The position numbers and the translations under genes were made by a program. A stretch of 64,000 nt of DNA from Pegea sp. RAD2-039 (taxonomy: Eukaryota > Chordata > Thaliacea > Salpida > Salpidae), in assembly GCA_034620365.1 (NCBI GenBank), contig JAQGEQ010000296.1, positions 1 through 64,000 on the forward strand. The letters run 5' to 3'. Below, in pieces: positions 1-64,000 of this stretch. Within the stretch, counting starts at the first letter, position 1. Each line of letters opens with the position of its first letter. Below the pieces are notes generated by a model. It was not told the origin of the DNA, searched no databases, and saw only the letters and a list, made by a program, of their open reading frames with translations.

Positions 1-2503
1 AAATGTTTGGAAGGTTGGGTTGGTTTGCATTGCGAATTCAATCCATTCCTAAAATGTATAGCAAAAGAAATTGAGTGTAAAAATGGCGGGTTTTGTATTG
101 AAGGTTTCCAATTAAATTTCTAAAATTTATTTAAAAAAAAATTTAGAACTTTACTCTAAAATAAGTTTCAAACTTTCTTACAAACTATTTTTATCTAATT
201 ATATATTTATTATAAATTTTACAAGTTAAATTATCAAAGATTTATTTTAACTTTATGAAAAATAGAATAAATTTAATTAAAATATTTCTAATTTAAAAAA
301 ACATTCTAAACTTATAATATTACTTTTTCTGAATCAAGAAAAATCACAAGTGAAATGCAATTGTAATGAGACTGGTTACACTGGGCCTACTTGTGAAGAA
401 AGGGATCATTGTGAAGTTAAACCTTGTGAAAATGGTGGCACTTGTGTTGGGAGTCAACTTCAACCAGCTGGTTATTACTGTATTTGTCCAAATGGTGAAT
501 TTTTTTAAATAATTTGATATTTTTAATCATTTATATTTCGTATTAGTTGAAGTATTTTGAAGTTTATCTTTTGATTGATTATTAAAAAGTAATTCGAAAC
601 TGAAAAATCTTTTTATAATCAAATTATTTAGTTTATATAACCCTGAGCGAAAACCATTTTTGTAAATTGATAATGTTTTGCAGTTTTATTAGTTTTTTTA
701 GAGAATTTATCATATTTTTATTTGAAGTTTTGTTTTTCTTGCCTTTTATAGTCATCCTGACCTTTCTTTTATTTGGATTAATGACTTTGAGTGTGATATA
801 TCATTTAAATTTACCAAAATCTACTTTATCAATTCTTTTAAATTAATTTTTAAAGACATTTTAAAAGATGTAGCTTCAAACCAACATTAAAATCAAAAAT
901 ATTTGAAAGTGACTCAAAATTTTTATCTCAAAAAATTTAAATTTTTTTTAATAGATTTTTTTGGTAAAAACTGTAGACAGCATCTTATCTCAGCCACCAG
1001 CTGTAATCCAAACCCATGCTCTCAGAACGCAGTTTGCATAGAAAACGACGATTCAACTGTTGAATGTGATTGCATGTATGGTTATGAAGGACCAAAGTAA
1101 TTTTTTATAAATTAAAATTGCTTTAAATGAATTCTGATTCCGAATAATTTCAGTTGTGTTGATGTTAATGAATGTCTTAATCATCCTTGTAATGATAACG
1201 GATTTTGTGAAAATACTGATGGATCTTTCAAATGTCTTTGCTCTCTTGGATTTGATGATGATCAATGTCTTGAGCTTGATCATCAAAATTGTGGTTCTTA
1301 TCTTTGTTATAATGGAGGAATCTGTGATTTAAATGTAAGTTCGATATTCAAGCTATAAATGAATTTGAAAAATAAATTTAGGTTTTTTTTCGTCAATTTT
1401 TTAGAAAAAATTGATTTTAAATGAAAAGAAAATCGATTTTTTAAAAAAAGTTTTGATTTTATTTTTGGGAATCTTGATTCTCAAATTGAATATTTTGAAA
1501 TGACATCAAAATAAATTCTCAAAATAAATCCAAACAGGTTTTTAAATACTTAAGAAATATCAGCTCTAAGCCTGTCTAAGAAAACTGCGAATAGCGAATC
1601 TCAAATCTGATTTTCTAAATGAGGCAACTTTGTAAAATGTTCGTTTTATCAAAACTTGAATTTTTAATAAGATTTTTTCTATATAATCTTTCTATATACT
1701 TTAAAAAGACTAAAGATTCCTTTTATTTTTTAGAATAATATCGGTTGTGAATGCCCTGATGGATTTAAAGGAGATTATTGTGAATATTTGGAGTCTTGTG
1801 ATGCGACAAGTTGTTCAAATAATAAATTTTGTGTTTCCTGTAGAGACAATCCAACTCTTTGCTCAAAATCGAATGAAATTGAAACAGATGATTTATATAA
1901 ATGTGTCTGTAAAGAACCATGTGCTGAAGTAAGATTCTGTTTCCTACTTCAGCAAATTCGTCAAATTTTTCAATTATAAAAACCCATTTTTTTCTCCTTT
2001 TAAATTTTTAATTAAACTTAGTTTTTTTATTAACAACAATTTAAAAGGAATAAATTATCAGTTTAAACTGTTTTATTTCGATTATTTACCCTAAAACTCA
2101 GCAAGATCTGGGTTTCCTTGTAAACCAATCTTTTATCTTTAACAAAAATTGGACAAAAATAATCTTTAATTTTAAACTAATAATCAAATATTTCAATCTA
2201 AAACTGAAAAAAACCATTTTGTTAACTTTTTGATGTTTTCAGCCTACTTATAAGAGTCTAACTTCAAGTAGACAACTAATCATCTTCACCAGCGTTGGGT
2301 GTCTTGGATTTGTTGCCATAGTTGCGTTTCTCGGGGTTATTAGAGTTCATCGGTTGCAAAGACTTTCAGATCATTATGATTGTCATCAAGAAGAGATGAA
2401 ACATAAAGAAGAGTTCCATTCAATAGAGAATATCTCGGTGGAGTCAACTGTAAGAGAGACATCTTTTCGTGTTCCTGGTTCTAATAGAGAAATGTTGTGT
2501 TAA
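1..2503 (+). CDS. EGF-repeat single-pass membrane protein, 3' part (Delta/DLK-like)
   Basis: The 5' end lies outside the window. Six exons join in phase: 1-103, 339-494, 955-1096, 1154-1334, 1734-1928 and 2243-2503 (TAA). All introns are GT-AG. The exons encode consecutive EGF modules, recognisable by CxNGGxC, GYTGPxCE and GFKGDYCE patterns; the module opening with DVNEC at about 1165 has the calcium-binding EGF signature. The last exon encodes one hydrophobic membrane span (LIIFTSVGCLGFVAIVAFLG) followed by basic residues and a cytoplasmic tail of about 55 residues ending in NREMLC. This layout fits a Notch-ligand or DLK-like receptor/ligand at the cell surface. The N-terminal DSL domain that would prove a Delta/Jagged identity is not in the window, so other EGF-TM proteins remain possible. 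Confidence 0.85.
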
Positions 2504-2510
2504 TCTAAAA

Positions 2511-2516
2511 AATAAA
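2511..2516 (+). promoter_or_regulatory. Polyadenylation signal AATAAA
   Basis: A canonical AATAAA lies 8 bases after the stop codon of the EGF-repeat gene, so the 3' UTR is probably very short. Confidence 0.6.
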
Positions 2517-2619
2517 ATCATTGGAAACTCAAAGTTGATTTCGTTTCAAAGTTTCGGTTATTTACAGAATATTTACATTTTTCTAAAAGTTTTTAGCTTT
2601 TTATTTTCCATCTGCGTTT

Positions 2620-2960
2620 TTACGACAGGTAAAACGCAAAAGGTCGTGAGTTCGAGCCCAGGTGGACAAGGAAAAGTCCATAAAAACCCAGATAGAAGGG
2701 AACTTGTGGGTCTTTTTAATAACAACACTTCTAGGAGACACAAAACTTCAAATTTAAATCCTGATTTGGAAGTTACTTAGCAGTTCGTCACTATACTCAG
2801 TGTCGTTCTAGAAGCTTCTGTGACGTCAGCGGGTGTAGCTGCATCAGTCCTTCTATTCCGCTGCATAACCTTGTTGGCGTGGAGATTAGAATCCTGTTGC
2901 ATGGGTAACAATTGAGTCTCCATGACTCCTACCCTAGCTGATAGTGTGGCCGAAGCAGGC
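2620..2960 (+). mobile_element. tRNA-derived SINE-like element plus GC-richer unclassified tail
   Basis: At 2648-2660 there is a tRNA B-box-like stretch (GTTCGAGCCCAGGTGGACA). It is followed by a segment (aaaagtccataaa...agaaggg) also found beside the B boxes near 37050 and, inverted, near 58320. This marks a SINE family. The following stretch (2780-2960) is richer in GC than its surroundings and I cannot assign it. It has open frames on both strands but no recognisable domain. Confidence 0.5.
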
Positions 2961-3250
2961 CATAATACTATTATTCGATATTTTAAAAAATCAGAATAAA
3001 ATAAGTATGATAAATTTAACAAAAATACCAAAGATGTTGAACAAAATTTATTGACGCTTTCACAAAAATACGTTTGACTTTTGGTTTAGACTTCATTTAG
3101 CAATTTCAAGAAAATTTCTATTTTATACAAAAACTAAAAAATTTTTACAAAAACTCTAAAAATATTTCTAAATAAATTATCATGACAAAAACAAACTTAA
3201 AGTCAAAAGATTTTTTATATAAAAGACTGAAAATAACTTTTCAAAGTAAG

Positions 3251-5032
3251 TCAAGATCTTGTAACAAGAGTAGGCAGAAGAATGACTTGTTTCTCAGAAG
3301 ATTGAGAGACATCAGAGAGAGAAGACGCGCCGGAGTATAATCCGACATCCTCTCTATTTCTAATATTCAAAGCTACAAAAGATATTTTTAAAATCAGATC
3401 ACAAATAGAAAAGTGACTTACGATCATCAGAACATATGGAGTTGTTGTTGGAGATTTTGTGTTGCTTTCGGATTTGTTGATTATTCCGGCTGTAAATCAA
3501 CAGATTTAAAAATTTCAAATAATCAGAACTGTCAATTCACTTACACAATAGGAGGATCTTGAAACTTAATAATGTTGCCACTGCAGAAAAATTAAACAAA
3601 AAACGATTAAAAAATTAAAAAAAAAACTTATTTGGAAACACTTACTATTTCTTTGGATTTTTACGAACAATCTTTTTTATAGCCAAAATTAGTTCCCAAA
3701 CACATAAAAGCAAACATGCAAAGCTAATTGCCGACATCAAACGAATCAGTAAAGATTTTTCCTGTAAATCAAACTCAATTAACCTTTATGTTTGCAAAAC
3801 TTAACAAAGATAAATTTCAACTGGATCAAAAAATAGAAAATAAACTGACATAGTACTTGGAGATATAGCAAGGAATCGAACCAGTTCTTTTTCCATATGC
3901 GGTTTTAGCAGAAAAGCAAGCTTCAGCGACATAAGGGTCGTTGTTGAACCCACAGCGGTAACTAAAAGGCGACCCCATTGTCAAAAAGGAAAATAGGTGT
4001 CCAGGTTCTCGCGTACCAGTTGTCACCTAAAAAATTATTCATAAATATTCACAAAAAAGAAGATTAACAAAAAACTTTTGTTGGCTTTTTTTAACGGTCG
4101 AGGAGTTTTTACAAGTCAAGGTGCTAGAAGCAAGTGAGTCTTCAGCACCTTCAACCACCAAACACAAGACTTTTCAAAGATTGTTTTTTGGCTTAAACAG
4201 TCTTAAAGAGGGTTTAACGAAGCTTACAATTAAACTATTCCAGTAAAACTTAAAATATTCAAATTACATTGAAATTGTAGAGATGTTGCGATTTTATAGT
4301 GAAGACAATCTCCAAAACCAATCGGATGATGATGCTGGCGATGTGAGCGATCTTAATAGTCGTAGTATCAGGGACTTCAGCTTCTTTACCTTCATCATCT
4401 ACAATTTGCAAATCACCATTTCCAACCAATCTTCGTTTACGTGCAAGCTTATTAATTGCCTTTTGAGTTTCCGGATTCATTTCCTGTAATAAAAAATCTT
4501 TATCTTTGACTTATCACGTGATCTATAACTTACATCGTTCTCTAAAGCGAGTTCTCTCATCTTTTCTTCCTTCTTCTTCTGTGCATGGACATAAAGAGAG
4601 AATAATTGGAAGATTATAAAAGGGGTCGAAGTGACGAGGATCTAAAAATTGGAATTTTAGTATCTCAAAGTTGAGTGTTAGAATATTAAATACCCAAATT
4701 TTCCAGTATCTTGGTGGATTAATTATATTAAAAGCATTAAAGCATTGAGCTTTACATCCTTGGATAGCAACACTGCAGTCAAATCTACTTTGTTCGTCTC
4801 CCCAAACTATGAATTGTTTGAATGATTATCTGAATTTATCGTGAATTTGAAACAAACCTGAATCGGAAATTCCGGTGATGATGAATATCCGAAAGATATA
4901 GGTTAGAATGAACCATAACTTCCCAGGATAAGTTCCATACTTCAGTGACTGTCATAAAAAAGAAAAATAAACAAAAAATCTAAATAATTTTCAACTGACT
5001 TTTTCAAAGTAGTCTTGGAGTAAAGTGATCAT
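3251..5032 (-). CDS. Connexin (gap-junction protein), complete, 10 exons
   Basis: The subunit forms hexameric gap-junction hemichannels in the plasma membrane. Minus-strand exons: 5032-5000, 4948-4858, 4806-4694, 4641-4534, 4483-4268, 4026-3850, 3761-3646, 3580-3545, 3489-3422 and 3372-3251. They sum to 1080 nt, or 359 residues plus stop, and every phase matches. Order: short N-terminus (MITLLQDYFEK); TM1; the hallmark VWGDEQ; first extracellular loop with C-x6-C-x3-C (CSVAIQGCKAQC); TM2 (ILVTSTPFIIFQLFSLY); charged cytoplasmic loop; TM3; second extracellular loop; TM4 (about residues 255-278); and a cytoplasmic tail of about 75 residues rich in Ser. In the second loop the first and third Cys of the usual trio are present (YRCGFNNDPYVAEAC) but the middle one is Tyr, with an extra Cys about 16 residues on. 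Vertebrate connexins rarely have so many coding introns. Confidence 0.93.
4094..4174. repeat. Single monomer of the 113-bp NEK-intron minisatellite
   Basis: Inside connexin intron 5 (4027-4267) there is one partial copy (ggtcgaggagtttttacaag, then gtgctagaagcaagtgagtc) of the unit arrayed about 14 times in the NEK gene near 47 kb. It matches the array monomers almost perfectly over about 75 bases. Confidence 0.85.
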
Positions 5033-8000
5033 TTTACGAAAAAAATTCCCAAATATAAAAAGTTAGAATCAAACTCTGTGAAAATATTTCAATTTAGAAA
5101 TAATAAAAGGCAAATAAAACTATGAAGATCTGTTGTTATCTTCGGCTATAAAAAGTCACTTTAAATATTTATCTAAACAAAAGTTATTTGAGTATAATGG
5201 ACCATAAACCTACATTATTTATGAAATTGGTTAAAAATAAATAGACACTGTTTATAAAGAGTATAAGTAACATGTTTATTTGTAGAACTAAAGACAGAAT
5301 AATGTCTGATAAAAAAACTCGTATTAAAACAGTATTTGAAAGAAAAGATTTTAAATTCAGAGAAATTAATATAAAATTTCTATAAAAATTAGTTATTTAA
5401 TTTGATACTTATCAACAAAACTTAATTTAAATAATTTTTTAAGTTAATTTAGTAATTTGATAAAAATAGATCTAAAATTAACAAATTAATTAACAATTTT
5501 AAAAACTTAAATCAAATTTTTAAACATTTTTTTTCATAGTTATAAAAATTAAGATAAAATCAATTACTAAAAACCAAAAAAAAATAAAAATAAAAAACTG
5601 AGAAAAAAACTAAATATTCAGTTTATTAAAACCAAATAAAAGTTGCAAACTAAAATGTTTAAAAAAATCAAAAGTAAAAATCTATTAAGAAAAGATATTA
5701 AAAAAATATAAAACAAAAATATTTTTCTGCTTTAAAACTTTGAAACAAAAAATATTATTCTAACTTTCAAAACAACGAAAGGAAAACAAAAAACATTATT
5801 ATTTAAAAATGAAAAAGTGAAGATGAAACCAACTGATTTTATCATAAAAATAAAATGATAAGTTGTCAGACTATTCTTATAAATATTGAGATTATATAAA
5901 AGAAATAAAAACTCTTTATGATTTATGAATCATCAAAAAGGAAAAACTTTTTTAGTGACTAATCAGCTAACAAGCTGTAATTAGAGATCCTTAATGCCGT
6001 CATTAATTAATCATATAATCGGTTGTCAGAGAAGTTCTTTCTCTTTAAAGAGCTAAAAGAGGCAAAACACTGGGGACAATTATTCAGAGAAAAAATGTTC
6101 AGTTTTTGAAAACATAAAAGACAAAAAAAAATAAAAAATTTTTGAGTTTTTTATAGCAACTTGTATTTTATTAATTGCGCCAAAATATGGAGCTTCTAGA
6201 TGATTTTAAATTTTACATATTTAAAGTAGTCATCTAATTTTTCAAAAAATATTTAGAAACTTAATAAAATTAAGTTTTTAAACGAATAAAAAAAATCAGT
6301 TTTTAATGAAAATGAAAAATTAAGCAGTTTATTAATTTAATAAAATGTTTATTTGAAAAACTATTAAATTATAAAACAAAATGTCGAAATATTACATAAA
6401 GATTGCTACAAATTTTTTTATTGCATAAATTTTTAACTAAAAGAAAAAATGTAAAAAATAAATTAAAATAAAAGTTTTGAAAATATTTCTCAAGCTGATG
6501 ATAATTTAAAAATGATTTATCAAGTATTAATTCGATATTATAAAATAATTCTAGTTAATAAAATATTGAAGAAGATAAAAAAGAAGTATTTTTTCTTTTA
6601 GATAAATTAATATTTGATCTAAAAATGAAATATCAAAAATGTTTGAAGCAAAATTTTGTCAGAATATTTAAACAGAACCAAAAACCAACGAAAATTTCAG
6701 TAAAAAAGTTTAAATGTTTAAAAATTTAAGAAATTGAAAACATATAAAAGATAATAATAAAAACTATTAGAAAGTTATTTTTATTAGTAATAACTTTTTT
6801 ACATAATTCAATAATTATTTGCTTTTGCAAAAATTGAGTTGAATTTAGGAAATTTATACAATTTAATAAATTATTTCAAAAAAATAAGAAATTCTTAAAC
6901 AAGAAAACAAAACTATTGAAATAAAATGAAAATTTGAACTAAAAATTATAAAATTTAATATAAAAAAATATATCTGAAAATTAGTCAGCAAAAAACCGAA
7001 AAAAAAGTTATTGAATAAAAACAAGTTGTTTGTTTAAACTATTCTTTGAACTATTAACTCCTAAGCTATCTCAAAGCTTTAAAAAAGTAGAAATAAAATA
7101 ATAAGGTCTTTAAACAAACAACAAAAAGAAAAAAAGATTTTCTCGATATGCTTTGAAAATAACCAAAGAAGGAAACGGTTTTTATGTGAGTCATTAATGA
7201 AACAACCAATTATATTACTTTCCATACGATTAATTACATTATAAGATGAAATGTAAAACAAAGAAGCTAAAAGCTGACGAGAATCTAGAAATTTCTTTGG
7301 TTTCAAAAAAAAATTTTAAAAAGATAAAAAAAATTTCAATTCTTAGAAATAATCTCATCAAAAATGGAATGAAAAAAATACAATTTTCATAAAAATTTCA
7401 TAAAACATTTTGCGGTTTACATTTTTTGGATTTAAAAATTTAAAGATACAAGTGCCAGAATAACATAAAAGCAATTAAACATCTTTAAAATTAAAGTAGA
7501 AAATAAAATAACAATTTTTTGAAGTAAAAACTATTAACAAAACTTAAAAATATACAATTTATACAATTAGTTTAACTTAAAACTAACTGTTTATAAATTA
7601 AAATTTTTAAATGTTGTTTAATTACATCAGCATATTTTTATTGCAATTATTTCATAAGTTTTCATTTACAAAAGTAAAAAATATTAAAAGAAGGATATTC
7701 AAAAAACTTTTTATATAGAGTTTTATTAAAATGTAAAATCCTAAATATATTTCATATTATAAGCAAACTTTTTATGTAAATTAATTATACTAAAAAGAAA
7801 AATATTTATATAAAAGTTAAAACAAAACATATTTTTAATTTTGAACAAGCTTTTTTATTATCTCATAAAACTTTAGTGATTTTATAAAGTAAAATAATTT
7901 CTTTTTTTCTAAAAATATTCTAACTAAAATTAAAAGCTAACAAACTAATAAATTACAAATCTGGTATTAAAGATTTTTCTAAAGATCTTAAACATTTTTT

Positions 8001-8369
8001 TGAAATAAATAAAACTCAACAAAACATCATTTTAATAAAACAATTAAAATAAAGTCCTTATCGATAAGATTATCTTTAAGATAAGATTTTTAAAACTTTA
8101 AATTTAAGAAAGAACGCTGCTTTGGAAAGTAGTTTGAAATTTCTAGGCCAAACATAGAAATCATATAAAAATATATAAAGTCCAAAGTTGATCAGTCCAA
8201 ATTTGTCACACTTTAGTTAATAATAGAAAAATAATTTTTGTAAATATAAATTTTATTCATAAACTATTTTGTAAAACGTTAAATTTTCTAAGTATTCTTT
8301 AAAGATATTTTGAAGGAAAATATGAATGGGCTGAGATGAAACTAGTTTGTTCATCACAGTTAACCTCTA
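5033..8369. other. AT-rich intergenic stretch without a recognised gene
   Basis: This is upstream of the connexin start. I see only A/T-rich low-complexity sequence. The longest open frames are short, composition-driven and match nothing I know. One segment (6455-6592) is duplicated elsewhere and is listed separately. Confidence 0.6.
6455..6592. repeat. Dispersed duplicate of metaxin intron-2 sequence
   Basis: About 135 bases (from aaaataaattaaaataaaag to agataaaaaagaagtatttt) recur nearly unchanged at 22845-22977 inside metaxin intron 2. Only a few substitutions separate them, which is striking in otherwise unrelated AT-rich DNA. It is an interspersed repeat of unknown class. Confidence 0.8.
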
Positions 8370-8660
8370 AATAGATCAAAAGATGAACTATCTAAATGTC
8401 TATATAAACATCGTCTTATCTTCTTCAATTTAGATACTTTGGAAATCCGACGGATTAAATACGACTTAATTCTCATTTTTAAAACTATCCACAATTTAAT
8501 TGATCTTCTGTTTGATGATTTCTTTTCTATTAGTCCTTCCTTCAAGTTATATCAGCTCAGACGACACACATTACACCTTAATAAGCCCATATCACCTGGT
8601 ACATTATTCAGAGCAAATTTTTTCTCATACCGCACAGTTAGTACTTTAAAATCTTGACAA
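8370..8660 (+). mobile_element. Non-LTR retrotransposon (LINE) ORF2 C-terminal remnant
   Basis: The plus strand encodes the typical C-terminus of a LINE reverse transcriptase: LIFKTIHNLIDLLFDDFFSI, then a QLRRHTLHLNKP-type stretch, then RANFFSYRT, in one frame over about 85 residues. The same sequence recurs on the minus strand at 52127-52470. It is truncated on both sides and surely inactive. Confidence 0.8.
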
Positions 8661-11329
8661 ATGTTCGCTTATAAACTTATTTAAACTTTTTGTGATCTTC
8701 TGACTGTAGATGAAAACTGAGAATTTAACAAGAAGTCCTCATCTCTAAGATTTTTTGTTTCCAAATTTTATGTTCCAACTTTAGGTCTTCATCAGTTTAT
8801 TAAATTAAATTTTAGATATCTTTAATTGAGCAGCAAATTCATCTGATAAAGAAATAACAAATATAATTTATTCATTAACATAAATTAAAAGAATTATTAA
8901 ATAACAAATTGATAAATATTATCTATATCTTAATATATAAATATTATTAATTTTATATATAAATGAGACTTTAAATATTTCTAAATAGTCTTAGCAAATT
9001 TGTACGAGAAATAAGACTGCAAATTATAGAAGAAGAAGAAATAGTATTCAATCTATAGCAAGTAGAAAATATTCATTAATTCTCTATCATCTCTTTGTAA
9101 CACTTGATTCAGACTTCTCCTTAATTACATTTCAAATTTCATAATATTTCTTCTCTAAAATGAAGCTTATAAACTTTTTTTTTCATAACTTTCATAGTTC
9201 ATCAGTTTCAAAAAAGTATTTTTATGTTTCTTTCCTCTTGATATAGTCCTAACAATATAAAATATCAAAGATTTTAGAAGCTATTTTATCAGAATTTCTT
9301 TAAAATAAAATTCTAAATTATTTAAGAAATTGTTAAATTGATTTTATAAGCATAACTGATACTTATGCTTTTACAAACTGATTTTATTTTGATATTTATT
9401 TTATTGAATTTGAAACTTTTTAAAAGCCTAATTTTCTAATAATATCACTTTTTAATGTTATCTGCGATCTCTAAACTATTTTCTTTCTTTTACTCTTTTA
9501 GTTTAATGTCACTCTTTAGAATTTTACAAATAATTAAAAAGAAGAATTATTAAACTTCTAACTTTATGGCGAATGAAAGATATTAGCTGTGTTTTCAAAG
9601 TTATCTTACGATTATTTGACGAAAGTATTTTCTTATTTTTGTCTAATAATAAACAGAATAATGCTAAAAGACAAAGTTTTGATGCTAAATTTATTTCAAA
9701 ACTTTTATTATGCTTCGTATCAAACCTTCAAATATTTTCATCTCTTACTTCTCTTGGGTTTTAGTGATCAATGGTAAAAAGGGATTTTTTCTTTCAAACA
9801 AATAAAAAAAAAAGATTAGTTTGCTTTTTATCTAAAATTTCAATAATCTTCTAATTTTTTTCATCTAATCTCTTTGAAATACTCTTCAATTGATCTAAAG
9901 AAGAGATTAAATTTGATGAAAAGGCCTTGGGATCACTTTTTGAAGTCACAGTGGTTGATAGAACGGATATATTTCTTACAAAGTACCAACAACACGACCT
10001 TAGCAACCATTTCTCATTTTGGAGGACTTAGCAACCGGATTCTTATTGAATCAACTCAAACTGATTTTTAGAATCAGCAGAAGTTTTTTTATGAATTAAA
10101 ATTAAACTTTTTAATCCTGATTATTTTATACCAAGAATTTTGTCATCAAATATAATGATTTATTCATTCTACTTTATATATAATTATAAATATCAAAATA
10201 TTAATTACTTAACAGCAAGTTTTTTAGATCTGTTATTTGTTGATGTTCTTCTATTTTGAGATCAACAATTCTTTAAAACTAACAATCTTTAAAAAAGTTC
10301 GAAAATTTATTAATATATTTAATATATGATCTAATTTATGAGTATCTAAATTAAATATTTCTTCCCAACATAAAGTCTTTTGTGAAATGGTAGCTGAAGG
10401 AACATTATCAAATATTTGAACTTATTTACAATTCAGCTTTTTTTATTTAATTATTCAACGCAAGGCTGCAGATGACAAATTCTACAATTTTTACATAAAA
10501 AGCTATAAAACAAAAAACACAAAAACTTTACAAACATTTTTATGTATTCGTTTTTCAATGTTTTTGTCAGTTTTATTTATTATTAAGAAAATAAAACCTT
10601 TTTAGATGATAAATTAATTCATGATATAAACCACTATCGCTTGTTCTCTTAATCAAAGTTGTAACACTGCTAGATAAACTTGTTAATTTCTTATAGAACT
10701 TTGGTATTGATTTTAGATAGAGTTAAAAAGTGTTAAAAATCGATTTTTATTTATTTGTTTAAACTTTGAAGAATGAACTTTGAACCTTAATGATTTAAGC
10801 GCAATGCAATGAGCAACAACTGGATCTTCTACTATGGCTTACAACATGGTCGTTCTCGACTGTAGCAGACCATTAATGCTTCTTCTTTTGTAAACCTCAA
10901 ACTTTCTTGTAGTCAAAAGAAATGAACACAACAATTATTGTGTTAACAAACTGAACAAAAATCATTGTAAAAAATGTCTGTTGTTTTTCAGATGCTTTTC
11001 AGTCAGAAGAACTTAACAACATTTCATCTTCCAATCAAGTAAATAGATGCTCTTTTAGAAAACTAAGATTTAAGAAACTAAAATTGTCAACGTTTTTTCA
11101 AGCAGATGATACAAAATTTAAAAGTATTTCTGGTATAAGAACATAGCCGTTATTATCAATCGAATTTAGTTTCTTATAATTTACAAATTTCATTCTTTTA
11201 AAAAGCAACTTAGAATCATTTGAAAAATATCAAAGCATTAATAGAAGTAGAATAATTTTAAAAAAACAAAATTTAATAAATCTAATCGTTTAATTTAATT
11301 AATAAATAAATCTATCTAAATCGGCTTCA
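8661..11329. other. AT-rich intergenic stretch, nothing assigned
   Basis: No splice-consistent coding exons of a known family were found. A 65-codon open frame at 9874-10071 has fairly balanced composition (region STNNTTLATISHFGGL) and contains the direct repeat cttagcaacc. It has no recognisable domain and may be old transposon sequence. Confidence 0.5.
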
Positions 11330-11640
11330 AAGATAACAACAGCGCGCGGTCGCTTGACCTTCGATGCTGTCAGTACCATAGTAAACTGGACACTACTCCA
11401 AGACCAGAGGCCCATAATTAAAATAATCAAGGTCTGATGCTTTGGATCTTTTTGGATTTTTGGATTTTATTTTTATTTGATCATACGCTTACATAAATGT
11501 TGCTTACATAAATGTTGCTTACATAAATGTTGCTATGACAACGCTTACATAAATGTAAAGGGCTGGAAGTAAACAGCGAGTCACGAGCAGTTATGAGCCA
11601 AAAGATGGAAAATATTTGGCTGATATTCATAGGTCGTAGA
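11330..11640. repeat. GC-richer island with 15-bp tandem repeat
   Basis: A compact island of higher GC (for example agcgcgcggtcgcttgacct at 11341) in AT-rich DNA. It contains three tandem copies of gcttacataaatgtt (11487-11533) and a fourth at about 11543 after a short interruption. It may be a remnant of a non-autonomous transposon. No coding sequence was recognised. Confidence 0.5.
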
Positions 11641-13342
11641 TAACCTTAGACAGCGAAAATTAGCAACATTATTAGAAAGAAGTTTCAATTTCAGGTAAAC
11701 ATCAAAACTTTGGTGTTTTTATTTTCGAGTTACGATTATTATTTTTATAGTCTCTATAAATTTCCTTCAGTAAAAATCTCTATTCAGATTTTATATATTG
11801 AGAAATACATTTTAATCAATTGCAAAATACCCAAATAAATTAGTATTAGAAATTATATTTGATGACTTATTTTGAAAATAATTGAAATGAATATATATGC
11901 CAATATTAGAAAGTTGTTTATAAAACTTTTAATATTTCTTTCCTAAATTCAATTTTTTTTTTAATGTGAAGTCATTTTGTGAAAAAGCCAAAATAGTCTC
12001 AAATTTTATTAATCCAAAAATGTTGTCTAATACTAAGTTCAAATCATTTCCACTTTGAACTTATAAAAGTTATTAACTGGGTTTTTAAGTGAGAAAATTA
12101 TTTATTTCAACCTCAGTTGTTTTATTAACTTTAAAGTTCTATTAGCTTAAGGTTCTTTTTTATTTACGAAACTAACTTAAATTGTTTAAAATGTTTTAAA
12201 TTTTTAGCTATTTTCTTTGTAACTGTCAAATGTTTAGAAAGTTTCAAGTTTAAATAAATACTTTCAAGAATTAAAAACAATCTTTTAGTTAAAAATATTT
12301 ATTTGATAAATAATATTTTTTCTATAAAAATATTTTTATTAATCAAAAACAAAATTTGGTAAACAAAAAAAACTTTAATCTAAAAATTAAATAAAAAACA
12401 TTTATTTATTGTTTTAAAATTACTCAAACTTAAATGTATTAAAAATTAATTTCTATTAAAGTTTAAAAAACTTAATCCTTTTTTTCTAGCAAAAACTATT
12501 TAATATCTAAATAGTAAATAAAATGTTTTTTTATGTATGTGGTTACATCTAACATAAATAACAAAAATTTTGACTTCGTGAAATTTAAATAAAATTAATG
12601 ATAAAATATTTTAATAAAATTCTTTAATATTAAAACAACTTTTATTTTTCACAAAATTTTTTCACTTTTTAATATTTAAAAAAAGTTTTACAAATTCGTT
12701 ATTGGTATGGAAATAGTAAAAAATTAAATTTAATCATGAATTAATTTGACGTAATAATCAATCTCTAAGATTAATGGAAACAGATTTTTTAAAAATATTT
12801 TAAAAAATTGTTTATTAAATTCAATTAAAAGTTAATTTTTCAACTTTTCAAACTACTTTTAGATGTGATATTTTATTTATGAAACAAAAAATCTTTTTAG
12901 TGTTTCAAACCTTTTATTAAATGAAACTTGAAATAAAATATTCAGAAGATTGAATAATAATTTCATGAATTCTGAAAATTTATTCTTTTCAGAGTCCTTA
13001 TTAGAATTTATTTCTAAGATTTGATTTGAGAGCAAATCAAACTGAAAAAATTTTTTATATAAAAGAGTAATTTAAAGAATTGATAAATTGAAAAAAATCT
13101 TATAACATTTTGTTCAAAAATTTATCTTTTTTATATAAAACCCATTAAGATGTAATATTTTAGATGTTCTAAATCTTTTGATAATTATTTCTTACTAAAC
13201 AAACTCATATGAATTCAAAAAAAAATTTATTTGCAGCGAAAAATAACCAAAAAATGCATTTTTAACAAAAAACTGAAAATTTTGAATAAATCTCTAAACA
13301 TATAAGATAAAAAATAAATAAATTTATGAAATCAACAAATTT
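11641..13342. other. AT-rich stretch downstream of metaxin, nothing assigned
   Basis: Low-complexity A/T-rich DNA, presumably containing the metaxin 3' UTR at its right edge. No coding or RNA feature was recognised. Confidence 0.5.
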
Positions 13343-16300
13343 TTAATTCTTTTTTGAGATGGTACCAAGTTGTTGGGCCAACACACTTCTTTTAGAAGTA
13401 AATACTCCAAACATTAACCCATATAGAAGCATCGCTGACAAACCAATTCCGATTGTAATTATCTATAACAAGTTGAGAGTTTTGAAAAAATTTATTGAAT
13501 GGCTGGTTTCTTACAGTATCCTTCTTTAAAACAAGCGGTTCTTTGATTGCTCGTGGAAATTTTATGTTGAAATCTGAAGATCTTTTAATTAATTTGTTCA
13601 TTCGATCACAAAATTTCATCAAATGTTCACATGACAACAGATGATTCTGGAATATAAAAAGTTTTGACATTTTTATGAGTATGCAACCATTTTTATTCAA
13701 AAAGTTGGAAAATAAATTCATTAAAAAAGAAACAACTAAAAAAGGAATCAAACTACTGATTGATCAGATTAGTTTGAAAAAGAATAACATTTTTGAGAAT
13801 ATTTTGGTCCTGAAAGTTTATTTTAAGTTTTCCAGAAAGAATCTAGTTAAGAAAACTCCTAAATTTATCATATTTTGATTCAAACCAATAAGATTTAAAA
13901 GCAGAAACCTCAATTTAAATGAACAAAAAAAGCAGGAATGAACAGATGTAACTCTGATACAAGTTGTTAGAGAGTTTGAAGATCAGAATAATTAGAAGAA
14001 GAAATCATATTTTGATCTTAATGAGATGGAAGATATCAAAACAAACTGATGTTACTCTGATACAAGTGGTTAGAAAGTTTGAACTTCAGAAGTATTAGAA
14101 GAAAAAATCATATTTTGATCTTAAAGAGATGGAAGATATCAAAACAAACTGATGTAACTCTGATACAAGTTGTTAGAGAGTTTGAAGATCAGAATAATTA
14201 GAAGAAGAAATCATATTTTGATCTTAATGAGATTGAAGATATCAAAACAAACTGATGTAACTCTGATACAAGTTGTTAGAGAGTTTGAAGATCAGAATAA
14301 TTAGAAGAAGAAATCATATTTTGATCTTAATGAGATGGAAGATATCAAAACAAACTGATGTAACTCTGATACAAGTGGTTAGAAAGTTTGAAGATCAGAA
14401 TAATTAGAAGAAGAAATCATATTTTGATCTTAATGAGATGGAAGATATCAAAACAAACTGATGTAACTCTGATACAAGTTGTTAGAGAGTTTGAAGATCA
14501 GAAGAATTAGAAGAAGAAATCATATTTTAATCTTAATGAGATGGAAGATATCAAAACAAACTGATGTTACTCTGATACAAGTGGTTAGAAAGTTTGAAGA
14601 TCAGAAGAATTAGAAGAAGAAATCATATTTTAATCTTAATGAGATAGAAGATATCAAAACAAACTGATGTAACTCTGATACAAGTGGTTAGAGTTTGAAG
14701 ATCAGAATAATTAGAAGAAATCATATTTTGATCTTAATGAGATGGAAGATATCAAAACAAACTGATGTAACTCTGATACAAGTTGTTAGAAAGTTTAAAG
14801 ATCAGAAGAATTAGAAGAAGAAATCATATTTTGATCTTAAAGAGATGGAAGATATCAGAACAAACAGATGTAACTCTGATACAAGTGGTTAGAGAGTTTG
14901 AAGATCAGAATAATTAGAAGAAGAAATCATATTTTGATCTTAATGAGATGGAAGATATCAAAACAAACTGATGTAACTCTGATACAAGTTGTTAGAGAGT
15001 TTGAAGATCAGAAGAATTAGAAGAAGAAATCATATTTTAATCTTAATGAGATGGAAGATATCAAAACAAACTGATGTTACTCTGATACAAGTGGTTAGAA
15101 AGTTTGAAGATCAGAAGAATTAGAAGAAGAAATCATATTTTAATCTTAATGAGATAGAAGATATCAAAACAAACTGATGTAACTCTGATACAAGTGGTTA
15201 GAGTTAGAAGATCAGAATAATTAGAAGAAATCATATTTTGATCTTAATGAGATGGAAGATATCAAAACAAACTGATGTAACTCTGATACAAGTTGTTAGA
15301 AAGTTTAAAGATCAGAAGAATTAGAAGAAGAAATCATATTTTGATCTTAAAGAGATGGAAGATATCAGAACAAACAGATGTAACTCTGATACAAGTTGTT
15401 AGAGAGTTTGAAGATCAGAATAATTAGAAGAAATCATATTTTGATCTTAATGAGATGGAAGATATCAAAACAAACTGATGTAACTCTGATACAAGTGGTT
15501 AGAGAGTTTGAAGATCAGAAGAAGAAATCATATTTTGATCTTAAAGAGATGGAAGATATCAAAACAAACAGATGTAACTCTGATACAAGTGGTTAGAGTT
15601 TGAAGATCAGAATAATTAGAAGAAATCATAATTTGATCTTAATGAGATGGAAGATATCAAAACAAACTGATGTAACTCTGATACAAGTGGTTAGAGTTTG
15701 AAGATCAGAATAATTAGAAGAAATCATATTTTGATCTTAATGAGATGGAAGATATCAAAACAAACTGATGTAACTCTGATACAAGTTGTTAGAAAGTTTA
15801 AAGATCAGAAGAATTAGAAGAAGAAATCATATTTTGATCTTAAAGAGATGGAAGATATCAGAACAAACAGATGTAACTCTGATACAAGTTGCTAGAGAGT
15901 TTGAAGATCAGAATAATTAGAAGAAGAAATCATATTTTGATCTTAATGAGATGGAAGATATCAAAACAAACTGATGTAACTCTGATACAAGTGGTTAGAG
16001 AGTTTGAAGATCAGAAGAAGAAATCATATTTTGATCTTAAAGAGATGGAAGATATCAAAACAAACAGATGTAACTCTGATACAAGTTGTTAGAGAGTTTG
16101 AAGATCAGAATAATTAGAAGAAATCATAATTTGATCTTAATGAGATGGAAGATATCAAAACAAACTGATGTAACTCTGATACAAGTTGTTAGAAAGTTTA
16201 AAGATCAGAAGAATTAGAAGAAGAAATCATATTTTGATCTTAAAGAGATGGAAGATATCAGAACAAACAGATGTAACTCTGATACAAGTGGTTAGAGAGT

Positions 16301-19300
16301 TTGAAGATCAGAATAATTAGAAGAAATCATAATTTGATCTTAACGAGATGGAAGATATCAAAACAAACAGAAGTAACTCTGATACAAGTTGTTAGAGAGT
16401 TTGAAGATCAGAATAATTAGAAGAAGAAATCATATTTTGATCTTAATGAGATGGAAGATATCAAAACAAACTGATGTAACTCTGATACAAGTGGTTAGAG
16501 AGTTTGAAGATCAGAAGAAGAAATCATATTTTGATCTTAAAGAGATGGAAGATATCAAAACAAACAGATGTAACTCTGATACAAGTTGTTAGAGAGTTTA
16601 AACATCAGAAGAATTAGAAGAAATCATATTTTGATCTTAATGAGATGGAAGATATCAAAACAAACAGATGTAACTCTGATACAAGTTGCTAGAGAGTTTG
16701 AAGATCAGAATAATTAGAAGAAGAAATCATATTTTGATCTTAATGAGATAGAAGATATCAAAACAAACTGTTGTAACTCTGATATAAGTGGTTAGAGAGT
16801 TTGAAGATCAGAATAATTAGAAGAAATCATATTTTGATCTTAAAGAGATGGAAGATATCAAAACAAACTGATGTAACTCTGATACAAGTGGTTAGAGAGT
16901 GTGAAGATCAGAATAATTAGAAGAAATCATATTTTGATCTTAAAGAGATGGAAGATATCAAAACAAACTGATGTAACTCTGATACAAGTGGTTAGAGAGT
17001 TTGAAGATCAGAATAATTAGAAGAAGAAATCATAATTTGATCTTAATGAGATGGAAGATATCAAAACAAACAGAAGTAACTCTGATACAAGTTGTTAGAG
17101 AGTTTGAAGATCAGAATAATTAGAAGAAATCATATTTTGATCTTAAAGAGATAGAAGATATCAAAACAAACTGTTGTAACTCTGATACAAGTGGTTAGAG
17201 AGTTTGAAGATCAGAATAATTAGAAGAAGAAATCATATTTTAATCTTAATGAGATAGAAGATATCAAAACAAACTGATGTAACTCTGATACAAGTGGTTA
17301 GAGTTTGAAGATCAGAATAATTAGAAGAAATCATATTTTGATCTTAATGAGATGGAAGATATCAAAACAAACTGATGTAACTCTGATACAAGTGGTTAGA
17401 AAGTTTGAAGATCAGAATAATTAGAAGAAGAAATCATATTTTGATCTTAATGAGATGGAAGATATCAAAACAAACTGATGTAACTCTGATACAAGTTGTT
17501 AGAGAGTTTGAAGATCAGAAGAATTAGAAGAAGAAATCATATTTTAATCTTAATGAGATGGAAGATATCAAAACAAACTGATGTTACTCTGATACAAGTG
17601 GTTAGAAAGTTTGAAGATCAGAAGAATTAGAAGAAGAAATCATATTTTAATCTTAATGAGATAGAAGATATCAAAACAAACTGATGTAACTCTGATACAA
17701 GTGGTTAGAGTTTGAAGATCAGAATAATTAGAAGAAATCATATTTTGATCTTAATGAGATGGAAGATATCAAAACAAACTGATGTAACTCTGATACAAGT
17801 TGTTAGAAAGTTTAAAGATCAGAATAATTAGAAGAAATCATATTTTGATCTTAATGAGATAGAAGATACCAAAACAAACTGATGTAACTCTGATACAAGT
17901 GGTTAGAGTTTGAAGATCAGAATAATTAGAAGAAATCATATTTTGATCTTAATGAGATGGAAGATATCAAAACAAACTGATGTAACTCTGATACAAGTTG
18001 TTAGAAAGTTTAAAGATCAGAAGAATTAGAAGAAGAAATCATATTTTGATCTTAATGAGATTGAAGATATCAAAACAAACTGATGTAACTCTGATACAAG
18101 TGGTTAGAGAGTTTGAAGATCAGAAGAAGAAATCATATTTTGATCTTAAAGAGATGGAAGATATCAAAACAAACAGATGTAACTCTGATACAAGTTGTTA
18201 GAGAGTTTGAAGATCAGAATAATTAGAAGAAATCATATTTTGATCTTAATGAGATGGAAGATATCAAAACAAACTGATGTAACTCTGATACAAGTGGTTA
18301 GAGAGTTTGAAGATCAGAAGAAGAAATCATATTTTGATCTTAAAGAGATGGAAGATATCAAAACAAACAGATGTAACTCTGATACAAGTGGTTAGAGTTT
18401 GAAGATCAGAATAATTAGAAGAAATCATAATTTGATCTTAATGAGATGGAAGATATCAAAACAAACTGATGTAACTCTGATACAAGTGGTTAGAGTTTGA
18501 AGATCAGAATAATTAGAAGAAATCATATTTTGATCTTAATGAGATGGAAGATATCAAAACAAACTGATGTAACTCTGATACAAGTTGTTAGAAAGTTTAA
18601 AGATCAGAAGAATTAGAAGAAGAAATCATATTTTGATCTTAAAGAGATGGAAGATATCAGAACAAACAGATGTAACTCTGATACAAGTTGCTAGAGAGTT
18701 TGAAGATCAGAATAATTAGAAGAAGAAATCATATTTTGATCTTAATGAGATTGAAGATATCAAAACAAACTGATGTAACTCTGATACAAGTGGTTAGAGA
18801 GTTTGAAGATCAGAAGAAGAAATCATATTTTGATCTTAAAGAGATGGAAGATATCAAAACAAACAGATGTAACTCTGATACAAGTTGTTAGAGAGTTTGA
18901 AGATCAGAATAATTAGAAGAAATCATATTTTGATCTTAATGAGATGGAAGATATCAAAACAAACTGATGTAACTCTGATACAAGTGGTTAGAGAGTTTGA
19001 AGATCAGAAGAAGAAATCATATTTTGATCTTAAAGAGATGGAAGATATCAAAACAAACAGATGTAACTCTGATACAAGTGGTTAGAGTTTGAAGATCAGA
19101 ATAATTAGAAGAAATCATAATTTGATCTTAATGAGATGGAAGATATCAAAACAAACTGATGTAACTCTGATACAAGTGGTTAGAGTTTGAAGATCAGAAT
19201 AATTAGAAGAAATCATATTTTGATCTTAATGAGATGGAAGATATCAAAACAAACTGATGTAACTCTGATACAAGTTGTTAGAAAGTTTAAAGATCAGAAG

Positions 19301-22300
19301 AATTAGAAGAAGAAATCATATTTTGATCTTAAAGAGATGGAAGATATCAGAACAAACAGATGTAACTCTGATACAAGTTGCTAGAGAGTTTGAAGATCAG
19401 AATAATTAGAAGAAGAAATCATATTTTGATCTTAATGAGATGGAAGATATCAAAACAAACTGATGTAACTCTGATACAAGTGGTTAGAGAGTTTGAAGAT
19501 CAGAAGAAGAAATCATATTTTGATCTTAAAGAGATGGAAGATATCAAAACAAACAGATGTAACTCTGATACAAGTTGTTAGAGAGTTTGAAGATCAGAAT
19601 AATTAGAAGAAATCATAATTTGATCTTAATGAGATGGAAGATATCAAAACAAACTGATGTAACTCTGATACAAGTGGTTAGAGAGTTTGAAGATCAGAAG
19701 AAGAAATCATATTTTGATCTTAAAGAGATGGAAGATATCAAAACAAACAGATGTAACTCTGATACAAGTTGTTAGAGAGTTTGAAGATCAGAATAATTAG
19801 AAGAAATCATATTTTGATCTTAATGAGATGGAAGATATCAAAACAAACTGATGTAACTCTGATACAAGTTGTTAGAAAGTTTAAAGATCAGAAGAATTAG
19901 AAGAAGAAATCATATTTTGATCTTAAAGAGATGGAAGATATCAGAACAAACAGATGTAACTCTGATACAAGTGGTTAGAGAGTTTGAAGATCAGAATAAT
20001 TAGAAGAAATCATAATTTGATCTTAAGGAGATGGAAGATATCAAAACAAACAGATGTAACTCTGATACAAGTTGCTAGAGAGTTTGAAGATCAGAATAAT
20101 TAGAAGAAGAAATCATATTTTGATCTTAATGAGATGGAAGATATCAAAACAAACTGATGTAACTCTGATACAAGTGGTTAGAGAGTTTGAAGATCAGAAT
20201 AATTAGAAGAAATCATATTTTGATCTTAATGAGATGGAAGATATCAAAACAAACTGATGTAACTCTGATACAAGTGGTTAGAGAGTTTGAAGATCAGAAG
20301 AAGAAATCATATTTTGATCTTAAAGAGATGGAAGATATCAAAACAAACAGATGTAACTCTGATACAAGTTGTTAGAGAGTTTGAAGATCAGAATAATTAG
20401 AAGAAATCATAATTTGATCTTAATGAGATGGAAGATATCAAAACAAACTGATGTAACTCTGATACAAGTTGTTAGAAAGTTTAAAGATCAGAAGAATTAG
20501 AAGAAGAAATCATATTTTGATCTTAAAGAGATGGAAGATATCAGAACAAACAGATGTAACTCTGATACAAGTGGTTAGAGAGTTTGAAGATCAGAATAAT
20601 TAGAAGAAATCATAATTTGATCTTAACGAGATGGAAGATATCAAAACAAACAGATGTAACTCTGATACAAGTTGCTAGAGAGTTTGAAGATCAGAATAAT
20701 TAGAAGAAGAAATCATATTTTGATCTTAATGAGATGGAAGATATCAAAACAAACAGATGTAACTCTGATACAAGTTGGTTAGAGAGTTTGAAGATCAGAA
20801 GAAGAAATCATATTTTGATCTTAAAGAGATGGAAGATATCAAAACAAACAGATGTAACTCTGATACAAGTTGTTAGAGAGTTTAAACATCAGAAGAATTA
20901 GAAGAAATCATATTTTGATCTTAAAGAGATAGAAGATGTAAAACAAACTGATCAAACTCTGATACAAGTGGTTAGAAAGTTTGAAGATCAGAAGAATTAG
21001 AAGAAATCATAATTTGATCTTAATGAGATAGAAAATATCAAAACAAACTGATGTAACTCTGATACAAGTTGTTAGAGAGTTTAAACATCAGAAGAATTAG
21101 AAGAAGAAATCATACTTTGTTCTTAATGAGATAGAAGATATCAAAACAAACTGTTGTAACTCTGATACAAGTGGTTAGAGAGTTTGAAGATCAGAATAAT
21201 TAGAAGAAATCATATTTTGATCTTAAAGAGATGGAAGATATCAAAACAAACTGATGTAACTCTGATACAAGTGGTTAGAGAGTGTGAAGATCAGAATAAT
21301 TAGAAGAAATCATATTTTGATCTTAAAGAGATGGAAGATATCAAAACAAACTGATGTAACTCTGATACAAGTGGTTAGAGAGTTTGAAGATCAGAATAAT
21401 TAGAAGAAGAAATCATAATTTGATCTTAATGAGATGGAAGATATCAAAACAAACAGAAGTAACTCTGATACAAGTTGTTAGAGAGTTTGAAGATCAGAAT
21501 AATTAGAAGAAATCATATTTTGATCTTAAAGAGATAGAAGATATCAAAACAAACTGTTGTAACTCTGATACAAGTGGTTAGAGAGTTTGAAGATCAGAAT
21601 AATTAGAAGAAGAAATCATATTTTGATCTTAAAGAGATAGAAGATATCAAAACAAACTGATGTAACTCTGATACAAGTGGTTAGAAAGTTTGAAGATCAG
21701 AATAATTAGAAGAAATCATAATTTGATCTTAATGAGATGGAAGATATCAAAACAAACAGATGTAACTCTGATACAAGTGGTTAGAGAGTGTGAAGATCAG
21801 AATAATTAGAAGAAATCATATTTTGATCTTAAAGAGATAGAAGATATCAAAACAAACTGTTGTAACTCTGATACAAGTGGTTAGAGAGTTTGAAGATCAG
21901 AATAATTAGAAGAAATCATATTTTGATCTTAAAGAGATGGAAGATATCAAAACAAACTGTTGTAACTCTGATACAAGTGGTTAGAGAGTTTGAAGATCAG
22001 AATAATTAGAAGAAATCATATTTTGATCTTAAAGAGATGGAAGATATCAAAACAAACTGATTTAACTTTGATACAAGTGGTTAGAAAGTTTGAAGATCAG
22101 AATAATTAGAAAAAGAAATCATAATTTGATCTTAATGAGATGGAAGATATCAAAACAAACAGAAGTAACTCTGATACAAGTTGTTAGAAAGTTTGAAGAT
22201 CAGAATAATTAGAAGAAATCATATTTTGATCTTAATGAGATAGAAGATATAAAAACAAACTGATGTAACTCTGATACAAGTGGTTAGAAAGTTTGAAGAT

Positions 22301-24467
22301 CAGAATAATTAGAAGAAGAAATCATAATTTGATCTTAATGAGATGGAAGATATCAAAACAAACAGAAGTAACTCTGATACAAGTTGTTAGAAAGTTTGAA
22401 GATCAGAATAATTAGAAGAAATCATATTTTGATCTTAATGAGATAGAAGATATAAAAACAAACAGATGTAACTCTGATACAACGGATTTCCCCTAAATTG
22501 ATCCTAACTCAAATATCTTAAGATTTAAAAACCTTTAATTCGAGATTTGAAAGAGGTGCTTTTGAAAGAACTGCGAGATATCCATAGATGATGGCGTCTA
22601 CACTGGATGGTTTGTTTCCAAAGATGAAATTTTTCTTATTCAATTGCACTTCAAACACATTCATACATTCTTTTGCTTTTACATATAAAGCTTTCTTCAA
22701 ATCGTTCATTGTGCTTGTATCTTGGTTGCCTTGAGTGACGAACATTTTGGCTTTTTCGCGAATCTGACCCACTTTCCACAAGTTACGAGGGAAACTGAGA
22801 AGTGACAAATATTTTGAATAAATCTCTTTTTATTGTTACTCGAAATAAATTAAAATAAAAGTTTTGAAAATATTTCTCAAGCTGATGATAATTTAAAAAT
22901 GATTTATCAAGTATTAATTCGATATTATAAAATAATTCTAATTAATAGAATATTGGAGAAGATAAAAAAGAAGTATTTAAGAAGCTTCTAGCAGCAAATG
23001 AAGATTTGTTGGAAATCAAATTGTTTCAAGTTTATATCCAGTTTCATTTAAAATTCTATTGAAAAAGACTAACTCATATAAACTCAACTAACCCATATAA
23101 CTTTCCATAACATGGTCTTGTCATGCTGTTAAAATTATCTTCATCTACCCACAATGTGTAAATAACCGAAGGTTTGAGATGTTGTTCGATATAAGACATA
23201 TATGCAAATGAATCAGCTTTTTCCTGTTGGTTGAGTGTTTCATTTGCATCAAATCCTTCAGAACTGTTAATATTTTGTTAAAAATTAGTGTTTTGAAAAA
23301 TTTATCAATTATTTAAGATGTTTTGTAAATATCTTTATATTCATTAGAAGTTAAAACATAAATTTCACTTTCAAATAATTAACTTTATTATATGAAAAAA
23401 GTTATTAAAATATGGAACAAAAATTAACAAAAATTTCCAAAACAATAAAATTTTGCTTCAAATTAAGTTATAAAATATTAGAAAAGTTACAAAATCAGAT
23501 AAGTGATAATTTAAATGAAAAGATTAAGTTTAATGGACTTATATTTATCAAAAATACAGATTCAAAAGAATTTTTATCAAATTAATTGCCAAATAGTACA
23601 CAAATTTTTACTTAAACCAACAATAAGTTAAATTTTAATGGCCAGTTGGTTCAAATTGCCAACTTGAAATATAAAAACCAAATAAAACTGCAAAGAAAGT
23701 TGGCTTATAAAAAAACTTTGTATTTATTCAACAAATAACTGTAGGCAAAACTATATGAGCAGAAAGATAATGAAAAGGTCTTAAGTAATAATAACACTGC
23801 AGAGGTGAAAATAAAACTGAAGTTGTGAATGAATGACAAAATAAATGAAGAAATGGTAGTTGTTGTACATCATTTGTTGACATAATTATATATTTCAAAG
23901 TTGATAATACTAAACTTTTTTTTGAAAAAGTAGTTATTCAAGTTGTTGATGGTATTAAAAATTAATTTTACTTCCAATAGTATCTAACTAAATTGTAGTT
24001 GTATTTACATCAACTATAAAATATTCAATAAATGAAATGATTTATGAAGAAAACAACTGATAAATAAAACATTCATTAAAATAAAATATAAAACATTTAC
24101 TTTAAAAGATGCAGTTAGCACCAAAATAAAATATTTTAATCCAAATATTTTTTAAAAGTTCATTTATTGAGCTCATAGAAAAGCCAAAAATCTGAATTTT
24201 CAACTTTAGTAATAAGATATTCACTAACAAAACTTACACAAAGTATTCTAAAAGCTTGTTTAAGCCAAAAAGATTTGCTTCATCAGCATCTAACTCAGGT
24301 AAATATCCACTTGTTGTTTGATATGGTAGACATTCAGTAAAGTAAGCAGGAGAGTCAACAATACTTGTATACGCCATAACAGCAATACATTCTGCATCTA
24401 TTGAAATTAAACCCCATTCTGAAGGCCAGACATTTATTTTCAGATCTTTTAAAAATGCTGAAGACAT
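13343..24467 (-). CDS. Metaxin, complete, 5 exons, with giant satellite-bearing intron
   Basis: Metaxins are GST-fold proteins of the mitochondrial outer membrane that work with the SAM complex in beta-barrel import. Minus-strand exons: 24467-24238, 23263-23093, 22794-22533, 13646-13515 and 13462-13343. They sum to 915 nt (304 residues plus stop) and all phases agree; human MTX1 is about 317. Exon 1 has the N-terminal WPSEWGLISIDAECIAVMAY region. Exon 2 gives ADSFAYMSYIEQHLKPSVIY and a TLWVD motif. Exon 3 ends with FIFGNKPSSVDAIIYGYLA, the classic metaxin C-terminal GST signature. Exon 4 carries HLMKFCDRM. Exon 5 encodes a tail-anchor helix (IITIGIGLSAMLLYGLMFGV) followed by a short basic tail, as in MTX1. 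Intron 4 (13647-22532) is almost 8.9 kb, nearly all satellite. Introns 1 and 2 hold dispersed repeats. The tail anchor favours MTX1-like over MTX2/3. Confidence 0.92.
13941..22483 (+). repeat. Satellite array, about 99-bp monomers, roughly 86 copies
   Basis: An uninterrupted head-to-tail array inside metaxin intron 4. The monomer begins gatgtaactctgatacaagt and includes gagtttgaagatcagaataa and gagatggaagatatcaaaac. Length variants of about 98, 101 and 104 bp arise from gain or loss of aga/aag triplets. A higher-order period of exactly 690 bp (seven monomers) is seen between about 17998 and 19775: the same variant pair starts at 17998/18195, 18688/18885 and 19378/19575. Several monomers read open across two units, but this is a by-product of the repeat and not a gene. 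Confidence 0.97.
22845..22977. repeat. Second copy of the 135-bp dispersed repeat (metaxin intron 2)
   Basis: Near-identical to 6455-6592, in the same orientation. It lies between metaxin exons 3 and 2. Confidence 0.8.
23620..23890 (+). repeat. Long copy of the dispersed GAGCAGAAAG repeat family (metaxin intron 1)
   Basis: The segment running from ggccagttggttcaaattgc through atgagcagaaagataatgaa to gaagaaatggtagttgttgt is almost identical to 36128-36405 (TRPM copy B intron 5) and to 59040-59275 inverted (copy D). Shorter, more diverged relatives occur at 24583, 25913 and 27790. It probably derives from a non-autonomous transposon. Confidence 0.85.
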
Positions 24468-24582
24468 TTTTAATCACCAAGCAAATAACATCACACAATC
24501 TGTAATAGATAAAAATCAATTTTAATGAAAATAAAATATGTGATAAAAAAACAGATATAAAACTATTTAATACAATACAAGA

Positions 24583-24690
24583 GACAAATTCTACAGATCT
24601 GAAACAATATGAGCAGAAAGATAATGAAAAGGTTTTAAGTATCATAACTTAGTAAAATTAATGAAAAACATTGCAGAAGTATAAATAAAA
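24583..24690 (+). repeat. Diverged GAGCAGAAAG-family repeat copy
   Basis: Begins gacaaattctacagatctga and contains atgagcagaaagataatgaa, followed by an ACATTGCAGAAG-type segment. It is just upstream of the metaxin start codon (24467). Confidence 0.7.
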
Positions 24691-26518
24691 TGTTCCCAAA
24701 ATTATTTAATATTATATATTAAATATAATAAATTAAATTAGTAATTAACATTAAAATTTAGGTTTAAGTAAATTATAGATGAAAAATACAAAATAAATTA
24801 ACTGTCAGAATCTATATTATTAAGAAAATAAAATAAATTTGTTTAAAAAAATGTAATTTATAAAATTTACACAAAACTTCAAAAGTTTTATTGAAAAATA
24901 AACAAAAAAGAGAAAATTTAAACTCAAATAGATCCTTAAAATATGAAATGTAAAACTGTTCATATAATCTTGTAATAATTATAAATTTCAGTAAATAAAA
25001 TAAATTTTTTTAAAATGAGAATTACAAAAAGTAGCTTAAAAAATAAAACTAAATTATGAAACATGTAATCATAAATATATAAATAAAAAAAATTATAAGA
25101 AAAATGGGTATTATACATTTATAAAAAAATTTAATTTATATATAGCTCATAAAAAAAAGTATAAAATAAATATATAAGAATTATATAATAAAAACAAGTT
25201 TATAAATTTACACTAAATAAATTAAAAACAATTTCTTATAAACATTGAAAAAAATAGAAAAAATTTTTTTTAAATATTTTTAAGTTTAAAATGAGCTTAA
25301 AAATAAAATTATATTTAAATTTAATATAAAAATTTAAAACAACTTTTTATGAGTTTTCATAAAATAGTAGTACCAAAAAAAAGAACAAAATAATATCAAG
25401 AATTAAACTCATTAAATAAAGAATTATTTAAAAAATAACATTTACTTATAAACAGATTTAAAGTCATAAAAATTAAAAGTACTTTTGATAATAAAACAAT
25501 TTGAAGGCCACAATCTACAAGATAGTAGACAAAATGGCTTTTTTATTATTTACAACAAATTAAATATATAAAACAGAATATTATATCGATAACATCTATT
25601 ATAATAGTAATTAGTATTTTACAAATAAAAATAATTTTGATTTTATACATACTTTTGCTGGTTATAGTTTTTATTAGGGTTTCTACCTGATTTTCAGTAC
25701 TATAAAAAATCAAATAGCTTTATAGACTTGAGTAACTTTTATAACTCCTATAAAAGTAAAACAATTAAGAAAAATAAATAAATAAATATTAACTTCCTAT
25801 TTGTAAAGGTCATTTACTGGCTCGTTGTTTATTAATACAAATAATATTTATTTGTTTATTTAGTGATAAACTGTATTGATAAATAAAGTAATTAAACAAC
25901 GTGATTAAAGGATGACAAATTCTGCAAACACAAAACAAAATGAGCAGAAAAACAAAGTAAAGATCTTAAGTATCACAATTTATCAAATTAAAATAGAAAT
26001 AAAAGGAACTCTGCAGAGTTGAAAATAGAATATAAATTGTTGATAAAAATCACAAAATAAATGAAAAGACTTAGTTGTTATATATCGTTTGTTAACAATA
26101 TTACTTTCATTTGTATACATAATTCAAGAGGTTACAGATTTATACAAAATTGAAAAAAAAAATCCTCAGATAAGAAGGATGCTTAAAAATAATTATTAAA
26201 AACATTTTGATCGTTTATTCTAAGCCATAATGAAATATCAATTATTTGGTTGACTCTAGATTGTCTTTTGATTATTGACAGAAAAGAAACAAAATTATTT
26301 TCTTATTCGTATTAAACTTTTGAAAAGTACATATTCAAAAAATTTATAGATATTTTTAGTAACAGCTTTAAATGTTTTTATTCATTTTCTTCTTATTCAA
26401 TATTAACTTATATAATTAGAAACAACTAAGATTAAATTACTACAAATCGAAAAAATATATGATAAATACTAATCAAAAATTAATTTTAAAAAATAGCAAA
26501 AAAATTGACTTGTAAACT
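24691..26518. other. AT-rich intergenic stretch with one dispersed repeat
   Basis: No gene was seen. 25913-26100 is another diverged member of the GAGCAGAAAG repeat family (gacaaattctgcaaacac, then atgagcagaaaaac, then actctgcagagttgaaaata). Confidence 0.55.
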
Positions 26519-26660
26519 CTAAGGGAGATCATTGCTGGAGCAAAGAACTGGAAGATCTAGAAGGAAGAGTCGTGAAAGTGGAGCTTTGAGATCCAGTGGG
26601 ACTTGAAGCAATGGTTTAGACTTTGGTGGAGAGTTAGGAAGAAGAACTCTTTTATTTCAA
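26519..26660 (-). other. Possible isolated coding exon, unassigned
   Basis: The minus strand has an open stretch of about 47 codons ending in TAG at 26521-26519. It is rich in Pro, Leu and Ser (VPLDLKAPLSRLFLLDLPVL) and higher in GC than the flanks. No family was recognised and no partner exon was found, so it could be chance. Confidence 0.2.
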
Positions 26661-26867
26661 GATTTGTTAATTTTTTAACAAAACTTATAAAAGTTAAGAT
26701 ATGAATAATTAGATCTTAATAAAGATGAAAGGTATTTTAACAACCTTTTATTTAAATCAACTTTTTATATTTTTACAAAAAAAACTTTATCTAATTCGTC
26801 TCTAAAACCAACTATTTAAAATACTTTATCATTTATACAACAATTTTTTTTTTTTTTTTATATATAT

Positions 26868-27048
26868 AAATGCGAAGGAGGGTGCCTAAAGAGAGCACAT
26901 CTCACTAACACACATTCTCAGGAGTTTTTTATGGTTTTTTTTTTTTTCTCAGGAGTTTTATATGTCTCCACCTGGGGTCGAACCCGGTACTTCCAAGCTA
27001 GATGTAACTTGTAGCTAGGTGTAGTAACCGCTTCGCCACCAAGCAGGA
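26868..27048 (-). mobile_element. tRNA-derived SINE sharing its 3' tail with the local LINE
   Basis: Read on the minus strand, the element starts with a tRNA-like head: A-box region TGGTGGCGAAGCGGTTA at about 27040, B box GGTTCGACCCC at about 26972. It ends with a tail (TGAGAATGTGTGTTAGTGAG, then CACCCTCCTTCGCATTTATA) that matches the 3' end of the LINE copies at 51900 and 31130. A SINE borrowing a LINE tail is a classic partnership for mobilisation. Confidence 0.85.
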
Positions 27049-29475
27049 CAATTATTTTCTACTTTATTAATATTTATATTTGCACTTTATTAAACTAATA
27101 GGATATTGCTGAAAAAAAATGAAAAAAGTTTGTTTAGTTTTTTCAAAATCTTTAAACGTAATAATAAGATGTTTTCTTAACTTTGGTTGCCTTTTGAAAG
27201 TTATTGATTGATAAATACTTATTTACTAGTTTTAATTTAGGTAAGATAAATGTTGTAAGTATTTTTAGGCAATTATTTTGGTATAAACTTAGCTTTATGC
27301 TTCAAACATTGTTTGAAAGCAAGTAAAGATGGTTTATGACAATAAGCTTGTTATTCTATAGATTTTAGCTTCAATTCTTTGTTTAGTGACTCTAACTAAA
27401 TACAAACTCAAAAAATCGAATCTTAATTTTTATGTCTGTTAAATTTAAGATGAACAAAAAGACGTCAGTTTTTTTTTCAAATATTTTACTGTTTTTAAAA
27501 GAAACTTTGTATGATGCATAATATAAACTTTATTATCAATTTAGCTGATGATACAGAAGTCTATATTATCAATCTACCGCTACGGATTATACATCTCTTT
27601 CTTATTTTTGAGATTACGAACAAATTTAGAAAATAATTTAAAAGTTTTAAGTACCACAATTTAACATATTGAAAATTTGATTGAATCTTATAAAAGTTTG
27701 TGAAATAATTATCTAATTTCAGAAAATTTGTTTCTTATTTTCTTATCTGCTTTGCTGACTTTAGTTTTCATCATATTTTTTATTCTATCAGCTGCAAATG
27801 AGCAGAAAGGTCATGAAAGGTCTTCAGTGTCCCAGTCAAACATAATTAATTTACAAAAGGAAAAACTAGAGAGTTATTTGCAGTGTTAGAACAGTTGAAA
27901 GTTACTTTTTTAAATGTTTTACGTTTTATACAAACTAATAGTTTATTGTTGTTGTTTTCTTGTTCTGTTTTGAAAGCTTTTTAAGATTTCTAATACAATT
28001 TTGTTGATATAAATAGAATCAAAATTGAAAAAAAATTTTTTTAGAAACAAATATTTTGAAATCAATTTGAGTTTCTAAATTTTGTAAATTAAGAAGTGAA
28101 TTTTTCAGTAACTTTTTTATTTGTTAAAAAAAACCTTATAAATTAAATTTTATAATTTCATTAAAGATAGATAATTGAATTTTTTTAAGTGTTTTTTATT
28201 TGAAGTTAGATGATAAAAACCTTTTATTAGTTTTTGATTTATTTAGTTAATAATTATTTAAATTACTTTTAATATTTTTAACATTCACATGTAAGATTTG
28301 AAACAACTAAAATGTGTTTAAAGCTTTAAGTTTAAAAAGAAATTCAAAAATTCAAAATGTTTCAAAAATAAAAAAGAAAATAAAAGATTTGATTCCAAAG
28401 GATTTCTTTAAAACATTTAAATATTGACGAAAATTTCAACTTAAAATTTACCTACAAAAATTTTACCAGAATTTCATTTATGTTTTCTATTCACTTAATT
28501 TATATTAAAAATTATCAAATCTGAAAAGTTAAACTATTATCAACAAATCACAAAATGTTAACTTAACTAATCAATTTTTAACCTAAATAAATTTGGTTGC
28601 TTATATAAAGTAGAAAAAACTTTTATTTATTAAAACAATCTGTTTATTTTACAAAATAATTTATTTCTTTTATTTCGAATATTAATTTATCAATAATTTA
28701 ATTAATGTATAAAGTTTAAATATAATAAATACAAAAAAAGTTTATATTGCAGCTGTTTAGAAAGAAGGTTTACAATTGATAAGTAATTTCAGTTTTGTTA
28801 ATCCGCTTTAGAAAATTACAAAAAACTTATTTTGTTTTCATATTTCCAACTTGATAAACATTTTGAAGTGTGATGTAAAATAAATAAATTGTTTTTTTTT
28901 CACGTTTTTAATTTTAATAAAAAGTTTTTCATCAAAATGTTTATTTGATTTAAAGTTTGCTAAAAACTGCTTTTTACAAAAAGCAAAAATGATCTGTAAT
29001 ATATGTTACAATATTTCAGATAATAACCTAATATTTACTTTTGATTATATTTTAATAAGTTAATAAATAGTTTATATAATAATTTAAGTAATATGTCTTA
29101 TTTATTTATATTAATCTGTATTTAAAGAACATCTAGAAAGGGAGATTCTTTGAAAATCTATGAAATGGCAAAAAGCAAACAAGGTTTGTCTTCTTATATC
29201 TTTTTAAATTAAAAGTAGAACCTTCATTCACATCATTAGAGTCTGATAAAAGAGATACAAATTTGATCAATTATTTTTCCTATTTTCTATATAGTACATT
29301 TTTATCTCTATTTTAATTTCTACTGCTATAGTGTTTCTATATTAACTTTAAATTTTAAAGCTTCTAACTTTTCAATTATCTCTTTGCTGACAAGATTTGG
29401 TTTGGTATAAGAGCTGTTGACTTTAATATCAGCCACTCGTTATCTCTTCTTATGAAGAATCAAACATGACGTCAT
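27049..29475. other. AT-rich intergenic stretch
   Basis: No gene was recognised. 27790-27905 is a diverged GAGCAGAAAG-family repeat (aaatgagcagaaaggtcatg, then tttgcagtgttagaacagtt), and a weak relative lies near 27600-27660. Confidence 0.5.
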
Positions 29476-29730
29476 CTTCAAATTCTTCTGATCTTCAAGC
29501 TCTCTAACAACTTGTATCAGAGTTACTTCTGTTTGTTCTGATATCTTCCATCTCTTTAAGATCAAAATATGATTTCTTCTCCTAATTATTCTGATCTTCA
29601 AACTCTCTGACCACTTGTATCAGAGTTACATCTGTTTGTTTTGATATCTTCCATCTCATTAAGATCAAAATATGATTTCTTCTTCTAATTATTCTGATCT
29701 TCAAACTCTGATATCTTCCATCTCTTCTTT
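29476..29730 (-). repeat. Inverted fragment of the metaxin-intron satellite
   Basis: About two and a half monomers of the 99-bp satellite occur in reverse orientation (tcttccatctctttaagatc, gatttcttcttctaattatt), some 7 kb from the main array and immediately upstream of the aquaporin gene. The right boundary is abrupt, in mid-monomer. Confidence 0.95.
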
Positions 29731-29875
29731 TGTCATTAGATAATTGTTCGTAATATTTGATTTTGTTCACTATAAGAGACGTTGAATAAATAAAAAAAGT
29801 CTTCAATTAAAAACAGAAAAGCTCTCGAAGAAAATCTCTTCATCTTTACGAATAAAATCTGGAATATTAAAAGAG

Positions 29876-31829
29876 ATGTTGGCAGAATTTCTCGGAATAT
29901 TTGTTTTAGTGGTGAGCTCAAAAACACTTTTACTAACTTCTAAACAAATTTAAAACCTTTTAAAGACATTTGGAAATGGGTCTGTTGCTCAAAGTGTTTT
30001 AAGTCATAAAGAGAATGGTAGTTTTCTATCAATTAATTTTGCTTATGGTTTAGGCGTCACTATGGCTGTATATATTGCTGGAAATATATCAGGTTAGATC
30101 ATTTTATAATTTTTGAGATGATGTGTGAAAAGTAATTATCGTTCAGGGGCTCATGTTAACCAGGCCATGTCTATTATGTTTTCACTTTGGGGGAAATTAC
30201 CTTTTTGGAAACTTCCGTTTTATATTTTAGCACAATTTCTAGGAAGTTTTGTATCAGCTGGTCTTGTTTATAGTGTTTATTTCGGTTAATGTTTACATTT
30301 TTAAGATTAAATCTTTGATAATATCAAATAATTTTATATATTTTTTACATTTGGTTCAGATGCTTTGAATAAATTTGATAATTGAACTAAAATGGTTTCT
30401 GGTCCTTATTCAACAGCTGGAATTTTTGCTACATATCCAGCTGAACATCTTTCAATTTCAAGCGGTTTTATTGATCAAGTAAACATTTAATTCTCATAAT
30501 CTGACATGCTAAGAAGATCAAAAAACTCTTTTTAACTTTCATAATTAAATTTTAAATATATTTTACCTTAAAAGTTTAAAAGTAGATAAACTGTTTAATT
30601 TAATTAAAGTTTTAGGAGCTTTTTATGAATAAAATAAAAAATATTTTCCTAAATTTGCTTTAATTTTTTTTTTCGTAAAAATTGTTTTGTTAATTAAATA
30701 ATTTCAGTTTTTTAAACTTAAATTTTATTAATTTGAATAGGTAGTTGGTACAGCTTTGTTATCTGGAGTAACTCTCGCAATAACTGATGACAAGAACAAT
30801 AAAATCACTGATGGATTGACGCCTTTGTTGATTGGGTTACTCGTACTTGTGATTGGTTAGTTTTATTATAATTTATTTATTTGTTTTTATATTTTATTTA
30901 TAATTGTTTAAAAAGAAGTTGAACCGTTATAATATTGTCAACATTGTCATATCTAAACTGTAAATTTTCCTTATTTTTTATTATTAACATTCTATGTTAT
31001 ATGCTTTAAGGACTACTGAAATGTCACGTGTTACATCTTTTACTTTCTATATTTCTAAATTAATAGATGTTATTTGTAAGAATGTATTAGCGAGAGGTAC
31101 TCTCTTCAGGGACCCTCCTTCGCGTTTTTATAATAAATAAATGAATTAAATACTAAATATTCAATTTTCAAAGTTTTTTATTTATAGGTTTATCATTTGG
31201 TTTCAATTGTGGATACGCCATCAATCCAGCCAGGGACTTTGGACCGCGTCTTTTTACTTGGGTGGCTGGATATGGACCTGAAGTGTTTAGGTTGATAATT
31301 ATCTAAAATATTTTGATTTTAATTTTTTGTCTTTAATTTCGGGAATTATTGGTTTTGGGTCCCGATAGTTGCTCCTGTGATCGGAGCTGTTTTTGGGAGC
31401 ATCATTTACATGATTCTTGTTGGTCTTTATCTTGATGAAGATATTTTGATCACTAATAATAGGAATGAAATGTGAGTTTTACGTTTTCTTGTTTTTTTTA
31501 TCGATTTTTCTTTTATTTGAAAATTATGGCTTCTTTTTTTGCTGCTTCATTTTTTTGAATGCTGATCTTTAAACAAAAGATCTGAAGATTTAAAAGTTAA
31601 TTTTAGTAGAGATAAATTTTATATTAATAAAGTAAAAATTTTATTTACTATTTTCTGAAAATTTTTTTTTCTTTCTTAAAATCAGTTATTTGATTAATTT
31701 TTATTCAATTATTTTGCTTCTAAAACTTCTATTTTGAACTTCTTTAGAGAGATGAGAGAATTTTCCTCCAACTACAAATCAAGAACTCATCAAGATTCCA
31801 GTGATGAAAATCTAGATTCTCAAATATAA
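29876..31829 (+). pseudogene. Aquaglyceroporin gene with three lesions (probable pseudogene)
   Basis: Six-helix water/glycerol channel family. Exons: 29876-29911, 29966-30092, 30147-30284, 30360-30478, 30741-30855, 31188-31290, 31343-31471 and 31748-31829 (TAA); phases agree throughout. Features: an AEFLGIFVLV first helix, AQP3-like GPYSTAGIFATYP, and a second NPA box with the glycerol-type Asp ([13 protein letters not shown]). Oddities: the first box is NQA instead of NPA (about 30157); an in-frame TGA stands at 30383-30385 where relatives have a residue such as Trp; and the intron before exon 7 ends in GG, not AG, at 31341-31342, with no usable AG nearby in frame. The rest of the frame is well preserved, so inactivation looks recent. 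The start is uncertain: ATG 29876 gives a short N-terminus, and an upstream exon may exist. Assembly error is the alternative. Confidence 0.85.
30912..31140 (+). mobile_element. 5'-truncated LINE 3' end inserted in aquaporin intron 5
   Basis: Matches, in opposite orientation, the sequence at 51886-52140 (gttgaaccgttataatattg, then gcgagaggtactctcttcag, then accctccttcgcg). It ends in a taaataaatgaat tail, as expected for a LINE 3' terminus. Confidence 0.85.
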
Positions 31830-31883
31830 TTAGAATCTTTTAAAATTGATAAAAACTATTTCTGCTTCACAATTAAAGTCAGA

Positions 31884-31889
31884 AATAAA
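31884..31889 (+). promoter_or_regulatory. Polyadenylation signal AATAAA (aquaporin)
   Basis: The first of two overlapping AATAAA hexamers about 55 bases after the aquaporin stop codon. Confidence 0.5.
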
Positions 31890-32337
31890 AAATAAATAAA
31901 AAATTGAATTTTATTTGAAAAAAATCGATAATTAGTAAACAAAGTGTTAAGTGAGATAAAATGGTCATATTAAGATCGGAATTCTTCTGCATGAGCAACA
32001 AATGCTTTTTATAATATCTCCTCGAGATTTATAGTTTGTTCGTTTTTGGCAGAAGCCATAAAAAGACTTATTAAGTTGAAACTTTTTCAAATTTATCGTT
32101 TTTACAATATAATCAACTAATGTTTATTGATGTGTTCAATTGTAAGTTATTCTTTAAGAGATGAGTAATTAATTTTGGAGAAATCTTTTCACTTGTATAT
32201 TATAATATCATCTTATTATTACTATTATATTTTTATATAGCTTATGTTTTACATATTTTAATCTTAAGTAGCTTTTAACCTGTAATTCTAAATTCTTTTT
32301 AAAAATTTATCATGCAAATATTTTGCGCAGAATTGTA

Positions 32338-33505
32338 AAAAAATTATTAAAATGAGAAATGATGTTAGATATTTACATGTAATTTTAGTTTTTATCCTAA
32401 TTAAAATTTTTTTACAAAAAGATAGTTCCTATTTTTGCTTCAATGACTTCTTTAAAAATTTTCAAGTTACATGATGTAACTTTGGCATTTAACATCTTTC
32501 TATCATCTATATGTCCTCCTCTTATTCCCTTCATCATCAACTTCAAACCAAATTATCATCATGGTGAATGTGATGACGTCATAACTTGTGACGTCATTTG
32601 TAATTTTTGAAAATTAAATGAAATTATTTAAAAATAGAAAATTGTAATTTAAAAACTGCTTTCTTTTTCAGATGAAGAAAATGGAATTCCAAGAACAAAA
32701 AATAAAAGACATCAAAGTAAGATTAACAGGTTCTACAAATCTCCTTTAGTTCGGTTTGGTCTCAACACGTTTTTCTATATGGTCAGATTTATATCCCAAA
32801 AATCCCCCAAAAAATTTATTCCAAAAAATTTTCAGATTTTTTTATCACTTTTTTCAATTGTTCTTCTCTTTAACTTAAAAACATCACCAAGAAGTCTTTC
32901 AATCTTTGAAATAATCCTTCTAATTTGGATCATCATTTTAGCAAGTGATGAAGTTAATGAGGTATATCTTTAAAAAATCTAAAATCCGTATTTTAAAATC
33001 ATCTGTAGATCTTAGAACGAAAACGCGACAAAAGTTTATCAAAAAGATTTCAAATATGGATTGGAAATTCTTGGAATAAATTAGATGCTTTTGGTTTGAT
33101 CTTATATTTAATTGGTTTTAATTTAAGGTATTTTCATTGGTTAATATTTCAGCCAATCACAGTTGCGTATTTTTAGAAAAAATTTAATTAGATTTTTAAT
33201 TATGTTTTGCTTATAGACATTTTTGTTCTATAAAAAGTCTTAGAAGTTATTTTTAGACGAATTTTGAATTATAAGGAACTTTAAATGGTAGAAATTTGAT
33301 TGTTTCCAAAAGAAGCTGCTTACCAGAATAACTTAATAAAAAAGAACAAATAAATCTTCGAAACTAGTTGTTTTCTATCAAAATTATTAAAATGAGAAAT
33401 GATGTTAGATATTTACATGTAATTTTAGTTTTTATCGTAATTAAAAATTTTTTTACAAAAAGATAGTTCCTAATTTTGCTTCAATGACTTCCTTAAAAGT
33501 TGTTC
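32338..33505 (+). repeat. 125-bp direct repeats flanking TRPM copy A
   Basis: 32338-32462 and 33381-33505 are near-identical (gagaaatgatgttagatatt, atagttcct, ttgcttcaatgacttc). Between them sits the partial TRPM copy A. A tandem duplication, or an insertion with a duplicated flank, would give this arrangement. Confidence 0.85.
32483..33175 (+). pseudogene. TRPM2-like copy A: chimeric fragment (exons 14-17 only)
   Basis: Contains the 3' part of exon 14 (32483-32563), all of exon 15 (32672-32781) and exon 16 (32836-32961), and most of exon 17 (from 33009), equivalent to copy B from the pre-S1 region to S3. Exon 17 breaks off in the middle at about 33170, right after PITVAYF, and runs into sequence that in copies B and C lies downstream of the gene's stop codon (compare 33180-33300 with 44150-44280). 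The intron between exons 15 and 16 is identical to that of copies B and C. There is no start, pore or Nudix part, so it cannot make a channel. Confidence 0.9.
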
Positions 33506-33921
33506 ATCCGTCTTCAGCGGTTCAAAAATATTTTTTTAAGGAGTAGAAGGAATTATCTTTCAAACTTCATTAAATCCTATCAACTCTTTTCAGATTTTTA
33601 TTTGAAAATTGAGTTTTTTTGACAAGTTTCTTAATTTTCTTCTCTTATTTTGTTTTCAATTTATAACTTGTTATTAATTACGCCTTTTTGCTTATTTCTT
33701 TTGTTTATGAAGTTTTATTGTGATATTTAGGATCTAGAATTTGTTACTCGCAGCGATGTTTTAAATAAAATTAAATGTGAAAAAGATAAATTTTTTTAAT
33801 TGTTTGGAAACATTAAATAGAAATTTGTTGAATGATGATAAATTATTATTTTAAAGTTGGTAAATATTAAATGGTTTAAATGAAAGCGTTTTAGGTATCT
33901 GTAGGAGGTATCATTTGAATC

Positions 33922-36900
33922 ATGGAGTCTGAAATCAAGCTATCTGATGGCGTGACTCCAACTAATGCTTATGGACAAGTTGAGTTTGTCGGATCAAAAG
34001 AAAGTGTTTCCAAAGTTAGTTTTTATAAAATTTTATAAAATAATTTTTTGGATCAATAATTATAAAATTGATAAATCAAAACCTTCAAATTTATTATATC
34101 TATTTGAAACTTAAAATTATAGATCAAAAGAAGTTCCCTTTATTCTAATTGCATATTACTTTTATTTCATTTTTGGTCAAAAAGTTTTTGTTTTGTTCTT
34201 TTGGTATTTTGAAAAGCTTGAAAAATTGTTTAAATATTTTAAATCCAGATCAAAATGTTTTGTTCTTTTATGCTCAGCTTTAAATATTTTCTCTCAACAA
34301 ACACTCATATAAAAATACATAAAGTTTTCAGGTAATAATATTGAATGACTAATTAATAATTTACTAAAATTATTTGCTTAGTAGTTTTCAACAGTTTATT
34401 TTCATCAAATTTTTGCTTAAAAAATACCTTGCATCAGTCGGGAATCGAACCCGAACCTCCAACGCAGCAGACAAAATTCCTACCGCTTAACCACCGTGCT
34501 ATCAAAGAAATAGTCAAAATTCTTTAATAAATGTTCAAATTTTCTTTCAGTATATTCGTATTGGTAGTAAAACTGAACCGGAACTCGTCTTCCGGTATAT
34601 GAGAGAGGAATGGGGACTTCGAACACCGAAGTTAATCATCTCTGTGACCGGAAGCGCCGCTAATTTTAATATGAACGACAATCTAATGAGATCTTTTAGT
34701 AAAAATCTTATTAAAGCAGCTCAAAGTACAGGTGAGATTTGTGACGTCATTTAGTTGATCGATGACGTCATCTGCTTTTAGGATCATGGATTCTATCCGG
34801 AGGAACTGATAGTGGAGTTATGTATCACGTCGGAAGAGCTGTTAATGAATATTCTCATGTCAATAATGAATCTCAAAAAGTAGTGAAAGTTTTTGGATAT
34901 TTTTGATAAATTTTAAGATGATTGATCTTTTGAATGAAGATCTTTAAAAAGTCTTTAAGATCAACATCCAAAGATCTTCAGGATGATTAACAGCATCCAA
35001 AAGTTTTTTAATTTAGACAAAAACTCAACATACTGATAAAAAAAAAAATTTTTAGTAAAATTAAAAATTTGACAAAAAAAATAATTTTGCAGATAATTGC
35101 TGTTGGCATAGCAACTTGGGGAACGCTTCATAATCGCGACAAACTTCTTATAACTTCACGAAATGATATAAGCGCGGTAAGTAGGCCATTTTCAAAAAAC
35201 GCTGTTTTAGTCACTTTGAACTAATTTGCATAATTCAGAATGCTCAGTATCCAATGGAGAAACCTCCTATAGGATCAGCTCTTCTTAATAAGGATCACTC
35301 TCATTTCATTCTTGTGGATGACGGATCAAAAGGAAGTTTTCGAAAAGAGATCAGTTTTCGAGCAAGTCTAGAAGCTTTTATCGGTAATTTGAAAATTTAT
35401 TTTAAATAAAAATGTAATTAATGATAATTATAGAATTATAAATTTTTATTTATAAAAAAACTGAAAATTTACAGAAAATAAGTAAATTGGAAAATATAGA
35501 TTTTTGAAATCTCAATTTTGAGTTTCTGAATATAAAAATTGAGGTCCTTATTTCAGTCTCAGAGGTGGTCAAGGGCCACATTTATGTTTCAGAGGTGGCT
35601 GAGGTCCTTCTTTCAGTCTCAGAGGTGGTTGAGGACCGCATTTCTGTCTCAGAGGTGGTTGAGTTCCTTATTTATGTCTCAGAGGTGGTTGAGGTCCTTA
35701 TTTATGTCTCAGAGGTGGTTGAGGGTCGCATTTCTGTCTCAGAGGTGGTTGATAGCCGCATTTAGGTCTTAGAGGTGGTTTAGGTCCTTATTTATGTCTC
35801 AGAGGTGGTTGAGGTCCTTATTTCTGTCTCAAAGATGGTTTAGCGCCGCATTTATGTCTCAGAGGTGGTTGAGTTCCTTATTTATGTCTCAGAGGTGGTT
35901 GAGGTCCTTATTTCTGTCTCAGAGATGGTTTAGCGCCGCATTTCTGTCTCAGAGGTGGTTGAGGGTCATTTTGGGTTATGGGTATTGGAATTCTATTAAA
36001 ACAAGTTTTGAAAAAGTCCTAAAATTCTTCATTTACACATTTCTTTATTTTATTCAAAATACGACTGAAGATGATGAATTTACAGCTCTTATAGCGAACA
36101 AAAACAAGTTTTACTTAAACCAGAAATATTAAGTTTAATTTTAATAGCCAGTTGGTTCAAATTGCCAACTTGAAATATAAAAACCAAATAAAACTACAAA
36201 GAAATTTGGCTTATAAAATAACTTTGTATTTATTCAACAAATAACTGTAGACAAAACTATATGAGCAGAAAGATAATGAAAAGGTCTTAAGTAATAATAA
36301 CACTGCAGAGGTGAAAATAAAACTGAAGTTGTGGATGAATGACAAAATATATGAAGAAATGGTAGTTGTTGTACATTATTTGTTGAAAATATTAACTAAA
36401 TCATATTTTTTACTGAAAATTTATTTCAGGAAATGAACAAAGAGACGAAAAATCCTTTAATGTTGGTTTATTATTACAAGGTGGTGAAACGTCCTTAGAG
36501 GTAGAAATTGATTTTAGTAAATATTTGCTGAAATTTAAACAATCAATTTTTTAGACGATTTATTTGATGTTGAAAAAGTCAATACCAGTTGTTGTACTTG
36601 CTTCATCTGGTGGTTGGGCTTCTATATTAGCTTCTATTTATCATAAAAATCATCTTACAGAAGAACTAATCTCTGATTTGATGGAAGGTAATCTTTATTT
36701 ATAGTTTGAAGTTTCAAAAGATTTATGATCCAAATCTGGTAATCTTATAGAACAGAAGATGACTCCACAACGTCTTGAAGTAATTAATCCTCAAAAACTC
36801 TCTTATCTTACAAATATGGCGAGAGAGTGTGTCTTGATGAAGAATAGGATGACAATCTTTCAAGCTGATCAAGATGAAGATCTTGACTCTTCTATTCTTA

Positions 36901-39900
36901 AATCAATTTTAACAAGTTAGTGTCCTTCGCGCCTTAAACTGGTTTTTAGTCGAGGAAATTTTACTCGTCTGATACATTTGATGTAATCGTTGTCACAACC
37001 CAAATTATCTGTGTGTTTGTTACATCCGCCTACCACTCTAAAGGTCCCGGGTTCGAGCCCAGGTAGACACATACTTGCGAATGGAAAAGTCCATAAACCC
37101 CGTGTAGAAGGGTCTTGTTAGTCTGGCAAAAAACGAAGTTTATACTTTTGTTTAAATCATTAAAAAGGAGTTTTTACTCGTCTGATACATTTGATGTATT
37201 TTTCTATTTGATGTTATGTAAAAATGTCATGTAAAATTTTAAGTTGATGAAAAATTCTTTGAATAAGCAAACCCAAAATTTTCTTTAAAAAAATTTGTAA
37301 GAAATAAAAATTAATTTTAATTGTTTAATTTTAAAGATGATTCTCTTGTCGAAGAGCAACTGAAGCTGTGTCTTGCCTGGAACCGAGGAGATATTGCTCG
37401 CAAATACATCTTTGAAGAAGATAGATTTCCGAGTTGGGATTCTTTACAGAAACATTTAGTTGATGCATTTATTAAAGTAAATATACAAAAGTTTAAAACT
37501 TTTTATTTGATTAAATTATTTATTTGTAGGATCAACATGAGTTTGTAGAATTATTTCTAGATTATCAAGTTCCATTTTCATTAAGTTATGAAGATCTTTT
37601 AGAGATTTATACAAAGATTCTTAATCTCGTAGAAGACAAAACATTTTTTAATAAATTATCTGGTTTAAAAGATGATGAAAAGATTGAGAATACTCATTTA
37701 ATTCGGTAAGTTGAGAATATTCTTGAGAAAAAGATTTTGAATATTTAATAGAATTAAGAAGAAGTTGCTAGGAAGAGCTTTTTTATCAAATTATCCAAAT
37801 AAAATTACGGAAAATCTAAATAAATCTCAAAATGTAAGTTATTTCAAATTTCTATTGAATTAATTTTGAATTTCTTTTTCTACTTTTTATTTATTTTACT
37901 CAACTAATGGCTTTAGCTAGCAAATTCTTTTAGCTATTGCTTTTATGAAACATGTTTTTATGTCTTCTAATTTAATTGATATGAAATGAATAGAAAAACT
38001 GCATAAGTTAAAATAAAAATTTAATTATTTTTTTATTATTTAATTCAAAACTTTTATCGTTTTTAGCGCCATCTAGCAGCGATAATTTTTATCAAATTAA
38101 AAACTTTAAAAATATTTTATATTAGCAATTTGTAGAAATCATAATTGAGATAAATCTTAAGAAAATTATCTTGATTTTAGAGAGTAATTAATTATAATTA
38201 TTTTTTTATTATATACAAACTGAAAACTATTTAACACAATTTTTATAAGCAATTTTTTGAGATATAAAATATATTTGTGATATTTGTAAGTGTTTGTTGG
38301 AAAATTTGTTTAAAATAGACAAGTTTTAAAAGATAATTGAAAATATAATTTATTAAAATTAAAAGTTCCAAAAAATACAAAAAAAATTCGTTTTAAAATC
38401 AAAATTTGAAACTTTTTTAGTTCAACACTTTCATTGAGCTTTTCTTCCTTTCTTTGATCTTCAATCGGATGAAAATGTCTTTAGTGATCTGGAAGATGGT
38501 TCCAGATCAAGTTTCAGCTTCAGCGGCTGCTTTTCGGGTCTTAAAATCGATCTCTAAGTTCCAGAATCAGGAAGAAGATGTGAGTGATGAAAACTCCATA
38601 AATTTCCAAAAAAAGATATTAATTTTTGCAAAATCACAAAACAACTTTTATTTTTCATAAAATCCATAAATAGACATTATTTTGGTTTTCCCCAAAATAA
38701 AATTCAAAAGTTTTCTAAAAAAATTCATTTTTGGAATTCTTTTACGATTTGATTTTTTTTTAACTTAGAAAACAGCTTCAGAAAATTGTTCTCATTACAA
38801 ACAATTGACAATCGGTCTTCTAGATGAGTGTTTTGATAAAGATCAGACGAAGACTTGCTGTTTATTAACTAGAAGTTTGAGGAAATGGGGAAATCTAACT
38901 TGCCTCAATTTCATCACCAACTCAAAAGACATCGTAAATATTTTCTTATTATTTCTGTAAAAATTCATTGATGAAACGAGCCATTTTAGTAAAAAGCCAT
39001 TTTTGTAAAAACCATTTTTGTAAAAATCAATTTTTGCTAAAAGCAATTTTTGTAAAAAACCGTTTTCGTAAAAAGCCATTTTCGTAAAAAGACATTTTTG
39101 TAACTTAGGATTTGATTGCTCATTCGTCAGTACAAAGAGTTGTTGCGGATATTTGGAGAGGAGAAATTAGTGATGAAACTTTTGCATTTAACATCTTTCT
39201 ATCATGTATATGTCCTCCTCTTATTCTCTTCATCATCAACTTCAAACCAAATTATCATAATGGTGAATGTGATGACGTCATAGTTTGTGACGTCATTTGT
39301 AATTTATGAAATTTAAATGGAATTATTTAAAAATAGGAAAATTGTGATTTAAAAATTACTTTTTTCAGATGAAGAAAATGGAAGTAAAAAAAGAAGAGAT
39401 GAAAGTTATCGAAATAAGATTTACAGGTTCTACAAATCTCCTTTAGTTCGATTTGGTCTCAACACGCTCTTCTATATGGTCAGATTTATATCCCAAAAAT
39501 CCCCCAAAAAATTTATTCCAAAAAATTTTCAGATTTTTTTATCACTTTTTTCAATTGTTCTTCTCTTTAACTTAAAAACATCACCAAGAAGTCTTTCAAT
39601 CTTTGAAATAATCCTTCTAATTTGGATCATCATTTTAGCAAGTGATGAAGTTAATGAGGTATATCTTTAAAAAATCTAAAATCTGTATTTTAAAATCATC
39701 TGTAGATCTTAGAACGAAAACGCGACAAAAGTTTATCAAAAAGATTTCAAATATGGATTGGAAATTCTTGGAATAAATTAGATGCTTTTGGTTTGATCTT
39801 ATATTTAATTGGTTTTATTTTAAGGTATTTTCATTGGTTAATATTTCAGCCAATCACAGTCGTGTATTTTGACAGATTTTATTCCATGAATGCTTGTAGA

Positions 39901-41634
39901 ATTATCTTGTGTACATCTTTTTCAATTTATTGTATCCGTTTACTGCATATATTCGCAAAAATTCGAACTTTAGGACCGACTATTATTATGGTCGGAAAAA
40001 TGGTTTGTTTAAATTATTTTAAATTATTTTCAAAAAGTATTTTTAAAAAATTGATTTTAAAAAATCGAAAAAATTTAAAATTTTAAAATTTAAGTTAAAA
40101 TCTATCAAAACGGCGAAAATGACTTCTTACAAAACTGGCCGTGAACATTCAGTTTCTTTTAGGTTAGGGATCTTTTTCTGTTCTTTTTCATCCTTGCTGT
40201 CTTCCTGATTTCATATGGTGTAGTCCGGCAAGCTCTTCTTTATCCAGATGAAAATAGGATTGGAACTGCTTTGTTGGGCGTCTTTAATCGACCTTATTGG
40301 ACTATTTACGGAGAATTATTCCTAGATGAGATTATTTATAATCCAAGTTAGTCAGAACTAAAATGGCTTTTTCAAAAATGACCCAAATTTTTTTCAAGAT
40401 GATGATCAATTTGTTTGCTCCGAGATTGAATCTGAAATTTTATCTGGATCTAGTAGATGTCCTCAGCAGCAAGCGGCTGTCCCTGTCATCTCAGCAATAT
40501 ATCTTCTTTTTGCCAATATCCTTTTACTTAATCTTCTGATCGCGATGTTTACGTGAGAAATTGATCTGAATTTTTTTTATTCTAAATTAGTTATTAATAA
40601 ATGAAATTAAAATTAAATAAATTTCAATGAAAACTTCAAATTTTCGCGCAAAACTAAAAACGACCATTTTTGTCATTTAGATATTCTTTTAATAATTTAA
40701 TTGAAAATTCTGATCGAATTTGGAAACGGCAATTATATGAATTAACTTTTGAATATTATTACCGTCCAACTCTACCTACTCCTCTCAGTATTTTCTCACA
40801 TATTCATCGTTTATTCCATTTTTTTAAAATGAAATCTCAAAAGAAGATGAAAACACTGGATAAGAAGAAGAGTAAAGAACTCAAAGATGATTTTAGTAAG
40901 ATTTCAACTATTTTGGGTTTCAACTATTTTGGGTTACAACTAATTTGAGTTTCAACTTTTTGGGTTTTTTCCTTTTTTGGATTTTGCCTTTTTTGGGTTT
41001 CAACTTTATGGGTTTTAACTTTTTTGGGTTTCAATTTTTTTGGGTTTCAACTTTTTGGGTTACAACTAATTTGAGTTTCAACTTTTTGGGTTTTTTACTT
41101 TTTTGGATTTTGCCTTTTTTGGGTTTCAACTTTATGGGTTTTAGCTTTTTTGGGTTTCAATTTTTTTGGGTTTCAACTTTTGGGGTTTTAACTTTTTGAG
41201 ATTCCAACGTTTTTAGGTCTTAACTTTTTTGGGGTTTCAACTTTTTAGATTTCAACTTTTTTGGGGATTAACTTTTCTAATATTTTTTTAAGAGCGTAAA
41301 GTCTCTTTCAAAGACGAAACTTCTTTAAAACTTTGGATTAAATGGAATGTCGATGTCTACAACTCATTAGCTCCGGAAAGACTTGATCTTAATAGTCAAA
41401 TCACAACTATCTACGAAAGGTGACCGTTAGATGATGTCATTGTAGATGTCATAACGTCATTTTTGTAGATTGGAAAAGAACATGAGATCGTTAGATTTGA
41501 TTCAGAAAAACATAAAAAAAAATAAAAAAAAAATGAAAAATATTGAAGTAAATTTGAAGAACAATTCTGTGAGGCTGTTCAGTGGATTATTTCAGCCTTT
41601 CAAGATAATTCTACAATTCCTGAAATATCTCTAA
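33922..41634 (+). CDS. TRPM2-like cation channel, copy B, channel part intact (22 exons)
   Basis: Exons: 33922-34014, 34551-34731, 34782-34888 (3' end uncertain by 9), 35093-35176, 35239-35383, 36430-36500, 36555-36687, 36751-36915, 37337-37476, 37530-37705, 37752-37833, 38421-38579, 38769-38933, 39109-39262, 39369-39478, 39533-39658, 39706-40002, 40163-40346, 40399-40552, 40681-40895, 41293-41419 and from 41469. All phases agree. The N-terminal SLOG/TRPM homology region has LIISVTGSAANF, GSWILSGGTDSGVM, GIATWGTLHNR and HSHFILVDDGS, closest to TRPM2. Then come S1-S6, a pore loop ([13 protein letters not shown]), S6 ([16 protein letters not shown]), the TRP region (IWKRQLYEL) and a lysine-rich coiled coil. 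A 2-bp insertion (tg, 41569-41570) relative to copy C shifts the frame and causes a stop at 41632, giving about 1077 residues without the Nudix domain. The start is the first in-frame ATG after a TGA; a short N-terminus or a missing 5' exon is possible. Confidence 0.88.
34428..34505 (-). mobile_element. tRNA-like SINE head in TRPM copy B intron 1
   Basis: On the minus strand an A-box-like TGGTTAAGCGG and a perfect T-arm (TCGGGTTCGATTCCCGA) are present, but the two ends cannot pair as an acceptor stem. It is therefore a tRNA-derived repeat rather than a working tRNA. Confidence 0.6.
35545..35970. repeat. 30-bp minisatellite in TRPM copy B intron 5
   Basis: About 14 units of a 30-bp motif (agaggtggttgaggtcctta plus tttatgtctc). 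Because 30 is a multiple of three, all frames stay open and give artefactual repeats such as SQRWLRSLFM. It lies wholly inside the intron between exons ending at 35383 and starting at 36430. A diverged shorter version sits in the matching intron of copy D. Confidence 0.95.
36128..36405 (+). repeat. GAGCAGAAAG-family repeat in TRPM copy B intron 5
   Basis: Near-identical to 23620-23890 in metaxin intron 1, and to the inverted 59040-59275 in copy D. It ends only about 25 bases before exon 6. Confidence 0.85.
36920..37135 (+). mobile_element. tRNA-derived SINE in TRPM copy B intron 8
   Basis: Contains B box GGTTCGAGCCC at 37050-37060, followed by aggtagacacatacttgcga and aaaagtccataaaccccgtg. 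The same insertion, inverted, is at 58281-58490 in copy D, so it predates the duplication. Confidence 0.75.
38985..39105. repeat. Short tandem repeat, about 17 bp, in TRPM copy B intron 13
   Basis: Seven to eight imperfect units of the type gtaaaaagccatttttg, immediately before exon 14. Confidence 0.85.
40905..41280. repeat. 15-bp-type minisatellite in TRPM copy B intron 20
   Basis: Tandem ttttttgggtttcaact units filling the intron between the exons ending at 40895 and starting at 41293, with a roughly 135-bp internal duplication. The matching intron in copy C (62170-62300) has fewer, diverged units. Confidence 0.9.
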
Positions 41635-41669
41635 ATCCAGGTGATAATCTTTATAAAATTTCATACCTT

Positions 41670-41940
41670 TTTGGTTTTTAACTTTTTTGGATTTTAAATT
41701 TTTTTGGTTCCAACTTTTTTGGATTCCAACTTTTTTGGATTTCAACTTTTTTGGATTACAACTTTTTTGGATTTTAACTTTTTTGGATTCCAGCTTTTTT
41801 GGATTTCAACTTTTTTTGGTTCCAACTGTTTTGGTTTTTAACTTTTTTGGATTCCAACTTTTTTGGATTCCAACTTTTTTGGATTCCAACTTTTTTGGAT
41901 TTCAACTTTTTTGGATTTTAACATTTTTTAACTTTTTTTT
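41670..41940. repeat. 15-bp-type minisatellite in TRPM copy B intron 22
   Basis: About 17 units of aacttttttggattcc type. Copy C has only about five (61680-61765). The motif is close to that of intron 20, so one repeat family seems to have colonised two introns of the same gene. Confidence 0.9.
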
Positions 41941-41989
41941 TAAACTTCACAATTCAATTTTTTCTTTCAAAACTTTTTACTTGTTTCAG

Positions 41990-43395
41990 TTCATATCAAA
42001 TCACGGACAAGTCCTTACCCTGGAGAAACCCAACATCGTCTCAAAGTTCCTGACCATCTAGTCTCATGGATGGTAAGATGATGACGTCATTAAATCGCGT
42101 TTTGATGTTTAGTGGACAGGTGCCGTGGTCCACCTACCAACCACCTTACTATACTGACCAAAGTGTCCTACAAAACAATGAATGGGCCGATACAGAGCTG
42201 TCCACTTCTGCCAAAGCCAGACGAGTGTCACTGACTTTCAACAAATTTGACTATCGATTTAATGTGGACCGGACCAGTAACTTGGGCAAATATCAAATTG
42301 GACTTCTTGCCCAGGTTAGTGTCCACTATTTTCGGACCAAAGTTTTGATCAATAGAAACGACGGACTGGACTAACTGGTCGTGGTTTGCTGGGACGATAT
42401 GGTCCAAACCACGCTGCTGACCCGATTGTGACCAGTGGGAACGGGACGAAGGTGGAAAAGTGGTCCACATTTTTGGAGTTTGTGGCCATTTTGAAAGTAG
42501 TAGTAATGATTGGGCCATTCCTGGGGTGGGCCATATTTGAAATCGACCATTTTGAAAAATTTTAATTTAATAGAATTTATAATAATTATTAATTAAATCA
42601 AAATATACATTTTTTTTAATTTTAGGGAATGGTGAACCCAGGAGAGAGTATATCAGAGACTTTAAGAAACAAATTTGTTGAAGAAGTGAAAATTAAAAGT
42701 AGAAATAATCACAAAAAGTGAATAATTTTCTGAAATTTGAAGGAGTTGAGAATGTTGATGAGATCTGATCTTCTTTTGATCTTATCTTCTTACAGTTTTT
42801 AGAGGATATTGTGATGATTTCCGAAACACAGATTTATCATGGGTAGAGACTCTAGTGATGAATTATCATGATGGAGACAGAACAATCTTTGAAAACACCT
42901 TACTTCCTAGTTTTTAGATTTTCACAAAAATATTTTCGATTCAAAAAACGGCAAAAATTTTAAAACTTTCGTTAGATGATGATAAAGAATTTTTAAAGTT
43001 TTGGTATGGAGAAAAGTTACTTTATTACAAGCCTCAAATGATAAAACGCGATTTTATTTAGCACCTTGACTCGCAGAAAATCCACGAATTAATGATTAGT
43101 CGAAAACTAAATAATCTCCAAAAAAAAATAAAAAAAAAATTTCCACAAAAGTTGAAAACACAATTACATATGCGGCAAAAACTCTTCTGATATTTAATTC
43201 AAATCTACAGAGTTGTCATGGAAACAGATTGCTTGACGATAAACTTTTAGTTTACAAAATCAATCTTTTTATTTTTAGCCTGGTGAAGGTGCTTGTAAAG
43301 CTGAATGGAAAAGAGTTGAAAGAAAACTGAAGTTATTTGCAAGTCATCAAGAATATCTCAGTTTGGTTGCTGAAAGACACAATGCTTACTTCTAG
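41990..43395 (+). pseudogene. Decayed NUDT9-like Nudix exons of TRPM copy B
   Basis: Exons homologous to the TRPM2 C-terminal NUDT9-H domain: 41990-42072 (VPDHLVSWM), 42120-42314 ([18 protein letters not shown]), 42356-42525, 42626-42719, the [13 protein letters not shown]-type exon near 42797-42900, and 43279-43395 ([18 protein letters not shown]). Compared with copy C, exon 25 has a 1-bp loss in the WERDEGG region, a 14-bp deletion just after it and a further 1-bp loss, so it ends out of frame. The Nudix-box exon has lost sequence and hits TGA at 42719-42721. The upstream frameshift in exon 22 already removes this region from the protein. It still has the Glu of NPGE that copies C and D lack. 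Confidence 0.88.
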
Positions 43396-44235
43396 AAGAT
43401 TCTACTTATTGCAATTATATCGAGATTTGAAAAATTGAAATTTTTTCAGATTTTATATAATGATGTTTTATTTTATATTGTAAATAAATTGAAACAACTA
43501 AATTGTTTTTAAATAGATCTTTTTGAAAATTTTGTTAACATTTTTCATGTAATTAAAATCGATTTTAGAAAAGTTTTTTCGAAAAGATTTAATTAAACTT
43601 TTTAATTTTGTTTTGCTTATAACCATTTTTGTTTTATAAAAGGTTTTAGAAGTTATTTCCACGAATTAATGATTAGTCGAAAACTAAATAATCTCCAAAA
43701 AAAAATAAAAAAAAAATTTCCACAAAAGTTGAAAACACAATTACATATGCGGCAAAAACTCTTCTGATATTTAATTCAAATCTACAGAGTTGTCATGGAA
43801 ACAGATTGCTTGACGATAAACTTTTAGTTTACAAAATCAATCTTTTTATTTTTAGCCTGGTGAAGGTGCTTGTAAAGCTGAATGGAAAAGAGTTGAAAGA
43901 AAACTGAAGTTATTTGCAAGTCATCAAGAATATCTCAGTTTGGTTGCTGAAAGACACAATGCTTACTTCTAGAAGATTCTACTTATTGCAATTATATCGA
44001 GATTTGAAAAATTGAAATTTTTTCAGATTTTATATAATGATGTTTTATTTTATATTGTAAATAAATTGAAACAACTAAATTGTTTTTAAATAGATCTTTT
44101 TGAAAATTTTGTTAACATTTTTCATGTAATTAAAATCGATTTTAGAAAAGTTTTTTCGAAAAGATTTAATTAAACTTTTTAATTTTGTTTTGCTTATAAC
44201 CATTTTTGTTTTATAAAAGGTTTTAGAAGTTATTT
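43082..44235 (+). repeat. 577-bp perfect-looking tandem duplication containing the last TRPM exon
   Basis: 43082-43658 and 43659-44235 read the same base for base wherever I compared them. Each contains a full terminal exon (43279-43395 and 43856-43972, ending in TAG). Copies C and D have one. The duplication is therefore younger than the inverted duplication. Confidence 0.93.
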
Positions 44236-44418
44236 TTAGACAAATTTTGAATTATAAAGAATTTTAAATGGTAGAAATTTGAATCTTGGATCTTAATGAA
44301 TCTTTTGAACTTTAATTCTTAAAAGCTTTGATCAGTAAATTGAAAATTTATCTCAATCTCTTTTCTGGTTTATATATCTCACTTTTATTTTCAAAAGATT
44401 TAATGTATTTCTTTATTC

Positions 44419-44570
44419 AGTATATATAAGAAATGCTTTTAAAGAGTTTGAAGAAATTGTTGATAGCTATGATGGACAACAAGGTTACATCAGTTTGTTT
44501 TATCCAATTTGTTTTGCCAAGCATAAGGAAAACAACATTTCCTTTTTTAAGTTCTTAAAATTTTTCTAAA
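44419..44570 (+). other. Possible orphan coding exon
   Basis: After a plausible acceptor (tttattcag, about 44420), an open stretch reads YIRNAFKEFEEIVDSYDGQQ then GYISLFYPICFAKHK and stops at 44570. Its composition is more protein-like than the surroundings. I do not recognise it and found no partner exons. Confidence 0.25.
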
Positions 44571-45139
44571 ACCCAAATAAATCTTTTTATCAGTAGTTTA
44601 ATAATAATTTAAAAAATGAATATGTTTTATTAAAATATTTGTGATTAAAATGTTATTTAAATCTTTAAAAAAATGTTAATTTCAATTTTAACTTATTTTG
44701 ATACAAATTAAAACTAAAAGTTTTTAAATAAAAGATTATTCAAAAAATCCAAAATAGTTTTCTTAGACAACATATTAAATTAAAACTTTTATTAACTTTT
44801 TATGATTCGAAACAAACCAAAAGACTCCAAATTAATTAAAGAATATTTGATTTAGTTTCATAATAATTAGATTAAAATTCTAACCAAATTTTTATTACCC
44901 ATTTCTTATTAAAATAGAGTTCCTATAACCGAACTAATAAATAACTGAAAAAAAAGAAATTCATTTGTAGAAAATTAACTACAAATGCAGAATTTTAATG
45001 AATTTAAAATAAATTATCAAAAAAGTTTCGAAATTTGAATAATTTGGTTCAACTTCAACCAAACTTTAAAAGCATTTTCCTTTCAACAATAATTAAAAAA
45101 AATTGGGTTTTTTCAACTATTTTTTAAAATAAAAACTTC
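44571..45139. other. AT-rich intergenic stretch
   Basis: Nothing recognised between the TRPM copy B 3' region and the tRNA-Ser gene. Confidence 0.6.
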
Positions 45140-45220
45140 GCTGCGAGCAGGATTTGAACCTGCGCGGGGAGACCCCATTGGATTTCGAGTCCAACGCCTT
45201 AACCACTCGGCCATCGCAGC
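45140..45220 (-). tRNA. tRNA-Ser (anticodon CGA)
   Basis: The reverse strand folds as a complete 81-nt class II tRNA. It has a perfect 7-bp acceptor (GCTGCGA/TCGCAGC), D arm with GCCGAGTGGTTAAGGC (A box), anticodon stem-loop TTGGACTCGAAATCCAA giving anticodon CGA, a long variable arm (TGGGGTCTCCCC) typical of tRNA-Ser, and T arm with GGTTCAAATCC (B box). There is no intron. Unlike the SINE heads in this window, all stems pair, so it is likely functional. Confidence 0.96.
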
Positions 45221-46026
45221 CGATGACATCATCAAAAAATCAATTTAATAAAACTTACTTTTCAGAAAGTGAAAAGAATAATAAACAATAATAAAGTTCA
45301 GATTATAAATTTTGTAAATAAAAACTTTGAACTAATTTCAGTAGAAAAAGCTTTCTGGTTTACAGATGATAAATAGATTATAAATTTGATACAAATTTTT
45401 TATGTTTTTAATTAAATTATTTTTATTAAACGGATTTCTGTTCCTTAAAAAATTTATTATTGAAAAATCAAAATTTTTCAACTTTAAAATTTTCTATTTT
45501 TTCTACATTCAGAGATGTAGTGTGAGAAAACTGTTTTAAATATACCAAATTCAATTTCAAAATATCTAAAAATTAATTCAAAGAGTAAATCCAACAACAA
45601 TTCCTGATATTTTTTTTATTTTCACGTATGTTACCACAAAACCAAACCCCAAGTATTTACAAACCCCTAAAATGGCTTCCAAACAAATTTGCTCAGAAAA
45701 CTGAAGTGAAAATTTGTGGAATTAAAGTACATAAGATCACAGCGTATATTTAATGTGTATTAAGGTGATTGCGTCATCAATACCAACTAATGACGTCATA
45801 TAGGCACTGACATCAAGTGGTGAAAAGAAGTAGAATGACGAAATAGAAGCGGTGATGACGTAAGTACGCACAGTGAAACTTTCGCGCAGATTTTAGTGAC
45901 TAATTGATTTGATTGGCTAGTAAATTTGGTTAAAACACGATTTAAAACGATAAAAAACTAATTTGCTGATTTCAAGTTGATATTTTAGCTTTTTTCGAAA
46001 AAGCCCTGAAACACAATGACCCAAGA
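45221..46026. other. Intergenic stretch between tRNA-Ser and the NEK gene 3' end
   Basis: No gene was recognised. The part near 45780-45880 contains several tgacgtca palindromes (CRE-like), but the same motif is scattered through many introns here, so a regulatory role is unproven. Confidence 0.5.
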
Positions 46027-49000
46027 TCACTTTTGGTGTTGTTGATGCATCATTTTTGCGATGTGATAGACGTAAGCGATATCGGGACGTCGATCTGGAT
46101 GTGAATTGATGCAAGCGCAGACCAGTTCACGGAGCTAATAGAAGTTAAAAAATAAATTACTAAAAAAATGAAAATTTTCTAATTTAGATTTATTTCAAAA
46201 AATATATTTTAAATAAAAAGAAAAAAAACTTTTGAAAAGATTTTATAATTATAAAATAATTAAAAATTATAAAATAATTAAAAATTATAAAATAATTAAA
46301 AAATTATAAAAAAAAATATTTTTAAATGTCTTTCAAAAGATTTAAAAAAAATTGAATCAAAAATAATAGATAATAATAAATAAATAAATAAAGTTAAATC
46401 TATTAAATAAAAAGTTATTCGAAAATTGATCAATAAAATAATTTTCAACCAAACCACCTGTTGTGAGTAAATATCAGCTGGTAGCGGTGGATACTGACAA
46501 CTTTCGATCTTTTTACATAAAGCATACAAGTTTTGTTTATCTCCATAAAAAGGTGATTGTAAAGCAGCCATCTCATACAACAAACAACCAAGTGACCAAA
46601 TATCTGACCGAAAATTGTATCCGTTCTCATTAATACGTTCCGGTGACATATAATAAGGTGTTCCCACTAAAAAATGCCTTTTGTTATTCAAAATATTTGT
46701 TAAATTAGAAGCAAGCAAGTCCTCAGCACCTTCAACCACCAAGCACAAGATTTGTTTGTGAGACAAATTATTATTGACTTGATGTTGGTGGTCGAAAAGT
46801 TTTTACAAGTCAAGGTGCTAGAAGCAAGTGAGTCTTCAGCATCTTCAACCACCAAGCACAAGATTTGTTTGTAAGACAAGTTATAATTGACTTGGTGTGG
46901 TTGGTCGAGGAGTTTTTACAAATCAAGGTGCAAGAAGCAAGTGAGTCTTCAGCACCTTCAACCACCAAACACAAGATTTGTTTGTAAGACAAGTTATTAT
47001 TGACTTGATGTTGGTGGTCGAAAAGTTTTTACAAGTCAAGGTGCTAGAAGCAAGTGAGTCTTCAGCACCTTCAACCACCAAACACAAGATTTGTTTGTAA
47101 GACAAGTTATTATTGACTTGGTGTTGGTGGTCGAGGAGTTTTTACAAGAAAAGGTGCTAGAAGCAAGCGAGTCTTCAGCACCTTCAATCACCAAACATAA
47201 GATTTGTTTGTAAGACAAGTTATTATTGACTTGGTGTTGGTGGTCGAGGAGTTTTTACAAGAAAAGGTGCTAGAAGCAAGCGAGTCTTCAGCACCTTCAA
47301 CCACCAAACACAAGATTTGTTTGTAAGACAAGTTATTATTGACTTGGTGTTGGTGGTCGAGGAGTTTTTACAAGAAAAGGTGCTAGAAGCAAGTGAGTCT
47401 TCAGCACCTTCAACCACCAAACACAAGATTTGTTTGTAAGACAAGTTATTATTGACTTGGTGTTGGTGGTCGAGGAGTTTTTACAAGAAAAGGTGCTAGA
47501 AGCAAGCGAGTCTTCAGCACCTTCAATCACCAAACATAAGATTTGTTTGTAAGACAAATTATTATTGACTTGATGTTGGTGGTCGAGGAGTTTTTACAAG
47601 AAAAGGTGCAAGAAGCAAGTGAGTCTTCAGCACATTCAACCACCAAACACAAGAAATGTTTGTAAGACAAGTTATTATTGACTTGGTGTTGTTGGTCGAG
47701 GAGTTTTTACAAGTCAAGGTGCTAGAAGCAAGTGAGTCTTCAGCACCTTCAACCACCAAACACAAGATTTGTTTGTAAGACAAGTTATTATTGACTTGGT
47801 GTTGGTGGTCGAGGAGTTTTTACAAGAAAAGGTGCTAGAAGCAAGCGAGTCTTCAGCACATTCAACCACCAAACACAAGAAATGTTTGTAAGACAAGTTA
47901 TTATTGACTTGGTGTTGTTGGTCGAGGAGTTTTTACAAGAAAAGGTGCTAGAAGCAAGCGAGTCTTCAGCACCTTCAACCACCAAACACAAGAAATGTTT
48001 GTAAGACAAGTTATTATTGACTTGGTGTTGGTGGTCGAGGAGTTTTTACAAGTCAAGGTGTTAGAAGCAAGCGAGTCTTCAGCACCTTCAACCACCAAAC
48101 ACAAGATTTGTTTGTAAGACAAGTTATTATTGACTTGGTGTTGGTGCTCGAGGAGTTTTTACAAGAAAAGGTGCTAGAAGCAAGCGAGTCTTCAGCACCT
48201 TCAACCACCAAACACAAGAAATGTTTGTAAGACAAATTATTATTGACTCGATGTTGGTGGTCGAGAAATTTTTTATAAAAAAATTCCTGAGATAAAGTTG
48301 ATAATGTTTTAAATAAAATTTGGAAATTTAATAAAATATAAATATTTGAGAAAATGTCAATTGAAGCTATATCAACAGGGTCTTGAGAATTGTGTTCAAC
48401 TGACAGCAAACAAAATGATGTTTATTAAACTTTATCAGAAGATTTACTTCATTAAATCTTGAGTTTAAATATTTGTAGCAAATTAAATGTAAAATAAAAA
48501 TAAAAGTTTGGAAATTATTTGATTCAAAAATTGTTGATTTTTTTGTCTTTAAAATTTTAATGAAAACTTTCAAACTTTTAACCACCAATTTCAACAAGTC
48601 CAAACTTGTTCTAAACTTGTTGTTTTCTGATGAAGTAGTTGAACAACCACACAAACTGACCTAAACTCAAAGCTTGTGTTGTCTTAGATGAAAAATATCG
48701 ACCTAAACCCAAGTCACCGAGCTTTACAATCCCTTGCGCTGTGATGAAGACATTTGCAGGTTTTATGTCTCGATGCATTACTCTGTAGATAATTTGAACA
48801 AATAAATGTTGAAGTAGTACTTGATGTTGTTGTTTAAACAATTTTACTTTAAGTGATTGTAGATAATCTAAAAGTTTGTTGTTGAAATAAGTTGATAATA
48901 TTTTAATTATATAATCTATAACAATTTCGACTTTATAGATTTTTTAAAAGGATTTCAAAAGACATAAGATCTTCTAATTCTTTCAAACACATAAGGAGAA

Positions 49001-50823
49001 AATAGAGAATTGTAAATAGATGTTTTGGGTTTGATAACAAGCTATTGGTATTGATTTATTTAAAAGCTTTTTTTATAAAGCTAAACAAGTTTAAAGAAAA
49101 ACACTTATCAATAATTGACTGAAATGCTTTTTATTTTTATGGATTTTAAATTTCAATTTACAAAAAAAATGAAAGAAAATTATTTGATATTTGCTAAATA
49201 TTTATAAAACTAAAAAATGAAATATGTCACCTGCATGAATGCATATGGTCGACAGCTGAAGCCAATTGAACAAAGTATTTCCAAATTGTCTTTTCTGGTA
49301 TAAGTCTTTTCTGGTTTTTGAAATGCTATAAATGAACAATTTGAATATTAATAATAAAAATCCAAGTTAAGGTCTGCTTAAGATAAAAAGTTTTTATTTA
49401 TTTAAGATAAAGAAAGTTATGTAAAATAAAGATTTATTTACAGGATAAATAGAAGAAGTAAATATTCAGAGATTAAACTAACTTTGATCATCCTACTCAG
49501 GTCTCCGGCATCTGCTAGCTCCAGAACAATATTCAGTTCATTATTTTCAACAAAAGAAGCCAGATAACAAATAACGTTACTATGATTCAGTTTCTGTTGA
49601 AATATGAATCTCTAATAGATCTTCAGCTTTTCAAAATTGAATTAAAATAATCTGATGATAAGAAGTGACCTTTAAAAGCTTTAAAATTGATCGATGTTAA
49701 GTAGAAAGTAAACTTCTAGAATTATTTAAAGTAGAAAAAAAAATGTGATGTAATAATGGAGTGAAGATCTTATAAAAAGATCTATTGGATGCTAGTAAAG
49801 TTGTTTAATTAAAACCTCGGACCTCTAAGGACATATTGAGATCTTTAAAGAAGTCATTGAAGATGAAGAAAATTTAGTTTCAATACAAAGGTCAGAGAAA
49901 AGGTCGATATTTAGGGTTTAATATTAGACTTATAAAAGAATCCTAAAAAGGGAAAAGGGGACATCTTAGGAAAGCTTTTCTTTTAATGGATTCAAGCTTC
50001 ATGATACCACTTTCAAATTGAAGACTACAGAAGAGTTAAACTTTAATTTGTGATTTATTTGGTAAAATACAACAATATATGATAAAAAATATTCAAATTA
50101 CTTTTAAAAGGTCAATTTCTTTGATACAGTCTTGTCTTGCTTTAGCATCCATCATTTCAAATATCTAAAAATATAAAATTTATCAAAATAAATAATTTAT
50201 ATTCATAAAATATTTGATAATTTAAAAGTAGATTTTTAATTAGAGATATAAATTGTTGATCAAAAAAATATAAAATAAATGAAGAAAGGTTGTTGATAAA
50301 GAAATTATTTAAATCAATTTGCTTGGAAAAAAGTAATTTTGAAGGAAAGCTTTTACTTTGAAATTATTTTGCATAAAAAAAAAAGAATTTAAAAAGTTAT
50401 ATATTATAAATGAAGCTACAAATATGAAGGAAGTATTGTTGGTTTTACTTTAAAGACTGAAAAAGTAATTTAAGATAATCTTTTTTAATAAAATATTTAC
50501 AAAAAACAATTCTTTAGTAATCAACATAGAATTTTATTAAATTACTTCTAATAAAAAATTTAAAATAAAATTCTGTAAACAAGTTAAAAAAATCATTTAT
50601 TATTAATAAAAAACATTATTTATTCAAAACAAAATTTTCAAAGACACAAAATATTTAAGAAAATAGAAAGTTTTGATGTCAAACTTACTGGGACTTGTTT
50701 TAGAGCAACGTGTCTGTTTTCTGGAAGATAGATTGCTCTAAACACTGTACTAAATTGTCCTCTCCCAATCTTCTTCTCTATTTTATAATTTGACAAAACA
50801 TTATAACCAAGATCAACAGCCAT
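46027..50823 (-). CDS. NEK6/NEK7-type NIMA-related kinase, complete, 7 exons
   Basis: Ser/Thr kinase of the short NEK6/7 class, acting in mitotic spindle and centrosome control. Minus-strand exons: 50823-50689, 50164-50102, 49593-49483, 49325-49231, 48782-48661, 46666-46458 and 46134-46027. They sum to 843 nt (280 residues plus stop), and all phases agree; vertebrate NEK6/7 are about 302-313, so only the N-terminal extension is shorter. Visible motifs: Gly loop [12 protein letters not shown], catalytic Lys in VALKQV, helix C EIDLLK, hinge [14 protein letters not shown], catalytic loop [15 protein letters not shown] metal site ([13 protein letters not shown]; NEKs use DLG for DFG), activation segment [35 protein letters not shown], and C-terminal [12 protein letters not shown]. 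All catalytic residues are present. Intron 5 holds a 113-bp minisatellite. Confidence 0.96.
46690..48260. repeat. 113-bp minisatellite, about 14 copies, in NEK intron 5
   Basis: Head-to-tail units containing gaagcaagtgagtcttcagc, accttcaaccaccaaacaca, gtaagacaagttattattga and gtcgaggagtttttacaag. It occupies most of the intron between 46667 and 48660. The unit translates open in places on the minus strand, but it lies between two in-phase kinase exons and is not coding. One extra partial monomer is in connexin intron 5. Confidence 0.96.
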
Positions 50824-51885
50824 TTTTTAAAATCTATTAGAATAAAAAGAATTTATTTGTAAATTGATAAATTCTACAGCTTAAAAGCAAACATAGAAAA
50901 ATATGCTTGTAAAAAAATATTGAAAAAGTCTTAAGTACCACAAGATAAATGATGCAAAAAAAAAGGATTTTTATAAAAAGATATAAGTTATAAATCAAAT
51001 TAGAAAACAACAAAATTTTTAGTTTATAAATTAAAAGTCAAAAATCTATTTAGAAGTTTCAAGTTAATTTATTTTACATTTAAAATTTTTTAATCAATTA
51101 CATTAATCAAATAAAAAAAATCTTAAAATTGAAACTAACATAAATAAAAATATTTTTATTTATTTATTTCTACAAACAAAAATTATTTACAACAAATAAT
51201 TAAAATAGAAATATTTTATCAGTAATTCCAAAAATAATTTAAATAAAACCAAAAAATTGTTTAAAAATTTTCATTATTTACAAAAAGATAAAAGGAGAAA
51301 AAACAAATCGTTAAAACGGCTGATAATAACTTTTCTGAAATATGCAGAAAAACAAAAGAATTTGACTTTTATGGCGTCTTACAAAAAGTTAACAAAATCT
51401 CCAAAAATAGAATTTTAAAACGATATAAAAAGCAGAAATATTTAAAATCAAACTTATATATTTTTGCCGGTTACCTTTTCTAAAATTAATTTCATTCTTT
51501 TTAGTAAAAGTATTTGTGGAAAATTTATAAAAAAAAAACTAATATATAGCAGTGTATGTCCTTTTCGAACAGCGCTATTTAAAATAATTAGAGACTGCTA
51601 AGAATTAATACTATCAGAACTTGTTCAAAATTTGATGTAAACAATTTCTTAAACTAATTTGTTTAATAAAAACCTTAACTTATAAAACTTATTATTTATT
51701 ATTTAAAACGCAAAAAGTTATTTAGGAATAAGTTTTGATAAGAAAATAGCATAACAAATTAAAAATTGAATATATTAGGTATGATGGAAAATTGGTTCAT
51801 TTATTTTCACTAAAAGCCTGATTTTGTAGCTTTGTGTTAAAACTATCTAAAAACTCAGCTAAGTCCGTTGCTGGAAAAGCTATCT
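50824..51885. other. AT-rich NEK upstream region
   Basis: Contains a partial, diverged GAGCAGAAAG-family repeat at about 50868-50960 (gataaattctacagcttaaa, then aaaaagtcttaagtaccaca). No promoter element can be claimed with confidence. Confidence 0.5.
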
Positions 51886-52470
51886 AACTATTTATTTATT
51901 TCAATAAATGCGAAGGAGGGTACCTGAGGAGACTACCTCTCGCTAACACACATTCTCACGAATAAAATCTATTAAGGTAGAAGTATAGAAAGCAAAAGAT
52001 GTAACACATGGTATTTCGATATCACTCAAAGCATAAATCAGTGAACAATTATAAGGAATGCTAATAATATAAAAAAGAGAAAAAATCACAGTTTTGAAAT
52101 GACAATGTTGGCAATATTATAACGGTTCAACTTTTTTTTGAACAACGCGAGTGACTTCGACAGGATAATGTCTGATGGCAGCTGATTCCATGTATTAATT
52201 GTACGGTATGAGAAAAAATTCGCTCTGACCAATGTACCAGGTGATATAGGCTTATTAAGATGTAACGTGTGTCGTCTGAGCTGATATAACTTGAAAGAAG
52301 GACTAATAGAAAAGAAATCATCAAACTGAATGTCAATTAAATTGCGGATAATTTTAAAAATAAGATTTAATCCGTCAGATTTCTAAAGTATCTAAATTGA
52401 AGAGACTGAGACGATGTTTATAATTATCATATTTGATATTAAGTTTCCTGCATACTAATCTTGTGAATCT
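51886..52470 (-). mobile_element. 5'-truncated LINE with ORF2 C-terminus and 3' end
   Basis: Read on the minus strand: degraded reverse transcriptase C-terminus (FDDFFSISPSFKLYQLRRH, ISPGTLVRANFFSYRT, then IILSKSLAVF-like) with frameshifts, an approximately 230-bp 3' UTR, and a 3' end CACCCTCCTTCGC-like sequence followed by an AAATAAATAAATA-type tail at 51886. Same family as 8370-8660 and 30912-31140. Confidence 0.88.
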
Positions 52471-52839
52471 ATAAAACATTGAGCTTAATAGAAATGTAAA
52501 AGCTCGTTTTGCAAAGTTATGAATATATTTATTAATAACAGCCAGTTTCGGCCAAGTGCGGTTGGAGGTACTACAAAATTGTTGTCAAGTAAATCTTAAA
52601 AAACTAAAAATTTGTTTCTTCGTTTTCCTTGAGATTGTCTTTTCCAAATGTTTTGGTTTATAATAACAGTTTGTGAAGCGCTCGTCAATAACTACATAAG
52701 TTTTTCTGCCTACGTTACCTGGTAGTCAATGACAGTTTCTTCTAATTTCTGAGAAACAAACAAATCGGTTTAGGTATTGTTGGAAATGTTGAAAAGGTGA
52801 TATTGATGTCAATTTTTTCTATTTACTTTTTAGTTTTTT

Positions 52840-53180
52840 GCGGAGTACCATTATAATTTCCTGCAGTATTCCGTTTGCTAGTATCGATTTTAAGTCATTT
52901 TATATCCCGTTTGAAAGTATCTTTAAACCGATGTTACGTTTTCTCTATCCTTCTTTATATGAAACGAATATAAGTTTATTATCTGCCGCATTTTAAAACC
53001 AGGGCTTATTTGGACTTAGCCATAATCGACTTTTATTTAGAGATTCTATTCGGAACGATCCGCTGCGATATCTTCCCAATTGCTGGTATTGATGTTGAGC
53101 GATTTCATATCGCGCTTGCAAGTATCTTTGAAACGTAGACAGAGGCGGCCGATGTTGTGTTTAGATAGCTCCTAGTACAA
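52840..53180 (-). mobile_element. Two degraded remnants of another retrotransposon ORF C-terminus
   Basis: On the minus strand 53035-53180 reads IGRLCLRFKDTCKRDMKSLN, INTSNWEDIAADRSE. This resembles the ...RFKDVCKRDLK...W..ADR tail of non-LTR reverse transcriptases common in animals. A second, more damaged version (KDTFKRDIK, IDTSKRNTA) lies at about 52860-52960. Assignment rests on remembered motif similarity. Confidence 0.6.
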
Positions 53181-55830
53181 CAGGTCCTCTGAGATCTGCT
53201 GTCAGATCTCAAATTATTAATTGTGGATGATCTTTAAAATTTTTTTTAATTTTCTTAAACTTTATTAAACCACAAAAATATTTTCAACTTTTCGTTTGAA
53301 AACCTGTTAAAAAATATTCATTTTTATTTCGTATCTTCAAGCAATTTTAAGAAATTTAAAAAATATCGAAAAACTTTTTTTCGCTGACTTATTTTTAAAC
53401 TTGTGAAAATTTTGATAAAATAAAATATATGAATCCAAAAAGATTTAGTGATCAGCAAATATTTCAAATATTTCTCAGCAAAAAATCCATATAGTTTAAT
53501 CCTTTTAGTTTTAAAGAATTTTCAATTCAATTTTAAAACATTAAAAACATAATTTTAAAGTGAGTTAATTTTGCAAAATTCTGCAATTGTTTAAAAGTAA
53601 TTAATTGATTTTTTTTTTAATGTGTTCAAAGTTCAACTTGAAATAAACTTTTTCCAAGTTATGTTTTTTAGAAATAGATTTAAAGAAAATATCTATTTCT
53701 AATTTAAATTAAATATTTTTATAAAAGTTTTTAAATTCTTTACATTTTTTTACAAATAAAGTTACAAAACTTTTGATCTTTTCCAAATCAAGTTTGTCTG
53801 TTTTGATTATTTTAATAATTCTTAGTATAAGAAATAAAGATATAAGAAAAAATTGTTGAAAATTTCTGAAACTATAGTTCAAATAATTAAATTATAGCAA
53901 TTATATCTACATCACCTAGAAAAGTTTTCTAAAAAGATAGATTTAGTAACTTAATACTGCCTACGTTCTATATCATCGGTCATGTGACGTCACGTGATTC
54001 ACAAACGGAAACCAAGTGTATAAAATTGTTGATATAATATCATTAATCATTATTTAGTTTTTAATTGATTTTAATAAACGACTAAAAATTAAATTATTAC
54101 AAAAACAGAATCAAATTTTGAAAATGGATTTCTTTTTAAAACTTTTTTATTTAATCCGTTTTAATCAACAAATTTGCATATTTTAGGTAAACTTGTTAAA
54201 ATTGAAAAAAAATATTTTTATGAGTTTTAAATAAATAAAAGTAAATATTTTTTAAATAGAAAGTTAAACAAAAATTTTTTTCTGTAGAACTGATCATTAA
54301 CTGAAAAATTATGTAAAAGTTTTACTTTTGTAAAAAATATTTTGTAATCACTAATTATTGAGTTTTTGAAGTTTATAAAAAATATATTTTAAAGAAAAAA
54401 GGAATTTTTAGTTGATAGCAAAATGTTTATCAGAAGTTTATTTTATAAAAATGCAAGATTAGAATAAGGATAATGTTTTTTTCAGCTTTATTTTAAATTA
54501 TTATTGAAATTATTATTCAGTTTATTTTGAGAAATTATAAATTTCAAAAGTTTTTGATAATTTTAAAGTCAAAATCGATTTCAAAATCTAATTTTTGAAA
54601 TTATATATTTGTTTAAAACAGTTTTTATTGTTTAAATCATTTCATAGAAATTTGTCTATGCTCAATTCTTTGAAAAAATAATTTTTGTGAAAATTTTTTT
54701 ATTTAATTGTTAAAATTATCGTTAGAATTTAGAAATATAATTTTTAACTAATTATTTGTTCAAATTTTTGAGTGGTACAGTTCTTCAGCATCATAATTTA
54801 ATAAAACAAACTTTTGAACTTTAAGTTTTTTTATTTTTACCAAATATTTCACGAAGTTCAAAAAAATGAAAATCTGTAACCTTTCTAAAATTTTGTTTAA
54901 AAACATTTAAGTAATATTGTTAACTAGCCAATCAAACTGCTAGTTTCTTCATTTATTTTGTAATTTTTTTATTCATATCTGCAGTGTTCCTATTTTTTGT
55001 ATTAATTTTGCTAAATTGTGACACTAAAAATCTTTTTCTCATCTTGTTTTGGTTCCTATAAAAGTTATGATATTTGTCGCAGCCGTTGGTTATTTAAATA
55101 AATATTATTAGCAAACTTAATATATTAAGATTATTTAAGTAGATTCTGAAATATTTTAGATAAACATAAATTAAGAAAGTTAAATGTGATTATGTAATCT
55201 CTTATTATTGTTCATTTTAAAAATACAGCTTTCTGCATTACTAAGTAAGAAATAATGTCTATTTGTGTTTTAAAAACAAATTTTTATTTTGTTTATTTCA
55301 TTCTTAATGTTTATATTTATATAAAATCATATAAAACAATAATATTTTCATAAGTTCAAACGTTTTTTAATAATACATTGAATTAAATAATTACCCTTAG
55401 ATAAATATATGATGTTTTAGACAAACTGAAAAAAGTTTCGAGAGTTTTTTTTATTTAATAACTTTTCTATTTTCATTTCGTAAATTTGTTTTGAAAAAAT
55501 GTAGAAAGTAGTTTTGGAAAGAAATTATATAGAACCCACGCTTTTTTATCGAACCATTTTCACAAAAAAATTCAACTTGACAAATATTAAGAGGAAACAA
55601 AAAAATATTATTTATAAAATTTCTGTTTTTCTGCAGATTTTGAAATAGGTTTTAATAAAAAATATATTTTTTTTGTTACAAATTAAAATAATTTTTTTTT
55701 TACAAATTTAAATAATTGTTTATTATTTCGAGAAATTTTTTATATGGAAATAAAATTTTGCTTGTAAACTAGAGATAATATTTATCTAATACTTACTTTT
55801 AATAATAAATATTATAAATAAACTTTTTAA
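53181..55830. other. AT-rich intergenic stretch with one inverted dispersed repeat
   Basis: No gene was recognised. At about 54925-55075 there is a diverged GAGCAGAAAG-family repeat in minus orientation (cttcatttattttgtaattt, tctgcagtgttcct, tctcatcttgttttggttcc). Confidence 0.5.
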
Positions 55831-55854
55831 TTGTTTTTTAGTAGAAATTTGAAA

Positions 55855-56874
55855 ATGGAAAACTGCAGAAACAGTTCGTTATGTTTAGATGTTACTAAAA
55901 ATGAAAACATTTTATACAAAGAAAATATTTTTATGAAAAATATCTGGATTATTACTGAAGCAGTGACAGTCTTCTTGCTTTTGTCCACTGTATGGGCCGC
56001 GGTTTCCTTATTAATCTATGGAAACAGCCGCGGTAAATGGCGGAAACGGAAATCTGGAAAAAGCTCACGAATTCTGATGACGCTTGCGGTCTTGACCCCT
56101 GTCCTAACCTTTTTAAGAGTATCTTGTACACAATCTGTCATATTTGTGGATTTATTTTTCACAAATAAAGAAATTGGTTATATTCCTTGTGAAATTACTT
56201 TAAAATTATCTCATATCTTCTTTTATTTATCTCAATTGCCGACTTATAACTTTTTATGGTTTAGACAACAAGCTATTTACAACAAACCATCAATCAAACA
56301 TTTGAACACAAAAACAGTTCGTTACTTTAGCTGGGGGGCTTTTATTTTGGGGAACATTGGTGGTTTTTCAACTTTAATCTCATTTCTGTCGCTTTTACGA
56401 TTTATTTTATCTGATTATGGATGCACAAGAGACATGAAGATATCAACGAGCCGGACTCCTTTTTACATCGCCGGTGTTTTGATGATTTTTTCACAAATTA
56501 TTATTTTTCTACTTTTTGTTCATCCTCTACGGTTACATAAAGATAGAAAAAACCCGATTAAAGCTGACCGGTCTACAAATGTCAGAACGCGGCTCCGACG
56601 CGCAATTCGACTCGCTACTGTTAGTATGCTAATTTGCATAATTTCGTCAGTTTTATCGCTTGTTTTAGTGACAGTAATTGTACCAAGAAGCTCACCGTCA
56701 TCGTTTACCAACTCTATTTATGATATCGGACTTTTTATCAACATCTTAGCAGTCATGTTATCATTTGAGGATTATAAAATTATCGCTTTGAGTATTTGTT
56801 GTCAAAAGAAATTTTTGACGCGATTACGTATACGATCGATGACGTCACAAGTTAGCAACGCAAGTGCTGTTTGA
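55855..56874 (+). CDS. Intronless 7-transmembrane protein (putative orphan GPCR)
   Basis: A single uninterrupted frame of 339 residues starting at ATG 55855 (the frame is open a little further upstream, but without ATG). Seven hydrophobic spans are visible: about residues 22-48 (IWIITEAVTVFLLLSTVWAA), 75-95, 107-130, 152-182, 198-222, 251-276 and 287-310. An N-glycosylation site (NSS) lies in the N-terminus. A Cys at the top of span 3 (YIPCEITLKL) and one in the second outer loop (DYGCTRDM) could form the usual GPCR disulphide. It lacks the DRY motif (WFRQQ instead) and NPxxY (span 7 ends with SFEDYKIIAL). Loops are basic. The family was not recognised. The clean frame amid AT-rich DNA argues for a real gene. 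An acceptor-like ttttttag 14 bases before the ATG may join a non-coding 5' exon or a spliced leader. Confidence 0.85.
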   Translation: MENCRNSSLCLDVTKNENILYKENIFMKNIWIITEAVTVFLLLSTVWAAVSLLIYGNSRGKWRKRKSGKSSRILMTLAVLTPVLTFLRVSCTQSVIFVDLFFTNKEIGYIPCEITLKLSHIFFYLSQLPTYNFLWFRQQAIYNKPSIKHLNTKTVRYFSWGAFILGNIGGFSTLISFLSLLRFILSDYGCTRDMKISTSRTPFYIAGVLMIFSQIIIFLLFVHPLRLHKDRKNPIKADRSTNVRTRLRRAIRLATVSMLICIISSVLSLVLVTVIVPRSSPSSFTNSIYDIGLFINILAVMLSFEDYKIIALSICCQKKFLTRLRIRSMTSQVSNASAV

Positions 56875-56950
56875 ATTTTTCATTTTTTTTTACTTTTTTT
56901 GTAAATAATTAGTTGTGGTGAAAATTTTGTTTAATATTTTTGTATCTAAA

Positions 56951-56956
56951 AATAAA
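56951..56956 (+). promoter_or_regulatory. Polyadenylation signal AATAAA (7TM gene)
   Basis: AATAAA about 77 bases after the stop codon of the intronless 7TM gene. Confidence 0.55.
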
Positions 56957-58280
56957 TTGTTTCAGAAATTTATTTAAAAAGTTTTAATTCAGATTTTTAA
57001 ATGTTTCAAATCAGTTTTATTTGTACATTTTGTTTATTAGAAGATATTAAATAATTTGATAGATTCAAAAAGAATTAAACAATTTGTGATTCTTATTCTT
57101 AAGTTTATAAACAAAAAAATGTAAAAATAAAAAAAATTGTTTCAAATAATTTATCAAATTTTATTGATTTTAAAAATTCTAAAAAATTGAAAAATATTTT
57201 GAAATCAAATAATTATTAGAGAAAAAAAAAAGATTTAAAAATAAATTTCAATTGTTCAAATCTCGATATAATTGCAATAAGTAGAATCTTCTAGAAGTAA
57301 GCATTGTGTCTTTCAGCAACCAAACTGAGATATTCTTGATGACTTGCAAATAACTTCAGTTTTCTTTCAACTCTTTTCCATTTAGCTTTACAAGCACCTT
57401 CACCAGGCTAAAAATAAAAAGATTGATTTTGTAAACTAAAAGTTTATCGTCAAGCAATCTGTTTCCATGACAACTCCGTAGATTAGAATCAAATATCAGA
57501 GGAGTTTTTGCCGCATATGTAATTGTGTTTTCAACTTTTGTGGAAATTTTTTTTTTATTTTTTTTGGAGATTATTTAGTTTTCGACTAATCATTAATTCG
57601 TGGATTTTCTGCGAGTCAAGGTGCTAAATAAAATCGCGTTTTATCATTTGAGGCTTGTAATAAAGTAACTTTTCTTCAAACCAAAACTTTAAAAACTTTT
57701 TATCATCATCTAACGGAAAGTTTTAAAATTTTTGCCGTTTTTTGAATCGAAAATATTTTTGTGAAAATCTAAAAACTAGGAAGACCTCTAATAAGATGTT
57801 TTCAAAGATTGTTCTGTCTCCATCATGATAATTCATCACTAGAGTCTCTACCCATGATAAATCTGTGTTTCGGAAATCATCACAATATCCTCTAAAAATC
57901 TGTAAGAAGATAAGATCAGAAGAAGATCAGATCTCATCAAAATTACCTCAACTCCTTCAAATTTCAGAAAAAATTTCACTTTTTGCATCATTTCATTTTC
58001 ATCTTGATTATTTCTACTTTTAATTTTCACTTCTTCAAAAAATTTGTTTCTTAAAGTCTCTGATATACTCTGTCCTGGGTTCACCATTCCCTAAAATTAA
58101 AAAAAATAATGTTTTGATTTAATTAATAATTATTATAAATTCTACAAAAATTAAAATTTTTAAACAAAATGGTCGATTTCAAATATGGCCCAACCCAGGA
58201 ATGGCCCAATCATTACTACTACTTCTCAAAATAGCCACAAACTCCAAAACTGGTTTGTTCTCGATGTGGACCACTTTTCC

Positions 58281-58490
58281 CAGACTAACAAGACCCTTCC
58301 ACCCGGGTTTTATGGACTTTTCCATTCGCAAATATGTGTTCACCTGGGCTCGAACCCGGGACCTTTAGAGTGGTAGGCGGATGTAACAAACACACAGATA
58401 ATTTGGGTTGTGACAACGATTACATCAAATGTATCAGACGAGTAAAAACTCCTCATCTAAAAACCAGTTTAAAGTGCGAAGGACACTAAC
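58281..58490 (-). mobile_element. tRNA-derived SINE in copy D intron 8
   Basis: Inverted counterpart of the SINE at 36920-37135, with B box (GGTTCGAGCCC on the minus strand) at about 58350. One deletion breakpoint of copy D lies at its 3' end, where it meets Nudix exon sequence. Confidence 0.8.
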
Positions 58491-59039
58491 TTGTTAAAAT
58501 TGATTTAAGAATAGAAGAGTCAAGATCTTCATCTTCATCAGATTGAAAGATTGTCATCCTGTTCTTCATCAAGACACACTCTCTCACCATATTTGTAAGA
58601 TAAGAGAGTTTTTGAGGATTAATTACTTCAGGACGTTGTGGAGTCATCTTCTGTTCTATAAGATTACCAGATTTGGATCATAAATCTTTTGAAACTTCAA
58701 ACTATAAATAAAGATTACCATCCATCAAATCAGAGATTAGTTCTTCTGTAAGATGATTTTTATGATAAATAGAAGCTAATATAGAAGCCCAACCACCAGA
58801 TGAAGCAAATACAACAACTGGTATTGACTTTTTCAACATCAAATAAATCGTCTAAAAAATGGATAATTTAAATTTCAGCAAATATTTACTAAAATCAATT
58901 TCTACCTTTAAGGACTTTTCACCACCTTGTAATAATAAACCAACATTTAAGGATTTTTCGTCTCTTTGTTCATTTCCTGAAATTAATTTTCAGTAAAAAA
59001 TATGATTTAGTTAATATTTTCAACAAATAATGTACAACA

Positions 59040-59275
59040 ACTACCATTTCTTCATTTATTTTGTCATTCATCCACAACTTCAGTTTTATTTTCACCTCTG
59101 CAGTGTTATTATTACTTAAGACCTTTTCATTATCTTTCTGCTCATATAGTTTTGCCTACAGTTATTTGTTGAATAAATACAAAGTTTTTTTATAAGCCAA
59201 CTTTCTTTGCAGTTTTATTTGGTTTTTATATTTCAAGTTGGCAATTTGAACCAACTGGCTATTAAAATTAAACTT
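59040..59275 (-). repeat. GAGCAGAAAG-family repeat in copy D intron 5
   Basis: Inverted counterpart of 36128-36405, at the same position relative to exon 6. Confidence 0.85.
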
Positions 59276-59439
59276 AATATTTCTGGTTTAAGTAAAACTT
59301 GTTTTTGTTCGCTATAAGAGCTGTAAATTCATCATCTTCAGTCGTATTTTGAATAAAATAAAGAAATGTGTAAATGAAGAATTTTAGGACTTTTTCAAAA
59401 CTTGTTTTTATAGAATTCCAATACCCATAACCCAAAATG

Positions 59440-59635
59440 ACCCTCAACCAACTCTGAGACAGAAATGCGGCCCTCAACCACCTCTGAGACAGAAATAAGT
59501 ACCTGAACCAACTCTGAGACAGAAATGCAGCCCTCAACCACTTTTTGGACTAAAATAAGGACCCCAACCACCTCTGAGACAGAAACGCGACCCTCAACCA
59601 CTTCTGAGACTGAAATAAGGACCTCAATTTTTATA
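59440..59635. repeat. 30-bp minisatellite in copy D intron 5
   Basis: About 6-7 diverged units (ccctcaaccacctctgagac type) corresponding to the roughly 14 units of copy B. The array has expanded in B or contracted in D since duplication. Confidence 0.9.
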
Positions 59636-60145
59636 TTCAAAAACTCAAAATTGAGATTTCGAAAATCTATATTTTCCAATTTACTTATTTTCTGTAAATT
59701 TTCAGATTTTTTTATAGATAAAAATTTATAATTCTATAATTATCATTAATTACATTTTTATCTAAAATAACTTTTCAAATTATCCATGAAAGCTTTTAAG
59801 ATTTAAAATTCAAAAGATTCATTAAGATTCAAGATTCAAATTTCTACCATTTAAAATTCTTTATAATTCAAAATTCGTCTAAAAATAACTTCTAAAACCT
59901 TTTATAAAACAAAAATGGTTAGAAGCAAAACAAAATTAAAAAGTTTAATCAAATCTTTTCGAAAAAACTTTTCTAAAATCAATTTTAATTACATGAAAAA
60001 TGTAAACAAAATTTTCAAAAAGATCCATTTAAAAACAATTTAGTTGTTTCAATTTATTTACAATATAAAATAAAACATCATTATATAAAATCTGAAAAAA
60101 TTTCAATTTTTCAAATCTCGATATAATTGCAATAAGTAGAATCTT

Positions 60146-63100
60146 CTAGAAGTAAGCATTGTGTCTTTCAGCAACCAAACTGAGATATTCTTGATGACTT
60201 GCAAATAACTTCAGTTTTCTTTCAACTCTCTTCCATTCAGCTTTACAAGCACCTTCACCAGGCTAAAAATAAAAAGATTGATTTTGTAAACTAAAAGTTT
60301 ATCGTCAAGCAATCTGTTTCCATGACAACTCCGTAGATTAGAATCAAATATCAGAAAAGTTTTTGCCGCATATGTAATTGTGTTTTCAACTTTTGTGGAA
60401 ATTTTATTTTTATTTTTTTTGGAGATTATTTAGTTTTCGACTAATCATTAATTCGTGGATTTTCTGCGAGTCAAGGTGCTAAATAAAATCGCGTTTTATC
60501 ATTTGAGGCTTGTAATAAAGTAACTTTTCTTCAAACCAAAACTTTAAAAACTTTTTATCATCATCTAACGGAAAGTTTTAAAATTTTTGCCGTTTTTTGA
60601 ATCGAAAATATTTTTGTGAAAATCGAAAAACTAGGAAGACCTCTAATAAGATGTTTTCAAAGATTGTTCCGTCTCCATCATGATAATTCATCACTAGAGT
60701 CTCTACCCATGATAAATCTGTGTTTCGGAAATCATCACAATATCCTCTAAAAATCTGTAAGAAGATAAGATCAGAAGAAGATCAGATCTCATCAAAATTA
60801 CCTCAACTCCTTCAAATTTCAGAAAAAATTTCACTTTTTGCATCATTTCATTTTCATCTTGATTATTTCTACTTTTAATTTTCACTTCTTCAACAAATTT
60901 GTTTCTTAAAGTCTCTGATATACTCTGTCCTGGGTTCACCATTCCCTAAAAAAAAAAAAATAATATTTTGATTTAATTAATAATTATTATAAATTCTACA
61001 AAAATTAAAATTTTTAAACAAAATGGTCGATTTCAAATATGGCCCACCCCAGGAATGGCCCAATCATTACTACTACTTCTCAAAATGGCCACAAACTCCA
61101 AAACTGGTTTTTCCTCGATGTGGACCACCTTTCCACCTTCGTCCCGTTCCCATCTGGTCACAATCGGGTCAGCAGCGTGGTTTGGACCATATCGTCCCAG
61201 CAAACCACGACCAGTTAGTCCAGTCCGTCCACGCGGGTTTCTGTTGATCAAATCTGTTTACTTTGGTCCTAAAATAGTGGACACTAACCTGGGCAGGAAA
61301 TCGACAATTTGATATTTGCCCAAGTGACTGGTCCGGTCCACATTAAATCGATAGTCAAAGTTGTTGAAAATCAGTGACACTTGTCTGGCTTTGGTAGAAG
61401 TGGACAGCTCTGTATCGGCTAATTCTTTGTTTTGTAGGACAATTTGGTCAGTATAGTAAGGTGGTTGGTAGGTGGGCCACGGCACCTGTCCACTAAACAT
61501 CAAAACGCGATTTAATGACGTCATCATCTTACCGTCCATGAGACTAGATGGTCAGGAACTTGGAGACGATGTTGGGTTTCTCCAGGGTAAGGACTTGTCC
61601 GTGATTTGATATGAACTGAAACAAGTAAAAAGTTTTGAAAGAAAAAATTGAATTGTGAAGTTTAAAAAAAAAAGTTAAAAAATGTTGAAATCCAAAAAAG
61701 TTGAAATCCAAAAAAGTTGGAATCCAAAAAAGTTGGAATCCCAAAAAGTTAAAAACCAAAAAGGTATGAGATTTTATAAAGATTATCACCTGGGTTTGGA
61801 GATATTTTAGGAATTGTAGAATTATCTCGAAGAGCTGAAATAATCCACTGAACAGCCTCAGAATTGATCTTCAAATTTTCTTCAATATTTATCATCCTTT
61901 TTTTCATCTTTTTTTTATCTTTTTTTATCTTTTTCTGATTCGAATCTAACGATCTCATGATCTTGTCCAATCTACAAAAATGTCGTCATCACATCTACAA
62001 TGACGTCATCTAACGGTCACCTTTCGTAGATAGTTGTGATTTGACTATTAAGATCAAGTCTTTCAGGAGCTAATGAGCTGTTGACATCGACGTTCCATTT
62101 AATCCAAAATTTTAAAGAAATTTCGTCTTGTGAAGAGACATTACGCTCTTAAAAAAATATTAGAAAAGTTAATCCCCAAAAAAGTTGAAATCTAAAAAGT
62201 TGAAATCCAAAAAAGTTAAAACCCAAAAAGTTGAAATCCAAAAAAGTAGAAAGCCAAAAAAGTTGAAACCAAAAAAAGTTGGAACGCAAAAAAGTTTAAA
62301 TCTTACTAAAATAATCCTGGAGTTCACTCTTATTATCTTTGTTTTCTGTACTCTTCTTCTTATTCAGTGTTTTCATCTTCTTTTGAGATTTTTCCATCAA
62401 AAAATGGAATAAACGATGAATATGTGAGAAAATACTGAGAGGAGTAGGTAGATTTGGACGATAATAATATTCAAGAGCTAATTCATATAATTGCCGTTTC
62501 CAAATTCGATCAGAATTTTCAATCAAATTATTAAAAGAATATCTAAATGACAAAAATGGTCGTTTTTTGTTTTGCGCGAAAATTTGAAGTTTTCATTGAA
62601 ATTTATTTAATTTTAATTTCATTTATTAATAACTAATTTAGAATAAAAAAAAATCAGATCAATTTCTCACGTAAACATCGCGATCAGAAGATTAAGTAAA
62701 AGGATATTGGCGAAAAGAAGATATATTGCTGAGATGACAGGGACAGCCGCTTGCTGCTGAGGACATCTATTAGATCCAGATAAAATTTCAGATTCAATCT
62801 CGGAGCAAACAAATTGATCATCATCTTGAAAAAAATTTGGGCCATTTTTGAAAAAGCCATTTTAGTTCTGACTAACTTGGATTATAAATAATCTCATCTA
62901 GGAATAATTCTCCGTAAATAGTCCAATAAGGTCGATTAAAGACGCCCAACAAAGCAGTTCCAATCCTATTTTCATCTGGATAAAGAAGAGCTTGCCGGAC
63001 TACACCATATGAAATCAGGAAGACAGCAAGGATGAAAAAGAACAGAAAAAGATCCCTAACCTAAAAGAAACTGAATGTTCACGGCCAGTTTTGTAAGAAG

Positions 63101-64000
63101 TCATTTTCGCCGTTTTGATAGATTTTAAATAAAATCTCAAAAATTAAAATTTTTTCGATTTTTAAAATCAATTTTTTGAAAGTACTTTTTGAAAATAATT
63201 CAAAATTTTTTAAACAAACCATTTTTCCGACCATAATAATAATCGGTCCTAAAGTTCGAATTTTAGCAAATATATGCAGTAAACGGATACAATAAATTGA
63301 AAAAGATGTGCACAAGATAATTCTACAAGCATTCATGGAATAAAATCTGTCAAAATACTCGACTGTGATTGGCTGAAATATTAACCAATGAAAATACCTT
63401 AAATTAAAACCAATTAAATATAAGATAAAACCAAAAGCATCTAATTTGTTCCAAAAATTTCCAATCCATATTTGAAATCTTTTTGATAAACTTTTGTCGC
63501 GTTTTCCTTCTAAGATCTACAGATGATTTTAAAATACAGATTCGAGATTTTTTAAAGATATACCTCATTAACTTCATCACTTGCTAAAATGATGATCCAA
63601 ATTAGAAGGATTATTTCAAAGATTGAAAGACTTCTTGGTGATGTTTTTAAGTTAAAGAGAAGAACAATTGAAAAAAGTGATAAAAAAATCTGAAAATTTT
63701 TTGGAATAAATTTTTTGGGGGATTTTTGGGATATAAATCTGACCATATAGAAGAGCGTGTTGAGACCAAATCGAACTAAAGGAGATTTGTAGAACCTGTA
63801 AATCTTACTTTGATGTCTTTTATTTTTTGTTCTTGTAATTCCAGTTTCTTCATCTGAAAAAATAGTAATTTTTAAATTAGAATTTTTCTATTTTTAAATA
63901 ATTTCTGTCAATTTTCATAAATTACAAATGACGTCACAACTTATGACGTCATTACATTCACCCTTAAGATAATTTGGTTTGAAATTGATGATGAAGGGAA
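60146..64000 (-). CDS. TRPM2-like channel, copy C, intact 3' half with NUDT9-like Nudix domain
   Basis: The 5' part lies beyond the window. Minus-strand exons (numbered as in copy B): 64000-63962 (part of 14), 63853-63744, 63689-63564, 63516-63220, 63060-62877, 62824-62671, 62542-62307, 62147-62021, 61971-61790, 61615-61533, 61485-61289, 61240-61048, 60945-60802, 60754-60641 and 60262-60146 (TAG). All phases agree and there is no internal stop. It encodes S1-S6, the same YGEL pore as copy B, the coiled coil, and then a full NUDT9-H domain: [63 protein letters not shown] and [18 protein letters not shown]. In TRPM2 this domain binds ADP-ribose to gate a Ca2+-permeable channel. The Nudix box is altered (NPGQ for NPGE; NKFVEE where human NUDT9 has REFGEE), so hydrolysis is doubtful but ligand gating remains plausible. 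Confidence 0.92.
61680..62300. repeat. Short 15-bp-type minisatellites in copy C introns 22 and 20
   Basis: 61680-61765 (gttgaaatccaaaaaagttg units) and 62170-62300 (aagttgaaatccaaaaaagt units) are the inverted counterparts of the larger arrays at 41670-41940 and 40905-41280. Confidence 0.85.

Follow-up and report, generated by a model that had tools for sequence, protein, structure and literature searches.

The window analysed here is a stretch of 64,000 bases (bases 1-64,000 of the 173,814-bp contig C191 in one assembly), in which a gene for a TRPM2-type channel with a C-terminal NUDT9-H domain occurs repeatedly. The question raised by this locus is how the copies arose and what has become of the enzyme-like domain and of the pore in them. 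The reading preferred here, with a probability of about 70%, is that a TRPM2-type (TRPM-beta) gene was duplicated both in tandem and in inverted orientation, that the ancestral NUDT9-H would already have been without hydrolysis, and that the pore was kept.

An inverted duplication of a whole locus

Three nearly full-length copies of the gene (B, C and E) and several fragments were found on C191. The features concerned are listed below, X0 to X22 being the exons.

27471..44351, +: arm 1, copy B with its 5' flank (BLAST); the partner arm, C191:75010-59767 (-), lies mostly outside the window
32472..33173, +: fragment A, upstream of the first exon of B; parts of an additional copy (end of X11, X12, beginning of X13)
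33922..40895, +: X0-X16 of copy B (melastatin/SLOG, S1-S6, pore, TRP helix), from Pfam and PDB TRPM matches
35539..35964, +: minisatellite of the X4-X5a intron with 30-bp units, shared by B, C, E and D
36106..36394, +: 289-bp interspersed repeat in the X4-X5a intron; second occurrence at 23603-23888
40163..40346, +: X14 of B (S5-pore) with the filter YGELFLDEI, which C and E have unchanged
41992..42902, +: X18-X22 of B (NUDT9-H), broken, by comparison with C
43081..44235, +: 3' end of B with 577 bp perfectly duplicated in tandem (43081-43658 = 43658-44235, 100%)
44352..57239, no strand: spacer between the arms, 12.9 kb, with no copy in the arms except short interspersed repeats
57240..59798, -: fragment D, in which B-coordinates 35369-37131 are followed directly by those from 42454 (alignment to B)
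59767..64000, -: 3' part of copy C; the gene runs to about C191:69.3 kb (X0) and the arm to 75.01 kb
60641..61615, -: X18-X22 of C (NUDT9-H), open throughout (exon model, frame)
60802..60945, -: X21 of C with a non-canonical Nudix box, its first G coming from X20 (exon model)
62877..63060, -: X14 of C (S5-pore), pore identical to B and E
C21:1877.8-1879.1 kb: standalone NUDT9 gene outside the window, keeping REFGEE

Self-BLAST paired 27,471-44,351 (+) with 75,010-59,767 (-) in the blocks 27471-27542/75010-74939, 28325-34500/74940-68760 and 32000-44351/71249-59767; about 0.8 kb of arm 1 (27543-28324) had no partner in the other arm. Within the window, the long anti-diagonal blocks expected by the earlier note were recovered (32-44.35 kb against 57.2-64 kb), but the arm start of 33.9 kb given there was not, the true start being 27,471, which pairs with 75,010. 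Exons, introns, flanks and repeats were all copied in opposite orientation, as in a segmental duplication with inversion. The inversion of B relative to C and D about a spacer of some 13 kb was also confirmed, the spacer measuring 12.9 kb and having no long copy in the arms. It contains protein-kinase exons, which we take to be NEK-like, a tRNA-Ser and an ORF of 347 aa. The introns, the 289-bp repeat and the minisatellites common to the copies rule out retrocopies, in agreement with the earlier claim of whole-locus duplicates. The G+C content was 26% in the window and 28% over the fetched loci.

The count of four copies within 32 kb fared less well: the duplication of the locus holds, whereas copy number and completeness do not, since there are three full copies. 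Copy C, described before as an intact 3' half, is a full copy that the window truncates, its X0 being placed by alignment near 69.3 kb, and the third, E, lies beyond the window at C191:87,343-75,019 (-). C and E have the same structure and different end points. Divergence of aligned bases between copies was about 3-5% (B-C: exons 121/3666, introns 172/3584). Genome-wide exon searches placed all 19 matches on C191 in one case and 16 of 17 in another, these counts being lower bounds; the sole match elsewhere was the separate NUDT9 gene on C21.

Fragment A is repeated in the C arm (C191:70086-70778), where 23 of 692 aligned bases differ; no counterpart in copy E was found by BLAST comparisons or the genome-wide search. 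Fragment D holds the end of X4, X5a-X6, part of X20, X21 (box NKFFEE) and X22, its junction linking the intron downstream of X6 with the middle of X20, without X0-X3, most of X4 and X7-X19. Its tail is 98.3% identical to C, and a stub with the 5' part of D follows E (75,044-76,603). D was considered as a new fusion protein and rejected: with X7-X19 the whole channel part is missing, it is a remnant, and the domain shuffling proposed earlier is not supported in a functional sense, although birth-and-death of the duplicated locus is. Between C and E, a 1,626-bp identical run at the 3' end stands beside 124 substitutions in 995 channel codons, a pattern expected from gene conversion or unequal exchange.

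Tunicates, to which the host is assigned below, can be very polymorphic, and a divergence of about 3-5% would fit alleles of such an animal. The perfect 577-bp repeat in B and the dense deletion cluster in its NUDT9-H region, where 12 of 13 gap events are bases missing from B, would likewise suit an assembly artefact, in which C, E or B were alleles of one locus assembled in series or the inversion was chimeric. Such an artefact is nevertheless very improbable, given that B is inverted, that the arms differ in their outer flanks and enclose a 12.9-kb spacer with no long copy in them, that C and E are alike in structure and end at different points, and that genome-wide searches returned no second contig with these channel exons.

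Identity of the gene and of its host

The TRPM2/NUDT9-H identity proposed earlier was borne out. The best PDB matches of the channel exons were TRPM5 (1.6e-37) and zebrafish TRPM2 (1.2e-32), and the tail matched human NUDT9 (1.2e-49) and Nematostella TRPM2 (1.4e-48). A match to Nematostella TRPM2 that spans channel and NUDT9-H scored 378 bits. A six-helix channel with a TRP helix and a TRPM pore is present. The melastatin SLOG region was detected by Pfam in X1 (LSDAT_euk, PF18139, 1e-16), and SLOG exons occur in B, C and E; a supposed lack of the SLOG centre was dropped when X5a and X5b were found at 36.4-36.7 kb. The C-terminal NUDT9-H is open in C and E, broken in B and partial in D, and that of C was aligned to Nematostella TRPM2 and NUDT9. 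Searched against the genome, the Nematostella NUDT9-H probe had no matches outside C191 and the C21 NUDT9 gene. A long-ORF search for further TRPM genes gave similar matches on C265 and C14; the former reads by eye like a TRPC.

With regard to the host, the 16-nt Ciona spliced leader ATTCTATTTGAATAAG (sequence from PMC7986045) gave 272 exact matches in the genome (149 + 123) and its reversed pattern 0 + 0, which supports the earlier suggestion of a tunicate. An array of spliced-leader RNA genes with a period of about 199 bp was located on contig C4, where in 10 of 10 copies the leader is followed by GTAAGT. A monogonont rotifer was also considered as the host, since assembly size and base content pointed to one (rotifer values in PMC11954553), and was rejected on the evidence of the tunicate spliced leader. 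A bdelloid spliced leader had no genomic match at up to 2 mismatches, a result that alone would not exclude rotifers; a monogonont rotifer has been reported to be without this leader (PMC1925144). A COX1 search of the assembly, which totals 105.7 Mb, was aimed at the mitochondrial code and gave no match.

The gene might instead be a TRPS (soromelastatin). Members of this family, such as C. elegans ced-11, likewise carry NUDT9-H and have no Cys-rich start, and in the species examined their catalytic residues are gone (PMC13143021). The loss of the Nudix box described below would agree with a TRPS, as would the weak, basal placement of the gene in a small channel tree (7 rows with no TRPS sequence; bootstrap values next to the gene 27 and 46) and the order of the best PDB matches for the pore region, in which TRPM5, choanoflagellate TRPM2 and TRPM3 precede human TRPM2. 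A scan with a simple motif for a Cys-rich segment in the upstream 3 kb of B, 5.5 kb of C and 4.2 kb of E found nothing convincing, which would also suit a TRPS. Three more motif hits are confined to the flank of E, including a Cys-rich stretch (C191:88,073) and one resembling a zinc knuckle (88,970), with no counterpart upstream of B or C. In TRPM-beta such an N-terminal segment is usual, not universal. Assignment to TRPS is improbable all the same, since the pore residues are reported to be substituted in that family (PMC13143021), whereas the tunicate gene keeps the pore of Nematostella TRPM2; the same source reports TRPS as lost in Olfactores. In the NUDT9-H tree (6 rows), the gene grouped with Nematostella TRPM2 (split 70), a grouping of little weight because human TRPM2 grouped with the NUDT9 of this genome (67). 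Similarly little weight attaches to the N-terminal ADP-ribose site, where the alignment gives Y295 to F and R302 kept in human numbering, and where R358 would be changed to G. The roles of these three residues have been described (PMC6759353).

Nudix box and pore

Of the 4 copies holding the exon, all 4 have an altered Nudix box: NKFVEE in B, C and E, NKFFEE in D. Because the change is common to B, C, E and D, it predates the copies. The corresponding box is REFGEE in the NUDT9 of the same genome, AEFGEE in Nematostella and REFMEE in the choanoflagellate chain; the canonical form, reported for non-vertebrate TRPM2-type channels, is absent here. Vertebrate TRPM2 does not keep the canonical box either, so it is not strictly defining for TRPM-beta. 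The pore, by contrast with the box, is of the non-vertebrate type (PMC6461439), with a Glu in the filter, a Phe and an acidic post-filter helix, and its YGELFLDEI is identical to that of the sea anemone.

The first glutamate of the box helps to coordinate the catalytic Mg2+ in NUDT9, and when this residue and the adjacent one were both mutated, turnover of the isolated Nematostella domain fell to about 1% (PMC6461439). We infer that catalysis has been lost in the NUDT9-H of the copies. In the non-vertebrate TRPM2-type channels reported, the catalytic residues are kept, and their loss is paired with loss of pore stability (PMC6461439, PMC13143021). The new point, absent from the earlier note and judged from sequence, is that the box residues are lost while the old pore is kept, the two changes being uncoupled here.

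Nematostella TRPM2 (nvTRPM2, TRPM-beta, PDB 6CO7) resembles the tunicate gene in S1-S6, pore and NUDT9-H (49% identical, 117/237), and its melastatin SLOG region also matches. It differs in its catalytically active box AEFGEE (PMC6461439), whereas the tunicate copies carry NKFVEE and lie in a rearranging cluster. The standalone NUDT9 has a homologous domain with the canonical box, and no channel part was seen at its locus. Human TRPM2 keeps NUDT9-H with a vestigial box (RILRQE), which makes the vertebrate domain a binder, not an enzyme, and its pore is of the inactivating FGQIPGYID type, unlike the invertebrate-type pore of the tunicate. Since the tunicate and human box substitutions differ, the tunicate loss looks independent of that in vertebrates.

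State of the copies and a possible history

The channel part of B (X0-X16) comprises 19 exons and 2986 coding bases without a stop. GT donors are present in 19 of 19 exons, and each of the 18 internal exons has an AG acceptor. Its NUDT9-H exons show 8 gaps against C in exon columns, 7 of them frameshifting and all of them bases missing from B. The reading frame of NUDT9-H being lost, B could encode at most a channel without the tail. Copy E carries one +1 in a poly-A run. C is open in all 24 delimited exons (19 channel and 5 NUDT9-H) with GT-AG borders, so that the former statement that each copy is broken differently was too strong.

Between copies, dN/dS in the channel exons was 0.96-1.08 in all three pairs and the observed synonymous share 0.20-0.22, near the neutral expectation of 0.25; between C and E, exons differ by 3.5%, slightly above the 2.8% of introns. 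These values give no sign of amino-acid constraint since the duplication and would be expected if all copies were decaying pseudogenes and the Nudix change a part of that decay, as would the frameshifts in B and E and the fragments A and D. Against this, C is open with intact borders, and B and C show no stop in 995 codons despite 100 substitutions; simulated under neutrality, as many substitutions produced 6.2 stops on average and zero stops in 2 of 1000 runs. The box change, moreover, is older than the copies, in a domain otherwise close to that of Nematostella. General decay is rather unlikely.

That the lesions of B are confined to X17 and later, with all 19 channel exons open and without gaps against C, could also mean that B works as a new channel after losing its NUDT9-H, like TRPM8 and TRPM4/5; deletion or mutation of NUDT9-H sensitised Nematostella TRPM2 currents to H2O2 (cited in PMC6461439). 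With dN/dS near 1, this is unlikely.

Under the preferred reading of duplication after the loss of hydrolysis, a tunicate TRPM-beta gene of at least 24 exons would have lost NUDT9-H hydrolysis first, the first box Glu becoming Lys and the Arg becoming Asn, with much of the conserved core kept. The duplication of the whole locus, with E and C in tandem and B in the opposite orientation, would have come after this, a history supported by three full copies on C191 that differ in flanks and lesions. Continued exchange of sequence between copies may account for A, D and their repeats, stubs joined by deletion, and B has since lost its NUDT9-H frame. The channel would still be opened by ADP-ribose through a stable, calcium-selective invertebrate-type pore, unable to destroy its own ligand, which other enzymes, the separate NUDT9 with REFGEE for example, would have to clear.

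Invertebrate TRPM2-type channels are reported to end the signal by hydrolysis of ADP-ribose and vertebrate ones by pore inactivation (PMC6461439, PMC13143021). With odds slightly under even, the NUDT9-H tail may have changed independently, in at least one species of the tunicates, the sister group of vertebrates, from an enzyme into a sensor of ADP-ribose and nothing more. The channel concerned, the sole TRPM2-type one found in that genome, would have kept a non-inactivating, Ca2+-selective pore; the gene would then have multiplied, one copy dropping the tail. Enzyme residues lost beside an old pore would imply that loss of hydrolysis and pore inactivation are not obligatorily linked; such a gene would break the reported pairing and offer a natural test of the purpose of hydrolysis. 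Three related copies with distinct lesions in one genome are also useful for studying domain loss.

ADP-ribose induces the fertilization current in Ciona oocytes (cited in PMC5671594), from which it might be speculated that the fast-evolving copies are gamete channels. A local TRPM duplication in tunicates is not described in the consulted parts of PMC13143021, which reports local, lineage-specific copies of TRPM2 in reedfish and pike and of TRPM7/8 in Xenopus. From these, the tunicate cluster differs by its inverted arm, its stubs and the recent exchange of sequence.

Inverted arms and tandem copies at the channel locus

The self-comparison of contig C191 (173,814 bp, in an assembly of 105.7 Mb in 387 contigs) covered bases up to 94,000, and the remainder was covered by genome-wide searches only. 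Three near-complete copies of the channel gene (B, C and E) and two rearranged fragments (A and D) were located as follows.

27,471-44,351, plus strand: arm 1, with copy B
75,010-59,767, minus strand: arm 2, with copy C
87,343-75,019, minus strand: copy E, in tandem with C
70,086-70,778: repeat in arm 2 of fragment A, which lies upstream of the first exon of B
57,240-59,798: fragment D, joined to the end of C
75,044-76,603: stub matching the 5' part of D, after E

The description of C as an intact 3' half in the earlier note was not borne out. Both arm 2 and copy C run past the window end, and the apparent half is therefore a window-edge effect. No counterpart of fragment A was found in copy E in the self-comparison to base 94,000. 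The C/D and E/stub junctions had the same letters throughout the 101 bases compared; therefore, this junction either predates the C/E duplication or was carried along in it. Within D itself, sequence corresponding to about 37,131 of copy B is joined to sequence corresponding to 42,454, with no more than some 2-3 shared bases by eye, as expected from end joining.

Additionally, a 103-bp satellite of about 85 copies occupies 8.5 kb (window 13941-22482), and short copies of it are also present on both arms (29448-29709 on arm 1, near C191:73517-73765 on arm 2).

Gene model and family placement

Exons were delimited by homology and splice signals. Nineteen exons (X0-X16, with X5a/X5b and X8/X8b) encode the start, the melastatin SLOG region, S1-S6, the pore and the TRP helix, and five more (X18-X22) encode NUDT9-H; the model includes neither the last exon nor the joint between X16 and X17. 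GT donors were found in 19/19 exons and AG acceptors in 18/18 internal ones, in B, C and E alike, and AG/GT borders were found at all five NUDT9-H exons of C. The 2,986 coding bases of X0-X16 contain no stop in B or in C. In E, the frame is broken by one extra A within a short A run of X12, which may be a sequencing error. The coiled-coil exon X17 is open in C and E, and a two-base difference shifts the frame of B.

When aligned with C, the NUDT9-H exons of B showed eight gaps, all with bases missing from B and seven with a length not divisible by three; including introns, 12 of 13 gap events were losses in B. No exon gaps were found between C and E in these exons. The deletions in B (1-19 bp each) cluster within about 600 bp (window 42300-42910, plus strand), in exons and introns alike, and gaps are few in the channel part on the left side; the cluster may come from poor polishing of this stretch. 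A tRNA-like sequence, with a T-arm-like part by eye, lies in the X0-X1 intron of B, C and E (window 34430-34500, minus strand); no tRNA gene was called there.

A search with the SLOG region located two melastatin loci in the assembly, C191 and a second one on contig C381. The best PDB matches of C381 were TRPM3, its start is Cys-rich by eye, and it grouped with TRPM3 at 96 in a small tree; it is alpha-like. Urochordates are described as having "alpha and beta only" among TRPM in PMC13143021, and the two loci agree with this pattern. Therefore, the C191 gene is most likely TRPM-beta, the TRPM2-type family. The lost Nudix box, and a search for a Cys-rich exon that found no convincing one for the C191 gene, would also suit soromelastatin (TRPS), but the C191 pore does not fit this family. 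In pore-region similarity, TRPM5, choanoflagellate TRPM2 and TRPM3 scored above human and Nematostella TRPM2; neither this ranking nor the small trees separated the two families. On the minus strand, a Cys-rich stretch (C191:88,073) and a zinc-knuckle-like stretch (88,970) were observed in the flank of E, with no counterpart upstream of B or C.

Altered Nudix box beside an old pore

The box region was aligned without gaps with human NUDT9, the standalone NUDT9 of contig C21, and Nematostella, choanoflagellate and human TRPM2. It reads GMVNPG[Q/E]...NKFVEE in B, C and E and ...NKFFEE in D; the corresponding regions are GGMVEPGQLVTQALKAEFGEE in Nematostella TRPM2, ...SGREFMEE in choanoflagellate TRPM2 and ...LKRILRQE in human TRPM2. 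A lysine replaces the first box glutamate in the C191 copies, a residue that in NUDT9 helps to coordinate the catalytic Mg2+ (PMC6461439). Agreement among four copies makes a sequencing error very improbable and places the change before the duplications. A 27-residue stretch is well conserved in both C and E. From these residues we infer that the NUDT9-H domain has probably lost catalysis. The standalone NUDT9 gene (C21:1877.8-1879.1 kb) has a canonical REFGEE and is a useful internal control.

The pore sequence was the same in B, C and E, with the YGELFLDEI of Nematostella TRPM2, unlike human TRPM2 (IFGQIPGYIDG). The non-vertebrate TRPM-beta compared in PMC6461439 and PMC13143021, urochordates included, are stated to keep the catalytic residues, and catalysis and pore stability are described there as lost together; in its species table, PMC13143021 has two Ciona as urochordates. 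In the C191 gene, catalytic residues and old pore seem to come apart. No such tunicate gene was found among the open-licence PMC papers looked into.

By analogy with the family, the channel would be opened by ADP-ribose and Ca2+. The NUDT9-H tail would bind ADP-ribose and no longer cut it, and the pore sequence predicts a pore without inactivation. B could yield a tail-less channel only, and D and A would give no sensible product. The fertilization current of Ciona oocytes is induced by ADP-ribose (cited in PMC5671594), and a gamete role for the C191 locus is speculation.

Divergence, host and other features

Substitutions per aligned base (exons take in NUDT9-H columns; introns are without minisatellites and one indel-rich stretch) and channel-exon dN/dS
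B-C: exons 121/3666; introns 172/3584; dN/dS 0.99
B-E: exons 135/3666; introns 172/3652; dN/dS 1.08
C-E: exons 130/3717; introns 102/3600; dN/dS 0.96

At their 3' ends C and E share an identical run of 1,626 bp, which crosses the C/D junction, and beside it another of 468 bp; their channel parts differ by 124 substitutions in 995 codons. This mosaic would fit gene conversion or unequal exchange. The synonymous share of substitutions was near the neutral expectation. B and C contain no stop despite 100 substitutions between them. In 1,000 simulated runs that used the intron spectrum, 6.2 stops arose on average and 2 runs had none, which speaks against plain neutrality. We read the pattern as change, either relaxed or diversifying, in genes that have stayed open, and a recent loss of constraint on the copies would also fit.

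The Ciona spliced leader, ATTCTATTTGAATAAG (PMC7986045), had 272 exact matches in the assembly against 0 for the reversed pattern, and the bdelloid rotifer leader had 0 matches. An SL RNA gene array with a period of about 199 bp was found at G000:C4:1135044-1142217 (contig C4), and the 10 copies read all had a GTAAGT donor directly after the leader. Outside the array there are many SL 16-mers, single or in pairs, which may be traces left by the retroposition of trans-spliced mRNAs.

Within the window, protein-kinase exons, which we take to be NEK-like, lie on the minus strand at 46.3-50.8 kb. A minisatellite with a 113-bp unit, repeated about 14 times (46706-48273), lies among them, and a 77-bp piece of it recurs at 4096-4172. 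An uninterrupted 347-aa ORF (55831-56874, plus strand), with no Pfam family above the cut-off, looks multi-spanning and 7TM-like by eye. One tRNA gene was called by both Rfam and ARAGORN:

45139-45220, minus strand: tRNA-Ser (CGA), 82 bp
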